In this document: positions 1 to 51,316 of the stretch, piece after piece
How positions within the stretch are numbered: the first letter of the stretch is position 1
Layout of the letters: each line of letters begins with the position of its first letter
NCBI GenBank assembly: GCA_021768625.1
Contig: JAETUM010000014.1
Coordinates: forward strand, 1 to 51,316
Length of the DNA stretch: 51,316 nucleotides
Origin: Candidatus Stoquefichus sp.
GTDB taxonomy: Bacteria > Bacillota_I > Bacilli_A > Erysipelotrichales > Coprobacillaceae
Direction of reading: 5' to 3'
Made by a program: the position numbers and the translations under genes
Notes under the pieces: model-generated
The model's database searches: none
What the model saw: only the letters and a program-made list of their open reading frames with translations
What the model was told of the DNA's origin: nothing

Positions 1-98
1 GTTTCACCTAATAAATCTTTTAAAGCATTAGTAATATCATTTGGTGTAGTTACACCATATTCATCAATGATATATTTTACAATATCCTTTTTACTCAT
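1..98 (-). mobile_element. IS256-family transposase, N-terminal fragment cut by window edge
   Basis: Reading leftward from an ATG at 98, preceded by a good ribosome site (AGGAGG complement at about 107-114), the 32 visible codons begin MSKKDIVKYII and end ALKDLLGE. The ALKDLLG-type stretch is what I recognise from the start of IS256-family (DDE, mutator-type) transposases. The rest lies outside the window. Just to the right, the motif TTTACAC at about 146-152 resembles IS256-family terminal repeats, and a truncated host gene follows, so the element probably inserted there. The family call rests on only 32 residues. Confidence 0.6.
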
Positions 99-113
99 AA
101 TAAAAATCCTCCT

Positions 114-566
114 TTGATAGTTAATATTATTCTACCAATGAAGGACTGTTTACACAAAATATTTTATACTCTCTCATTTGAAGTAAAACAATTGAAGAAG
201 AAAATGTCACTTTATTTGACTTTTTGTTTATTATTAGGATTTCCTTTATGGGGAAGTTTATTATCAGTTGCATTCTTATTGGTTTTAAGTATATATACTA
301 TTATTTGGTGTATTCCTATAGGGACAATAACGATTGTAATATCTTCATTTGTTGCTTTTAGTATTGGTATATTTGGAGTATTTCCTTTATTCTTATCATC
401 TATATCTATAGGATTAACACAATTAGGTGTATGTACAATTTTTGCTGGTATAGGTGTATTAACATATATGAGTTATCAAAAAATTATGAGTGTATCTATT
501 AAAATCACAAGAAGATTAAAAATAATTGGATTGAGTTTATTAAGAATGGTGAGAATAGTATGTTAA
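114..566 (+). pseudogene. 5'-truncated DUF1700-like membrane protein
   Basis: The open frame has about four hydrophobic segments (LTFCLLLGFPLWGSLLSVAF and onward) matching the C-terminal membrane half of DUF1700/HAAS-type proteins. The usual cytoplasmic N-terminal half is missing. Its first 15 or so codons (to about 165) look like insertion-sequence end rather than native coding sequence, and the ATG at 114 falls within the divergent transposase ribosome site. I read it as a gene whose 5' half was removed or separated by the IS256-type insertion at the left edge. Its stop overlaps the ATG of the next remnant (560-562), the usual coupling of DUF1700 with a DUF4097-type gene. The family call is from memory of the membrane pattern. 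Confidence 0.5.
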
Positions 567-745
567 AAAAGCATATAGATTGTGGATACCGTTAGTTATT
601 ATTTGTATAACGACAGGTATTGTTTTAACAAGTTTAGGATATAGTTTAAGAACAAATGATTCTTATTTAAAATAAAGTGATCATAAATGGTATCAAATCG
701 TATATATAGATGATAATAATCATCTTCATATTGGAGTACAATTTT
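560..745 (+). pseudogene. Frameshifted DUF4097-type membrane-anchored remnant
   Basis: An ATG at 560 overlaps the end of the previous gene. After ATG-TTA-AAA the frame soon stops. Restoring one A to the A-run at 565-570 gives KKAYRLWIPLVIICITTG and onward: a short cytoplasmic start and one membrane helix, as in the second gene of DUF1700/DUF4097 pairs. The restored frame stops at about 675, and a last readable stretch (DHKWYQIVYIDDNNHLHIG) ends near 745. The usual extracellular beta-rich domain is absent. So this is a decayed gene, not just an assembly slip. From 746 to the promoter at 832 I see nothing functional. Confidence 0.5.
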
Positions 746-831
746 AAGATATTTCTATTGTAGGCATTGATATACTTTTACCTTGATTTATCCAATTTAT
801 AAGCATATAGAGTTGATTTAAAAGGATATTA

Positions 832-859
832 TTGATACATATCATATATATGATATAAT
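832..859 (+). promoter_or_regulatory. Putative sigma-A promoter for the 909 gene
   Basis: TTGATA (832-837), 16-base spacer, TATAAT (854-859). It lies about 50 bases upstream of the ATG at 909, which has its own AAAGGAGG site. It is the best promoter match in the 567-908 gap. Confidence 0.55.
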
Positions 860-908
860 TTATTTACAAAGATATACCTTTATAAAAGAGTATAAAGGAG
901 GTTAGTAT

Positions 909-1094
909 ATGAGTTTTCTTAAAAAATCCATAATTATTATTTCAGTTTTCTCTTTAATTTATATATCTCAAAATTCAAATGTTAAAGCATTAGAACTTCA
1001 AAATGATGAGAATATAGAAATAACACCAAAATCTGGAGGAGCTGTTTCAAACACTTATTCAAAACCAACGATATTTATATATGCTTATGATTAA
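909..1094 (+). CDS. Small secreted peptide, unknown function
   Basis: This 61-residue product has a typical signal peptide: KK near the start, a hydrophobic core (SIIIISVFSLIYIS), and a likely cleavage after VKA near residue 27. The mature part would be only about 34 residues, acidic then Ser/Thr/Tyr-rich, ending in YAYD. AAAGGAGG lies 7 bases upstream of the ATG, so translation is plausible. A lipoprotein gene starts 11 bases after its stop, suggesting one transcript. It could be a short secreted peptide or the surviving 5' end of a longer, decayed surface protein. I do not recognise a family. Confidence 0.5.
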   Translation: MSFLKKSIIIISVFSLIYISQNSNVKALELQNDENIEITPKSGGAVSNTYSKPTIFIYAYD

Positions 1095-1105
1095 TAGAGA
1101 ATAAA

Positions 1106-1570
1106 ATGAATATCAAAAAAATATTAATTGCTTTATTAACTCTATTTATCGTTGGTGGTTGTACAAATTCAACAAATAAAACTCATAATGTTTTAAAAGA
1201 AGAAGACTTTTCTTTAGAAATTTATTATCATAATTTTGGGACAACTGAAAATGATGATAATTTAATATTATATGCTTATTATGTTAATATTCATAATACT
1301 AATATTGATGTTAATAACGTTGATGTTAACATTGAAGGTGTTGATTTATTAGGTGATATTAATAAAGAGCTAACTAAAAATGATGATTATACAAAAAAAT
1401 ATTGTAAGGATAGGATATTTCCTGATGATGATAATTATATAGCTCAATATTATGTCTTAACAACAAAGATTGAACCAATATTACGTCATTCGAAAAATAT
1501 AAGAGCAACTATAACTTATAATGGAGAAAGTATTAAAATAGAGCCATCTGCTTTTATAGAATTAGGATAA
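1106..1570 (+). CDS. Putative lipoprotein, unknown function
   Basis: The 154-residue product starts with a lipoprotein signal peptide: KK, hydrophobic stretch, and lipobox IVGGC with the lipidated cysteine at residue 19. The mature part is rich in Asn, Asp and Tyr and looks like a compact beta domain, so it should sit on the outer face of the membrane. The start has only a weak ribosome site, but it lies 11 bases after the secreted-peptide gene, so coupled translation is likely. A terminator follows at 1619-1653. I do not recognise the domain. Confidence 0.6.
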   Translation: MNIKKILIALLTLFIVGGCTNSTNKTHNVLKEEDFSLEIYYHNFGTTENDDNLILYAYYVNIHNTNIDVNNVDVNIEGVDLLGDINKELTKNDDYTKKYCKDRIFPDDDNYIAQYYVLTTKIEPILRHSKNIRATITYNGESIKIEPSAFIELG

Positions 1571-1618
1571 TCAAATCATTTATCGAGAATTTTCATTGAA
1601 TATCTAAATATGAACAGG

Positions 1619-1653
1619 AAAAGGGACAATTTGTATCAGAATGTCTCTTTTTT
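1619..1653 (+). terminator. Rho-independent terminator
   Basis: AAAGGGACA pairs with TGTCTCTTT (one G-U pair) around a 13-base loop and is followed by a T-run. It closes the 909-1570 unit. Confidence 0.7.
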
Positions 1654-1751
1654 ATATAGATAATTTATCTATTTGTTTTTAGGTAATAATCATATAAATA
1701 AATGAAAGATAAAAATATTTTTTAATGAATGATCAATGAGAATATCTTTTA

Positions 1752-1780
1752 TTGAAAAATCATTTTTAAAGTGCCATAAT
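1752..1780 (+). promoter_or_regulatory. Putative sigma-A promoter for the SRPBCC gene
   Basis: TTGAAA (1752-1757), 17-base spacer, CATAAT (1775-1780). The start codon is at 1803, preceded by AAGGAG, giving a very short leader. Confidence 0.55.
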
Positions 1781-1802
1781 ATATGAAATAAGGAGTGGTT
1801 TT

Positions 1803-2201
1803 ATGGACATTGTTAAAATAGATGTAACGTTTGAAAGTTCTATAGAGGACGTTTGGGATTTTATGACTGATTTAGATAATCAATTATGGAGAAATTCATT
1901 AGAAAAAATTGAAAAGATAGATCAACATAGATTTATAGAATATGATAAAAGTGGTTATCAAACAGAGTTTGTTATATTAAATAAAATTGATAAAAGTATT
2001 TATGAGTTTAATATGATGAATAAAAATATGGAAGGACATTGGATAGGAAAGTTAAAATCTTTGGATAATGGAAAAACTTATCTTGAAATGACTGAAGCTG
2101 TTGAAATGAAAAAGAAAATGCCTTCATTTATTGTAAAAAAATATTTGGAGAAACAACAAAAACAGTATATCAAGGATTTAAAAAAAGCATTAAATGAGTA
2201 A
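1803..2201 (+). CDS. SRPBCC (START/polyketide-cyclase-like) family protein
   Basis: The 132-residue product has the shape of the SRPBCC helix-grip fold: an opening beta strand (VKIDVTFESSIEDVWDFMTD, the common 'ss.e.Vw.fltD' pattern), middle beta strands, a GHWIGKL strand, and a long C-terminal helix. The family binds hydrophobic ligands in a deep pocket; the ligand cannot be told from sequence. There is no signal peptide, so it is cytoplasmic. The gene has its own promoter, an AAGGAG ribosome site and an immediate terminator, so it appears to be a single-gene unit. Confidence 0.7.
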   Translation: MDIVKIDVTFESSIEDVWDFMTDLDNQLWRNSLEKIEKIDQHRFIEYDKSGYQTEFVILNKIDKSIYEFNMMNKNMEGHWIGKLKSLDNGKTYLEMTEAVEMKKKMPSFIVKKYLEKQQKQYIKDLKKALNE

Positions 2202-2220
2202 GGAACATATGTTCCTTTTT
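2200..2220 (+). terminator. Perfect palindromic terminator overlapping a stop codon
   Basis: AAGGAACATATGTTCCTT is a perfect inverted repeat (2200-2217) followed by T's. Its left arm includes the last two bases of the SRPBCC stop codon. Confidence 0.75.
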
Positions 2221-2246
2221 ACTTTGTCGTATTTTGTTGGTATAAT
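2218..2246 (+). promoter_or_regulatory. Putative promoter for the flotillin gene
   Basis: TTTACT (2218-2223), 17-base spacer, TATAAT (2241-2246). The -35 overlaps the T-tail of the preceding terminator. Confidence 0.55.
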
Positions 2247-2285
2247 AAAGATATCAAATTTCTATATATGAATGGAGGGAAAATA

Positions 2286-3785
2286 ATGAAAATGATTTTA
2301 GACTTATTATTAAATAATGTAGTAGGTGTTATTGGGATTATCGTGGTTGTTGTTATTCTTTTAATTATAGCAAGTGGTTATGTTAAAGCTTCTCCAGATA
2401 CAGCTTATATTATTTCAGGATTAAGAAAACAACCAAAGATATTGATTGGTAAAGCAGGAATTAAAGTTCCTTTTTTAGAGAAGAAAGATGAATTGAATTT
2501 ACAATTGATTCCTATTGATGTGAAAACATCAAGTGCAGTTCCAACTGCTGATTATATTAATATTAATGTAGACGCTGCTGTCAATGTAAAAATCAGTGAT
2601 AAAACAGAACGTTTGAATTTGGCTGCACAGAACTTCTTAAATAAACCTGTAGAATATATTGCGAAGGTTGCTAGAGAAGTTTTAGAAGGAAATATGCGTG
2701 AAATCGTTGGCCGTATGAATCTTGAAGAAATGGTTTCTGATCGTCAAAAGTTTGCCGAATTGGTTAAAGAAAATGCAGAACCAGATTTAGCGAAAATGGG
2801 ATTGGATATTGTTTCATTCAATGTACAAAATTTTGTTGATGGAAATGGTGTTATTGAAAACTTAGGTGTTGATAATATTGTTAAAATTCAAAAAAATGCT
2901 GCTATTTCTAGAGCTGTCAGTGAAAGAGATATTGCACAAGCACAAGCACGAGCTTCTCAAGAAGCAAATGATGCAAAAGTAGATGCACAAACAAAAATCG
3001 CTGAACGTAATAATGAGTTAGCTATTAAGCAAGCTGAATTGAAAAAAATTGCAGATGCTAAACAAGCAGAAGCTGATGCTGCATATAAGATTCAAGAAGA
3101 GCAATCTCGTAAATCTATCGAAATAGCAACTGCTGATGCAAACATCATGCGTCAAGAAAAAGAAATTGAATTAAGACGTAAAGATGTTGAAGTTACTGAA
3201 CAAGAGTTAGAGGCAAAGATTAAAAAGCAAGCAGAGGCAGATAAATTTGCAGCGCAACAAAGAGCAGATGCTGATTTATATAGAAGACAAAAAGATGCAG
3301 AAGCACAATTGTTTGAACAACAAAGACGAGCTGAAGCTAAAAAAGCTGATGCAGAAGCTGTTAAATATCAAATGGAACAAGAAGCTGCTGGTATTGCTGC
3401 AAAAGGAGAAGCAGAGGCTAAAGCTATTGAAGCGAAAGGAATTGCCGAAGCAGAAGCTTTAAATAAAAAAGCAGAAGCAATGAAAAAATATGGTGAAGCT
3501 GCAGTTATGGAAATGTACTTTAATATGCTTCCTAAAGCTGTTGAAGCTGCTTCAAAGCCACTTGAAAAAGTTGATAGAATCACTATGTTTGGTGAAGGAA
3601 ATCAAGCAAAGCTTGTTTCTGATATTATTAATACAGCAACTCAAGTTAGTGAAGGTATGAATGAATCAATGGGAATTGATCTAAAGAGTGTTTTATCAGG
3701 ATTCTTGGGGGCAAAGGTAGCAACAAAAGAGAATAAAGAAAACGATGAAAGAAATTCTAGCAAAGACAATTCTAACAAAAAATAA
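2286..3785 (+). CDS. floT: Flotillin-like membrane scaffold protein
   Basis: The ATG at 2286 is preferred over one at 2268 because GGAGGG lies between them at the right distance. The 499-residue product has an N-terminal membrane segment (about residues 5-30), an SPFH/PHB domain (about 30-200), and a long Ala/Glu/Lys-rich coiled coil with EA-type repeats (about 210-400), then a charged C-terminus. This matches bacterial FloT, which organises functional membrane microdomains and affects fluidity and the assembly of signalling and secretion proteins. Length is normal for the family. No NfeD partner gene is adjacent, although one often is. The last 41 bases overlap the start of the radical SAM gene. 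Confidence 0.9.
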   Translation: MKMILDLLLNNVVGVIGIIVVVVILLIIASGYVKASPDTAYIISGLRKQPKILIGKAGIKVPFLEKKDELNLQLIPIDVKTSSAVPTADYININVDAAVNVKISDKTERLNLAAQNFLNKPVEYIAKVAREVLEGNMREIVGRMNLEEMVSDRQKFAELVKENAEPDLAKMGLDIVSFNVQNFVDGNGVIENLGVDNIVKIQKNAAISRAVSERDIAQAQARASQEANDAKVDAQTKIAERNNELAIKQAELKKIADAKQAEADAAYKIQEEQSRKSIEIATADANIMRQEKEIELRRKDVEVTEQELEAKIKKQAEADKFAAQQRADADLYRRQKDAEAQLFEQQRRAEAKKADAEAVKYQMEQEAAGIAAKGEAEAKAIEAKGIAEAEALNKKAEAMKKYGEAAVMEMYFNMLPKAVEAASKPLEKVDRITMFGEGNQAKLVSDIINTATQVSEGMNESMGIDLKSVLSGFLGAKVATKENKENDERNSSKDNSNKK

Positions 3786-4632
3786 ATATCCACAATATTG
3801 GTTTGGTAATGATTATAATATGAATTTGTATCGTGGTTGTCATCATGGTTGTATATATTGTGATAGTCGAAGTGAATGCTATCAAAATGATTCATTTGAT
3901 ACTGTGATGGTTAAAAAGGATGTCCTTACTTTATTACAAAAAGAGTTATCTCGCAAAAGAAAAAAAGGTGTTGTAGGTATTGGTGCTATGAGTGATACTT
4001 ACAATTCTTTTGAAAAAGAATTAGAAATAACAAGAGGAGCATTAAAGCTTATAAGAGACTATCATTTTGGAGTTTCACTGGAGACAAAAAGTGATTTAGT
4101 GGTGAGAGATATTGATTTGTTTTTAGATATTCAAAAATACAATGATGTCATTATTAAATTGTCTATTACAACAGTTGATGATCAGTTATCCAAAGTTATT
4201 GAACCCTATGCTCCTGTTTCATCACAAAGATTTCGAGCAATTAAACAATTAAGTGATGCAGGTGTGTTTACAGGAATATTGATGCATCCAGTTTTACCTT
4301 TTATAACAGACAACGAAGAAAATATAAAGGAAATGGTGAGACTAGCATACCAAAATGGAGCAAAGTTTATTCATACTTATTTTGGAGTGACTTTAAGAGA
4401 TCGACAAAGAGATTATTATTATCAAAATTTAGAAAATGATTTTCCAAATTTAAAAGACAAATATATCAAACATTATGGACAACGTTACCAATGTTTATCA
4501 AAAAATAGAAAACATTTAGAATATGTATTTAAAAAAGAATGTCAAAAATATGGCATTCTTTATAAGATGGAAGATATTATTCATGCTTATCAAACAAGTC
4601 AAAATAAAATTGAACAATTGTCTTTATTTTAA
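3745..4632 (+). CDS. SPL-family radical SAM protein
   Basis: The 295-residue product carries the radical-SAM cluster motif CxxxCxxC at C32, C36 and C39 in the context YRGCHHGCIYCDSRSECY, typical of the spore-photoproduct-lyase-like (SPL/Rv2578c) branch. It would bind a 4Fe-4S cluster and S-adenosylmethionine in the cytoplasm; the substrate is unknown. A true spore photoproduct lyase is not implied, since this family is broad. The start lies inside the flotillin gene (41-base overlap) with no strong ribosome site, suggesting coupled translation. Its end overlaps the convergent RpiR gene by 4 bases. Confidence 0.8.
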   Translation: MKEILAKTILTKNKYPQYWFGNDYNMNLYRGCHHGCIYCDSRSECYQNDSFDTVMVKKDVLTLLQKELSRKRKKGVVGIGAMSDTYNSFEKELEITRGALKLIRDYHFGVSLETKSDLVVRDIDLFLDIQKYNDVIIKLSITTVDDQLSKVIEPYAPVSSQRFRAIKQLSDAGVFTGILMHPVLPFITDNEENIKEMVRLAYQNGAKFIHTYFGVTLRDRQRDYYYQNLENDFPNLKDKYIKHYGQRYQCLSKNRKHLEYVFKKECQKYGILYKMEDIIHAYQTSQNKIEQLSLF

Positions 4633-5504
4633 TCAGATACAGGACTTAATAAAGGATGACGAGAGTCATTCTTTTTATCATAACTTATTTTATTTTTTAC
4701 ATTTTCATCATAATCTTTTTGAAATAAACATGAAAAAATAATGTTTAATAAATATTCAATAGATATTTGTGAAGAAAATGGAGCAATCTTTGTAAATATC
4801 TTTTCTCTTGATCCAATATTTAAAATATAATCAGCATAATGTGATAAGCGATTATTACCAACGGATGTTAAAACAATAATAGGTGTTTTCTTTTCTTTCA
4901 AGATTTGAGCAATATGAACAATTTCATTTGTTTCACCAGAATAAGAGATGACTAAAGCAATTCGTTGTTCATTAGAATTATATGATAAAAAGATTTGTTC
5001 TCCATGTAATATTTTCAAATTAACATCTCTTTGAATACGCATCATCTTATGTTGAAATGACATAGCAGCTAAAAGAGAGTTCCCAGAACCATAAATATCA
5101 ATTTTATCACTTTGATATAACAGGTTAACAATTTTATCTAATTCATCAAAATCAATAAGTTTAACAGTATCAGCAATGACTTCTTTTGATAAAGTTGATA
5201 ATTTATGACAAATCATTTCTTTACTATCATCTTTTTCAAAAGGAAAATTGACATCTATGCAATCATTGTGATGTAAATCATATTGGAGTTCGGCAGAATA
5301 TTTGATTTTAAAATCATTATATCCTTCTAATCCAATTTTTCTACATAAACGAATAATTGTTGCAGGAGAAGCATATGTTTTCTTTGCTAATTCTTTAATT
5401 GACATACTTAAAACTTCATCACCATGGTTTAAAATATAGTGACTGATTTCTTTTTCTGTTTGGGTAAAATCTAATTCAAACTCTAATTGTGTCATTATGC
5501 TCAT
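4629..5504 (-). CDS. MurR/RpiR-family transcriptional regulator
   Basis: The 291-residue product has the standard RpiR layout: an N-terminal helix-turn-helix domain (about 1-77; SIKELAKKTYASPATIIRLC) and a SIS sugar-phosphate-binding domain (about 110-250; DIYGSGNSLLAA, VISYSGETNEI). Such proteins sense phosphosugars, often amino-sugar or beta-glucoside derivatives, and control catabolic genes. No sugar operon is directly attached; the nearest candidate is the GH1 gene 8 kb away. It is divergent from vanR, with 155 bases between them, so the two may share a control region. Convergent with the radical SAM gene at its 3' end. Confidence 0.85.
   Translation of the reverse strand: MSIMTQLEFELDFTQTEKEISHYILNHGDEVLSMSIKELAKKTYASPATIIRLCRKIGLEGYNDFKIKYSAELQYDLHHNDCIDVNFPFEKDDSKEMICHKLSTLSKEVIADTVKLIDFDELDKIVNLLYQSDKIDIYGSGNSLLAAMSFQHKMMRIQRDVNLKILHGEQIFLSYNSNEQRIALVISYSGETNEIVHIAQILKEKKTPIIVLTSVGNNRLSHYADYILNIGSREKIFTKIAPFSSQISIEYLLNIIFSCLFQKDYDENVKNKISYDKKNDSRHPLLSPVSD
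4651..4677 (+). terminator. Terminator of the flotillin/radical SAM unit
   Basis: GGATGAC-GAGA-GTCATTC hairpin followed by TTTTT. It lies inside the 3' coding end of the convergent RpiR gene. Confidence 0.6.
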
Positions 5505-5659
5505 TCATATCACCATTTGTAATTATAGAAATAAATGAAAGGAAATACAAGAATTTTTATTGTTGATTCCATGATTTTGAGAATTATATTTTGAATGACA
5601 TTCTTTATATTTTATGAGAGATATGAGATAATAGAGAAGGTTGAAAAGAGGTGCGAAAA

Positions 5660-6358
5660 ATGGCTGAAAATATTTTGATTGTAGATGATGAAGAAGAAAT
5701 TGCTAATCTTCTTGAAGTTTATCTTCAAAATGAAGGATTTCATGTATATAAATTTTATAATGGAGAAGATGCTATTCGATGTATTGAAAATGAGAAAGTT
5801 GATCTTGCTATATTAGATATTATGTTACCAGATATTGATGGGTTTAAGATTTGCCAAAAAATTAGAGAAAATTATTTTTTTCCAGTCATTATGTTAACTG
5901 CGAAAGTAGAAGATATTGATAAAATTATGGGATTAACTTTAGGAGCAGATGACTATATTACAAAACCTTTTAATCCATTAGAAGTTGTCGCAAGAGTTAA
6001 AACACAATTAAGACGATATAAAAGATATAATAATGAGTATGTTGAAGAAGTTGAAGTTAATGAATATGATATAAGAGGACTTGTTATTAATAAGGAAAAT
6101 CATAAGTGTTATTTATATAAAGAACTGTTAGATTTAACACCTATAGAGTTTGATATTTTATGGTATTTGTGTAAAAATCAAGGAAAAGTTGTTTCTAGTG
6201 AAGAATTGTTTGAAGCAGTTTGGAAAGAAAAATATATTGATAATAATAATACAGTTATGGCACATATCGCAAGATTACGTGAAAAATTGAAAGAACCGTC
6301 AAGGAAACCAAAATTTATTAAAACAGTATGGGGAGTAGGTTATCAAATTGAAGAATAG
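5660..6358 (+). CDS. vanR: VanR-type response regulator (OmpR family)
   Basis: The ATG at 5660 is chosen over a GTG at 5651 because AGAGGTG gives proper spacing. The 232-residue product has a receiver domain with the acidic pocket (VDDEEE), phospho-acceptor D53 (LAILDIMLPD) and the conserved Lys in ITKPFNP, then an OmpR/PhoB winged helix (LTPIEFDILWYL, HIARLREKL, WGVGYQ). It overlaps the histidine kinase gene by 11 bases. Position beside a VanG-type operon, plus the closeness of this receiver to VanR proteins, supports the role of activating the van genes. A possible -10 (GATAAT, 5627-5632) precedes it; the -35 is weak. Confidence 0.85.
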   Translation: MAENILIVDDEEEIANLLEVYLQNEGFHVYKFYNGEDAIRCIENEKVDLAILDIMLPDIDGFKICQKIRENYFFPVIMLTAKVEDIDKIMGLTLGADDYITKPFNPLEVVARVKTQLRRYKRYNNEYVEEVEVNEYDIRGLVINKENHKCYLYKELLDLTPIEFDILWYLCKNQGKVVSSEELFEAVWKEKYIDNNNTVMAHIARLREKLKEPSRKPKFIKTVWGVGYQIEE

Positions 6359-7433
6359 TAATATTAATCGTTGGACACGTAAAGCCTTTATAAAAATTGT
6401 TCTTTATGCAATAACATATACATTTTTATTGATTTTTTCTGTTGTTTTATGTCAATATATGGCTTCTTCACTTCCTTGGTCGCCAAATCCTTTATATTAC
6501 TTTTTATCTTGGATAAGAGATCAAATTGTTATATTTATATTTATTTTTCTTTTGATAGGATATCTTGTTATTGTTTATGTACAATTAAAAAAAGCATATC
6601 AAAATCTTGATGATGTCACTTCAGCAATTAAGAAGATTAATGATCAATCTATTGATTATATTCAATTAGAAGATTCAGAATTAAAAGAAATTAATGAAAT
6701 TTTAAATCAAACAAAACTAGATATTCAATTTAATCAACGAGCCGCTAAAGAGGCAGAACAAAGAAAAAATGACTTGATTGTTTATTTAGCACATGATTTA
6801 AAAACACCTTTAACATCAGTTATTGGGTATTTATCTTTACTAAAAGATGAAAGAGATATTTCATTAGAGTTACAAGAAAAATATTTAGATATTACTTTAG
6901 ATAAAGCTGAAAGATTAGAAGAATTGATTAATGAGTTTTTTGAAATCACACGTTTTAATTTAACAGAACAAGTTTTGGAAATTTCGCGAGTGGATATTGT
7001 GAGGTTATTAGAACAATTAACATATGAATTTAAACCAATGCTAAGTGAAAAGCATTTAGAATGTCATTTGGATACACCAAAACAATTAGAAATAAAATGT
7101 GATATTCAAAAAATGCAAAGAGTATTAGATAATTTATTAAGAAACGCTGTTAATTATAGTTTTGAAAACACAACAATTTCTATTACATTAAAAGAAAGTG
7201 AAGAAAATATTTCTATTGTATTTGAAAATAGTGGAAATACAATTCCTCAAGAAAAGTTAATTCATATTTTTGAACAATTTTTTAGATTAGATAGCTCAAG
7301 AACAACATATACAGGTGGAGCAGGATTGGGATTATCTATTGCTAAAGCAATTATTGAACAACATGGGGGAACAATTACAGCTGAGAGTTATGATGAGAAA
7401 ATTATTTTTCAAATTGTTATTCCACGATTGTAA
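6348..7433 (+). CDS. vanS: VanS-type sensor histidine kinase
   Basis: TTG start within the end of vanR, with GGAGTAGG upstream. The 361-residue product has two membrane helices (about 17-38 and 59-80) bracketing a short external loop of about 20 residues, then a HAMP-like/coiled linker, an HisKA domain with phospho-acceptor H149 (LAHDLKTPLTSVIGY), and an HATPase domain with N box (NLLRNAVNYS) and G box (GGAGLGLSIAKAII). The small sensor loop resembles VanS of VanB/VanG clusters less than VanS of VanA; ligand cannot be judged. It should phosphorylate the adjacent VanR. Confidence 0.85.
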   Translation: MKNSNINRWTRKAFIKIVLYAITYTFLLIFSVVLCQYMASSLPWSPNPLYYFLSWIRDQIVIFIFIFLLIGYLVIVYVQLKKAYQNLDDVTSAIKKINDQSIDYIQLEDSELKEINEILNQTKLDIQFNQRAAKEAEQRKNDLIVYLAHDLKTPLTSVIGYLSLLKDERDISLELQEKYLDITLDKAERLEELINEFFEITRFNLTEQVLEISRVDIVRLLEQLTYEFKPMLSEKHLECHLDTPKQLEIKCDIQKMQRVLDNLLRNAVNYSFENTTISITLKESEENISIVFENSGNTIPQEKLIHIFEQFFRLDSSRTTYTGGAGLGLSIAKAIIEQHGGTITAESYDEKIIFQIVIPRL

Positions 7434-7472
7434 GAAAATCTTAAGAATTTCAGTATGAAATATTAATATAAT
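7431..7472 (+). promoter_or_regulatory. Putative VanR-controlled promoter of the ligase operon
   Basis: Two TAAGAA direct repeats (7431-7436 and 7442-7447) are spaced exactly 11 bases, the usual spacing for OmpR-family dimers. The second covers the -35 region of a TATAAT -10 box at 7467-7472 that otherwise lacks a good -35. This is the layout of an activator-dependent promoter. The site overlaps the end of vanS. Confidence 0.45.
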
Positions 7473-7490
7473 ATTCTATATTTATTTAAA

Positions 7491-7546
7491 AAGAGCATTT
7501 TTGTTTTTGATAAGATAAATTTATCAAAAAGAAAATGCTTTTTTAT
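7491..7546 (+). terminator. Long hairpin with T-run just before the van ligase (terminator or attenuator)
   Basis: The arms combine GCATTTT/AAAATGC and TTTTTGATAA/TTATCAAAAA, making about 20 base pairs around a small AT-rich loop, followed by six T's. It lies downstream of the putative promoter at 7467-7472 and 10 bases upstream of the ligase ribosome site, so it may terminate vanRS transcripts and also act as a leader attenuator of the resistance operon. Confidence 0.65.
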
Positions 7547-7562
7547 TTGGGAGGAATTATAT

Positions 7563-8627
7563 ATGAAAAAGAAAAAAATAGTTGTTATCTTTGGTGGGAG
7601 GTCATCTGAATATAGTGTTTCGTTAGAATCTGCCTTTTCAGTTTTATCGCATATTGATCAAGAAAAATATGAGATTTATATGATTGGTATTAATCAAAAG
7701 GGTGAATGGAAGCATTTTGAAGGAGATATTGATTTCATTCAAAATGATACTTGGGATTATAAGCAACTTCATTCAGTTTACATCAATCCTGATGTATCTA
7801 AACATTGTTTAATAGAAATTATAGATAAAGAAATAGAAGAGATCAAAGTAGATGCTGTTTTACCTATTTTACACGGAAAGAATGGAGAAGATGGGACAGT
7901 TCAAGGAATTGTTAAAATGGCAGGTATTCCTCTTATTGGATGTGATATTTTATCTTCTGCATTATGTATGGATAAATATAGAGCTCATCAACTTGTAGAG
8001 ATGAATGGAATCAAAACACCTCGTGCAGTTTATTTAGAAAATTATCAAGCATATCACATGAAAAAACAAGATATTTTATCTTTGCATTTACCTCTTTATA
8101 TCAAACCTTTAAAAGCAGGATCATCATTAGGAATTAGTAAAATAGAATCTTTTGAGTTACTAGATGAAGCTGTTCAACACGGATTTCAATATGATGATCA
8201 AATGATTATTGAAGAAGAAATTAAAGGATTTGAGGTGGGTTGTGCAGTAATGGGAATTGATGATTTATTTGTAGGACGTGTTGATGAAATAGAGTTATCA
8301 GATGGATTTTTTGATTTTAAAGAAAAATATTCTCTTCAAACATCTCAAATTCATATGCCAGCACGAATAAGTCAACCATTAGAAGAAAAAATTCAGGAAA
8401 CTGCTCGACGTATTTATAAGATATTAGGTTGTCGTGTTTTTGCAAGAGTTGATATGTTTTTAACACCAGATCATGAAATTGTTTTTAATGAAGTGAACAC
8501 AATACCAGGATTTACAGCACATAGTCGTTATCCTCATATGATGCAAGGTGCTGGTGTTGATTTTCAAGAATTGTTAACACGTCTAATAGAAATGGGGATT
8601 GAAGATGCAAACACTAGAACTATATAA
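7563..8627 (+). CDS. vanG: VanG-like D-alanine-D-serine ligase
   Basis: The 354-residue product is an ATP-grasp D-Ala-D-X ligase: N-terminal GGRSSEYSVSLESA, central loop SLGISK, metal and substrate motifs FARVDMF and FNEVNTIPGFTAHSRYP. The omega-loop segment FFDFKEKYSLQTSQ and the EVGCAVMG context match the D-Ala-D-Ser ligases (VanG/C/E group) more than housekeeping Ddl. It would make the low-affinity vancomycin target precursor end D-Ala-D-Ser in the cytoplasm. A strong GGGAGG ribosome site precedes it. It overlaps vanXY by 23 bases, and the following genes supply D-Ser and remove D-Ala-D-Ala. Confidence 0.85.
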   Translation: MKKKKIVVIFGGRSSEYSVSLESAFSVLSHIDQEKYEIYMIGINQKGEWKHFEGDIDFIQNDTWDYKQLHSVYINPDVSKHCLIEIIDKEIEEIKVDAVLPILHGKNGEDGTVQGIVKMAGIPLIGCDILSSALCMDKYRAHQLVEMNGIKTPRAVYLENYQAYHMKKQDILSLHLPLYIKPLKAGSSLGISKIESFELLDEAVQHGFQYDDQMIIEEEIKGFEVGCAVMGIDDLFVGRVDEIELSDGFFDFKEKYSLQTSQIHMPARISQPLEEKIQETARRIYKILGCRVFARVDMFLTPDHEIVFNEVNTIPGFTAHSRYPHMMQGAGVDFQELLTRLIEMGIEDANTRTI

Positions 8628-9351
8628 AAAAGATATTTATCAAGGAGCACTTATTCTTGTTAATGATAGATATCATTATGATGAGAGTTACACTTCTACG
8701 AAACAAGTAGAATATTTGCATCATTTTATTCATCATGATGCCTTTCGTATGCTTCATCACTTTTTTGAGAAATATTCATTTGATCAGGATATTACAATTG
8801 TAAGTGCCTATCGTAGTTCACAAGAACAGAAAGATATTTATGAAGAATCATTGAGGGAACATGGTAAAGAATATACAAAAAGTTTTGTTGCTATGCCACA
8901 TTGTAGTGAACATGAAACTGGATTAGCTATTGATTTTGCATTAAAACAAGATGATATAGACTTCATTTGTCCTGATTTTCCTTATGATGGAGTATGTCAA
9001 CAATTGAGAGAATTATCTTATCAATATGGTTTTGTAGAAAGATATACTGAAAATAAACAAAATATTACACATATTGCTAAAGAACCATGGCACTTCAGAT
9101 ATGTAGGATTTCCACATTCTTTGATTATGAGAGAAAAGAATCTGTGTTTAGAAGAATATCATGATTTTATAAAACAATATTCATTGTTTAATCCTTATAC
9201 TTATGTTGTTAATCAAAAAGTTATAGAAATTTTTTATGTTCCTCTTCAACAAGAAAAAAGAACTATCTGTTTAAAAGATCATATGGTTTATCAAGTTTCA
9301 GGAAATAACATAGATGGAGTGATTATTACAGCATGGAGGACATGTTTATGA
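8605..9351 (+). CDS. vanXY: VanXY-type D,D-dipeptidase/carboxypeptidase
   Basis: The ATG at 8605 has GGGG at a fair distance; a TTG at 8599 is also possible. The 248-residue soluble protein has the M15 zinc peptidase signature: SAYRSSQEQ, SEHETGLAID with zinc ligands H103 and D110, and EPWHFRYVG with catalytic E160 and ligand H163. No signal peptide or membrane helix, so it acts in the cytoplasm like VanXY, cleaving D-Ala-D-Ala and terminal D-Ala from UDP-muramyl pentapeptide. The C-terminal 65-residue extension is typical of the VanXYG size class. Overlaps both neighbours. Confidence 0.85.
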   Translation: MQTLELYKKDIYQGALILVNDRYHYDESYTSTKQVEYLHHFIHHDAFRMLHHFFEKYSFDQDITIVSAYRSSQEQKDIYEESLREHGKEYTKSFVAMPHCSEHETGLAIDFALKQDDIDFICPDFPYDGVCQQLRELSYQYGFVERYTENKQNITHIAKEPWHFRYVGFPHSLIMREKNLCLEEYHDFIKQYSLFNPYTYVVNQKVIEIFYVPLQQEKRTICLKDHMVYQVSGNNIDGVIITAWRTCL

Positions 9352-10358
9352 AAAAAGGTTATCCATGGATTGATAGAATGAGGATTATTGCAGCTATATT
9401 GGTTGTCAGCATACATATTTCTCCATTTGTACAATTGAATCCAACTGCAGATTTTATTTTAACAAGAGTTATTGGGCGATTAGCTGTTCCTTTTTTCTTT
9501 ATAACAACATCTTACTTCTTATTTATAAATGGGTATCCATCATATGAGAAAATCAAGAAAACAATCGTTAACCTTTGTCAATGGTATGTGATTTCAATAA
9601 TCATATATCTTCCATTAATGTTTTATAATCATTATTTTCAATCAAAGGATTTATTGTTTAAAATCATAAAGGATTTATTTATTGATGGAACACTTTATCA
9701 TTTATGGTATTTTCCAGCAGTTATTATAGGAATATTAATTGTTTTGTTGTTAAGAAAATATTTTTCTATAAAATTATCATTCATTATAGTTATTGTACTT
9801 TATTTTATAGGGGTATGTGGAGATTCATATTATCATTTAGCAACACAAATACCAGTATACAAAGATTTTATAAATGGTTTGTTTGAGTATATGGATTATA
9901 CAAGGAATGGTATCTTTTTTGCTCCGTTATTTTTGATGATAGGAGCATATATAGCTGAAAATAAAAATCGCTTAACATTGAAAGGAAACAGTGTATTATT
10001 TGTTGTATCTTTGATGTTGATGGGTTTAGAAGCACAAAACATACGTTTTATGGATGTTGCAAAACATGATTCTATGTATATTTTACTACCTGTTGTTTCA
10101 TATTTCATGTTTCAATTATTAATTTATTTTAAAGGGAAACGTTATGAAGATATGAAAAATCTCTCTCTTTATATATACATTATTCATCCAATGATAATTG
10201 TTTTGGTAAGAATGATAGGAAAAATTATTAAGATGAATATTATTATTGAAAATAATTTTGTTCAGTTTATATTTGTTTTGATATTATCAATAGGTTTATC
10301 GTTTTTTGCTAATCAATTCATACAAGGAAGTGAAAGTTATGAAAAAGACAATATATGA
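9348..10358 (+). CDS. vanTm: VanT membrane domain as a separate protein (acyltransferase-3 type)
   Basis: GGAGGA (9335-9340) points to the ATG at 9348. The 336-residue product has about ten hydrophobic helices and the opening WIDRMRIIAAILVVSIHISP with conserved Arg and His, as in acyltransferase-3 family proteins and in the N-terminal half of VanT. In VanC/VanG strains this half is fused to a racemase and is thought to bring L-Ser to it. Here a stop separates them: the racemase ATG lies 20 bases inside this gene, in another frame. The two proteins together (336 + 385) add up to about the length of fused VanT (roughly 700). Confidence 0.8.
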   Translation: MKKGYPWIDRMRIIAAILVVSIHISPFVQLNPTADFILTRVIGRLAVPFFFITTSYFLFINGYPSYEKIKKTIVNLCQWYVISIIIYLPLMFYNHYFQSKDLLFKIIKDLFIDGTLYHLWYFPAVIIGILIVLLLRKYFSIKLSFIIVIVLYFIGVCGDSYYHLATQIPVYKDFINGLFEYMDYTRNGIFFAPLFLMIGAYIAENKNRLTLKGNSVLFVVSLMLMGLEAQNIRFMDVAKHDSMYILLPVVSYFMFQLLIYFKGKRYEDMKNLSLYIYIIHPMIIVLVRMIGKIIKMNIIIENNFVQFIFVLILSIGLSFFANQFIQGSESYEKDNI

Positions 10359-11496
10359 TTGTTATAGAAGTTGGATAGAAGTAGATTTAGATGCTTTACA
10401 GCACAATGTTTATGAATTAATGTCTTTATTAGATAGTCCTCAACAATTCATGGCAGTTGTCAAAGCTGATGCATATGGACATGGTGCAGTGAGAATCTCT
10501 CAAAAGTTAAATCAAATAGGCGTTTCATCTTTTGCAGTAGCAACATTAAGTGAAGCTATTGAATTAAGAGAAAATGGTATAAAAGGAGATATTTTGATTT
10601 TAGGGTATACAGAGGCAAGTCAAATGATGCTGATAAAGAAGTATAATCTTATTCAGACTGTTGTTGATTATGAACATGCTTTGTCACTAGAACAGGAAAA
10701 AATTGATATTCATGTTCATATAGCGATTGACTCAGGAATGCACCGTTTAGGTTTAACAACTCATGAATTTCAACAAGTAAAGAAGATATACTCTTTTCGA
10801 CATTTACATATAGAAGGTATTTTTTCACATTTATGTGTATCTGATGAACATTCATTATCTAGTCAAAAGTATACTCAGTATCAAATTGATAGCTTTTTTC
10901 AACTGATAAACAAATTAAAAAAAGAAGGGTTTGATACAGGAAAAGTTCATATTCAAAGTAGTTATGGATTATTAAATTATCCTTTTCTTCATTGTGATTT
11001 GGTAAGAATTGGTATTATGATGTATGGCGTTTATTCATCAAAACAAGATCAAAATAATCAAAGAATTTTATTAAAACCCGTTCTTTCATTAAAATCTAAG
11101 ATTATACATATTCATACAATTAAGAAAAATGAAACAGTTGGATATGGAAGGACATATCAATCAGATCAAAATAGAAAAATAGCAATTGTTCCTATTGGCT
11201 ATGCAGATGGAATATCAAGATATTTATCTAATTACGGACATGTTATTGTTCATGGTCAAAAAGTTCCTATTATTGGAAGAATATGTATGGATCAGCTCAC
11301 AATTGATATTAGTGACATTGATAATGTCAAAGAAGGAGATATCGTAACAATTATTGGACAGGATGGAAATATATACCAAGATGTTGAAACAATTGCTGAA
11401 ATGTCACAAACAATTTCTAATGAAGTATTAAGTCAATTGGGAGGGCGTTTACCTAGAATTGATAAGGAGGTCTGTTATGAAGAAAAGTGCTTATAG
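10339..11496 (+). CDS. vanTr: VanT-type serine/alanine racemase, catalytic domain alone
   Basis: The ATG at 10339 follows AAGGAAG. The 385-residue PLP enzyme has K42 in MAVVKADAYGHGA (PLP lysine), Y269 in VGYGRTY (second catalytic base), and CMDQLTID. In alanine racemases the residue next to the PLP phosphate is Tyr in a TISYRVPR-like motif; here it is Asn361 in TISNEV, the change reported for VanT serine racemases. So L-Ser to D-Ser conversion is likely, with some alanine activity. It overlaps the membrane-domain gene and the vanY gene by 20 bases each, so the operon is tightly coupled. Confidence 0.85.
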   Translation: MKKTIYDCYRSWIEVDLDALQHNVYELMSLLDSPQQFMAVVKADAYGHGAVRISQKLNQIGVSSFAVATLSEAIELRENGIKGDILILGYTEASQMMLIKKYNLIQTVVDYEHALSLEQEKIDIHVHIAIDSGMHRLGLTTHEFQQVKKIYSFRHLHIEGIFSHLCVSDEHSLSSQKYTQYQIDSFFQLINKLKKEGFDTGKVHIQSSYGLLNYPFLHCDLVRIGIMMYGVYSSKQDQNNQRILLKPVLSLKSKIIHIHTIKKNETVGYGRTYQSDQNRKIAIVPIGYADGISRYLSNYGHVIVHGQKVPIIGRICMDQLTIDISDIDNVKEGDIVTIIGQDGNIYQDVETIAEMSQTISNEVLSQLGGRLPRIDKEVCYEEKCL

Positions 11497-12676
11497 ATAT
11501 CATCAATCAAAACTTAAAATTAAAAATATTTTTATTGTAATTATTTTTATTTGTTTATTATGTGTAACTATTTATTTTCATTTAACAAGAATAAAATTAA
11601 TGATAAAAGGATATGGGTTCGATGCACAAAATATTATTTTATCTTTAGATGATGAACAAATAGATGAATATTTATTATATGATGGTAAAATTGATTTTGA
11701 TATGTGGGATCAAGTTAAAAATCAAAAGCATTATTATGACTATCAATATTATTCTCAATTATATAAAGAGAAATCTCATCAAGATATTGTGAAAGAAATA
11801 GATCAATTTTATCAATTATATGAAAGAAAGTTATCTACCTTAAAATATGATATTCCTCTATGTAGAGAATTGATGAAAACATACTCTATACATGATATTT
11901 CAAATCTTACAAATTATTCATATACATATCAACAAGTAAAAGATTATTTAAAAATCAATGGATGTATAATTGAAGATATACCAAAATATATACAATCTAA
12001 AAAAGAACCATTAGAGGCAGTTTTATCTGTTTCATATCCATTTATTGATTCTCATAATAAAGTCAATCATCAATATATAATCAATGAGCCAGAACATTAT
12101 TTGATTTTAATAAAAAAGGGATTTCAAATATCTTCCGAATATGTTCCATCAGATCTTATAAAAGTTAATATTCCTATTGCCCCTGATAATACCCATGATA
12201 TGTTAAGGAAAGATGCTGCAAATGCATTGAAACAAATGTATGATGATGCATTAAAATTAAATTATCATTTAGTATTAAATAGTGGTTATCGTTCTTATAA
12301 TGAACAAAAGAAATTATATGATTATTACTTTACGATTTATGATGAAGTGACAGCAAGTGGATTAGTGGCAATACCAGGAACAAGTGAACATCAACTAGGA
12401 TTAGGTGTTGATTTAACAAGTCAAAGTGTTATTGATAAACAAAGAATGGTTTTTGGGGATACTGAGGAATATAAATGGGTGGTTCAAAATGCTCACTTAT
12501 ATGGTTTTATATTAAGATATCCGAAAGATCGTTCAGCGATAACTGGAACAGCCAATGAACCATGGCATTTAAGATATGTAGGAAAAACAGTAGCAAAAGA
12601 AATTTATGATCATCAATGGACATTAGAAGACTATATTCTTCATCATGGTTTTGATTATCATATATCTAGAAAATAA
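11477..12676 (+). CDS. vanY: VanY-type membrane-anchored D,D-carboxypeptidase
   Basis: AAGGAGG (11464-11470) selects the ATG at 11477. The 399-residue product has one N-terminal membrane helix (about 17-36), about 200 residues of external linker, then an M15B peptidase domain: NSGYRSYNEQ, GTSEHQLGLGVD with zinc ligands H305 and D312, and EPWHLRYVG with E361 and H364. It would act outside the membrane, trimming terminal D-Ala from pentapeptide, complementing the cytoplasmic VanXY. The operon ends here with a terminator at 12675-12700. Confidence 0.85.
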   Translation: MKKSAYRYHQSKLKIKNIFIVIIFICLLCVTIYFHLTRIKLMIKGYGFDAQNIILSLDDEQIDEYLLYDGKIDFDMWDQVKNQKHYYDYQYYSQLYKEKSHQDIVKEIDQFYQLYERKLSTLKYDIPLCRELMKTYSIHDISNLTNYSYTYQQVKDYLKINGCIIEDIPKYIQSKKEPLEAVLSVSYPFIDSHNKVNHQYIINEPEHYLILIKKGFQISSEYVPSDLIKVNIPIAPDNTHDMLRKDAANALKQMYDDALKLNYHLVLNSGYRSYNEQKKLYDYYFTIYDEVTASGLVAIPGTSEHQLGLGVDLTSQSVIDKQRMVFGDTEEYKWVVQNAHLYGFILRYPKDRSAITGTANEPWHLRYVGKTVAKEIYDHQWTLEDYILHHGFDYHISRK

Positions 12677-12700
12677 AAAAGAATATAATTATTCTTTTTT
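12675..12700. terminator. Bidirectional terminator between vanY and a convergent gene
   Basis: AAAAAAGAATA-TAAT-TATTCTTTTTT is a perfect hairpin with T-runs on both strands, serving vanY and the minus-strand gene that ends at 12699. Confidence 0.75.
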
Positions 12701-13001
12701 AGTTAAATATATCAAATTCTAAACAATAGACAAGGGGATGAAACATTTTGGTATTGAAACCATAACAGTGACAACTTTCTTTTTCTCCATCCCAATCATT
12801 ATTAAGTTGATTAAGTAATGGTTGGATTTCATTTTCATTGATTTGAAAAGTTACAAAAAATTCACTATGTCCTTTTAAAAAAGGGTAAGGACGAGATGGG
12901 GAAATGGAAAAATGGGGATTTATTTTTATAAGTAATTGTTTCATATCATTTTCATCTTTCTTATCTTCACTTGATATAATAACATGTAGTCTTGCAAGCA
13001 T
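12699..13001 (-). CDS. Small conserved-looking cytoplasmic protein, unknown function
   Basis: The 100-residue product has no signal peptide or membrane helix. It has alternating beta/alpha character (MLARLHVIISSEDKKD, FFVTFQINENEIQPLLNQL) and ends with a Cys/His/Trp-containing stretch (WDGEKESCHCYGFNT), resembling a small ferredoxin-fold domain. AAAGAGGTG gives a good ribosome site, and codon use is like the neighbours. It stands alone between the van operon and the GH1 gene, with a bidirectional terminator at its end. I do not recognise a family. Confidence 0.55.
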   Translation of the reverse strand: MLARLHVIISSEDKKDENDMKQLLIKINPHFSISPSRPYPFLKGHSEFFVTFQINENEIQPLLNQLNNDWDGEKESCHCYGFNTKMFHPLVYCLEFDIFN

Positions 13002-13125
13002 AAAAACACCTCTTTATGAGTATTGTAACATAAAATAATTGTATTGAATAGATGAAACAATGTTTCATAAAATGCATATTATAGCTATAAATAGTGAAAT
13101 ATAATTATAAATTAATAAAGAAGTA

Positions 13126-13154
13126 TTTACTCTTTCCTTAATTTCAAATACAAT
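13126..13154 (+). promoter_or_regulatory. Putative promoter for the GH1 gene
   Basis: TTTACT (13126-13131), 17-base spacer, TACAAT (13149-13154), 30 bases before the start codon at 13184. Confidence 0.45.
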
Positions 13155-13183
13155 AAGGATATGGTATAAGGAGGACAATATTA

Positions 13184-14596
13184 ATGGAGAAAAAAATGCC
13201 AAAAGGTTTTTATTGGGGTGGTTCTGTATCATCATTTCAAACAGAGGGACATAGAAATGAAGGGGGAAAAGGTCTTTGTGTATATGATGTAAGACCTATG
13301 AATCCAGAATTTTCAGATTGGAATGATGCAATTGATGAATATACTCGTTATGATGAAGATATAGCATTGATGAAAGATATGGGATTTAATTTTTATCGTT
13401 TTAGTATTTGCTGGTCACGTATTATTCCAAATGGAACATTAGATGAACCAGTCAATGAAGAAGGAGTTAAGTTTTACAGTGATTTAATTGATAAATTATT
13501 AGCTGCTGGTATAGAGCCAATGATTACATTAGTTCATTTTGATATGCCATATCATTTGGTTAAAAATTATAATGGTTTTGCATCTAGATATGTTGTTGAT
13601 TGCTTTGAAAGATATGCAAAAGTATGTATTGAAAGATTTGGAGATAGAGTTAAACATTGGATGAGCTTTAATGAACAAAATTTACATAGTCAAATGTTAA
13701 GAGTTTCTAATGCTGAGGAAATTCCAGAAGGTGTTTCTATGCCTAAACATTTATATCAAGTAACTCATAATGTTATGATGGCACATTGTAAAGCTGTTCG
13801 TGCTTTAAGACAAATGCAACCTGATGCTAAGTTCTGTGGAATGGGTGCTATTACAAATATCTATGCATATGAAAATAGTCCAGAAAATAATTTGTTTGCG
13901 ACTCAAGCGTATCAATTATTAAATACATATTTAGTTGATACTTTTGCTCAAGGGAAATACCCTAAGTATTGGGAAGCTTATCTTGAAAACAGAGGATGGA
14001 CACCTGAATTTGAAGAAGGTGATGAAGAGTTATTGAAATATACAGTTGATTATATTGCTTTCTCTTATTATCGTTCTAATACTGTAAAAACAGGTCAATT
14101 TGATTATGAAAGACCAGCATGTGAATGTGTAAGTGAACAACAAATTCAAAATCCACATTGTTGGGCTAATGAATGGGGATGGGAAGTTGATCCAAATGGT
14201 TTCAGATGGACATTGAATGATTTATGCCATAGAACAGGTCTTCCAGTCTTTGTATTAGAAAATGGTATTGGATGGAGAGAAGATAGAACCCAAGAAGAAA
14301 TTGATCAAATGTTAGCAGAAGGTAAAACTATTGAGGATGATTATAGAATTGATTATCATAGAGATCATATTCAAGCAATGAAAGATGCTATGTTTGAAGA
14401 TGGTGTTGACTGTTTAGGATATATTACATGGGGACCAATTGATATTCTTGCTTCTATGTGTAATATGGATAAACGTTATGGGTTTGTTTATGTTAATAGA
14501 ACAAATAAAGATTTACGAGATATGAAGAGAATTCCTAAGAAATCATTTGCTTGGGTGAAAAAAGCATTTGAATCTAATGGTGAAGATTTAGATTAA
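13184..14596 (+). CDS. GH1 beta-glucosidase, probably 6-phospho-beta-glucosidase
   Basis: The 470-residue cytoplasmic enzyme is a full-length GH1 TIM barrel: FYWGGSVSSFQTEG start, acid/base E164 in SFNEQN, nucleophile E359 in VLENGIG, and DKRYGFVYV near the end. The Lys and Tyr of that last motif are the residues that hold the 6-phosphate in phospho-beta-glucosidases, so a phosphorylated disaccharide imported by a PTS is the likely substrate. No PTS gene is adjacent. AAGGAGG precedes the ATG, and a terminator follows, so it is probably a single-gene unit. The RpiR regulator at 4629-5504 is a possible but unproven controller. Confidence 0.85.
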   Translation: MEKKMPKGFYWGGSVSSFQTEGHRNEGGKGLCVYDVRPMNPEFSDWNDAIDEYTRYDEDIALMKDMGFNFYRFSICWSRIIPNGTLDEPVNEEGVKFYSDLIDKLLAAGIEPMITLVHFDMPYHLVKNYNGFASRYVVDCFERYAKVCIERFGDRVKHWMSFNEQNLHSQMLRVSNAEEIPEGVSMPKHLYQVTHNVMMAHCKAVRALRQMQPDAKFCGMGAITNIYAYENSPENNLFATQAYQLLNTYLVDTFAQGKYPKYWEAYLENRGWTPEFEEGDEELLKYTVDYIAFSYYRSNTVKTGQFDYERPACECVSEQQIQNPHCWANEWGWEVDPNGFRWTLNDLCHRTGLPVFVLENGIGWREDRTQEEIDQMLAEGKTIEDDYRIDYHRDHIQAMKDAMFEDGVDCLGYITWGPIDILASMCNMDKRYGFVYVNRTNKDLRDMKRIPKKSFAWVKKAFESNGEDLD

Positions 14597-14604
14597 TCTT
14601 GAAT

Positions 14605-14628
14605 GGATCCTGTATAGGATCCTTTTTT
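14605..14628 (+). terminator. Rho-independent terminator of the GH1 gene
   Basis: GGATCC-TGTATA-GGATCC followed by six T's. Confidence 0.8.
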
Positions 14629-14739
14629 GTTTGCTTATTTGGGTAATAGAGTGTAATATATCTTTTTGTATGAGAATAAGTTAATGTTGAGTTTATATTA
14701 CTTATATAGAATGAAGATATTATAAAAGGAGGAAATTGA

Positions 14740-17700
14740 ATGATACAGATTAAAAACATTTCTAAAGTTTATAAAACTGGTCATTTAACTCAAAAAGCAT
14801 TAGATAAAGTAAGTCTTAATTTGAGAGAAAATGAGTTTGTTGCAATATTAGGACCTAGTGGTTCAGGAAAGACAACACTTTTGAATATTATTGGTGGTCT
14901 TGATCGTTATGATGATGGCGATCTCATTATTAATGGTATATCAACAAAGAATTACAAAGATAGAGATTGGGATTCATATAGAAATCATACTATAGGATTT
15001 GTATTTCAAAGTTATAATCTTATACCTCATCAAACAGTTTTATCGAATGTTGAATTAGCATTAACAATATCTGGGATTTCTAAAGAAGAACGTAGAAAAA
15101 GAGCAAAGAAAGCTCTTGAACAAGTTGGATTAGGAAATCAAGAACATAAGAAACCTAATCAAATGTCTGGAGGACAGATGCAACGTGTTGCTATAGCAAG
15201 AGCATTAGTAAATGATCCTGATGTTTTATTGGCTGATGAACCAACAGGTGCTTTAGATAGTGAGACAAGTGTTCAGATTATGAATTTATTGAAAGAAGTT
15301 GCTAAAGATCGTTTGGTCGTGATGGTTACACATAATCCAGAATTAGCTGAAGAATATGCAACACGTATTGTTCAATTGCGTGATGGTGTTATTCACTCTG
15401 ATTCACTTCCTTTTGAAGTAAGTCAATTGGAAAAACCTAAACATCAAAATATGGGAAAATCATCAATGTCTTTTTTAACTGCTTTGTCATTAAGTTTTCA
15501 TAATTTAAGAACAAAAAAAGCTCGAACAATTTTAACATCTTTTGCAGGCTCTATTGGAATTATTGGAATTGCTTTGATATTGTCTTTATCTAATGGAGTT
15601 AATGAATATATTCGTTCTATTGAGGAAGAAACTCTATCGGAATATCCATTACAAATTCAAAGTACAGGTTTTTCTATGGGAGCCATGTTGACAGATAAAC
15701 AAGATAATGAAAATAAAGAAGATGATTCTTCAAAGATACAAGTTTCGCAAATGATTACAAATATGTTTTCTAAAATTGGATCAAATGATTTGACTTCATT
15801 GAAAAAATATTTTGATAGTGGGAAAAGCAATATTGATCGTTATACAAATTCAATAGAATATACTTATAATGTTGCTCCACAAATTTATAGTGCAAAAACA
15901 GATAAAATAAGGCGTGTTCATCCTGATAATTCATTTGCTTCCATAGGATTAGGGTCTTCAACAAGCTCAAATAGTATGATGTCAATGGCTATGAGTACAG
16001 ATGTTTTTTATCAAATGCCTAGTCATCCAGCTCTTTATGAAGATCAATATGATATAAAATCTGGACGTTGGCCAAAGAATTATAATGAATGTGTGTTAGT
16101 TTTATCTAAAAGTGGAAAAATAAGCGATTTTATGCTTTATACTTTAGGATTACGTGATTTTAAAGAACTTGATGATATGATTGATCAGTTCTCAAACGAA
16201 GAAAAAGTAAAAACACCTGATAATATTCAATCGTATTCTTATGATGAAATTTTAGGAACTCAATTTAAACTTGTAAATGCATGTGATTATTATGTTTATG
16301 ATCAAACATATAAAGTTTATAAAGATAAAACTGACGATAATGCATATATGAAGGATTTGGTTAAAAAAGGAGAGACATTAACAATTGTTGGTGTTGTTCA
16401 ACCTTCTGAAAACGCATCAGCAATGATGTTGAGTTCAGGAATATATTATCCAGCTTCTTTAACAGAACATGTTATTAAACAATCACAATCAAGCGAAATT
16501 GTGAAAAAACAATTAGATAATCCTCAAGTCAATGTTTTTACTGGTAAATCATTTAAGGAAGAAGAAAATAATAAGAAGTTTGATATGAAGTCATTATTTA
16601 CAATTGATGCAGATATGATGAAGAAAGCATTTACTTTTGATCAAAGTAAAATATCAGTTGATATGAAAAATATAGATTTTAGTCAAATAAAGTTAGATAT
16701 ATCTACTTTACCATCTTTAGATATGTCAACGCTTTTATCAGACATAAAAATTGGTTTTTCTCAAGAAAAATTAGAAGATTTAAGTAAAACACTTATGACA
16801 GATTTTCAAAAATATGCTATAAAAAATAATTTTACAGATCCAGAGAAGATGAATGAATACTTTATGTCTTATTTACAAGATGAAAAAACACAATTCTTTA
16901 TTACAAAAGAAGTCACAGATGTATTAGAAGAGGCGGGGGTAACTGAACAATTACAAACGACTTTACAAAATCGTGTACAAACAATGGTTAATCAATATAG
17001 TCAACAAATAACAACTTCATTACAAACTCAGTTGCAATCAATTTTAAGTCAGCAAATGGGATCATTGGCTAAAGATATGCAAAAGGCATTTAAGATTGAT
17101 ACATCTATGTTTGCAAAAGCAATTAAAGTCAATTTAGATGAAAAAGAATTATCTGAATTAATGATGTCACTTATGACAAAAGAAACAGTATCTTATGAAA
17201 ACAATCTTAAGAAACTTCAATATGCAGAATTTGATAAACCTAGTGGAATCAATATTTATCCAAAGGATTTTGAAACAAAACAAGAAGTTATACGCATTTT
17301 AGATAGTTACAATGAGAACATGAAAAAAACAGATGAAGATAAGGTTATTGCTTATACTGATTATGTAGGAACATTAATGTCATCAGTAACTGATATGATT
17401 AATGCTATTAGTTATGTTTTGATTGCATTCGTTGCCATTTCGTTAATTGTTTCTTCTATTATGATTGGTGTTATTACTTATATTAGTGTATTAGAGCGTA
17501 AAAAGGAGATAGGTATATTAAGGGCTATAGGAGCGTCAAAAAACAATGTTTCTCAAGTATTTAATGCAGAAACCTTTATTATAGGCTTACTTGCAGGTGT
17601 ACTAGGTATTGTTATTTCGTTCATATTATTAATACCAGGAAATGTACTTATTCATGAATTGTCAGGAATTGAGAGCATGAATGCATCTATACCAATAAAT

Positions 17701-17811
17701 GCTGCTATTATTCTTGTTGCATTAAGTGTTCTCTTAACTCTTATAGGTGGTCTTATTCCAGCAAGAAAAGCATCTAAGAGTGATCCAGTTACAGCATTAC
17801 GTTCTGAATAA
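14740..17811 (+). CDS. Fused ABC ATPase/FtsX-type permease (MacB-like exporter)
   Basis: The 1023-residue product begins with a complete ATPase: Walker A GPSGSGKT (38-45), signature MSGGQMQRVAIARA (about 142), Walker B VLLADEPTG. A first membrane helix follows at about 270, then an external region of about 590 residues, and three more helices near the C-terminus (about 890-1010) with the FtsX motif LERKKEIGILRAIGAS. This is the MacB/LolCDE/BceAB class, which works by mechanotransmission: export or removal of peptides, antibiotics or lipids. In Bacillota this fused type is common and its substrate usually unknown. AAAGGAGG precedes the ATG. No two-component system is adjacent, apart from vanRS 8 kb upstream. 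Confidence 0.85.
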   Translation: MIQIKNISKVYKTGHLTQKALDKVSLNLRENEFVAILGPSGSGKTTLLNIIGGLDRYDDGDLIINGISTKNYKDRDWDSYRNHTIGFVFQSYNLIPHQTVLSNVELALTISGISKEERRKRAKKALEQVGLGNQEHKKPNQMSGGQMQRVAIARALVNDPDVLLADEPTGALDSETSVQIMNLLKEVAKDRLVVMVTHNPELAEEYATRIVQLRDGVIHSDSLPFEVSQLEKPKHQNMGKSSMSFLTALSLSFHNLRTKKARTILTSFAGSIGIIGIALILSLSNGVNEYIRSIEEETLSEYPLQIQSTGFSMGAMLTDKQDNENKEDDSSKIQVSQMITNMFSKIGSNDLTSLKKYFDSGKSNIDRYTNSIEYTYNVAPQIYSAKTDKIRRVHPDNSFASIGLGSSTSSNSMMSMAMSTDVFYQMPSHPALYEDQYDIKSGRWPKNYNECVLVLSKSGKISDFMLYTLGLRDFKELDDMIDQFSNEEKVKTPDNIQSYSYDEILGTQFKLVNACDYYVYDQTYKVYKDKTDDNAYMKDLVKKGETLTIVGVVQPSENASAMMLSSGIYYPASLTEHVIKQSQSSEIVKKQLDNPQVNVFTGKSFKEEENNKKFDMKSLFTIDADMMKKAFTFDQSKISVDMKNIDFSQIKLDISTLPSLDMSTLLSDIKIGFSQEKLEDLSKTLMTDFQKYAIKNNFTDPEKMNEYFMSYLQDEKTQFFITKEVTDVLEEAGVTEQLQTTLQNRVQTMVNQYSQQITTSLQTQLQSILSQQMGSLAKDMQKAFKIDTSMFAKAIKVNLDEKELSELMMSLMTKETVSYENNLKKLQYAEFDKPSGINIYPKDFETKQEVIRILDSYNENMKKTDEDKVIAYTDYVGTLMSSVTDMINAISYVLIAFVAISLIVSSIMIGVITYISVLERKKEIGILRAIGASKNNVSQVFNAETFIIGLLAGVLGIVISFILLIPGNVLIHELSGIESMNASIPINAAIILVALSVLLTLIGGLIPARKASKSDPVTALRSE

Positions 17812-17820
17812 AAAGATATA

Positions 17821-17846
17821 AAAGGCTTGATATTCAAGTCTTTTTT
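17821..17846 (+). terminator. Terminator after the ABC transporter
   Basis: AAAGGCTTGA-TAT-TCAAGTCTTT (one G-U) followed by T's. Confidence 0.75.
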
Positions 17847-17876
17847 CATTTTGTGTAATAATATGTATAATATATA

Positions 17877-17904
17877 TTGACAAAGTGTAAAATAATGATA
17901 AAAT
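17877..17904 (+). promoter_or_regulatory. Promoter of the metal-efflux operon
   Basis: Perfect -35 TTGACA (17877-17882), 16-base spacer, -10 TAAAAT (17899-17904). The start of transcription would fall just before the operator. A second possible -10 (TATAAT, 17931-17936) with TTAACA (17909-17914) brackets the operator. Confidence 0.6.
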
Positions 17905-17913
17905 GATATTAAC

Positions 17914-17933
17914 ATATGAACAGTTGTTCATAT
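17914..17933. promoter_or_regulatory. CadC/SmtB-type operator palindrome
   Basis: ATATGAACAGTTGTTCATAT, a perfect inverted repeat with the ATGAACA-N2-TGTTCAT core of ArsR/SmtB-family operators (the cyanobacterial smt site has the same ATGAACAGTTATTCA shape). It sits at about +3 to +22 of the main promoter, where a bound repressor would block transcription. The likely repressor is encoded at 20109-20471. Confidence 0.8.
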
Positions 17934-17958
17934 AATGATATAAAAAGGAGATTTAAAT

Positions 17959-18177
17959 ATGAAAAAGACTTATAAGATTGAAGTAGATTGTGCAAATTGT
18001 GCAAATAAAATGGAAGAAGCGGCTAAGAAGACAAATGGGGTAAAAGATGCTGTTGTTAATTTTATGACATTAAAAATGTCAGTTGAATTTGAAGATGGAG
18101 TTAATCCAAAAGAAGTTATGAAAGAGGTTGTTAAAAATTGTAAGATTGTAGAAGATGATTGTGAAATTTTCTTATAA
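17959..18177 (+). CDS. Heavy-metal-associated (HMA) domain protein, CopZ-like
   Basis: The 72-residue protein is a single HMA ferredoxin-like domain with metal-binding C11 and C14 in VDCANCANKMEE. It lacks the Met before the CxxC of copper chaperones (MxCxxC) and has an acidic D10 there, which fits Zn/Cd-type domains. The adjacent P-type ATPase has no N-terminal HMA domain, so this protein may be its metal-binding domain as a separate polypeptide. A strong AAAGGAG site and the operator just upstream make it the first gene of the operon. Confidence 0.8.
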   Translation: MKKTYKIEVDCANCANKMEEAAKKTNGVKDAVVNFMTLKMSVEFEDGVNPKEVMKEVVKNCKIVEDDCEIFL

Positions 18178-18222
18178 TCATATGACGTTACTTTTGTAGC
18201 GTTTTAAGAAGGAGAGATAGAT

Positions 18223-20094
18223 ATGAATAAGAAACAAAAAAAAGTTTTACAAAGAATTATTATTTCTTTTCTTTGTATTCTTTTATTTGCATTTATACCT
18301 GTAGAAGGATATGTAGAATTTGTTTTATATATGATTCCTTATCTTATTATTGGTTATGATATTTTGAAAAAAGCTATAAAGGGAATAATGAACAAACAAG
18401 TTTTTGATGAGAATTTTTTAATGGCTGTTGCAACAGTTGGAGCTATTGCTTTAGGTGATTATAAAGAAGGCGTAGCTGTTATGTTATTTTATCAAATTGG
18501 GGAATTGTTTCAAAGTTATGCTGTTGGAAAGAGTCGTAGAAACATTAGTGATTTAATGGATATTAGACCAGACTATGCTAATATTGAAAGAGAAGATGGG
18601 AAAGAAGAGAAAGTTGATCCAGATGAGGTAGAAATTGGAAGTATTATTATTGTGAAACCTGGAGAGAAAGTACCTATAGATGGTATGATTATTGAAGGAA
18701 AAACATCATTAAATACAAGTGCTTTAACTGGGGAGAGTGTTCCTAGAGAAGTGAATGTTGGAGATGAGGTTATTAGTGGGTGTGTTAATTTAACAGGTTT
18801 GTTAAAAATAGAAACAACAAAAGAATTTGGTGAATCAACAGTATCTAAGATTTTAGATTTGGTTGAGAATGCAAGCTCAAAGAAATCAAAATCAGAAAAC
18901 TTTATTTCTAAGTTTGCAAAATATTATACACCTGCTGTTTGTTATGGAGCTGTTGCATTAGCAATATGTCCTCCAATTGTTAATCAGCTATTTTTGAACG
19001 CTTCACCACAATGGGGAGAATGGATTTTCCGTGCTTTAACGTTTTTAGTTATTAGTTGTCCTTGTGCTCTTGTTATTAGTATTCCACTTAGTTTCTTCGC
19101 TGGAATTGGTGGTGCGAGTCATGAGGGTGTTTTGGTTAAAGGTTCAAATTACTTAGAAACTTTATCACAAACAAAATATGTTGTGTTTGATAAAACGGGG
19201 ACAATGACACAAGGTGTTTTTGAGGTAAATGATATTCATCATTCAACAATCAATAATGATCAATTATTAGAATATGCAGCTTTAGCAGAAAGTTATTCTA
19301 CCCATCCTATTAGTAAAAGCTTGCAAAGAGCTTATGCAAAAGAGATAGATAAAAGTCGTATAGGACATGTAGAAGAAGTGAGCGGTAAAGGTGTTATTGC
19401 AAATGTTGATAATAAAGAAATTGCGGTTGGAAATGATAAGTTGATGAATCAACTTCATATTGATTATCATGATTGCCATAGTGTAGGAACAATAGTTCAT
19501 GTTGCTATTGATGGAGAATATGTAGGGCATATTTTGATTTCTGATACAATGAAACCAAATGCAAAGAAGGCTATTGAAGAATTAAAAAGTATTGGGATGA
19601 AAAAGACAATCATGTTAACTGGGGATATGAATAATATTGCTTTACAAGTTGCTCATGATCTTGGAATTGATGAAGTTTATAGTGAATTACTTCCTAGTGA
19701 TAAGGTTGATAAGGTTGAAGAAATTTTGCGAAATAAAGAAGATAAAGAAAAAGTTGCATTTGTTGGAGATGGGATTAATGATGCACCTGTTTTATCTAGG
19801 GCTGATATTGGAATAGCTATGGGAGCATTAGGATCTGATGCAGCTATAGAAGCTGCTGATATTGTTTTAATGGATGATGATCCATTAAAGATTGCTAAAG
19901 CTATTAAAATATCAAAAAAATGTATTCGCATTGTTTATCAAAATATTTATTTTGCTATAGGTGTTAAATTGATTTGTTTAGTGCTTGGAGCAATGGGAAT
20001 AGCCAATATGTGGGTAGCTATCTTTGCTGATGTTGGTGTTATGGTTATTGCAGTATTAAATGCAATACGAGCATTATATGTAAAAAAATTATAG
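18223..20094 (+). CDS. cadA: Zn/Cd/Pb-exporting P1B-type ATPase (ZntA/CadA-like)
   Basis: The 623-residue membrane pump has the family motifs: TGES actuator loop, CPC in a membrane helix (SCPCALVIS, about 279), phosphorylation site DKTGT (about 323), HP motif (THPISKSL), and GDGINDAP (about 514). The last helices carry KLICLVLG and ADVGVMVIAVLNA, the Lys and Asp that mark P1B-2 pumps for Zn2+, Cd2+ and Pb2+ rather than Cu+. The N-terminal metal domain is absent, in line with the separate HMA gene 45 bases upstream. AAGGAGAG precedes the start. The repressor gene starts 14 bases after the stop. Confidence 0.85.
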   Translation: MNKKQKKVLQRIIISFLCILLFAFIPVEGYVEFVLYMIPYLIIGYDILKKAIKGIMNKQVFDENFLMAVATVGAIALGDYKEGVAVMLFYQIGELFQSYAVGKSRRNISDLMDIRPDYANIEREDGKEEKVDPDEVEIGSIIIVKPGEKVPIDGMIIEGKTSLNTSALTGESVPREVNVGDEVISGCVNLTGLLKIETTKEFGESTVSKILDLVENASSKKSKSENFISKFAKYYTPAVCYGAVALAICPPIVNQLFLNASPQWGEWIFRALTFLVISCPCALVISIPLSFFAGIGGASHEGVLVKGSNYLETLSQTKYVVFDKTGTMTQGVFEVNDIHHSTINNDQLLEYAALAESYSTHPISKSLQRAYAKEIDKSRIGHVEEVSGKGVIANVDNKEIAVGNDKLMNQLHIDYHDCHSVGTIVHVAIDGEYVGHILISDTMKPNAKKAIEELKSIGMKKTIMLTGDMNNIALQVAHDLGIDEVYSELLPSDKVDKVEEILRNKEDKEKVAFVGDGINDAPVLSRADIGIAMGALGSDAAIEAADIVLMDDDPLKIAKAIKISKKCIRIVYQNIYFAIGVKLICLVLGAMGIANMWVAIFADVGVMVIAVLNAIRALYVKKL

Positions 20095-20108
20095 AAAGAG
20101 GTAAGAAA

Positions 20109-20471
20109 TTGGATAATCAAAAAGTAGAGTGTTGTGATACAGTAGAAGTGCATACTGAATTAGTAAAAATAGTAGAAGAAAAAATGCCTCCAGAGGAAGA
20201 ATTATATGATTTGGCAGAATTATTTAAAGTATTTGGAGATTCTACAAGAATTAGAATACTATTTGTTCTTTTTGAAGCTGAGGTTTGTGTTTGTGATTTG
20301 GCTGAAACATTAAAGATGACACAATCAGCAATTTCACATCAGCTTAAGATCTTAAAACAAAATAAGTTAGTGAAAAGTAGACGTCATGGAAAGTCGGTTT
20401 TTTATTCATTAGCGGATGGACATGTTCGTACAATCATTAATCAAGGATTAGAACATATAGAAGAAGATTAA
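20109..20471 (+). CDS. cadC: CadC-type ArsR/SmtB metal-sensing repressor
   Basis: TTG start after an AGAGGTAAG site. The 120-residue protein has the ArsR winged helix (SAISHQLKILKQNKLV) and both classical metal sites: cysteines C8/C9 and C60/C62 (CVCDLA), like the alpha3N site of CadC, and D103, H105, H116, E119 in the alpha5 pattern DxHx10Hx2E. It should bind Cd/Pb/Zn and release the operator at 17914-17933, so controlling its own operon. Last gene of the operon; a terminator follows at 20490-20517. Confidence 0.9.
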   Translation: MDNQKVECCDTVEVHTELVKIVEEKMPPEEELYDLAELFKVFGDSTRIRILFVLFEAEVCVCDLAETLKMTQSAISHQLKILKQNKLVKSRRHGKSVFYSLADGHVRTIINQGLEHIEED

Positions 20472-20489
20472 AAAATTAAACAATTTTAG

Positions 20490-20517
20490 GAAGAACTTGA
20501 AAGGTTCTTCTTTTTTT
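20490..20517 (+). terminator. Terminator of the metal-efflux operon
   Basis: GAAGAAC pairs with GTTCTTC, followed by seven T's. The remaining gap to 20676 shows no gene. Confidence 0.75.
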
Positions 20518-20676
20518 GATTATAAATAATAGATCAAGTTAAAGTTATATATTTTTTAATGAACATAGACAATACATTATAAAATAAATGATAAAACTAA
20601 TGTCAGATAGATAAATATTCAATTTATTAAGAATGACAAAAATTTAACAAAATTTTGAAAGTGAGGAAAGAAAGTG

Positions 20677-20705
20677 TTGAATCACAAGATTAATAGGTGT
20701 AAAAT
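20677..20705 (+). promoter_or_regulatory. Putative promoter of the giant surface-protein gene
   Basis: TTGAAT (20677-20682), 17-base spacer, TAAAAT (20700-20705). This gives a leader of about 70 bases ending in a G7 tract and ribosome site. Confidence 0.55.
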
Positions 20706-20762
20706 TAATGTGAATAATTGTCGGAAAAATATAAAGTATCTTTTGGCATAAATCTAATTTTT

Positions 20763-20772
20763 GGGGGGGAGG
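20763..20772 (+). promoter_or_regulatory. G7 tract within the ribosome-binding site of the giant gene
   Basis: GGGGGGGAGG: seven consecutive G's run into AGG, ending 9 bases before the ATG at 20782. Such a run is rare in this AT-rich sequence and may be prone to length changes. Confidence 0.5.
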
Positions 20773-20781
20773 ATAGATACA

Positions 20782-23700
20782 ATGAAAAATAATATAAAAT
20801 TGGTCTTCGACAAGTTGTGGAAAATAATTGTAGTGCTGGCTATGATTATAACAGGACTGACAATCATGGATAATGTAGCAGATGCCGTTACAGATATAGG
20901 AAGACCTAGTGTTCACTTTGTTATGGAGCACTTTTCAGGAGGTATTACACCTACTGACAGTGAAGGGAATCCACAATCTAATACATCATTGATTAGTCGA
21001 GGAATGGGTCATGGAGTTACTGTCAATCTGGTTATAGATCCAGATTTCACAATAGGAAGTGCTCATGGATTACACTATAATTTGCAATTACCTTATTTTT
21101 ACTATGTCTCAGGAAATTTGATTACAACATTTGATATTAATGATGTTCCTAGTGATCAAAAAGATGAATCAGGAAAACCATTAATGGGTGTTGGAGCCAT
21201 AGTTAGAGAAAGCAAAGGTGCAGATGTTGACGAAGGTGATGAATTCTATGGGGAAAGTACAATAGAAGGAAGTCAGATGGTGTTAGAGTCTGGAAATCCA
21301 TTGTATGTTCAAGTAGAACTATTTTTCTATGGTGATGTTCCTGAAAATGCAGGAGCTACTGTATCTTTAGGTGGTGGATATGAAAAGTATGAAGATGAGG
21401 ATCAAGTTCAGCATACAATTCAATTCCAAACAGCCCCTGGAGTAACAACAAAAGCAAAATATAATTTAATATGTTCTAACTTACAGTGGGATACTAAGAT
21501 TACACAAGTAACACCTGCTAATGTTTTATGGGATAAATATAATTATTTAGTTTATAAAGTAGAGGTTGAAAATAAATCTGAGGAAGATACAAGTTACTTT
21601 AGTGCTTATGGGTTTGGTGTTAAAGTACCAACAAGCGATGATGAAAATGCGTATGGATTACTTAGAAAAGAGGCTATGAAATGGATATATAATCCAGATG
21701 GAGATCCAATAGAAAATACAAGCTTCACAAATCAAGATCGAGAAAATGACTTTGTCGGTGTGCCAGGACAAGGTGGTATTCTAATATACGATGTTACAGA
21801 TATTGATGAAGAAGAGTTGGCAGAGTGGGATATAGAAAGTTTTTCAAATATGTCTAAGTATAAGTCATTGCCATATAACTATACAATCAACTCTATGGTA
21901 ACATATCGTGAAACAGATGAAGAAGTACGCAAAGGAGAAAAGAAAGTATACTATTTTGCTATTCCGATGGCAACAAATATCCCAAATTATGCTATTAATT
22001 CACTTTATACGAGAATGTATACAACAATTTACTTTGGTACAGGAAATGCTTATTCTTGGTCAAAGACAACAAATGTAACAGGAAAGTTTGATGCTCCTAA
22101 AGAAGATTTTACACATAATAAATATGTTGAAGAAAATGGAAAACAAGTTAAAAAGAAGATTGTTCCAATTGGTTCTAATGTTGATTATTATTTAGGAAAT
22201 TTCAAGAACACTGGAAATATTCCAGTATTTAATACTTATGTTGTTGATACGTTACCTGATAAATTTGATTTACAAAAAATTAGTATTGAATTGAATATTC
22301 ATGAGGAAGAAGACGAACCTCAATTAAAAGATTGGTTTTCTGATCCATGTTATGTTTATTTTGAATTTTTAAATTCTAAAACAGATAAAAAAGAGTACGT
22401 TTCTATGGGAACATTTGCACCTGATGCAAATGCATCAACAGATGATATTGCAGTATGGTCATATAATGCAAAAGATGTTGTAAAAAATTATTTACAAAGT
22501 CATAAAGATTTATCTTTTACAGGATGTTTTAAAATTGATTTTAAAGAACGTATTAATGTTAAAGAAGAACTTGATGGACGAATTGTTGTTAATGGAAATG
22601 TTAATAGTAGAGATGTTTTTGTCAATCAATTAGATACACATTTTGAGAAATGGCATTATGTTCCTCCTGTAGCAACAAGTGAAGATGGTTTTGAAGGTGG
22701 ATATACAAAAACACCTAAAAAGGTAAGTACAACTGAAGCTACAATTGAAACATCACCAGCTATACCGTTGATTGATGTAGATGCTTATCAAAAGAAAAAT
22801 GATGGTACATATGCATATAGTGATTTAGAAAAAGTGCCAGTGCATGGTCCAAATGTAGGTTATAGGTATAAGTTAGGAAATGGAAGTATTTCTGATATGA
22901 TACCTGGAATTTTCAAATCTGGAAGTTTTCTTTTAAGTACAAGTAGTACTAGTCCAAAAGGATTTATCACTGATAAAATTATCTTTTCTAAAGATTTGGT
23001 AGAAAAATCAGCTCAAATTGAAACCATTACTCTTTATTTTAGTGATGGAACAAATAAGGTGCTTTCAAATGTTGATACAAGTATCCTTACTATTGATGCA
23101 AATGGAAACTATGTTTTAGATAAAACAGCATGGGATGGTAAGACATTATCAAATTTTGAAGTGAAAGTTAGTAAGTTTGTTGCTGAAACACAATTGGGTA
23201 ATAATGTTTTTATTGATGTAGATGGTAGTACAAATATTGTTAAGCCAGTCAAGGTAAAAGGAAGTCTTGAAACTGTTTATAATGATGTGAATGCTGATAA
23301 GAAAGCAACTTCAGAAGCAACTCTTGAAACAAGTGCTGCTATACCATTGATTGATACAGATGCTTATCAAAAGAAAACTGATGGAACTTATACATATGGA
23401 GATTTGGTAAAAGTACCTGTACAGAGCTCTGACATTGGTTATAGATATAAATTAGGGAATAATAGTATTTCTGATATGATACCTGGTATTTTTAAGTCTG
23501 GAGATTTTCTTCTTAATTCAAGTGGAAGTTATTCACAAGGATATATTACTGATGAAATTATATTCTCTAAAGAATTGATTGACAATGTTGCGACAATTGA
23601 TTCAATAACCTTCCATTTTAGTGATGGTACAACAAAAACACTTTCAAGCATTACAACAAGTATGTTTACTGTAGATGAAGATGGACATTATGTGTTAGAT

Positions 23701-26700
23701 AAAAGTGCTTGGGATAGTAAAATATTATTAAATTTTGAGGTGGAATTTAGTAAGTTTAATTCACAAATAGCATTAAATGATGATGTTTTCATCAAAACAA
23801 ATGGTAATACAAATGTTGTTAAACCTGTTAGAGTTACAGGAAGTTTTGAAACTCAATATAATGATGCAAGTGTTGATAAGAAAGTAACATCAAATGCAAC
23901 TCTTGATACACAACCAGCTGTTCCAGTTATCAATGTTGATACATTTAGAAATGTAAATGGAACTTATACATATAATGATCCTACAGAAGCACCAATGGGT
24001 CTTCCTAATGCAGGTTTTAGATGGAGACTAGCAGATAATAGTATCTCTAAAATGATACCAGGACTTATGAAGTCTGGAAATTTATTGGTTTCAACTGGTG
24101 CTGATAGTGATGGAACAAAACGTTATGGATTTATAACTGATACATTAACTTTATCGAAGAAATTAGTAGAAATTTCTCAAATTCATTCAGTTACTCTTTA
24201 TATGAATGATGGTACTAGTTCTATTCTAACATTAGATGATTTTACAGTGGATGCAAATGGAAATTATGTTTTAAATAAAGATTCATGGAGTGGGACTTTA
24301 TCACATTTTGAAGTGCAATTTGATGAATTTGATGTACATACTACAATAACTAATGACGTATACATTCAGGTAGAAGGAAGTCCAAATATTGTTGAACAGT
24401 TAAGAGTAACTGGATCTTTTGAAACTCAATATGATGATACAACTGTTAATAGAAAATCAACAGAAACAGGAACGTTGAATGTTGGAACTATTTGGTTAGA
24501 GTTATCAGGATATAGTTTTAGTGAAGATGATAATACTAAATCTGGAACAAATACGGCTTCAAATCGTAATGGCGCACAATCAGTTGTTAATTCTTTAACT
24601 GTTGCAAATAAAAAAGAAAATACAGGATATGATTTTACTATTGTTAATAATTCTGTTGCTCCAGTAGGAGATGCAGAAGTAAAAATAGAGTTACCAAGTG
24701 TTGGAAAGAAACCAACAATTGGTACTGTTGTTAAGGGATTTAACACAAAAGAGATTAAGATATCTAATTATGTAGATATTACAAAAATTGAAGAAGTTAA
24801 ACTTTATGATTATGATCAAAGTGTAACTGATACACCTGCTAAGGTCATAAGTCTAGCTGATTTGAAAAAAGATGGAGATTCTTTAATTATTGATGAAGAT
24901 ATGTTGAAAGGGCTAGAACGCCTTAAAACTATAGTCATTGTTTGTAAAGATTATGCAGGACAAGAAGATTTATCTAACTTAAAAAAGATGAATATACGTA
25001 TTACAGGTGTTTCTGATTGGTTTGAAGATCTAGATGCAAAATTAACAATCACACCTTCACATATTTCTATGAAGAGTAGAGCGATTAGTTTGATAGATAG
25101 ATTACATGTAGATAAACCAAGATTAGATGTTCATGCAAATCTTTCATATTATAACAATACACCAGAAAAGTCTACAGCAACCAATGCAAATACTGATGGA
25201 AATGAAATGCATTTAGCAATTCCATATGATAGAGATTTCAAATATCGTGTCAGTGTTGAAAATAAGACAATATCAGTATTAGATGATGTTGATTTAATTA
25301 TTGATGTTCCAGTTAATAATAAAAATGCTGCTAATGGAGAAGCAAATACAGGATTCCATACAACAAAGGTTGTTATTAATGAAAATCTATTAAAACAATT
25401 TAAAGAATTGGATTATATTACATTCTATGATATAGATGTCCCTGGTGCAGGAACACGCTTTAACTATGATAAAGATACAAATAAATTGGTAACAGTTGAT
25501 GGTAAAGAGTTAACTATTGTTGATGGTAAAATAGAAATTAGTGAAAAAACATTAAACGAATGGGGAATTAATCACTTAGGAAAAGTTATTGTTTCTGGTC
25601 AAAAAGTCATATTAAAAGATGCTACAACAGATAATGCATGGATTGATTTTTATGGATTCTCAGATTCATTATTTGGAACAACAAATCGTATGACTGTTAA
25701 TGCTAATAACTATTTAGATGGAATCAGAGATTATCCAAATGAATTACCTCCTGTGAATGCTGTTGATCATGCAAGTGCATATGTAAGTAAGATGTATTTT
25801 GATACAACAATAGTTGCAGGATATGTTGAAAATCCTAATAATGCAAATCGTTTTGAAAAAGTTTCGACTTCAACAGAACATGTAAGAGCAAATTATTATA
25901 CATGTTCTAGTTCATTTGGTGATAACTCAGAGTTAGATGTTGGCTATAAAGCACTTGGATCATTTATGGTTGACTTTAGACAATATCTCAATGTGAATTA
26001 TGATTATCCTGTAGATGTTGGACAACCTACTTATGATAATTATATTTGGCAAGAACATAGAGATTGGCCTTGGGTATATACACAATCTTTAAATACTGCA
26101 GCAAATGTGAATTTAACAGTAAATTTACCTTCAAATTCATTTGATGCTTATTATTTGAAAGTGGATCCAAGAGCAAAGGATTACTTTAATTCTATTACAG
26201 TTATAAGAAAAGATGGAACAAAGTATGTTGTTAATAGAAGTGATTGGCAAGATAATTCTGTTGAAACAAATAGTCAAGGGAAATCATTCTTTAGAATAAA
26301 TCTATTAACTAATGAAGAACAAAAACGTTATGAAACAGTTGGTTCAGGAGTTAATAATGATATTTATTATAAAGAATTGAAAGATTATGTTGTTAGCAAT
26401 CCAATAACACAAATTATTATTAATTTAGATATAAATGAAGATGAGGCAGTCAATGAGACAACAGCTAAAAATCCAGATTATGGAACATGGTATGTTGCTA
26501 ATGATCAAAAGACTAAATATATGTTTGAAGTTACTGGTCGTTTCTATGAAGAAGGACAATCGGTTGCCACTGTATCTACAGATATGATAGTTGGTGGAGA
26601 TAGAGGAAACAATACAACAAGAACTGGTTATAAAGCAAAAGAAAGATCAATTAGTGGAAAAGATACTGGAGCAAATAAAACAGATTGGTCATATAAAAAC

Positions 26701-29700
26701 CAATATCGTCGTTATTGGCCTACAACTTATTCATGTGCTTGGGCAGATAGCTATTATGATGCTGCTGATTTGAATTCAACTGCAAAAGTATATGTTTATA
26801 GAGAAAATAACTATGTTATGAAGGGTGTTCATGACAATCCAACGGTTAATTATGACGATAATGTTAAATATGCAAATTACAATGAATTTGCTGTAAGTTT
26901 TTATCGAGGTATTCAATCTACAAATAACAGTGGTAATAATCATGATTATCTAGCTGGTAATGGAGGCTGGGCATACCAAGATGCATTTGATTGGTCAGGA
27001 AAACATGCTTATAGTGACTTGGTTGTCTTAAAAGATACATTACCTGCAATTAGACCAGATGCAACAACTGGATATTATGGTTTTCTAACTCAAAAAATAT
27101 TTGTATCAAGTCAACTTTATAAATATGTTGATAAGATTAAGTTGCAGAAAAAACAGGTTAATGAATCAGGAGCAGCAACAGCATTAGCTGATGCAGATAA
27201 ATATATCACATTAAGTAAGTCAGATTTGAAAGCAAGTACAACAAAATCAGGATATTATGAAATATTAATTAACTATGGAACAAATGATAATCCAGCAACA
27301 AATGAAATTGTGTTAGGAAAAGATCAATTCATAGAAAATTATGAAATAACTTTAAAAGATTTACCAGGTAATGGGGACTATGCAAGAGAACTTACAAATA
27401 ATAGTCAACGTGTTACTGTAGATGCACATGGTAATCAAAATAATGTTGATATTTTCGTTGGTGGAGAAGTTTATCTTGTTAGAGGTATTCATCCTGTTGA
27501 AGATGCTCTTAATAAGATTACGTCAACAACTTATAAGGAAGTCACAAGAGAACCTGATGCAAAAGTAACAACAAAACTTCAAGATTCATATGAAGATGGA
27601 TATATGCGAGGATATCGTTTACCATTCCAAGCAGGTTTTGATATTACTTCAATGAATAATCGTGATATTTATGATTATGATACAACAGGAGCAGGTAAAA
27701 ATTTAAATCCAACAAATGCACCTTATGAAGTTAAAATATGGAATAGAACAGATACAAATCAAGATGCTGGAAAATCTTCAACTATTAAAACAGCTACTGT
27801 TACAAATACTATGCATAGTAGTTATCGTTTAAAACATATTAATATACCAAAAGAATTTATAGATGGAGATTGGTTTAATGTTTCTCAATTAACATTAAAT
27901 TATAATGGACATAGTATTAATTTGAGTTTGGCTGATTTAAAGAAAAACGATGGTGGATATTTTACATTAGATAGTAGTAGTAATAATTATGTATTTGATG
28001 TAAATAAATATGTAAGAGAACATGTTAGTGAATTTGCGACATATGGAGTTGCAAATACAACAGATACTTATGTAAGAGAACAAGTGACAAGTTTTGTGAT
28101 TGTATTCCAATCTGCAAATATTGATTTGAAGAATGATGATACAGTATTAAAAGGTGGACAATATTTAAGTCCAGACAAAACAGATAAACCAGCATTTACA
28201 TATGATGGAATTTATGTAGATCGTAATACAACTGATATAGCAGTTGATCAATGGACAGAGGATTCAAGACCAACAGTTATTAATGATCGATTTGATTATT
28301 GGTCTGGAACTTCATTAACAAATACAGTTAATGTGGGATTTGTAGCATCTAACTTAAATGCTGAGGCTTATCAAGGTAATTTATCAGGTACTGATCCAGA
28401 TGATTATTATAGAATTCAAAATCTAGTGGGAACTATGATTGTTAATATGTCAAGGGGATCATTAGTTAATGGAGTCAATAGTTTTGCGTATGACCGTGAT
28501 AAGAAAGCAACTTCAACAGAACAACTTGCTGTTGATAGTGGTCATTTATTACCTGATGATTATATTGAATATCATTTGACTGTGGGAGCAAAAGAAGATA
28601 GTAAATTACCAATATATCATCCAGATGTTCGATTTACAGCTCCAAAAGGGCAAAGAATTGTTGGATGGAAAATAGAAACTCCATTTAATCAAACAACAAA
28701 AATATCTAATGAAGATATTACAGCGACTGTTAAAGATGGAACAACAGATTTACCTTTTGAAAAGGATAAAGTATATTCATTAGTAGGAATTGAAGATCAT
28801 TATATAGAAACAAATTATAAGGAATTGAATATTTCTGTAGGTGATTTAACTAAGTCAGACGAATTTAACTTAGTTCAACCAGGAGATAAGGTAAAGATTA
28901 CAGTTATCACACAGTTAACAAATGAAACACCTGCCTTTGAAGGTGTCAAGGTGGAACAAGCTAAGTTTGAGGCAGCAGCAAATCCTAAGCATACATATTC
29001 ACAATATATGATTCATCATGAAACAGGTGGTGCTGGATCAGGATATTGTGACTCAACAAATGCTTATCATAGTCACGATGGAATTTATTATTATCGTTAT
29101 GATAAAGATTTCTATAGAGTAAATGGTAACCCATATACAGGACAAACATATACTTCTGAAGTAAGAAGTGGTGTTCAGTTCTTTGATAATACTCAAAATT
29201 TAGGAATTGAATATTCGTATAACAGCAATCTTTATCATTTTGATAGACAAGGTATGACAATTAAGAGTTATGGAGCTAATAAAACAGCAGTTACTAATAA
29301 TACTCTTCATACATTAGATAGTGCAACATTTACGATGGCATTTTTATCAGAATCAAATGGAAGATTTTATAAAGGTTTTGATCTTACGGAAAAACCAACA
29401 TTCACATATCCAACAAATATGGTAGAAAATAGACCAATTAAGGTTGAGTATTGTTATTTTGATGATGATTCCTTTGTAGAAGAGGGTGTTTATGCTAATA
29501 CTGCAACTGAAACATGGATTGAAGAAGAAAATATAGTCTTTGCTGATGAATTATTAGAAGAAGATAAGGCAGCTGGAAAACGTCTTGCAAGAGATGCAGT
29601 CAAGATAAGATGGACATATTATGATATTCCAGCTAAGGGTACTGATGGAAATATTATTACATTTGCTTCAGCTACTAATCCGTTTGTATTAAATGGTGAA

Positions 29701-32700
29701 GGACGTTATCGAGACATTAGAACTGATGCTCAAAAACAAACAACACCATATGCTGATCGTTATACAATGAAATTAGATACAAATTATGTATTTACACATA
29801 AACATTCTGAAGATTTAGACAATACAATTGGAGATGAGACTAATACTGCTTATTTTGAAGAAAGTCTTCAATTTACTGGAAGTGGATCAACTACAAAAAT
29901 AATTGCTCGTGAAAGACCAATTCTTACACTTCACACACAAATATTTGATAGCGAAGAAAATGCTTCAGAAGCATATAATGCAAGTAAAGCACAGAAAACA
30001 GGATATAGACCAAATGATATAGTATGGTTTAAAACAACTGTTCTTAATCATGCTTTAACTGCAGCACAGGCTGATACTGGAATACAAGGAGCGTTATTGG
30101 ATCCAATTATTTATGATAAGATTCCAGAGTATATTACAACAAGTGGATTAGATAATAATCAAATAACTATTGTATGGTATGACAAAGATGGAAATCCAAA
30201 AGATGTACCAAACTATGAAATCAAGAAGAGAGTTGTTAATGATGTCGCTGATTATGGTGGAGATATGATTACAACAAAGGCTGATACTGATGGTTCAGGT
30301 AAAGGCGATGGGCATGCTTTTGCAGACTTATATAGTAATAACAATACTGAGACAACATCTATAAATTATAATTTGTATAGTATTGAGTTTGAAAAAGGTA
30401 CACGTTTAGAGATTGGAGAAAAGATAGAAGTACATTATTCTGCAACAATACGTGAAGAAAACCTTCCATTAGCTTATAGTACAAGAGGAGATAAGACATT
30501 TGTAGACTATTATCCTAAGATGGGCGAATATACTCAAAGAGGTAGTGGGTACGAATCTTCATATGGTTATACAGCAAGTTCTTATCCATATATTGGAAGA
30601 TTTGATAATAATCCAAGTGAATATTATGGAAGTATTGAAAAGTTCTCAAATGATAATGTCATGATGGATATGAATTATTTACAACATGATGTAGGATTAA
30701 GTGGAACAAGAAATCCAAATATAGATAAATATGAGTATCTAAAAGATTCATATGTTTATATGCCAGGAACATCAAATGATGGAACTGGAATCAATGATAA
30801 TTATGGTGGTTCTAATGGATACTTAAAAGATTTTGATATGTGTGTAACATCATATCAACAACAAACAAGATATGTACCAACACTGACTGTAAATAAGCTA
30901 GACCAGTTACCACAGAGTGAAAGCTATGTAAATCCGGCCAATAATCGAGCAAGAGATTATTACTCAAGGTTGTTATCGTTAAGAAATAGAAGTTATGATT
31001 GGCAGGATGTAGAGAGTCATGAAGATGCAGTTATATGGACACAATCAAGAACACACTTACAAACTGCTTGGTTAGCAACAAGTTCTCAAATGTATAGTCA
31101 GACAGGTAATTACTTATCTGGAACAGAGTATATACCAACAGCATGGAGTGGTAAGGCTGATCCACATTATAATTATACAAGAGGAGATTATAGTGGTGAT
31201 GATAACTGGCGACATAAGTTGTATCGTGATGATAATGTTACAGCATTAGAATATGATCAAAATTATATGTCTCGAATAGGAGCATATAACTATGGAGATT
31301 GGGATTTAACAAGTGGAATAGAATTTATATATGTTCTTCCTAGAGGAGTAGAACCACGATTGAATGATGATGGAAGTTTAGATTTGTCTTCATTAAAAGG
31401 ATACATTTTAAACGGTGGAGATTCAAAGAATCCATCATATAGTCAAATAGATTCAAGCAATATTCATGTATCTGTTCTTCAAAAAGCAGGGGAAGATAAT
31501 GGATATTATTCACCAAATGTTATGCAAGATCCTATTATCAATCAATATTTGAATAGAACAACACATAACTATGCAAATGAAGAAAAGAAATATTATACAA
31601 GTGAAGATGGAACACCATGGGTATTGAAAGTAACTGTTAATCAACCATTAAAGAAATGGTTTAATAGAAAAACAGATACTGGATATATGATGTTAATAGA
31701 TATACCAACACATGTTTATAAGACAAATCCAAGTGAATATTGGTATGATGAAGTTATGGCAAGACCATTAGATGTTAATGATCAGGATAGTTTATATTAT
31801 CAGATTTACGATGTAACATCATATTGGGGAAATAATCTTCCAAGAAGTAGTGATTTTATTAGTACACAATATGCAGGTATGGATTATATGTGGAATAGTT
31901 ATTACTATGCTTATGGTGTTGGAAATGATGGTAGAACATATTTCTTAAATGGTTCACCAAATACACCATATATCAATGGAATGAATATTTCTAATAGAGA
32001 AGTTTCATCACAAAATAATGTAGATGATGCAGGCGGAAAAGAAAAGTTCGCAAGTGGTAAACGAAATACATATGCAAGTACAGGAACTCGTGCACATATG
32101 AGAAAACCAGTTATGAGAACTTGGACAACTGTAGGAAATAATAATATTGAAGGTAGAAATCTATCTGAATATTATGTGAATGGAGTAGGAGATAATTCAA
32201 AATTACATATTCATGTTGAAAATAAATATTACATGAATGATTCTGCACCAGATCATGATTGGTATTATCAAAACCATTATCAAAAGGTATATCATAATTA
32301 TTCTGTTGATGGTGGAAGTATGGGGACATTGTATTATCCAGTTGTTACAGATATCTTACCAGCAGGTATTGTACCAAAAGATGAAGATGGACATTTATTT
32401 ACAGAGGATAATGATGCTAATAAGTTAAAGACATTAAATTGGTCAATATCAGATAGAGATGGAGTATCAGTAGATGAAAAAGATTTATATGATGCAATAG
32501 TAGAATATGTGGAACTTGAAAGTGAAGAAGATGAAGGAAAAGTAGAAGGCAGATATAAGGTTACTTTTGTTCCTAAGTCAAAAGATGTTCGTGATGAAAA
32601 GAAAGCTAAAATCACATCTGGAAGTACACGTATTTTCTCATTTGATTTCTTTACAAAAAAATCACCTAGTAAGAAAACAAAGACAGGTTCGAATGATGAT

Positions 32701-35700
32701 TTGTTATTCCAATATCAAAAGAACCATAACTATATATCAAGTCAATTAGATAACTTTAAATTCTTGATTGATTCAGATATGAGCGGTAATCCATATTGGG
32801 TAGGTAATGTATTTAAAGCTTACTGGGGTACATATTATCAGTATTATTTAAACCCATCTCCAGGAGATAATCGTAAGGATTCTGTTTATGCTGAATATCA
32901 ATATTATTCTAATACACCTCAATATCGTCTTTCTGGTGGAGTGATTCCAAATAGTAAGGTTACAAATAGTTTAGGTACTTATTCACTTTTGGATGCAACA
33001 GATGAAGGTGGAAATAAACGATATAGTGAAAATCAAGAGATGCAGCTAGAGGATTATAGTTCAATTCGTTGGAAGTTATTATTGAATGATAAAGATTTCA
33101 ATAGAAATGACAGTGATTCAACAACAGATGCAGAAATAACAACAATAGATACAGGTATTCATACATCAAATCGTATTCGTGTTAAACATCCAGGAATAGA
33201 AAACGTCAGCTATGTATCAAAGACTCCAGCAGTTAATGATACGGATTTAGGTGGACGTTCTCCAGAAGGATATTCTAAGAAGAAGTATGAATATTATCCA
33301 AATAAAGAAACATATATGCAATATGGGGACAACCTATATTACAATGTAAAAGTAAGTAACCATAGTACAAGTGATACAGATTATACTCATAAGGGAAATG
33401 TATTACATTCTAAAATTCATGTTACATTTGTATTACCATCAATTGTAAGTTATCGTAAGAATGATGATGATAGATTCTATGTTATTTATACTGATTCAAA
33501 TGGTCAAAAACAAAAGGTTACATTTAAAGAATTAGAAGAATCTGGATATACAGTTAATCTTGTTAAACAAGAAATTAATGATGATGGTACTGAAACTGTT
33601 GTCTTTGATATTATTACATCTGGAGAAAATACTAAAGAAAAGATAACTTATCAAGACTTTGTTGATGGATATAAGTTACCAGGATATTTTGGAACTGGAG
33701 ATAGTTTTGTATTTGGTATAAAAACAGTTATTGATCATATTGGAGCAAGTGATACACTTCTTATTGATGAAAAAGCATGGGATGATAATTATAGAGCAGA
33801 TACATATGTATCATTACATGATAATGATGGAACATACTTACAAGAAATGTATCCAGATGGTCAATTTGATAAAGTTGATGAGCAAGATATTTCTGGAGCT
33901 AACTATATAAGAAAAACAATTGATGATCTTGATAATGGTATAGATTTAGATCTTGATGATGAGAAAGATATATATGCAAGTGATGTTACTGCAAAAGTCA
34001 CTGTATTAAAACCAGAAGCAGTTGTACGTGTTGACACATCAGTGAGTAGGGTATTAATTACTAACCCAGATGCTGAAATTGTTGTTGCAGAAGATCCAAC
34101 TGTAAAAGGTGCAAGAAAAATGACAATTTATGTTGATGAAGCTATTAACAAAGAAGGTGCAGTGCCAGAATTTATCATTGATTATCGTATTCCATTCCAT
34201 GGAAAATCAGAAGGTAGCCGTGAAGAGGCAACTATTAATGATAATGATATTTATCCATATGTTTATGCAATTGGAACTGGTAAGTGGATGATACCAGAAA
34301 GTGCAGGAAGTGAAGAATATCGCAAAGAATTAGCTGATCACTTGAAAGTACATGTTTATGCACTTGTCAGTGAAAATCAGCCAGCAGTAGATGATGTATC
34401 TTATCAGATACCTGGTGAAGAAACAGGAAACTGGATTGAGTTAACTGATAAAGCAGGTGTCAGCATTGATGAAAATCATATTATTGATTTAAGTGATGAA
34501 CATGCAGATATTAGAAATAAGATTTATCAACTTAGATATGTTGTTACAGCTGATTCAGATAGAAAAAATACAGAAGAAACAAGGAAATATGTCGTTCCTA
34601 AAGGATTTAGATTAGATATAGATGCTGATCCAAACCAAGATGGAAATCAAGAAATGGATGATATTGATCCAAAGCATCATAATCTTGATAAACTTCCTGA
34701 TTCAGTGGTATCAGATATACTATTTGATACAAGTGGAAATATTAAAGATATTAATAAAGTAGGAAATGCTGCATTTGTTATAACAACTGCAACACATACT
34801 AAAGAAGAAAATCAACATGTTAACCACTTTGCAAAAGTATGGGCAAGATACGATGATACACAAATTGGAACTTTAAGTGAAAGTTCACGTGCAGGATATT
34901 ATATCAGTCGTGAAATCCCAACTTTACAAGTTGATTTATCAGTTAATTACTTTAAACGTCAAAGTAGAACAAATGAAGATGGAGTAAGAGAATATTATTA
35001 TTCATGGGTTCCAAACTTTGTTATTGATAGTTCAAGTTCAATGTTGAGGTATAGTGCAACATTGTCAAACTTAACACAAGAGCAAATCATAGGTGCAGAT
35101 TTAGATGGGGAGCCTGATAATGCTACAAATCCACAATTAGCAACAGTATTACCATATGTTCAAGATATTAGTAATATTAAAGATAGTTCTTCTCCAAATT
35201 TATATAATTATAAGTTCTATAAATACGTAGAGTATGCTGGAGATGATTCTAAAACAGAATCTATCAGCAAAGGATATGAATCTACAGATAGACTTATAGC
35301 AAGTGAGTCTACTTGGACATGGCATATAGAAGATGAAGAAGGCAATATCATTGAAAACTCTGGTGTTAAGAACGTTAACTTAAGAATGTATGATAAGGCA
35401 GTAGATTTAACGAATTTACAAAGACGTGTTATGACATGGGATTTCCAAGGAACATTACAACCAGGGCAAAAAATCGTTATTGATTATATGGTACCTATTT
35501 CTACAAAGGAAAATGGTGTTGTTAGTTCATCCTTGCTAGAATGTAAATCTTATGGATTTAAAGAAGGTACATTTAATCCATATATTCCAATTTCAGATAA
35601 TGCAAATGAAACGTATGCACTTGAGCTTGATACACGTGATATCAATGATAATGAATTGATGAAGAGTGAAATTACATTAGTTAAATCATTAGGTGGATTG

Positions 35701-38700
35701 TCTTTCGCTTCAAATAAATCATTTACACGTATTAAAACATCACATTCTGAATATGGAAGTGGTCTAACCGCTTCAGGAAACGGAAATACAAGACCTTCTG
35801 TTGTACCAGAAGGATCAGATTATTCATTTACAACGACAATATTGAATCCAGACTCTATGGAAAATGATGAAGGGTATAAACATCCAATTATATATGATGT
35901 TTTACCATTTGTAGGAGATAGAACTCTTATAACAGATACACCACGTAATACAAAATGGAGAGGATATATCTATTTAGATTCCATTGAAGCTGAAAAACAA
36001 TATGGAACAAGTTCGGGTGTAAAGACTGAAAAATTAGTGGATGGTAAAACAGTTCAAGTATGGGTTGGACCATTTAGAAAAGAAAATGGAAAGATAACTG
36101 CCCTTGAAATTAGTGATTTACCAGACTTTGAAAAGACAAAGGATAAAGAATTCTATAAGTCAATTTATGGTGAAACTGCTAGTGCTATAGCAGAAAAACA
36201 AAAATACTTTGTGCGTTTAAGTGAATTATTGGCTCTTAAGTCTAGTAATCCAGAACAATTTGAAGAATTACAAAGATCAGTTCAAGCGGTTTATGCAGAA
36301 CCAAGTTCAGACTTTGTATTAAAAGGAGCTACAAAGTTTACAGTAACATATAGTATGAAAGCACCATTAAATCTTCCAATGTATCCAGAATACGTTACAG
36401 AAGATGATGCAGACTTAAAGAAAAAAGTAGCAGATCATTCTGGATGGAATACATTTGCTGCACAATCAGAAGATGAGCCAACAACAGAATCACCACAAGC
36501 AGGAGTTTATTTAGATGCTCCAGCTGATAAGGGATATATCGGACATTATGTATGGCTAGATGAAAGCTTTAATGCTCAATTTACTGATGAAGGAGAATAC
36601 TTCAAACGAGATGCAGATGGAAGATGGTTATTCAGTAAGGCAACAAAAGATTTAGATTATGATGGAAAACTAGATGATCCAGGTATTAATGGAGTTAAAG
36701 TTGAATTACTATCAGAAAAAGGATATCCAGTCAATCGTTTAGGAGAACCAGTTGTTGAGGTTGATGGAAAGTATCTTATTATTGATGAAAATACTGGTAA
36801 GATTGCGTTGAGTACAAGTGGACAACCAACATATACAATTTATGGACCTGAATACTATATAACTGAAAAAGATGCTTATGGAAATAATGGATATTTCATC
36901 ATATCTAATATTACTCCAGGAAAGTATAAGTTAAGATATACATTCCTAGAAGGAAAATATGATGAACATACATTAACGACAAGAACATTAGGAACAACAG
37001 GAACAGTTACAGGTGTAGATGTCTATCGCCAAGGTGATCATTTACCAGATTTAGGAAATAAAGGTGTTGGAGATTCACCATCAGATTATAAAGAAGTTAA
37101 TGGTTTGGTTGTACAAACAAAAGAAGCAATTCAAATTGATGCGATAGGAACAGATCCATCAACATATAAAGCATATGATGAAAAGATGACAAGTTATGAT
37201 GTAGGAATTGCGCATTCGTATATTTATGGTGGATATGCTTGGTTTGACGAAAGTCCAGATCCAAATAATCCTGAGCAAACAATAAGTGATGGAATTATGG
37301 ATGATGGAGAAAGAAGATTAGAAAATGTTGACATTCAATTCTATGAAGTTGATGAAGATGGAACAAGAAAAGAGACTTATGATGGAAACGGAGAGATAGC
37401 AAAAGTTACAACAGATGAGAATGGATATTTTGAAATTGCATTGTATCCATATAAGAGTTATGTTGCAATAGCTGATACAAGCCGATTAAAAGATAAAGTC
37501 TATAAACCAACTCCATTTACAATAACTACAAATCCATTGGAAAGAGCTGATGATAATGATCAGGAAATGGATAAGAATAAGAAGAATGTATCATTTATCT
37601 TTAAAACAGGACCAGTTATTGATGAGGCAACAGGAAAACCAATCATGACAGATAAAAAGAGTCATGGAAAATTCATTAAGTTAGGATTTGGATTTGTTGA
37701 AGCTGGAAAAGGATTCATAGGAAAGAATATCTTCAATGATAAAAACTATGATGGAATTAGAAATCAATATACAGATGCCCAAGGTAATGTTGTTAGTGAA
37801 CCAGGAATTGATGGAATCAATTTAATACTAGAACAATACTATTATGATACAGTAGATAACAAATGGAAATATGTAGAAGATGGTGATAGAACACTTATTA
37901 GTTCAGGAGGAGCATACATTTTCCAAAATGTTAGAACAACTTATACAAGTGAAGAGGATGAAATATATTTAGCTGGATATAGAGTGAAGTTAGATACATC
38001 TACAATTCCAGAAGGATATACCCCTACAAAATATTATATGGGTAATGGAGTCTTAGATAGTGATTTACCAGTTGATAGTAATGATAGATATCGTTATCTC
38101 AGTGATATATTGATAATTGCAGATGATGTAACAGATAATCCAATTGGAGATAACATATTGGAAGTTAATGGTAGAATATATGACACATCAGATGGAATCA
38201 TGATTTTGGATAATGATGCAGGATTTACGACAATGGATAAGTCAGTGATACGAGGAAAAGTCTGGGATGACAAGAACTATGATGGACAACAAAATCAATA
38301 TCAAAATGCAGATGGCGATGATGTCGATGAAGAAGGAATAAGTGGAATAGAATTACAGTTAGTTCCTTACTATTATGATAATAGTTGGAAGGCATTAGGT
38401 TCAGATGTTAATGATGCATATAGACAAAAAGTGACAACAGATAAGAATGGAAATTATCAATTCACAGGTGTTCCATCGTATATTACGATAGACAATAAAG
38501 ACTATATCGTATCATATAAGATTAAAGTAGTTAGTGACATATCACAAATAGACTATGCAGTTTCTAGATATCATGTAGGAAATAAATCTACAGACAGTGA
38601 TCTCATCAAAGAAACAATGTTATTGAATGAAAGCAGTGATTATATTATTGTTGCTAAAAAGGTTGCAGATACAAATGACCAAGCAACAATCAATAAAGAT

Positions 38701-41700
38701 TATGGAAAAGAAACATTAGGTAACCATACAATGTTTATTCATAACAAATTAGGATACTTTGATAAGAATAAAGTTGTGAATGTAAAAGGCTATGATGCAG
38801 GATTAAAGGCATTTGAAAAGGATAGCATAGCAGGAAGAGTCTGGGAAGACAAAGATTACAACGGAATTATGGATGAAACAGAATCTGGAATTCCAGCAGT
38901 CGAGTTAAAACTAGATAGATATTATCTAGATACAAAGACAAGCAAATGGATAAAAGATACAGATTTCAATAAAGAAAATGTCACAACAGATGCAAATGGA
39001 GACTATAAGTTTGAGGACTTAGATACATATGCATATATTGAAGGGCAATATTATTTAGCAGGATACAAGGTATCAGTTGTAACAGAACCAGATAGAGCAG
39101 TTTATGGAATCACACTTTATCGTCAGGAGACAGAGGGTCGAAACAGTGATTTAAGAAAAGATTTATCACTAAATGAAAGCAATGAATATATTATTATTGC
39201 AGATGAAACGAAAACTCCAAAAAATAATCCATATATTATTGAATATGATAATAAAGAATATGATCTAATAGAAGCAAAAGCAATGAATGAATATGATGCA
39301 GGATATATCAAATATCCAGTATCAAAGATTACAGGAAGTGTTTTTGAAGATTTAGATTATGATGGATTATTGAATGGTGAAGATGGATTCTTAGATAGTT
39401 TAAAAGAAGCTATTGTAGACAATAAGATTATTATTACAGCAACAGCATATTATTATGATGACGGATGGAAGCTATACCAACCAGAAGGAGCTGACAATCA
39501 GACATATACAGCAGAAGTCACATCAGCTGATAGTGATGGAAAATATGAAATAGAGGTTCCAACACAATTCAATGTAGATGGAACAAGTAGACTTGCTGGA
39601 TATAAGTTAAATGTCAATATTGTACCAGATGGATATCATATGACGAAATATCTCAAGAACAAAGGAATAGGAGATAGTAGTCTCATTAAAAATGATGAAG
39701 TATATGAAATAACAAAAACAGGACATAAAACTGGATATCTAGGAAAGCTTGAAGAAGAGTATAAAGGTATTATTGTTGCAGCAAATCCAGTGGATAAAGA
39801 AACATTGAAAGATAATGTTAATATGCAAGAAGGATATGATGTTGCAAGAGGAAGAACACTCAAGGATTATAATGCTGGTTATACAAAGATACAAACTTCA
39901 GCTATAGAAGGAATCTCATTTGAAGATATTAACTATGATGGAATTTATGATTCTAACATAGATGAAATTCTTTCTAATGCTCAAGTAGGAATCAAGCGTT
40001 ACTACTATGATAATGGAGAATGGATATTGGATAATGAAGCAGCAATTGATCCAAATACAGGTGAAGAATTATCAGAATATTATCAAACATTGACAACAGA
40101 TGAAAAAGGATATTATAAATTTGATAATCTTCCTACATATAAGCAAATGAGTGAAGATGATAAAGATATTCGCTTGTATGGATATACAGTATGGTATCTA
40201 GGAGGAATTGATAGCTTAGCTGTCACAAAATATCAAATTAATAATGGTATCAATGATAGTGCTTTACAGGTTGACAGTAATCAAATTGTCAAGAAAGATG
40301 GAAGTATACCAGAAATGAAGAATGGATATACAATTGTGGCAGAAAAGGTAGAAGATATTGAAGATGAATCATTATCATATGTTGTAGAAGGATATGATAT
40401 AGCAGATGGCCGAACAAGACAAAATTACAATCTAGGATTCACAAACTATCAGGAAGGTATCATTGAAGGAAAAGCTTTCATTGAAGAAGATTACAATGGT
40501 ATCTTTGATGAACATGACAAAGGATTGGCAGATATTGAAGTTGGAATCAAGCGATATATCTATAATCCAAATACAAAAGAATGGGCATTAGCACAAGATG
40601 AAGAGCAAGAATATTTTGCAACAACAAAGACCGACAGTGAAGGATATTATAAATTCCAAGACTTAGGAACATACACAAGTGTAAATGGAGTCAAATATCT
40701 ATATGGATATAAAGTATGGCTAATCAAAGGACTTGAGGAAACACCAGTTACAAAATATCAAACAAATCATGGTATTAATGACAATGCATTAATGGTAGAA
40801 ACAAATCAAATTGTGAAGAAAGATGGTAATATACCAGAAATAAAGGATGGTTATATCATAGTTGCGGATAAACCAGAAGATTTATCAAATGTAGATCCAT
40901 TCTATACAATAGACGGATATGACATTATAGCAGCAAAACGAAGAGATAACTATAATATCGGATATGTACCATATCAAATGGGAAGCATTGAAGGTATGGC
41001 ATTTGATGATTTAGATTATGATGGAATCTTCACAGCAGAAGATAGAGTATTAAAAGGCGTAGAAATAGGATTGAAGTGCTATTATTATGATAGTGAAGAT
41101 AAGAAGTGGCATGAAGCAGGAGCTATGCCAATTGAAGGCGAAAGCAGTCAAGAACAATATATCGCAATTACAGAGACAGATGATAAAGGATATTATATCT
41201 TTGATGAATTGCCAAGCTTTATACAAATAAGTGAGACAGAAAGATACCTTTATGGATATGAATTGTGGATGTTAAGTGAAGATGGAGATCGATTGATTAC
41301 AAAATATCAAATGAATAATGGAGAGAGGGACAGTGCAACAATAGCAGCCACTCACCAGGTTATTAAGAAAGATAAGACATTACCAGAGATGAAGGAAGGA
41401 TATATCATCATAGGAGATAACATCAAAGGACAAACAGATGTTAACACAAGATATGTTATCGAAGGATATGATATAGTTAAGGGAGCACATCGCATAGAAT
41501 ATAATATGGGATTTGTACCTAAAGAAAAATATCATATACAAGGAAATATCTGGGAAGATTTAGATTATGATGGAATTGACAATGATGATAAGAAGATGAA
41601 AGGCATCGAAGTAACATTGGAAAGATACTATTTCTTGAATGGAGAATGGCAAGAGATGGAAGAGAAGACAACAATGGAGACAGATGCACAAGGAAATTAC

Positions 41701-42693
41701 ATTTTCAATGATCTAGAAATCTATGGAACAATAGATGGACAGGATGTTGTTTATGGCTATAAGGTTAAGATTGAAGAGATACCAAATGGATATGATGTCA
41801 CAAAATATCAAGTGAACAATCATGAAGATGATAGTGACATGAATGTGAAGACAGGATATCTAGAAGAAAAGGGAGCACTTATCGTATTAGCAGATAAGGC
41901 AGATGAAACAACAAGCTCAGTATACAATATTGGTGGATATAACATATCACATGGACATTCACAAGATGACTTAGATGGTGGATTGGTACCATATGGACAA
42001 GGAATGTTGCAAGGAGTCGTATTTGAAGATAACAATAAAAATGGAATCTTTGATGGCGATGAAAATGTAGTTGAGGGAGCAATTGTATATCTAGATTATC
42101 TGGTAGAAGATAGTGGAGAACAATCAATAAGTGTAGATAAGAATATGGTCTATGAAAATGGAACATATCAAAGCTTCAAGAATATGAAGTCAACAACAGA
42201 TGAACAAGGAATATTTACATTTAAAAATTTACCAATAGTTGATGAAAACAACAATGTTTATCAATATCGTTTACGTATGTATAAACCAGATGGAACAGAA
42301 TTTACAACAGTCTATCCATTCAAAGGACAGGCACAAGGTAAAAAGAACATATATGGAGGAAGAGTTACAAAAGCAGAAGATGTTCGTGAAAACGAAGGAA
42401 TTACAAAGGATATCTTATTGGCTCAAAAGAAAGGTGAAGATAATTACTATCATCTTGAATGGGAAGTAGAAGGACAAGAATATACACGTATCTATTTAGG
42501 ATATTATAGGGAAAAGAATCTTGATATCGAGATAGAGGATGTCTTAAATGAATCATATCCAAAATATCCGTCACAGCCAAAGACAAGTGATTCTTCACAA
42601 CCAGAGATATTATGCGCAATGATGTTAGTTTCAGGACTATATATGACATATCAAGTGCTTGTATACAGACGTAGAAGAAGGGAAGCAGAGTAA
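20782..42693 (+). CDS. Giant cell-wall-anchored surface protein (about 7,300 residues) with SdrD-B-like repeats
   Basis: An uninterrupted 21.9-kb frame encoding 7303 residues (about 820 kDa). The ATG at 20782 is used, with GGGGAGG upstream. Order: signal peptide or membrane segment (about 8-35); N-terminal region (to 650) with DUF11-like beta features; three tandem repeats of about 193 residues (about 651-1225); a very long Asn/Tyr/Asp-rich region (about 1225-5250) with scattered DUF11-like segments; eleven SdrD-B-like modules (about 5251-7240) carrying D-x-D-Y-D-G loops; a sortase-like signal QPKTS (7265-7269), a membrane helix and the tail RRRRREAE. It is probably a surface adhesin or stalk. 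SdrD-B modules bind calcium and stiffen such stalks. No enzymatic motif was noticed. The 3' part of the gene uses more ATA, AGA and ATC codons than the 5' part. Confidence 0.9.
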   Translation: MKNNIKLVFDKLWKIIVVLAMIITGLTIMDNVADAVTDIGRPSVHFVMEHFSGGITPTDSEGNPQSNTSLISRGMGHGVTVNLVIDPDFTIGSAHGLHYNLQLPYFYYVSGNLITTFDINDVPSDQKDESGKPLMGVGAIVRESKGADVDEGDEFYGESTIEGSQMVLESGNPLYVQVELFFYGDVPENAGATVSLGGGYEKYEDEDQVQHTIQFQTAPGVTTKAKYNLICSNLQWDTKITQVTPANVLWDKYNYLVYKVEVENKSEEDTSYFSAYGFGVKVPTSDDENAYGLLRKEAMKWIYNPDGDPIENTSFTNQDRENDFVGVPGQGGILIYDVTDIDEEELAEWDIESFSNMSKYKSLPYNYTINSMVTYRETDEEVRKGEKKVYYFAIPMATNIPNYAINSLYTRMYTTIYFGTGNAYSWSKTTNVTGKFDAPKEDFTHNKYVEENGKQVKKKIVPIGSNVDYYLGNFKNTGNIPVFNTYVVDTLPDKFDLQKISIELNIHEEEDEPQLKDWFSDPCYVYFEFLNSKTDKKEYVSMGTFAPDANASTDDIAVWSYNAKDVVKNYLQSHKDLSFTGCFKIDFKERINVKEELDGRIVVNGNVNSRDVFVNQLDTHFEKWHYVPPVATSEDGFEGGYTKTPKKVSTTEATIETSPAIPLIDVDAYQKKNDGTYAYSDLEKVPVHGPNVGYRYKLGNGSISDMIPGIFKSGSFLLSTSSTSPKGFITDKIIFSKDLVEKSAQIETITLYFSDGTNKVLSNVDTSILTIDANGNYVLDKTAWDGKTLSNFEVKVSKFVAETQLGNNVFIDVDGSTNIVKPVKVKGSLETVYNDVNADKKATSEATLETSAAIPLIDTDAYQKKTDGTYTYGDLVKVPVQSSDIGYRYKLGNNSISDMIPGIFKSGDFLLNSSGSYSQGYITDEIIFSKELIDNVATIDSITFHFSDGTTKTLSSITTSMFTVDEDGHYVLDKSAWDSKILLNFEVEFSKFNSQIALNDDVFIKTNGNTNVVKPVRVTGSFETQYNDASVDKKVTSNATLDTQPAVPVINVDTFRNVNGTYTYNDPTEAPMGLPNAGFRWRLADNSISKMIPGLMKSGNLLVSTGADSDGTKRYGFITDTLTLSKKLVEISQIHSVTLYMNDGTSSILTLDDFTVDANGNYVLNKDSWSGTLSHFEVQFDEFDVHTTITNDVYIQVEGSPNIVEQLRVTGSFETQYDDTTVNRKSTETGTLNVGTIWLELSGYSFSEDDNTKSGTNTASNRNGAQSVVNSLTVANKKENTGYDFTIVNNSVAPVGDAEVKIELPSVGKKPTIGTVVKGFNTKEIKISNYVDITKIEEVKLYDYDQSVTDTPAKVISLADLKKDGDSLIIDEDMLKGLERLKTIVIVCKDYAGQEDLSNLKKMNIRITGVSDWFEDLDAKLTITPSHISMKSRAISLIDRLHVDKPRLDVHANLSYYNNTPEKSTATNANTDGNEMHLAIPYDRDFKYRVSVENKTISVLDDVDLIIDVPVNNKNAANGEANTGFHTTKVVINENLLKQFKELDYITFYDIDVPGAGTRFNYDKDTNKLVTVDGKELTIVDGKIEISEKTLNEWGINHLGKVIVSGQKVILKDATTDNAWIDFYGFSDSLFGTTNRMTVNANNYLDGIRDYPNELPPVNAVDHASAYVSKMYFDTTIVAGYVENPNNANRFEKVSTSTEHVRANYYTCSSSFGDNSELDVGYKALGSFMVDFRQYLNVNYDYPVDVGQPTYDNYIWQEHRDWPWVYTQSLNTAANVNLTVNLPSNSFDAYYLKVDPRAKDYFNSITVIRKDGTKYVVNRSDWQDNSVETNSQGKSFFRINLLTNEEQKRYETVGSGVNNDIYYKELKDYVVSNPITQIIINLDINEDEAVNETTAKNPDYGTWYVANDQKTKYMFEVTGRFYEEGQSVATVSTDMIVGGDRGNNTTRTGYKAKERSISGKDTGANKTDWSYKNQYRRYWPTTYSCAWADSYYDAADLNSTAKVYVYRENNYVMKGVHDNPTVNYDDNVKYANYNEFAVSFYRGIQSTNNSGNNHDYLAGNGGWAYQDAFDWSGKHAYSDLVVLKDTLPAIRPDATTGYYGFLTQKIFVSSQLYKYVDKIKLQKKQVNESGAATALADADKYITLSKSDLKASTTKSGYYEILINYGTNDNPATNEIVLGKDQFIENYEITLKDLPGNGDYARELTNNSQRVTVDAHGNQNNVDIFVGGEVYLVRGIHPVEDALNKITSTTYKEVTREPDAKVTTKLQDSYEDGYMRGYRLPFQAGFDITSMNNRDIYDYDTTGAGKNLNPTNAPYEVKIWNRTDTNQDAGKSSTIKTATVTNTMHSSYRLKHINIPKEFIDGDWFNVSQLTLNYNGHSINLSLADLKKNDGGYFTLDSSSNNYVFDVNKYVREHVSEFATYGVANTTDTYVREQVTSFVIVFQSANIDLKNDDTVLKGGQYLSPDKTDKPAFTYDGIYVDRNTTDIAVDQWTEDSRPTVINDRFDYWSGTSLTNTVNVGFVASNLNAEAYQGNLSGTDPDDYYRIQNLVGTMIVNMSRGSLVNGVNSFAYDRDKKATSTEQLAVDSGHLLPDDYIEYHLTVGAKEDSKLPIYHPDVRFTAPKGQRIVGWKIETPFNQTTKISNEDITATVKDGTTDLPFEKDKVYSLVGIEDHYIETNYKELNISVGDLTKSDEFNLVQPGDKVKITVITQLTNETPAFEGVKVEQAKFEAAANPKHTYSQYMIHHETGGAGSGYCDSTNAYHSHDGIYYYRYDKDFYRVNGNPYTGQTYTSEVRSGVQFFDNTQNLGIEYSYNSNLYHFDRQGMTIKSYGANKTAVTNNTLHTLDSATFTMAFLSESNGRFYKGFDLTEKPTFTYPTNMVENRPIKVEYCYFDDDSFVEEGVYANTATETWIEEENIVFADELLEEDKAAGKRLARDAVKIRWTYYDIPAKGTDGNIITFASATNPFVLNGEGRYRDIRTDAQKQTTPYADRYTMKLDTNYVFTHKHSEDLDNTIGDETNTAYFEESLQFTGSGSTTKIIARERPILTLHTQIFDSEENASEAYNASKAQKTGYRPNDIVWFKTTVLNHALTAAQADTGIQGALLDPIIYDKIPEYITTSGLDNNQITIVWYDKDGNPKDVPNYEIKKRVVNDVADYGGDMITTKADTDGSGKGDGHAFADLYSNNNTETTSINYNLYSIEFEKGTRLEIGEKIEVHYSATIREENLPLAYSTRGDKTFVDYYPKMGEYTQRGSGYESSYGYTASSYPYIGRFDNNPSEYYGSIEKFSNDNVMMDMNYLQHDVGLSGTRNPNIDKYEYLKDSYVYMPGTSNDGTGINDNYGGSNGYLKDFDMCVTSYQQQTRYVPTLTVNKLDQLPQSESYVNPANNRARDYYSRLLSLRNRSYDWQDVESHEDAVIWTQSRTHLQTAWLATSSQMYSQTGNYLSGTEYIPTAWSGKADPHYNYTRGDYSGDDNWRHKLYRDDNVTALEYDQNYMSRIGAYNYGDWDLTSGIEFIYVLPRGVEPRLNDDGSLDLSSLKGYILNGGDSKNPSYSQIDSSNIHVSVLQKAGEDNGYYSPNVMQDPIINQYLNRTTHNYANEEKKYYTSEDGTPWVLKVTVNQPLKKWFNRKTDTGYMMLIDIPTHVYKTNPSEYWYDEVMARPLDVNDQDSLYYQIYDVTSYWGNNLPRSSDFISTQYAGMDYMWNSYYYAYGVGNDGRTYFLNGSPNTPYINGMNISNREVSSQNNVDDAGGKEKFASGKRNTYASTGTRAHMRKPVMRTWTTVGNNNIEGRNLSEYYVNGVGDNSKLHIHVENKYYMNDSAPDHDWYYQNHYQKVYHNYSVDGGSMGTLYYPVVTDILPAGIVPKDEDGHLFTEDNDANKLKTLNWSISDRDGVSVDEKDLYDAIVEYVELESEEDEGKVEGRYKVTFVPKSKDVRDEKKAKITSGSTRIFSFDFFTKKSPSKKTKTGSNDDLLFQYQKNHNYISSQLDNFKFLIDSDMSGNPYWVGNVFKAYWGTYYQYYLNPSPGDNRKDSVYAEYQYYSNTPQYRLSGGVIPNSKVTNSLGTYSLLDATDEGGNKRYSENQEMQLEDYSSIRWKLLLNDKDFNRNDSDSTTDAEITTIDTGIHTSNRIRVKHPGIENVSYVSKTPAVNDTDLGGRSPEGYSKKKYEYYPNKETYMQYGDNLYYNVKVSNHSTSDTDYTHKGNVLHSKIHVTFVLPSIVSYRKNDDDRFYVIYTDSNGQKQKVTFKELEESGYTVNLVKQEINDDGTETVVFDIITSGENTKEKITYQDFVDGYKLPGYFGTGDSFVFGIKTVIDHIGASDTLLIDEKAWDDNYRADTYVSLHDNDGTYLQEMYPDGQFDKVDEQDISGANYIRKTIDDLDNGIDLDLDDEKDIYASDVTAKVTVLKPEAVVRVDTSVSRVLITNPDAEIVVAEDPTVKGARKMTIYVDEAINKEGAVPEFIIDYRIPFHGKSEGSREEATINDNDIYPYVYAIGTGKWMIPESAGSEEYRKELADHLKVHVYALVSENQPAVDDVSYQIPGEETGNWIELTDKAGVSIDENHIIDLSDEHADIRNKIYQLRYVVTADSDRKNTEETRKYVVPKGFRLDIDADPNQDGNQEMDDIDPKHHNLDKLPDSVVSDILFDTSGNIKDINKVGNAAFVITTATHTKEENQHVNHFAKVWARYDDTQIGTLSESSRAGYYISREIPTLQVDLSVNYFKRQSRTNEDGVREYYYSWVPNFVIDSSSSMLRYSATLSNLTQEQIIGADLDGEPDNATNPQLATVLPYVQDISNIKDSSSPNLYNYKFYKYVEYAGDDSKTESISKGYESTDRLIASESTWTWHIEDEEGNIIENSGVKNVNLRMYDKAVDLTNLQRRVMTWDFQGTLQPGQKIVIDYMVPISTKENGVVSSSLLECKSYGFKEGTFNPYIPISDNANETYALELDTRDINDNELMKSEITLVKSLGGLSFASNKSFTRIKTSHSEYGSGLTASGNGNTRPSVVPEGSDYSFTTTILNPDSMENDEGYKHPIIYDVLPFVGDRTLITDTPRNTKWRGYIYLDSIEAEKQYGTSSGVKTEKLVDGKTVQVWVGPFRKENGKITALEISDLPDFEKTKDKEFYKSIYGETASAIAEKQKYFVRLSELLALKSSNPEQFEELQRSVQAVYAEPSSDFVLKGATKFTVTYSMKAPLNLPMYPEYVTEDDADLKKKVADHSGWNTFAAQSEDEPTTESPQAGVYLDAPADKGYIGHYVWLDESFNAQFTDEGEYFKRDADGRWLFSKATKDLDYDGKLDDPGINGVKVELLSEKGYPVNRLGEPVVEVDGKYLIIDENTGKIALSTSGQPTYTIYGPEYYITEKDAYGNNGYFIISNITPGKYKLRYTFLEGKYDEHTLTTRTLGTTGTVTGVDVYRQGDHLPDLGNKGVGDSPSDYKEVNGLVVQTKEAIQIDAIGTDPSTYKAYDEKMTSYDVGIAHSYIYGGYAWFDESPDPNNPEQTISDGIMDDGERRLENVDIQFYEVDEDGTRKETYDGNGEIAKVTTDENGYFEIALYPYKSYVAIADTSRLKDKVYKPTPFTITTNPLERADDNDQEMDKNKKNVSFIFKTGPVIDEATGKPIMTDKKSHGKFIKLGFGFVEAGKGFIGKNIFNDKNYDGIRNQYTDAQGNVVSEPGIDGINLILEQYYYDTVDNKWKYVEDGDRTLISSGGAYIFQNVRTTYTSEEDEIYLAGYRVKLDTSTIPEGYTPTKYYMGNGVLDSDLPVDSNDRYRYLSDILIIADDVTDNPIGDNILEVNGRIYDTSDGIMILDNDAGFTTMDKSVIRGKVWDDKNYDGQQNQYQNADGDDVDEEGISGIELQLVPYYYDNSWKALGSDVNDAYRQKVTTDKNGNYQFTGVPSYITIDNKDYIVSYKIKVVSDISQIDYAVSRYHVGNKSTDSDLIKETMLLNESSDYIIVAKKVADTNDQATINKDYGKETLGNHTMFIHNKLGYFDKNKVVNVKGYDAGLKAFEKDSIAGRVWEDKDYNGIMDETESGIPAVELKLDRYYLDTKTSKWIKDTDFNKENVTTDANGDYKFEDLDTYAYIEGQYYLAGYKVSVVTEPDRAVYGITLYRQETEGRNSDLRKDLSLNESNEYIIIADETKTPKNNPYIIEYDNKEYDLIEAKAMNEYDAGYIKYPVSKITGSVFEDLDYDGLLNGEDGFLDSLKEAIVDNKIIITATAYYYDDGWKLYQPEGADNQTYTAEVTSADSDGKYEIEVPTQFNVDGTSRLAGYKLNVNIVPDGYHMTKYLKNKGIGDSSLIKNDEVYEITKTGHKTGYLGKLEEEYKGIIVAANPVDKETLKDNVNMQEGYDVARGRTLKDYNAGYTKIQTSAIEGISFEDINYDGIYDSNIDEILSNAQVGIKRYYYDNGEWILDNEAAIDPNTGEELSEYYQTLTTDEKGYYKFDNLPTYKQMSEDDKDIRLYGYTVWYLGGIDSLAVTKYQINNGINDSALQVDSNQIVKKDGSIPEMKNGYTIVAEKVEDIEDESLSYVVEGYDIADGRTRQNYNLGFTNYQEGIIEGKAFIEEDYNGIFDEHDKGLADIEVGIKRYIYNPNTKEWALAQDEEQEYFATTKTDSEGYYKFQDLGTYTSVNGVKYLYGYKVWLIKGLEETPVTKYQTNHGINDNALMVETNQIVKKDGNIPEIKDGYIIVADKPEDLSNVDPFYTIDGYDIIAAKRRDNYNIGYVPYQMGSIEGMAFDDLDYDGIFTAEDRVLKGVEIGLKCYYYDSEDKKWHEAGAMPIEGESSQEQYIAITETDDKGYYIFDELPSFIQISETERYLYGYELWMLSEDGDRLITKYQMNNGERDSATIAATHQVIKKDKTLPEMKEGYIIIGDNIKGQTDVNTRYVIEGYDIVKGAHRIEYNMGFVPKEKYHIQGNIWEDLDYDGIDNDDKKMKGIEVTLERYYFLNGEWQEMEEKTTMETDAQGNYIFNDLEIYGTIDGQDVVYGYKVKIEEIPNGYDVTKYQVNNHEDDSDMNVKTGYLEEKGALIVLADKADETTSSVYNIGGYNISHGHSQDDLDGGLVPYGQGMLQGVVFEDNNKNGIFDGDENVVEGAIVYLDYLVEDSGEQSISVDKNMVYENGTYQSFKNMKSTTDEQGIFTFKNLPIVDENNNVYQYRLRMYKPDGTEFTTVYPFKGQAQGKKNIYGGRVTKAEDVRENEGITKDILLAQKKGEDNYYHLEWEVEGQEYTRIYLGYYREKNLDIEIEDVLNESYPKYPSQPKTSDSSQPEILCAMMLVSGLYMTYQVLVYRRRRREAE
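22732..24456 (+). repeat. Three tandem about-577-bp repeats in the giant gene
   Basis: Copies begin at about 22732, 23308 and 23887. Each encodes a unit with EATLETSAAIPLID, GYRYKLGNxSISDMIPGIFK, FITDxIIFSK, and a closing VKPVKVKGSLET. The first two copies are very similar; the third is diverged (GFRWRLADNSISKMIPG). The unit likely forms one beta-sandwich pair in the stalk. Confidence 0.85.
36532..42520 (+). repeat. Eleven SdrD-B-like modules in the C-terminal stalk
   Basis: Modules begin at about 36532, 37228, 37704, 38239, 38821, 39331, 39901, 40456, 40981, 41530 and 42001, 470 to 700 bp apart. A typical unit runs: EGxxFEDLDYDGIFD, GIKRYYYD, TTDExGYYKF, YGYKVW, VTKYQxNNGINDSAL, GYIIVADK, EGYDIAxGRxRxNYNxGF. 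The first strands and TTDExGYY motif match SdrD-B/CnaB folds. The VTKYQ...NDSAL...IIVADK block, seen in about eight modules (3-10), is not part of the SdrD-B pattern I know. Confidence 0.8.
42574..42690 (+). other. Sortase-like cell-wall sorting signal (QPKTS)
   Basis: QPKTSDSSQ, then a hydrophobic stretch (ILCAMMLVSGLYMTYQVLVY) and RRRRREAE. The architecture is that of an LPXTG signal, but the pentapeptide has Gln at position 1 and Ser at position 5. This is nearer the NPxT(N/S/G) motifs of class B sortases. Confidence 0.7.
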
Positions 42694-42713
42694 AAGGGGG
42701 GATAACCCCTTTT
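42692..42713 (+). terminator. Hairpin overlapping the giant gene's stop codon
   Basis: AAAAGGGG-GGATAA-CCCCTTTT, a perfect 8-bp stem whose left arm starts within the TAA stop (42691-42693), followed by TCTTAT. It may be a weak terminator, an RNA-stabilising 3' structure, or a translational block on the next gene. Confidence 0.55.
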
Positions 42714-42728
42714 CTCTTATATAAGATT

Positions 42729-44102
42729 ATGGATAAAAAGAAAAAAGTAGGAATAATTATCATAGGAATATGTATCCTATGTCTCATAGTACATTTTGTC
42801 TTTCCACAGAAGAATAAGTATCTTATATATGAAGGTAGTGGACAAAAGGTAAATAAAGACAAGAAAAATGAAAATGATATTCTGTACATAGGAGTCAGTC
42901 AGACAACAGATAGTATACATCCATATAAGCAAGATAATGAGACTATGGATATACTTCTGGACCTTGTGTATGAGCCATTGATATATGTTAAAGAAGATGC
43001 AAGTATCAAATATGTGAATGCAGAAAAGATTACCTTTGAAAAAGAAGGGAAAGAAGCTCATATCAAGATCAGTAGCAATAAGGTATTTAGTGATAAGACG
43101 GCATTAACAGCTGATTTGATTATAGAGTCATATCAGTGGTTTATGGGACAGGATACAGCCTATAGTGAAATATTAAGAAATGTAGAAGAAATCAAGAAAA
43201 TAGATAATGAGAATTTAATAATGAGATTTAAAGAAGTCAATCTTGACAATATAAAGGCATTAACAATGCCAATCGTGTATCAGCAGGATAAAAAGAGTTA
43301 TTATGGAAGTACCTTCTTGGGAACAGGAGCATATCAAATCAGTCAGCTGAAGAGTCAGCAGGGAATTATCCTAGAGAGAAATAAAGAGTCGCAAAGGAAA
43401 GAAGAATATGAGAAGATAGTGCTAAAATCAATAGACTATAGGAATATAGATACAGTTATTATGAAGCAGGAGATAGATATGTTTTCCATCAATAAAGGAG
43501 AGCATTTTGAAAAAATTAAAGAAAGTGGAGCATATGATGTCTATGAGTTGGAAGAAAAACAAAAGGGATATTATTTAGTCTATAACATCAAAGAGGAAAG
43601 CATTAGAAATGCAATAGCTCATATGGTAGAAGGAAAAAGATTTTTTGAAGATACACAAGAGAAAGGAATCTATTCATCAGGGATTGTATCTGCCTATAAG
43701 GAAGGAGCGAATTATTATTCATTGATAAAATCAGGAAGCCTTAAAGGATTAAAAACAATAAAGATACGACATGATATAGATGGAGTATCATTAGGAATTT
43801 ATCAAAATCTTTCAGAAACACTTAATAAAGAAGGAATAGAATGTCAAGAAGTAAGAGTAGCAATGGAAGGATATAAAGGATTCAAGGAGGATATATTGAT
43901 ATATCAAGGGAATTATAAAGAAGCTATAACTGAAGAGAATATTAAAGAGTTTTTTAAAGATAATTCTCAAATGGATATAGAGGAATATTATAAATATCTT
44001 GAGGAATATTTATCTAGAAAGAATATCATGACACCATTAAGTAAGGAAACAAAGTGGATAGCAAGTTTAACGACGAAAGATACGCTAGACTTCTTTGAAT
44101 AA
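42729..44102 (+). CDS. Membrane-tethered family-5 solute-binding protein, orphan
   Basis: The 457-residue product has one N-terminal membrane helix (about 7-26, VGIIIIGICILCLIVHFVF) with no lipobox; C16 and C18 lie inside the helix. From about residue 50 it matches the SBP_bac_5 fold of oligopeptide/dipeptide-binding proteins: LYIGVSQTTDSIHPYK, DLVYEPLIYVKEDASI, FSDKTALTADLIIESYQWF, GTGAYQI. Typical members are about 540 residues, so some surface elements are missing. No permease or ATPase gene is near. It follows the giant gene by 35 bases, and codon use is like the giant gene's 3' end. No Shine-Dalgarno is seen within 15 bases of the ATG. It may be a receptor or adhesion partner rather than a transporter subunit. 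Confidence 0.75.
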   Translation: MDKKKKVGIIIIGICILCLIVHFVFPQKNKYLIYEGSGQKVNKDKKNENDILYIGVSQTTDSIHPYKQDNETMDILLDLVYEPLIYVKEDASIKYVNAEKITFEKEGKEAHIKISSNKVFSDKTALTADLIIESYQWFMGQDTAYSEILRNVEEIKKIDNENLIMRFKEVNLDNIKALTMPIVYQQDKKSYYGSTFLGTGAYQISQLKSQQGIILERNKESQRKEEYEKIVLKSIDYRNIDTVIMKQEIDMFSINKGEHFEKIKESGAYDVYELEEKQKGYYLVYNIKEESIRNAIAHMVEGKRFFEDTQEKGIYSSGIVSAYKEGANYYSLIKSGSLKGLKTIKIRHDIDGVSLGIYQNLSETLNKEGIECQEVRVAMEGYKGFKEDILIYQGNYKEAITEENIKEFFKDNSQMDIEEYYKYLEEYLSRKNIMTPLSKETKWIASLTTKDTLDFFE

Positions 44103-44170
44103 AAATATAAAGTTCTATATTAAGTTTAAAATTGTATATGTTCTTAAATAGAAAAGCTTATGATTTGATA

Positions 44171-44203
44171 AAGAGATTCAATTTAATTTGAATCTCTTTT
44201 TTG
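44171..44203 (+). terminator. Terminator after the solute-binding protein gene
   Basis: AAGAGATTCAA and TTGAATCTCTT, an 11-bp perfect stem with a 6-base loop, then six T's. The rest of 44103-44317 shows no gene. Confidence 0.8.
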
Positions 44204-44317
44204 TTATTTTCTTATTATCAATTTAGTGTTTTGAGAAATTATTTGTTATTCTAGAGAAAGAATAGAACAGGATTGAATAACGAAAAAAGCTTTATAGAAT
44301 ATGGAGTGATATAAGTA

Positions 44318-45241
44318 TTATTCTTTTTGTTGAAACCTTTTAGCAAGATTTTCAATTTGTTCTTTAGAAATACCAAATCTTTGGCAAAGATCTTCTACAT
44401 AATGATTTAATTCATCAGGAGATTTATTTCTTAATTCATTTTCATCAATACCAAGCATATTCATCATACTTTTCATTTGTTCAAACATTCTTGGATTACT
44501 TTGTTGATATTGATGCATTATATCATCATAATAATTTTGAGCATTATGAAAAGCTTGTTCTTTTTTGTTATTGATCTCTTCTTGTATATTTATAAGCATA
44601 TCAACCTCATCACTATCTAATCCTAAATCATTAAAATAATTGATAGCTTGTTGACATAAGATTTCTAATTCATATTGATAATTTTCATCATCTAAAGATT
44701 CAATAATTTGTAAATTTTGATAAAATTCATTGATTTGTTGCTTTTGAAATGAAGTTAATTCTAGATCTTCATATTCATTATTCTCAATATCATGTAATAC
44801 AAGATTAATATAATGTTCTATTTTTTCATACATTGTCATTTGAAAGTCAATATCAATATTTGTAAGATGTGAAAGAGCATCAATAAAATTTTCGATATCA
44901 ATATTTTCATCTTCTATAAAATACTCATTATCATTTGTCTTGATAATTCCTTTTACATTTTGATGTCGATGTTTCTCAAGTGAAAGGGAAAGTATATCTT
45001 TAAATCTAAAAGATCCTTTTTGATTGAGTTGAAAATAAATATTATCTAAATTGATAATCATACCTGTACTTCCATTTTGTTCATGGCTTGTATCAACAAA
45101 AATCACAATATCTAATATTTGATTGTTTCCATATAAATAGATAGCATTTCCTATTTGTTGAGGAACGTTCTGGTATATATAATATTGTCCTTTTTTTACT
45201 ATCCTTTCATTAATATAAAATAATAAGTCATCTTTAGTCAT
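44318..45241 (-). CDS. Unknown acidic cytoplasmic protein divergent from the AAA/TelA operon
   Basis: The 307-residue product has no signal peptide or membrane helix. The N-terminal 120 residues look beta-rich (QNVPQQIGNAIYLYGNN, GMIINLDNIYFQL), the middle is helical and acid-rich, and the C-terminal 80 residues contain MFEQMKSMMNMLGIDENEL and FGISKEQIENLAKRF, resembling small helical nucleic-acid or protein-binding motifs. AAAGGATG precedes the ATG. It is divergent from the AAA gene with 199 bases between, which suggests a functional or regulatory link. I do not recognise a family. Confidence 0.7.
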   Translation of the reverse strand: MTKDDLLFYINERIVKKGQYYIYQNVPQQIGNAIYLYGNNQILDIVIFVDTSHEQNGSTGMIINLDNIYFQLNQKGSFRFKDILSLSLEKHRHQNVKGIIKTNDNEYFIEDENIDIENFIDALSHLTNIDIDFQMTMYEKIEHYINLVLHDIENNEYEDLELTSFQKQQINEFYQNLQIIESLDDENYQYELEILCQQAINYFNDLGLDSDEVDMLINIQEEINNKKEQAFHNAQNYYDDIMHQYQQSNPRMFEQMKSMMNMLGIDENELRNKSPDELNHYVEDLCQRFGISKEQIENLAKRFQQKE

Positions 45242-45407
45242 AAAATCATCCTTTCTTGTTTATTCTATCAATTTTGTTAAAAAAAGAAAATACTATTTCT
45301 CATATGAAATGTAAACTGTAGATTGCAATTTTATAGAAAGTTGTCGTGTAAAGAAGCAATTTAGATATTTGGTAAAGAAAACATAGATTTATGTTTATTG
45401 AACATGA

Positions 45408-45413
45408 TATAAT
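45408..45413 (+). promoter_or_regulatory. Putative -10 box of the AAA/TelA operon
   Basis: TATAAT 28 bases before the ATG at 45441. The matching -35 region (about 45385-45390) is poor, so an activator or alternative sigma factor may be involved. I saw no further element in the divergent gap 45242-45440. Confidence 0.4.
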
Positions 45414-45440
45414 AGAAGCAATAAAGGTTGAGGGAATATT

Positions 45441-47345
45441 ATGAACAAAAAAGAAAAATTAAGACAACAGTTATTAGAACAAACATTTGGAAAAAATGCT
45501 AAAAATAGAAGATTGACTCCACTAGATATGAAACAAGATATCGATAGTTTTTCAGGAGAACTGGAAGATATATTAAAATTTCAACAAGATCATATCACAG
45601 AGTTATCACAATCTTTAAGCCAAGAAGATATTGATAGATTAAATCATGAAATGGAAAAGGATTTTGGAGTTAAGATTGTTTCATCAAAAAAAGAAGTTGA
45701 TGTTGATTTGTTGAAAAAAGTTGAAGATGACTTAAATAAAAAATGGCGTTATGATGATATGATTCATCAATTGCTATCATCCATGAAAAAAGTTACTTTA
45801 ATGAATAAGAATGAATATTCTTTTCTGTTTTATAATGTTGATGGAAATGATGTAAAAAATATCATGAGTGATTATGCAAATATGGTTTATGAAGAAAAGA
45901 TAGCATATTTTAGTTTTCTTAATTATACTCAGCAATTAGATGTTTTTTATCAAGATATATATCGTTGTTTATATGGAAATGAAAAGATGATTGTTATTGA
46001 TTATTTGGAACTTTTGCCTATACCATTTATGCAACCTTTATTATCTTTATTAAAAAATAAAGAAATGGTACTTACAAAAAGATATGTTGAAGTCAATGGA
46101 TGTTTAAAAGAAACTAATAATCAATTGGTTAAAGACGCCATATCATCGTTGAAATGGGAAAATAAATATATTATTTTAATAACACATGACTCACTTAATC
46201 ATTTAACCAATCAATTTGGTGATCCATTTATTAAAGGGATTGATGAATGTATTGAATATCATCAATTAAAAAAAGAAGATTATCAACAACTCTTATTAGA
46301 TAAGTATAATATATGGAAAGAAAATGTTGAAAAACATATTCATATTGTATGGAATGATTGTCAAATTTATGAATACTTATTAGATAAAAAGATTGTGCTG
46401 GAGGATATTGATAATTACTTTGATCAGATTTTTGAAAAGTTGATTGATTTTAAAGAACAATATCAATTATCACAAGTTAGTTTTCTTTATCAAGATAATC
46501 AGTTATATATTCAAATAATGAATGAAAAGATAGATATATTTAAAGAAAATGACAGTCAATTTAATGATATAGATCAACAATTACAAGAACTTGTTGGATT
46601 ACAAGAAGTAAAAGATTATTTAAAATCTTTGAAACAGTATTATGAAACTATGCAAAAAAGAAAACAACAGGGAAAGAAGGTTATGGAAGTTAGTAAACAT
46701 ATGATTTTTACTGGACATCCTGGGACTGGAAAAACTACTGTTGCGAGAATTTTAGCACAGTATTTAAAATCATTAGGTATATTGAAAAGTGGACATTTAA
46801 TAGAAGTTTCTAGGAAAGATTTGGTAGGACAGTATGTGGGACATACAGCTGTACAAACCAGTCAAGTCATTACTTCTGCATTAGGTGGTGTTCTATTCAT
46901 AGATGAAGCTTATTCTTTATATCGTGGTAAAGATGATAGTTTTGGCTTAGAAGCAATTGATACGTTGGTAAAAGCAATGGAAGATAATCGTGATGAATTT
47001 GTTGTGATACTTGCTGGTTATCAAAAAGAAATGGAACTTTTTTTAGAATCTAATTCAGGCTTACGTTCGCGTTTTTCTAATATTATAGAGTTTAAGGATT
47101 ATACAGGTGAAGAACTTTATCGTATTGCATGTTCTATTGCAAAAGGAAAAGAATATATCATAGATGAGTCATGTAAAGAACCACTTATTACATATTTACA
47201 ACAAACAAATCAAAAAGAAAGTGGAAATGGAAGATTAGCTAGAAATATTGTTGAAAAAGCAATTATTCATCAAGCAACAAGAGATTGCCAAGATGACTTA
47301 TTGATATTAGAAGATTTTGGATTGGAAGGATGTGAGAATCGTTGA
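45441..47345 (+). CDS. CbbX/SpoVK-like AAA+ ATPase with large N-terminal extension
   Basis: The 634-residue product has a C-terminal AAA+ module: VGLQEVKDYLKSL lead-in, Walker A FTGHPGTGKTT (about 424-431), GQYVGHTA pore-type loop, Walker B GVLFIDEAYSLY (about 483), and an arginine finger in SGLRSRFSN (about 537). This is the CbbX/SpoVK branch of hexameric remodelling ATPases. The first about 380 residues form no domain I know: acidic, helical, with a section VIDYLELLPIPFMQPLL. It leads a six-gene unit and overlaps the next gene by 4 bases. It probably unfolds or remodels a partner, perhaps a membrane protein of the operon. Confidence 0.8.
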   Translation: MNKKEKLRQQLLEQTFGKNAKNRRLTPLDMKQDIDSFSGELEDILKFQQDHITELSQSLSQEDIDRLNHEMEKDFGVKIVSSKKEVDVDLLKKVEDDLNKKWRYDDMIHQLLSSMKKVTLMNKNEYSFLFYNVDGNDVKNIMSDYANMVYEEKIAYFSFLNYTQQLDVFYQDIYRCLYGNEKMIVIDYLELLPIPFMQPLLSLLKNKEMVLTKRYVEVNGCLKETNNQLVKDAISSLKWENKYIILITHDSLNHLTNQFGDPFIKGIDECIEYHQLKKEDYQQLLLDKYNIWKENVEKHIHIVWNDCQIYEYLLDKKIVLEDIDNYFDQIFEKLIDFKEQYQLSQVSFLYQDNQLYIQIMNEKIDIFKENDSQFNDIDQQLQELVGLQEVKDYLKSLKQYYETMQKRKQQGKKVMEVSKHMIFTGHPGTGKTTVARILAQYLKSLGILKSGHLIEVSRKDLVGQYVGHTAVQTSQVITSALGGVLFIDEAYSLYRGKDDSFGLEAIDTLVKAMEDNRDEFVVILAGYQKEMELFLESNSGLRSRFSNIIEFKDYTGEELYRIACSIAKGKEYIIDESCKEPLITYLQQTNQKESGNGRLARNIVEKAIIHQATRDCQDDLLILEDFGLEGCENR

Positions 47346-47974
47346 GAAAGAAGAATATAGAAGTTGTTCATTATCCTTCATTGATACCTTTTATTATTAT
47401 AGGTGTTATTTATATGATAGGAACATTTGTATTACCTATGTATAAATTTTATAGTTATATTATTTTAATTGCTTTATGTGTAGGTATTTATATTTTATTA
47501 AGAAAGATGAATGTTTTTAAAGATCAAATTGTAGAAATCGAAAAACCAATAGAATATGAATATAGTGAGTTAGAGGAGATATGTCAATTGGGTTATGAAC
47601 AAGTTGAATCATTAAAGACACTTGTTGTATCTATTGATAATGTGGAACTTATTAATAATATTAATGATATTATTAAAACAAGTGAAGCTATTTTGAATTT
47701 GGTTGAAGAAAATCAAAGTTTATTTAAAAAAGTAAGAAAGTATTTTCATTACTATCTTGCAGAAATTATTCGTATTGTTCAACAATATGATGACTTTGAA
47801 GAAGATTCCTTAAATAGTCAAAATACAAAGATTTCTAAAGAAAAGATTGAAACGACGATTGCTAAAGCAAACCAAAGTTTTTTAGATTTTTATAATGATT
47901 TATATGATGGAAAAGCCATGGATGTCAATGTGGATTTGAAAGTTTTTGATAGTATGTTAAATAAATTAGATTGA
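47342..47974 (+). CDS. XpaC-like membrane protein
   Basis: TTG start overlapping the AAA stop by 4 bases, with GGAAGGATG upstream. The 210-residue protein has two membrane helices (about 13-31 and 34-51) and a helical cytoplasmic tail ending DVNVDLKVFDSMLNKLD, the pattern of XpaC ('5-bromo-4-chloroindolyl phosphate hydrolysis') proteins. That family name comes from an old plate phenotype and does not prove hydrolase activity. XpaC and TelA genes commonly sit together in Bacillota, as here. Confidence 0.75.
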   Translation: MRKKNIEVVHYPSLIPFIIIGVIYMIGTFVLPMYKFYSYIILIALCVGIYILLRKMNVFKDQIVEIEKPIEYEYSELEEICQLGYEQVESLKTLVVSIDNVELINNINDIIKTSEAILNLVEENQSLFKKVRKYFHYYLAEIIRIVQQYDDFEEDSLNSQNTKISKEKIETTIAKANQSFLDFYNDLYDGKAMDVNVDLKVFDSMLNKLD

Positions 47975-47987
47975 GAGGATGAAGAAA

Positions 47988-49136
47988 ATGGAAGAAGGAA
48001 AGATTCAATTAACATTACCAAAAGAGGAAAAAGAGGATATAAATTTAACTTTACATCCTGAAGAAAAGAAAGAGGAAAAACCTGAAAAAACTATTGAAAT
48101 TGTGAAGATGGAAGATAGTTTATCTAAAGAGGAATTAAAACAGGTAGAAGATTTTTCAAAACAAATTGATATTAGTGAAACAAATGTTATTTTACAATAT
48201 GGGGCAGATGCTCAAAAGAAAATTGTAGAGTTTTCTGATACTGCTTTAAATAAAGTGAAGACAAAAGATTTGGGACAAATTGGTGATATGATAGGTGGTC
48301 TTGTAACTGAATTAAAAGGATTTAATACAGAGGAAGACAAAGGTGGTTTTTTAGGATTGTTTAAAAAGGCTGGAAATAGAGTTGCAGCATTAAAAGCAAG
48401 ATATGATAGTGTAGAGAAAAATGTTGATAAAATTACAGGTGTATTAGAAGATCATCAAATTCAGTTAATGAAAGATATTGCTTTATTAGATGAACTATAT
48501 GAACATAATTTAATCAATTTTAAACAATTAACAATGTATATTTTAGCTGGAAAGAAACGTTTACAGGAGGCCAGAGAGGTAGAATTACCAAAATTGGTTG
48601 AGAAAGCTAAAAAGACAGGGTTACCTGAAGATTCACAAGTTGCTAATGATTATGCAAGTTTCTGTGATCGTTTTGAAAAGAAATTACATGATTTAGAATT
48701 AACACGTATGATTTCTATTCAAATGGGACCTCAAATTCGATTAGTACAAAATAATGATACTTTAATGTCTGAAAAGATTCAATCTACATTAAACAATACA
48801 ATTCCTTTATGGAAATCTCAAATGGTGTTAGCTTTAGGTGTTGAACATTCTAAACAGGCTATGGAAGCTCAAAGAGAAGTTACAGAAATGACAAATGAAT
48901 TATTAAGGAAAAATGCTGAAACATTGAAAATGGCTTCTATTGAAACTGCTAAAGAAGCAGAACGCGGTGTTGTTGAAATGGAAACACTTCAATTTACAAA
49001 TAAACAATTGATTGAAACATTAGATGAAGTTATGAAGATTCAAGATGAAGGACGTCAAAAACGTCGTGAAGCTGAAGTGGAATTATCGCGTATTGAAAGT
49101 GAATTAAAAGCAAAGTTATTAGAGGTTAGAAATTAA
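47988..49136 (+). CDS. telA: TelA-like toxic-anion resistance protein
   Basis: GAGAGGA upstream favours the ATG at 47988 over one at 47979. The 382-residue protein is soluble and almost all helical, with the TelA/KlaA pattern: acidic disordered start, LQYGADAQKKIVEFSDTALN, GFLGLFKKAGNRV, and the long helix ending REAEVELSRIESELK. TelA proteins are linked to tellurite and cell-wall-active antibiotic tolerance; the mechanism is not settled. It is flanked by XpaC-like and LemA-like genes with tiny gaps, so they are co-transcribed. Confidence 0.85.
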   Translation: MEEGKIQLTLPKEEKEDINLTLHPEEKKEEKPEKTIEIVKMEDSLSKEELKQVEDFSKQIDISETNVILQYGADAQKKIVEFSDTALNKVKTKDLGQIGDMIGGLVTELKGFNTEEDKGGFLGLFKKAGNRVAALKARYDSVEKNVDKITGVLEDHQIQLMKDIALLDELYEHNLINFKQLTMYILAGKKRLQEAREVELPKLVEKAKKTGLPEDSQVANDYASFCDRFEKKLHDLELTRMISIQMGPQIRLVQNNDTLMSEKIQSTLNNTIPLWKSQMVLALGVEHSKQAMEAQREVTEMTNELLRKNAETLKMASIETAKEAERGVVEMETLQFTNKQLIETLDEVMKIQDEGRQKRREAEVELSRIESELKAKLLEVRN

Positions 49137-49137
49137 T

Positions 49138-49686
49138 ATGAGTTATACTAAAAAAAGTATAATTGTTAAGGGAATTGTTATTATTGTTATTATTTTGAGT
49201 AGTTTATTGAATGGATATTTACAAATGAATCGTAAAGCTGAAAAAGTAGAAAATATTTTTATGAATGGAGAAGATAAAAATGGTCTTTCTATTCATTATG
49301 ATTTAGAGAAAATTGATGATAGTATGTCTTATTGCATTTCTTTAGCTAAAGCTAATCAACAGGATAATCATCAATATATAAAGAAATTAAATACATTACA
49401 TCAACAGTTTTTATCATTAGAGTCAGTTAAAGAATATAGTCAATGGTATACAGATGTGAAAGATGTTTATCCATTAGCTATAGGGTATTTAGAAGGTCTT
49501 GAGTTAAGCAAAGAACATCAGAAAATGTTATCTAAATATCAAGCTACATATAAATCAGCAACACATACAATTAGCTATTCATCTTATAATCAATATGTAA
49601 GAGATTATAAAGAAGAAACAAGTGGAGTAATAGCAGAAGTTATAAAAAAATTAACTGGTGTAAAGGAGGTTAGTGTTTTTGATTAA
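49138..49686 (+). CDS. Membrane-anchored helical protein, possibly LemA-like
   Basis: The 182-residue protein has one N-terminal membrane helix (about 8-28) and a helical external or cytoplasmic part ending in SYNQYVRDYKEETSG, which recalls the 'YN..V.dYN' motif of LemA. LemA genes are often next to TPM-domain genes, as here. The similarity is weak, so LemA-like is a suggestion. AGAGG precedes the start. The end overlaps the TPM gene, whose AAAGGAGG site lies inside this gene. Confidence 0.55.
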   Translation: MSYTKKSIIVKGIVIIVIILSSLLNGYLQMNRKAEKVENIFMNGEDKNGLSIHYDLEKIDDSMSYCISLAKANQQDNHQYIKKLNTLHQQFLSLESVKEYSQWYTDVKDVYPLAIGYLEGLELSKEHQKMLSKYQATYKSATHTISYSSYNQYVRDYKEETSGVIAEVIKKLTGVKEVSVFD

Positions 49687-50515
49687 AAAATTAAGTGTCT
49701 CATTTCTTGTGTTTCTATTATGTTTGGTTCCAGCTTTTGCCTTAAGTGTTCCCAAGCAAGATAGTTGTATATATGTAAATGATTATGCAGGAGTAATAAG
49801 TGAAAGTACAAAAAAATCTCTTATTTCCATGAATGAATCTTCAGATTATTCTACAGGTGGGTATGTTGTTGTAGCAACATTTGATTTTGTGGAAGGGGAT
49901 TTACATGATTATGCATACAAACTTTTTAACGAATGGGGAGTAGGAGATTCTAAGAATAATAATGGAGTATTATTAGTCTTAGATATTGGCAATGAAAATT
50001 GTGCGTGGATTATAGGGACAGGATTAGAAAGTACTTTAAGCGATGGACGTTGTCAGTCAATTATTGATGATTATTTCAAAGAAGACTTTTTAAATAAAAA
50101 ATATGATAAGGCTGTTTTAAATACAACCAAACAGTTTCTAAAATATATTGAGAATGGAAACTTTAAAGTAAAGGATAACCAATCAGGTATTTTTGGAATA
50201 GATATGGAAAATATATTTATTATTGGAATAGTTTTATTTTTAATCGTTATATCAGTCATTGCTTCTGCACTTTCACCTAGAAGAAGTAGTGGAGGATATA
50301 GACCTAGACGTAGATATCATAGACCGCCACCACCACCTCATCATGGACCAAGTAGACACTATGGACCACGTCCTACAAGAAGAGGACCTGGTAGCTTTGG
50401 AGGACCTGCTTCTAGAAGTCCAAGACCAAGTCGAAGACCATCTCAACCAAGATCAAGCGGTGGAACACATCATAGTGGAGGAAGTAGTAGAGGAACTGGT
50501 GGAACATTAAAATAA
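49679..50515 (+). CDS. TPM-domain (YgcG-like) secreted/membrane protein with Arg/Pro/His/Gly tail
   Basis: AAAGGAGG (49662-49669) gives a TTG start at 49679 (9-base spacing); a GTG at 49673 is too close. The 278-residue product has a signal peptide (to about 24), a TPM domain (about 30-150; YVNDYAGVISESTKKSL, YKLFNEWGVGDSKNNNGVLLV, WIIGTGLE), a membrane helix (about 178-198), and a 75-residue tail rich in Arg, Pro, His, Gly and Ser. TPM domains are reported in photosystem-repair phosphatases and bacterial membrane proteins. If the signal peptide is used, the domain is outside the membrane and the basic tail inside. It belongs to the AAA/TelA operon. Confidence 0.8.
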   Translation: MIKKLSVSFLVFLLCLVPAFALSVPKQDSCIYVNDYAGVISESTKKSLISMNESSDYSTGGYVVVATFDFVEGDLHDYAYKLFNEWGVGDSKNNNGVLLVLDIGNENCAWIIGTGLESTLSDGRCQSIIDDYFKEDFLNKKYDKAVLNTTKQFLKYIENGNFKVKDNQSGIFGIDMENIFIIGIVLFLIVISVIASALSPRRSSGGYRPRRRYHRPPPPPHHGPSRHYGPRPTRRGPGSFGGPASRSPRPSRRPSQPRSSGGTHHSGGSSRGTGGTLK

Positions 50516-50527
50516 AGGAGTTCATAT

Positions 50528-51154
50528 ATGATAGATAAAAATGTTTGCGATGTATGTCGAAGAAAAGTAAATAAGATTAATAATATAGCAAATGTATTAG
50601 AGGGAAGTGTTCTATGTTCTCGTTGTTATGAAAAACTTGAAGGATTTAAGATTATCAAGAAATATCAAGATGTTAATGTACTGGAAGAAGAAAGAAAAAA
50701 GTATGTAGATATTATGCATAGATTAGATTATCCTCAAAAGGTTATTGACGATTTACAACTTCATTTTGACAAAAAGAGAAACTTCATTATTGCTGAAAAT
50801 GAAGTGAAACATTATCTTGTATCCACAAGTTCATATTTAGAAGGGTATACAATTGATGAATATTTAGGGGTTGTATCAGGACACGTTGTTGTTGGTCCAG
50901 GATTCTTTTCATCCTTTAATGCAACAGTGGCTGATTGGACAGGAAGTGAAGCTGATACTTATACAGATAAGCTTGATTCAGCACAAGAAGTTGCACAAAG
51001 AAGAGCAATATTGAAATCTATGCAACTGGGTGGCAATGCTTTGATTGCAATAGATATAGAGCATACAACTTTTTTTAGAGATTTAATGGGAGTTGTTGTG
51101 ACTGGAACAAGTGTAAAAGTGCATAAAAATAAGCAAATAAAAGATGCTGATTAA
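50528..51154 (+). CDS. Zinc-ribbon plus YbjQ (UPF0145)-like protein
   Basis: The 208-residue product has an N-terminal zinc-ribbon pair (C7, C10, C30, C33), a short helical linker, and a YbjQ/UPF0145 domain (about 95-200; VSTSSYLEGYTIDEYLGVVSGHVVVG, LGGNALIAIDIEHT, VVVTGTSVKV). YbjQ-domain proteins form oligomers and were named as heavy-metal-binding; function is unsettled. AAAGGAG precedes the ATG, 13 bases after the TPM gene. Last gene of the operon, followed by a terminator hairpin at 51220-51255. Confidence 0.8.
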   Translation: MIDKNVCDVCRRKVNKINNIANVLEGSVLCSRCYEKLEGFKIIKKYQDVNVLEEERKKYVDIMHRLDYPQKVIDDLQLHFDKKRNFIIAENEVKHYLVSTSSYLEGYTIDEYLGVVSGHVVVGPGFFSSFNATVADWTGSEADTYTDKLDSAQEVAQRRAILKSMQLGGNALIAIDIEHTTFFRDLMGVVVTGTSVKVHKNKQIKDAD

Positions 51155-51176
51155 GTGATATGATAACCTCCTAGTA

Positions 51177-51316
51177 GACAGTGTAAATAATTAAGGCTCC
51201 GTGTCAAGAGTGGAGGATTAAGGGATAGTTATCGAGAGATAGCTATTCCCTTTTTACGTTCTTTAAAGGTAAAAGTATAACTATAACCTAAATGAAGAAT
51301 AATTCTCTTTCTTAAG
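51177..51316. other. Possible insertion-sequence end at right edge
   Basis: GACAGTGTAAATAATTAAG and, further in, CGTGTCAAGAGTG read on the minus strand as CTCTTGACACG-N-TTTACACTGTC, a terminal-repeat style seen in IS256-family elements. The same TTTACAC motif occurs at the left edge near 146-152. No transposase frame can be confirmed before the window ends. Confidence 0.3.
51220..51255 (+). terminator. Terminator of the AAA/TelA operon
   Basis: AAGGGATAG-TTATC-GAGA-GATAG-CTATTCCCTT (one bulged T, one G-U pair), followed by T's. Confidence 0.65.

Follow-up and report, generated by a model that had tools for sequence, protein, structure and literature searches.

A 7,303-residue, predicted wall-anchored surface protein with a length-conserved core and an SBP-fold partner gene in gut Bacillota

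The question that this locus raises is what an exported bacterial protein longer than 7,000 residues does at the cell surface, and what it takes to bring it there. Our main reading, to which we assign a probability of about 60%, is that the giant gene encodes a sortase-anchored fibre served by a dedicated partner in the membrane that probably works as an assembly chaperone, and that the fibre likely serves to attach the cell to host mucus or to other cells, or to keep it at a distance from them. The window, that is, the whole stretch of 51,316 nucleotides analysed, is contig 119 of the 2.92-Mb, 138-contig draft genome of Candidatus Stoquefichus sp., and the gene occupies positions 20782-42693 of its forward strand as a single uninterrupted 21.9-kb reading frame of 7,303 codons. 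The frame is open already from 20761; the ATG start is at 20782, and a GGGGAGG-type ribosome site (GGAGG) can be read ~9 nt 5' of it. The encoded protein has 7,303 aa, ~826 kDa, a pI of 4.65 and 12 Cys. The preliminary description had reported a single intact gene for about 7,300 residues, which is borne out, and had placed it among the largest bacterial reading frames, which is overstated: more than 41,000 'huge proteins' (>5,000 aa) have been catalogued across life (PMC11573180), and one relative of the present protein reaches 11,643 aa. It mentions neither the conserved partner gene nor the optional sortase gene, the fixed core length or the transfer across classes, which are set out below.

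On the 5' side, a terminator-like hairpin (20488-20512, forward strand; one found versus 0.0 expected) lies 3' of an ArsR-type gene and sets it apart from the giant gene. This ArsR-type gene accompanies a heavy-metal P-type ATPase 5' of the giant gene (the region 18223-20471), and such ATPases also lie 0.6 kb 3' of the giant gene, on the opposite strand, in genome G317 (G317:C23:36989-39382) and ~7 kb 3' of it in G1009 (G1009:C3:172049-174000); their presence near three giants reflects either coincidence or a common insertion neighbourhood.

A search for homologues and their length variation, which the preliminary description had proposed, yielded at least 15 relatives from Erysipelotrichales and Clostridia in order, genome and wider searches; core length is near fixed among the well-aligned ones and repeat numbers vary. 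Together with the window, 16 giant genes are thus known from 13 genomes (15 relatives in 12 others), with lengths of 5,162-11,643 aa, the collinear relatives spanning 6,818-7,916 aa. Collinear giants are found in Beduini massiliensis (6,925 and 6,927 aa, on one 829-kb contig), Faecalibacillus faecis (6,818 aa) and G011, where the giant comes in two pieces of 4,473 and 2,852 aa, each at the end of a contig; others are from bacterium 1XD42-54 (7,311 aa), a Eubacterium MAG (7,916 aa), Hominisplanchenecus murintestinalis (7,415 and 7,725 aa) and an Oscillospiraceae MAG (6,355 aa or more). The order search also gave a distant 5,162-aa giant in G206, and the wider search added G1009 (7,929 aa) and G1014 (9,429 and 10,103 aa). 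A giant of at least 6,991 aa was found in G855, and the longest, of 11,643 aa, lies in G1258 (G1258:C57:37706-72637, reverse strand) with the partner discussed below directly behind it. The family is sparse, being present in 5 of 316 genomes of the order to which the window belongs and in 5 of 392 and 2 of 394 genomes of two sampled Clostridia orders. The two giants each of Beduini (G002:C6) and Hominisplanchenecus (G319) share 68% identity, which points to lineage-specific duplications. A plasmid search with the most conserved giant segment gave no match, and the literature searched for giant proteins in these genera held nothing relevant.

These relatives also bear on whether the giant gene could be an assembly artefact or a decaying pseudogene, a reading that we consider barely conceivable here and that is already refuted for the giant family. 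It could draw only on the draft state (138 contigs) of the source genome, yet the open frame is kept in independent assemblies, two copies lie within one 829-kb contig and one within a 2.36-Mb contig, and the giant frame is free of a DNA tandem array. Since TRF reported no tandem repeat array within the frame, repeat collapse, which had been named among what might refute the gene, is unlikely, and collinearity of the relatives along the whole length excludes a chance reading frame.

Self-comparison by BLAST and profiles divides the protein, from N to C terminus, into an N-cap, about three tandem ~193-aa repeats, a core of ~3,590 residues, nine SdrD_B-like repeats and a sorting tail; self-BLAST of the unsegmented protein returned nothing, and the repeats were found with 300-residue segments. 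By inspection, residues 1-36 (20782-20889) form a Lys-rich signal peptide with a predicted cut between ADA and VTD (IIVVLAMIITGLTIMDNVADA, then VTD), and signal peptides are present likewise in the relatives whose N terminus is readable. For the second G1014 giant the signal-peptide part lies in a separate frame (G1014:C2:137902-138861), which suggests a frame break or assembly error. The N-cap (residues 37-559; 20890-22458) contains a weak DUF11/TIGR01451 match at residues 454-495, below cut-off. Three tandem ~193-aa repeats were delineated by self-BLAST at residues 646-1222 (22717-24447), with 1-3 copies in relatives, and a degenerate extension of the same repeat at residues ~1240-1650 (24499-25731) is seen by profile comparison only. 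The core (residues 1650-5239; 25729-36498) has almost no self-similarity: profile self-comparison of residues ~1650-5250 gave a single weak internal match (3036-3090 versus 4127-4194, E 5e-4). It is followed by SdrD_B-like repeats of ~175 aa (36526-42321), degenerate from residue ~5249, complete from residue 5636 and extending up to 7180; SdrD_B (PF17210) is matched in Pfam by five stretches of this C-terminal part (103.6 bits, E 9e-30). A variant cell-wall sorting signal (residues 7266-7303; 42577-42690) ends the protein.

Residues 1-4200 gave no Pfam match above cut-off, and two 1,051-residue core segments gave no Pfam or PDB sequence match above cut-off; a match of one core segment to AfaD (E 0.006) was far under its cut-off and was discarded. 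The earlier estimate that some 4,000 residues in the middle resemble no known repeat thus came close, given a core of ~3,590 residues with one weak internal match and, in the stretches tested, none in Pfam or PDB sequences. In the eight close members that are complete, counting that of the window, the core measures 3,590-3,822 residues (CV 0.02), the first repeat zone varies with a CV of 0.37 (1-3 good copies), and the SdrD_B-like copy number is 7-11, but 15 in G320. Core identity to the nearest relatives is 45-51% over ~3,600 residues. The flanking repeats change in number and the core does not, which is unlike the usual repeat-built spacer.

AlphaFold models of two ~1,050-residue core segments are all-beta with mean pLDDT of 51.5 and 49.6, and Foldseek placed Ig-like domains of PrgB, C-domains of antigen I/II and the pilins SpaA and SpaD at or near the top of the matches. 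Because pLDDT is low, such fold matches are hints only, and they hint at a core of chained Ig-like domains; matches to integrin alpha were set aside as generic beta-sandwich likeness, not homology. The proposal of a very long fibre is accordingly plausible as far as the all-beta models and the Ig-like matches to adhesins and pilins go, and held back by the low confidence of the models. In the mechanism that we propose, the giant chain would leave the cell via Sec and then fold outside, domain by domain, into an exported, sortase-anchored fibre of chained beta-sandwich-type domains; the SdrD_B-like repeats would form a stalk near the wall, the core and N-cap would project outward as the working part, and the flanking repeat arrays would vary in copy number like spacers. 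Judged by the size of the protein, such fibres would measure some 0.2-0.3 micrometre.

Export and anchoring signals at the two ends, as had been described, are present, the C terminus running from PKTSD (a TS, not TG, variant) through a transmembrane stretch to RRRRREAE. At the same place relatives carry NVDTGD, NIDTGD, IKTGD, VRTGD, QPKTGD (G320), VKTGD or IPKTGD, and the G011 tail, VRTSD, shares the TSD variant of the window giant; nearly all relatives with readable ends combine a signal peptide with a TGD/TSD-type or similar tail. In five loci of relatives a sortase gene comes directly after the giant gene or after the partner (G318, G1009, G1014 twice, and G206, where the gene scores 21 bits, below the Pfam cut-off, and keeps the LxTC motif), and two sortases are encoded in the genome of the window, both on other contigs. 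Sortase B of C. difficile accepts (S/P)PXTG (PMC5118464). The tails of the relatives, the adjoining sortases in five loci and the two host sortases lend the proposed wall anchoring support at the sequence level, and we regard the predicted sortase anchoring of the giant to the wall as well supported: a class-B-like sortase, encoded elsewhere in the host genome and next door in some relatives, would cut after Thr (between PKT and SD) and link the giant to the wall. One of the two host sortases has as neighbours two smaller surface proteins of 1,367 and 528 aa that carry INTGD/IDTGD tails (G000:C120:436-6220 and 10123-10869), a locus that looks like a conjugative element. A toxin-delivery role of the giant was rejected, since the protein lacks a toxin domain and ends in a wall-sorting tail.

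The second component of the locus starts 35 bases 3' of the giant gene. This partner gene (42729-44102, forward strand) encodes a 457-aa SBP_bac_5-fold protein (68 bits versus a Pfam cut-off of 32.4) with an N-terminal membrane anchor at residues 7-25 and no lipobox, and in the PDB its profile hits chains of OppA/AppA/DppE and PrgZ (E down to 5e-19). It lies directly 3' of the giant in 11 of the 15 loci whose 3' end can be read, across several orders: the window, both Beduini loci, F. faecis, G318, one of the two Hominisplanchenecus loci, G320, G1009, G1258 and both G1014 loci. Its absence from G317, G319b, G206 and G011 indicates that it is not indispensable. In 4 of the 11 partner loci a sortase gene follows, giving the order giant, SBP, sortase (G318, G1009 and G1014 twice). 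Within the family of the window, strong partner matches are confined to positions next to giants (3 of 43 genomes), the profile having been built from those three; the partners in G1009, G1258 and G1014 (twice) were not yet known when the profile was made and score 403, 352, 119 and 124 bits, compared with at most 82.6 bits for ordinary SBP_bac_5 family members. An SBP upstream of the G855 giant (56 bits, with lipobox) was left out of the partner count, since ordinary members reach 82 bits. A membrane anchor takes the place of the lipobox in six of the first seven partner members and in most members overall; the Beduini partner G002b has a possible lipobox. The SBP-fold partner of a giant is previously unreported in the literature searched.

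In the gap behind the giant stop codon, before the partner gene begins, a terminator-like hairpin is predicted (42692-42713, forward strand), and hairpins between giant stop and partner start occur in most loci (z -3.7 to -6.4). The gap between the two genes in these loci is too short for a promoter, and in G319a and G1014a it is only 1-5 bp. Judged from this arrangement, the partner is likely expressed by read-through from the giant gene, and its position behind a terminator-like hairpin in most loci implies that less partner than fibre would be made. The idea of the hairpin as a special attenuator is weakened by similar hairpins 3' of giants that lack a partner; since hairpins also occur where no partner exists, they may be plain terminators.

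For OppA-type proteins, chaperone-like activity has been reported (PMC7442780, PMC9967938). By analogy, the partner, fixed in the membrane with its N-terminal segment, would keep hold of the giant chain as it emerges, is exported and folds, and we infer that a dedicated chaperone or assembly role is most likely and is to be preferred over that of a sensor. According to the latter reading, which we think unlikely, the partner would resemble PrgZ on pheromone plasmids, binding an extracellular peptide and controlling, or feeding on, the giant system. The profile matches to OppA/AppA/DppE and PrgZ fit such a role, as does the lack of transporter genes beside the partner in the window, PrgZ-type proteins borrowing the Opp permease of the host; however, most partners have a membrane anchor instead of a lipobox, and no regulator gene is conserved beside the partner in the loci read. 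It is more doubtful still, indeed improbable, that the partner is an ordinary oligopeptide-binding protein which became a neighbour by chance. SBPs of this family are common, with 2-18 candidates per genome in a first-look search, but set against a few thousand genes such a number renders a neighbour unlikely at any one locus, and here adjacency recurs downstream of the giant in 11 of 15 loci from several orders, with the strong matches found only beside giants.

For the giant itself, an adhesin or contact role is plausible, and the main rival, which fits the same facts, is that it acts by bulk as a shield, crowding the surface and masking shorter adhesins. This is how Ebh, SraP and SasG act in Staphylococcus aureus, where Ebh truncations still act, and with 0.83 MDa the present protein is within the size range of such truncations (PMC6548404); the acidic pI and the lack of a ligand-binding domain recognised in the giant by Pfam are likewise in keeping with a shield. 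A pure spacer should, however, tolerate changes in length, and the core retains both its length (CV 0.02) and 45-51% identity over ~3,600 residues, which suggests a position-specific function. We rate the shield as the rather less probable of the two roles.

Giant surface fibres of the sortase type are a known kind of protein; it is the fixed core and the partner that are unusual. Ebh of S. aureus (~1.1 MDa) is likewise a giant exported Gram-positive surface protein, for which size-dependent surface effects are plausible, but Ebh is repeat-dominated, whereas half of the present protein is a repeat-poor, length-fixed core, combined with an SdrD_B-like stalk, a sortase-type tail and an SBP-fold partner. 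No Pfam match to an Ebh-type array of short helical repeats was found in the giant, and the two core-segment models are all-beta. MSCRAMMs of the SdrD/ClfA type share the SdrD_B-like B-repeats before a sortase-type tail; they have ~1,000-1,500 aa and N2-N3 ligand domains, and offer no counterpart to the giant core. Residues 1-4200 gave no Pfam or NCBIfam domain of an N2-N3 ligand-binding region, and the sequence of the giant contains no Ser-Asp dipeptide repeat stalk. The partner shares the SBP_bac_5 domain with OppA/AppA and PrgZ, but the typical SBP of Gram-positive bacteria is a lipoprotein that acts together with a permease, whereas the partner has a membrane anchor, mostly lacks a lipobox, follows a giant surface protein and has no ABC permease or ATPase genes next to it within the window. 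Giant1-5 of Apilactobacillus kunkeei (3,000-8,000 aa) are gut-associated giant extracellular proteins with signal peptides and exchange between distant genera (PMC12863079). They have beta-solenoid heads (Giant1-4), long repeat arrays and a DUF5776 tail, features not found in the window giant, and the part of their description consulted mentions no SBP partner, which the window giant has.

As for the history of the gene, the core tree puts the window giant in one group with those of G317, a Lachnospirales genome, and of the MAG G318 (100/100) and away from those of Beduini, a member of its own family, and a single clade for the six Erysipelotrichales-side giants is rejected (AU p 4.9e-7). The rpoB tree, in which G320 is disregarded (wrong rpoB frame), separates the two classes and places the window next to G011 (91% identical), despite which the G011 giant is only 28% identical to that of the window; G206 and G011 are long branches of unsure placement. 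On these sequence data the giant gene has moved between classes, its nearest relatives being Clostridia and not its own family. The GC content of the giants follows that of each host, so that the transfers are not recent. It is tempting to go further and to propose, tentatively though as a real possibility, a surface system that has spread horizontally among gut Bacillota and in which a giant fibre with a length-fixed core of ~3,600 residues is combined with a membrane-tethered SBP-fold protein turned dedicated export and folding chaperone for one giant client and, optionally, a sortase of its own.

Elsewhere in the window, a VanG-type vancomycin-resistance-like cluster (5651-12676, forward strand) comprises a VanR family regulator (410 bits), a sensor kinase, D,D-carboxypeptidase-like genes, a D-Ala-D-Ser ligase VanG (529 bits, over cut-off) and a VanT split into a membrane gene and a racemase gene (523 bits, over cut-off). 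The genes at 45441-51154, apparently an envelope-stress-type cluster, encode a CbxX/CfqX-like AAA ATPase, a TelA-type protein (412 bits) and, by eye, TPM-domain-like and YbjQ-like proteins.

Repeat arrays are the usual explanation of giant surface proteins in bacteria; here, 3,600 repeat-poor residues hold a constant length across Bacillota classes, which implies that something selects for the whole layout. The spread across classes among gut commensals suggests that the giant confers a selectable surface trait. Finally, the SBP-fold partner provides a simple genetic handle on how bacteria export, and then fold outside the cell, one polypeptide longer than 7,000 residues.
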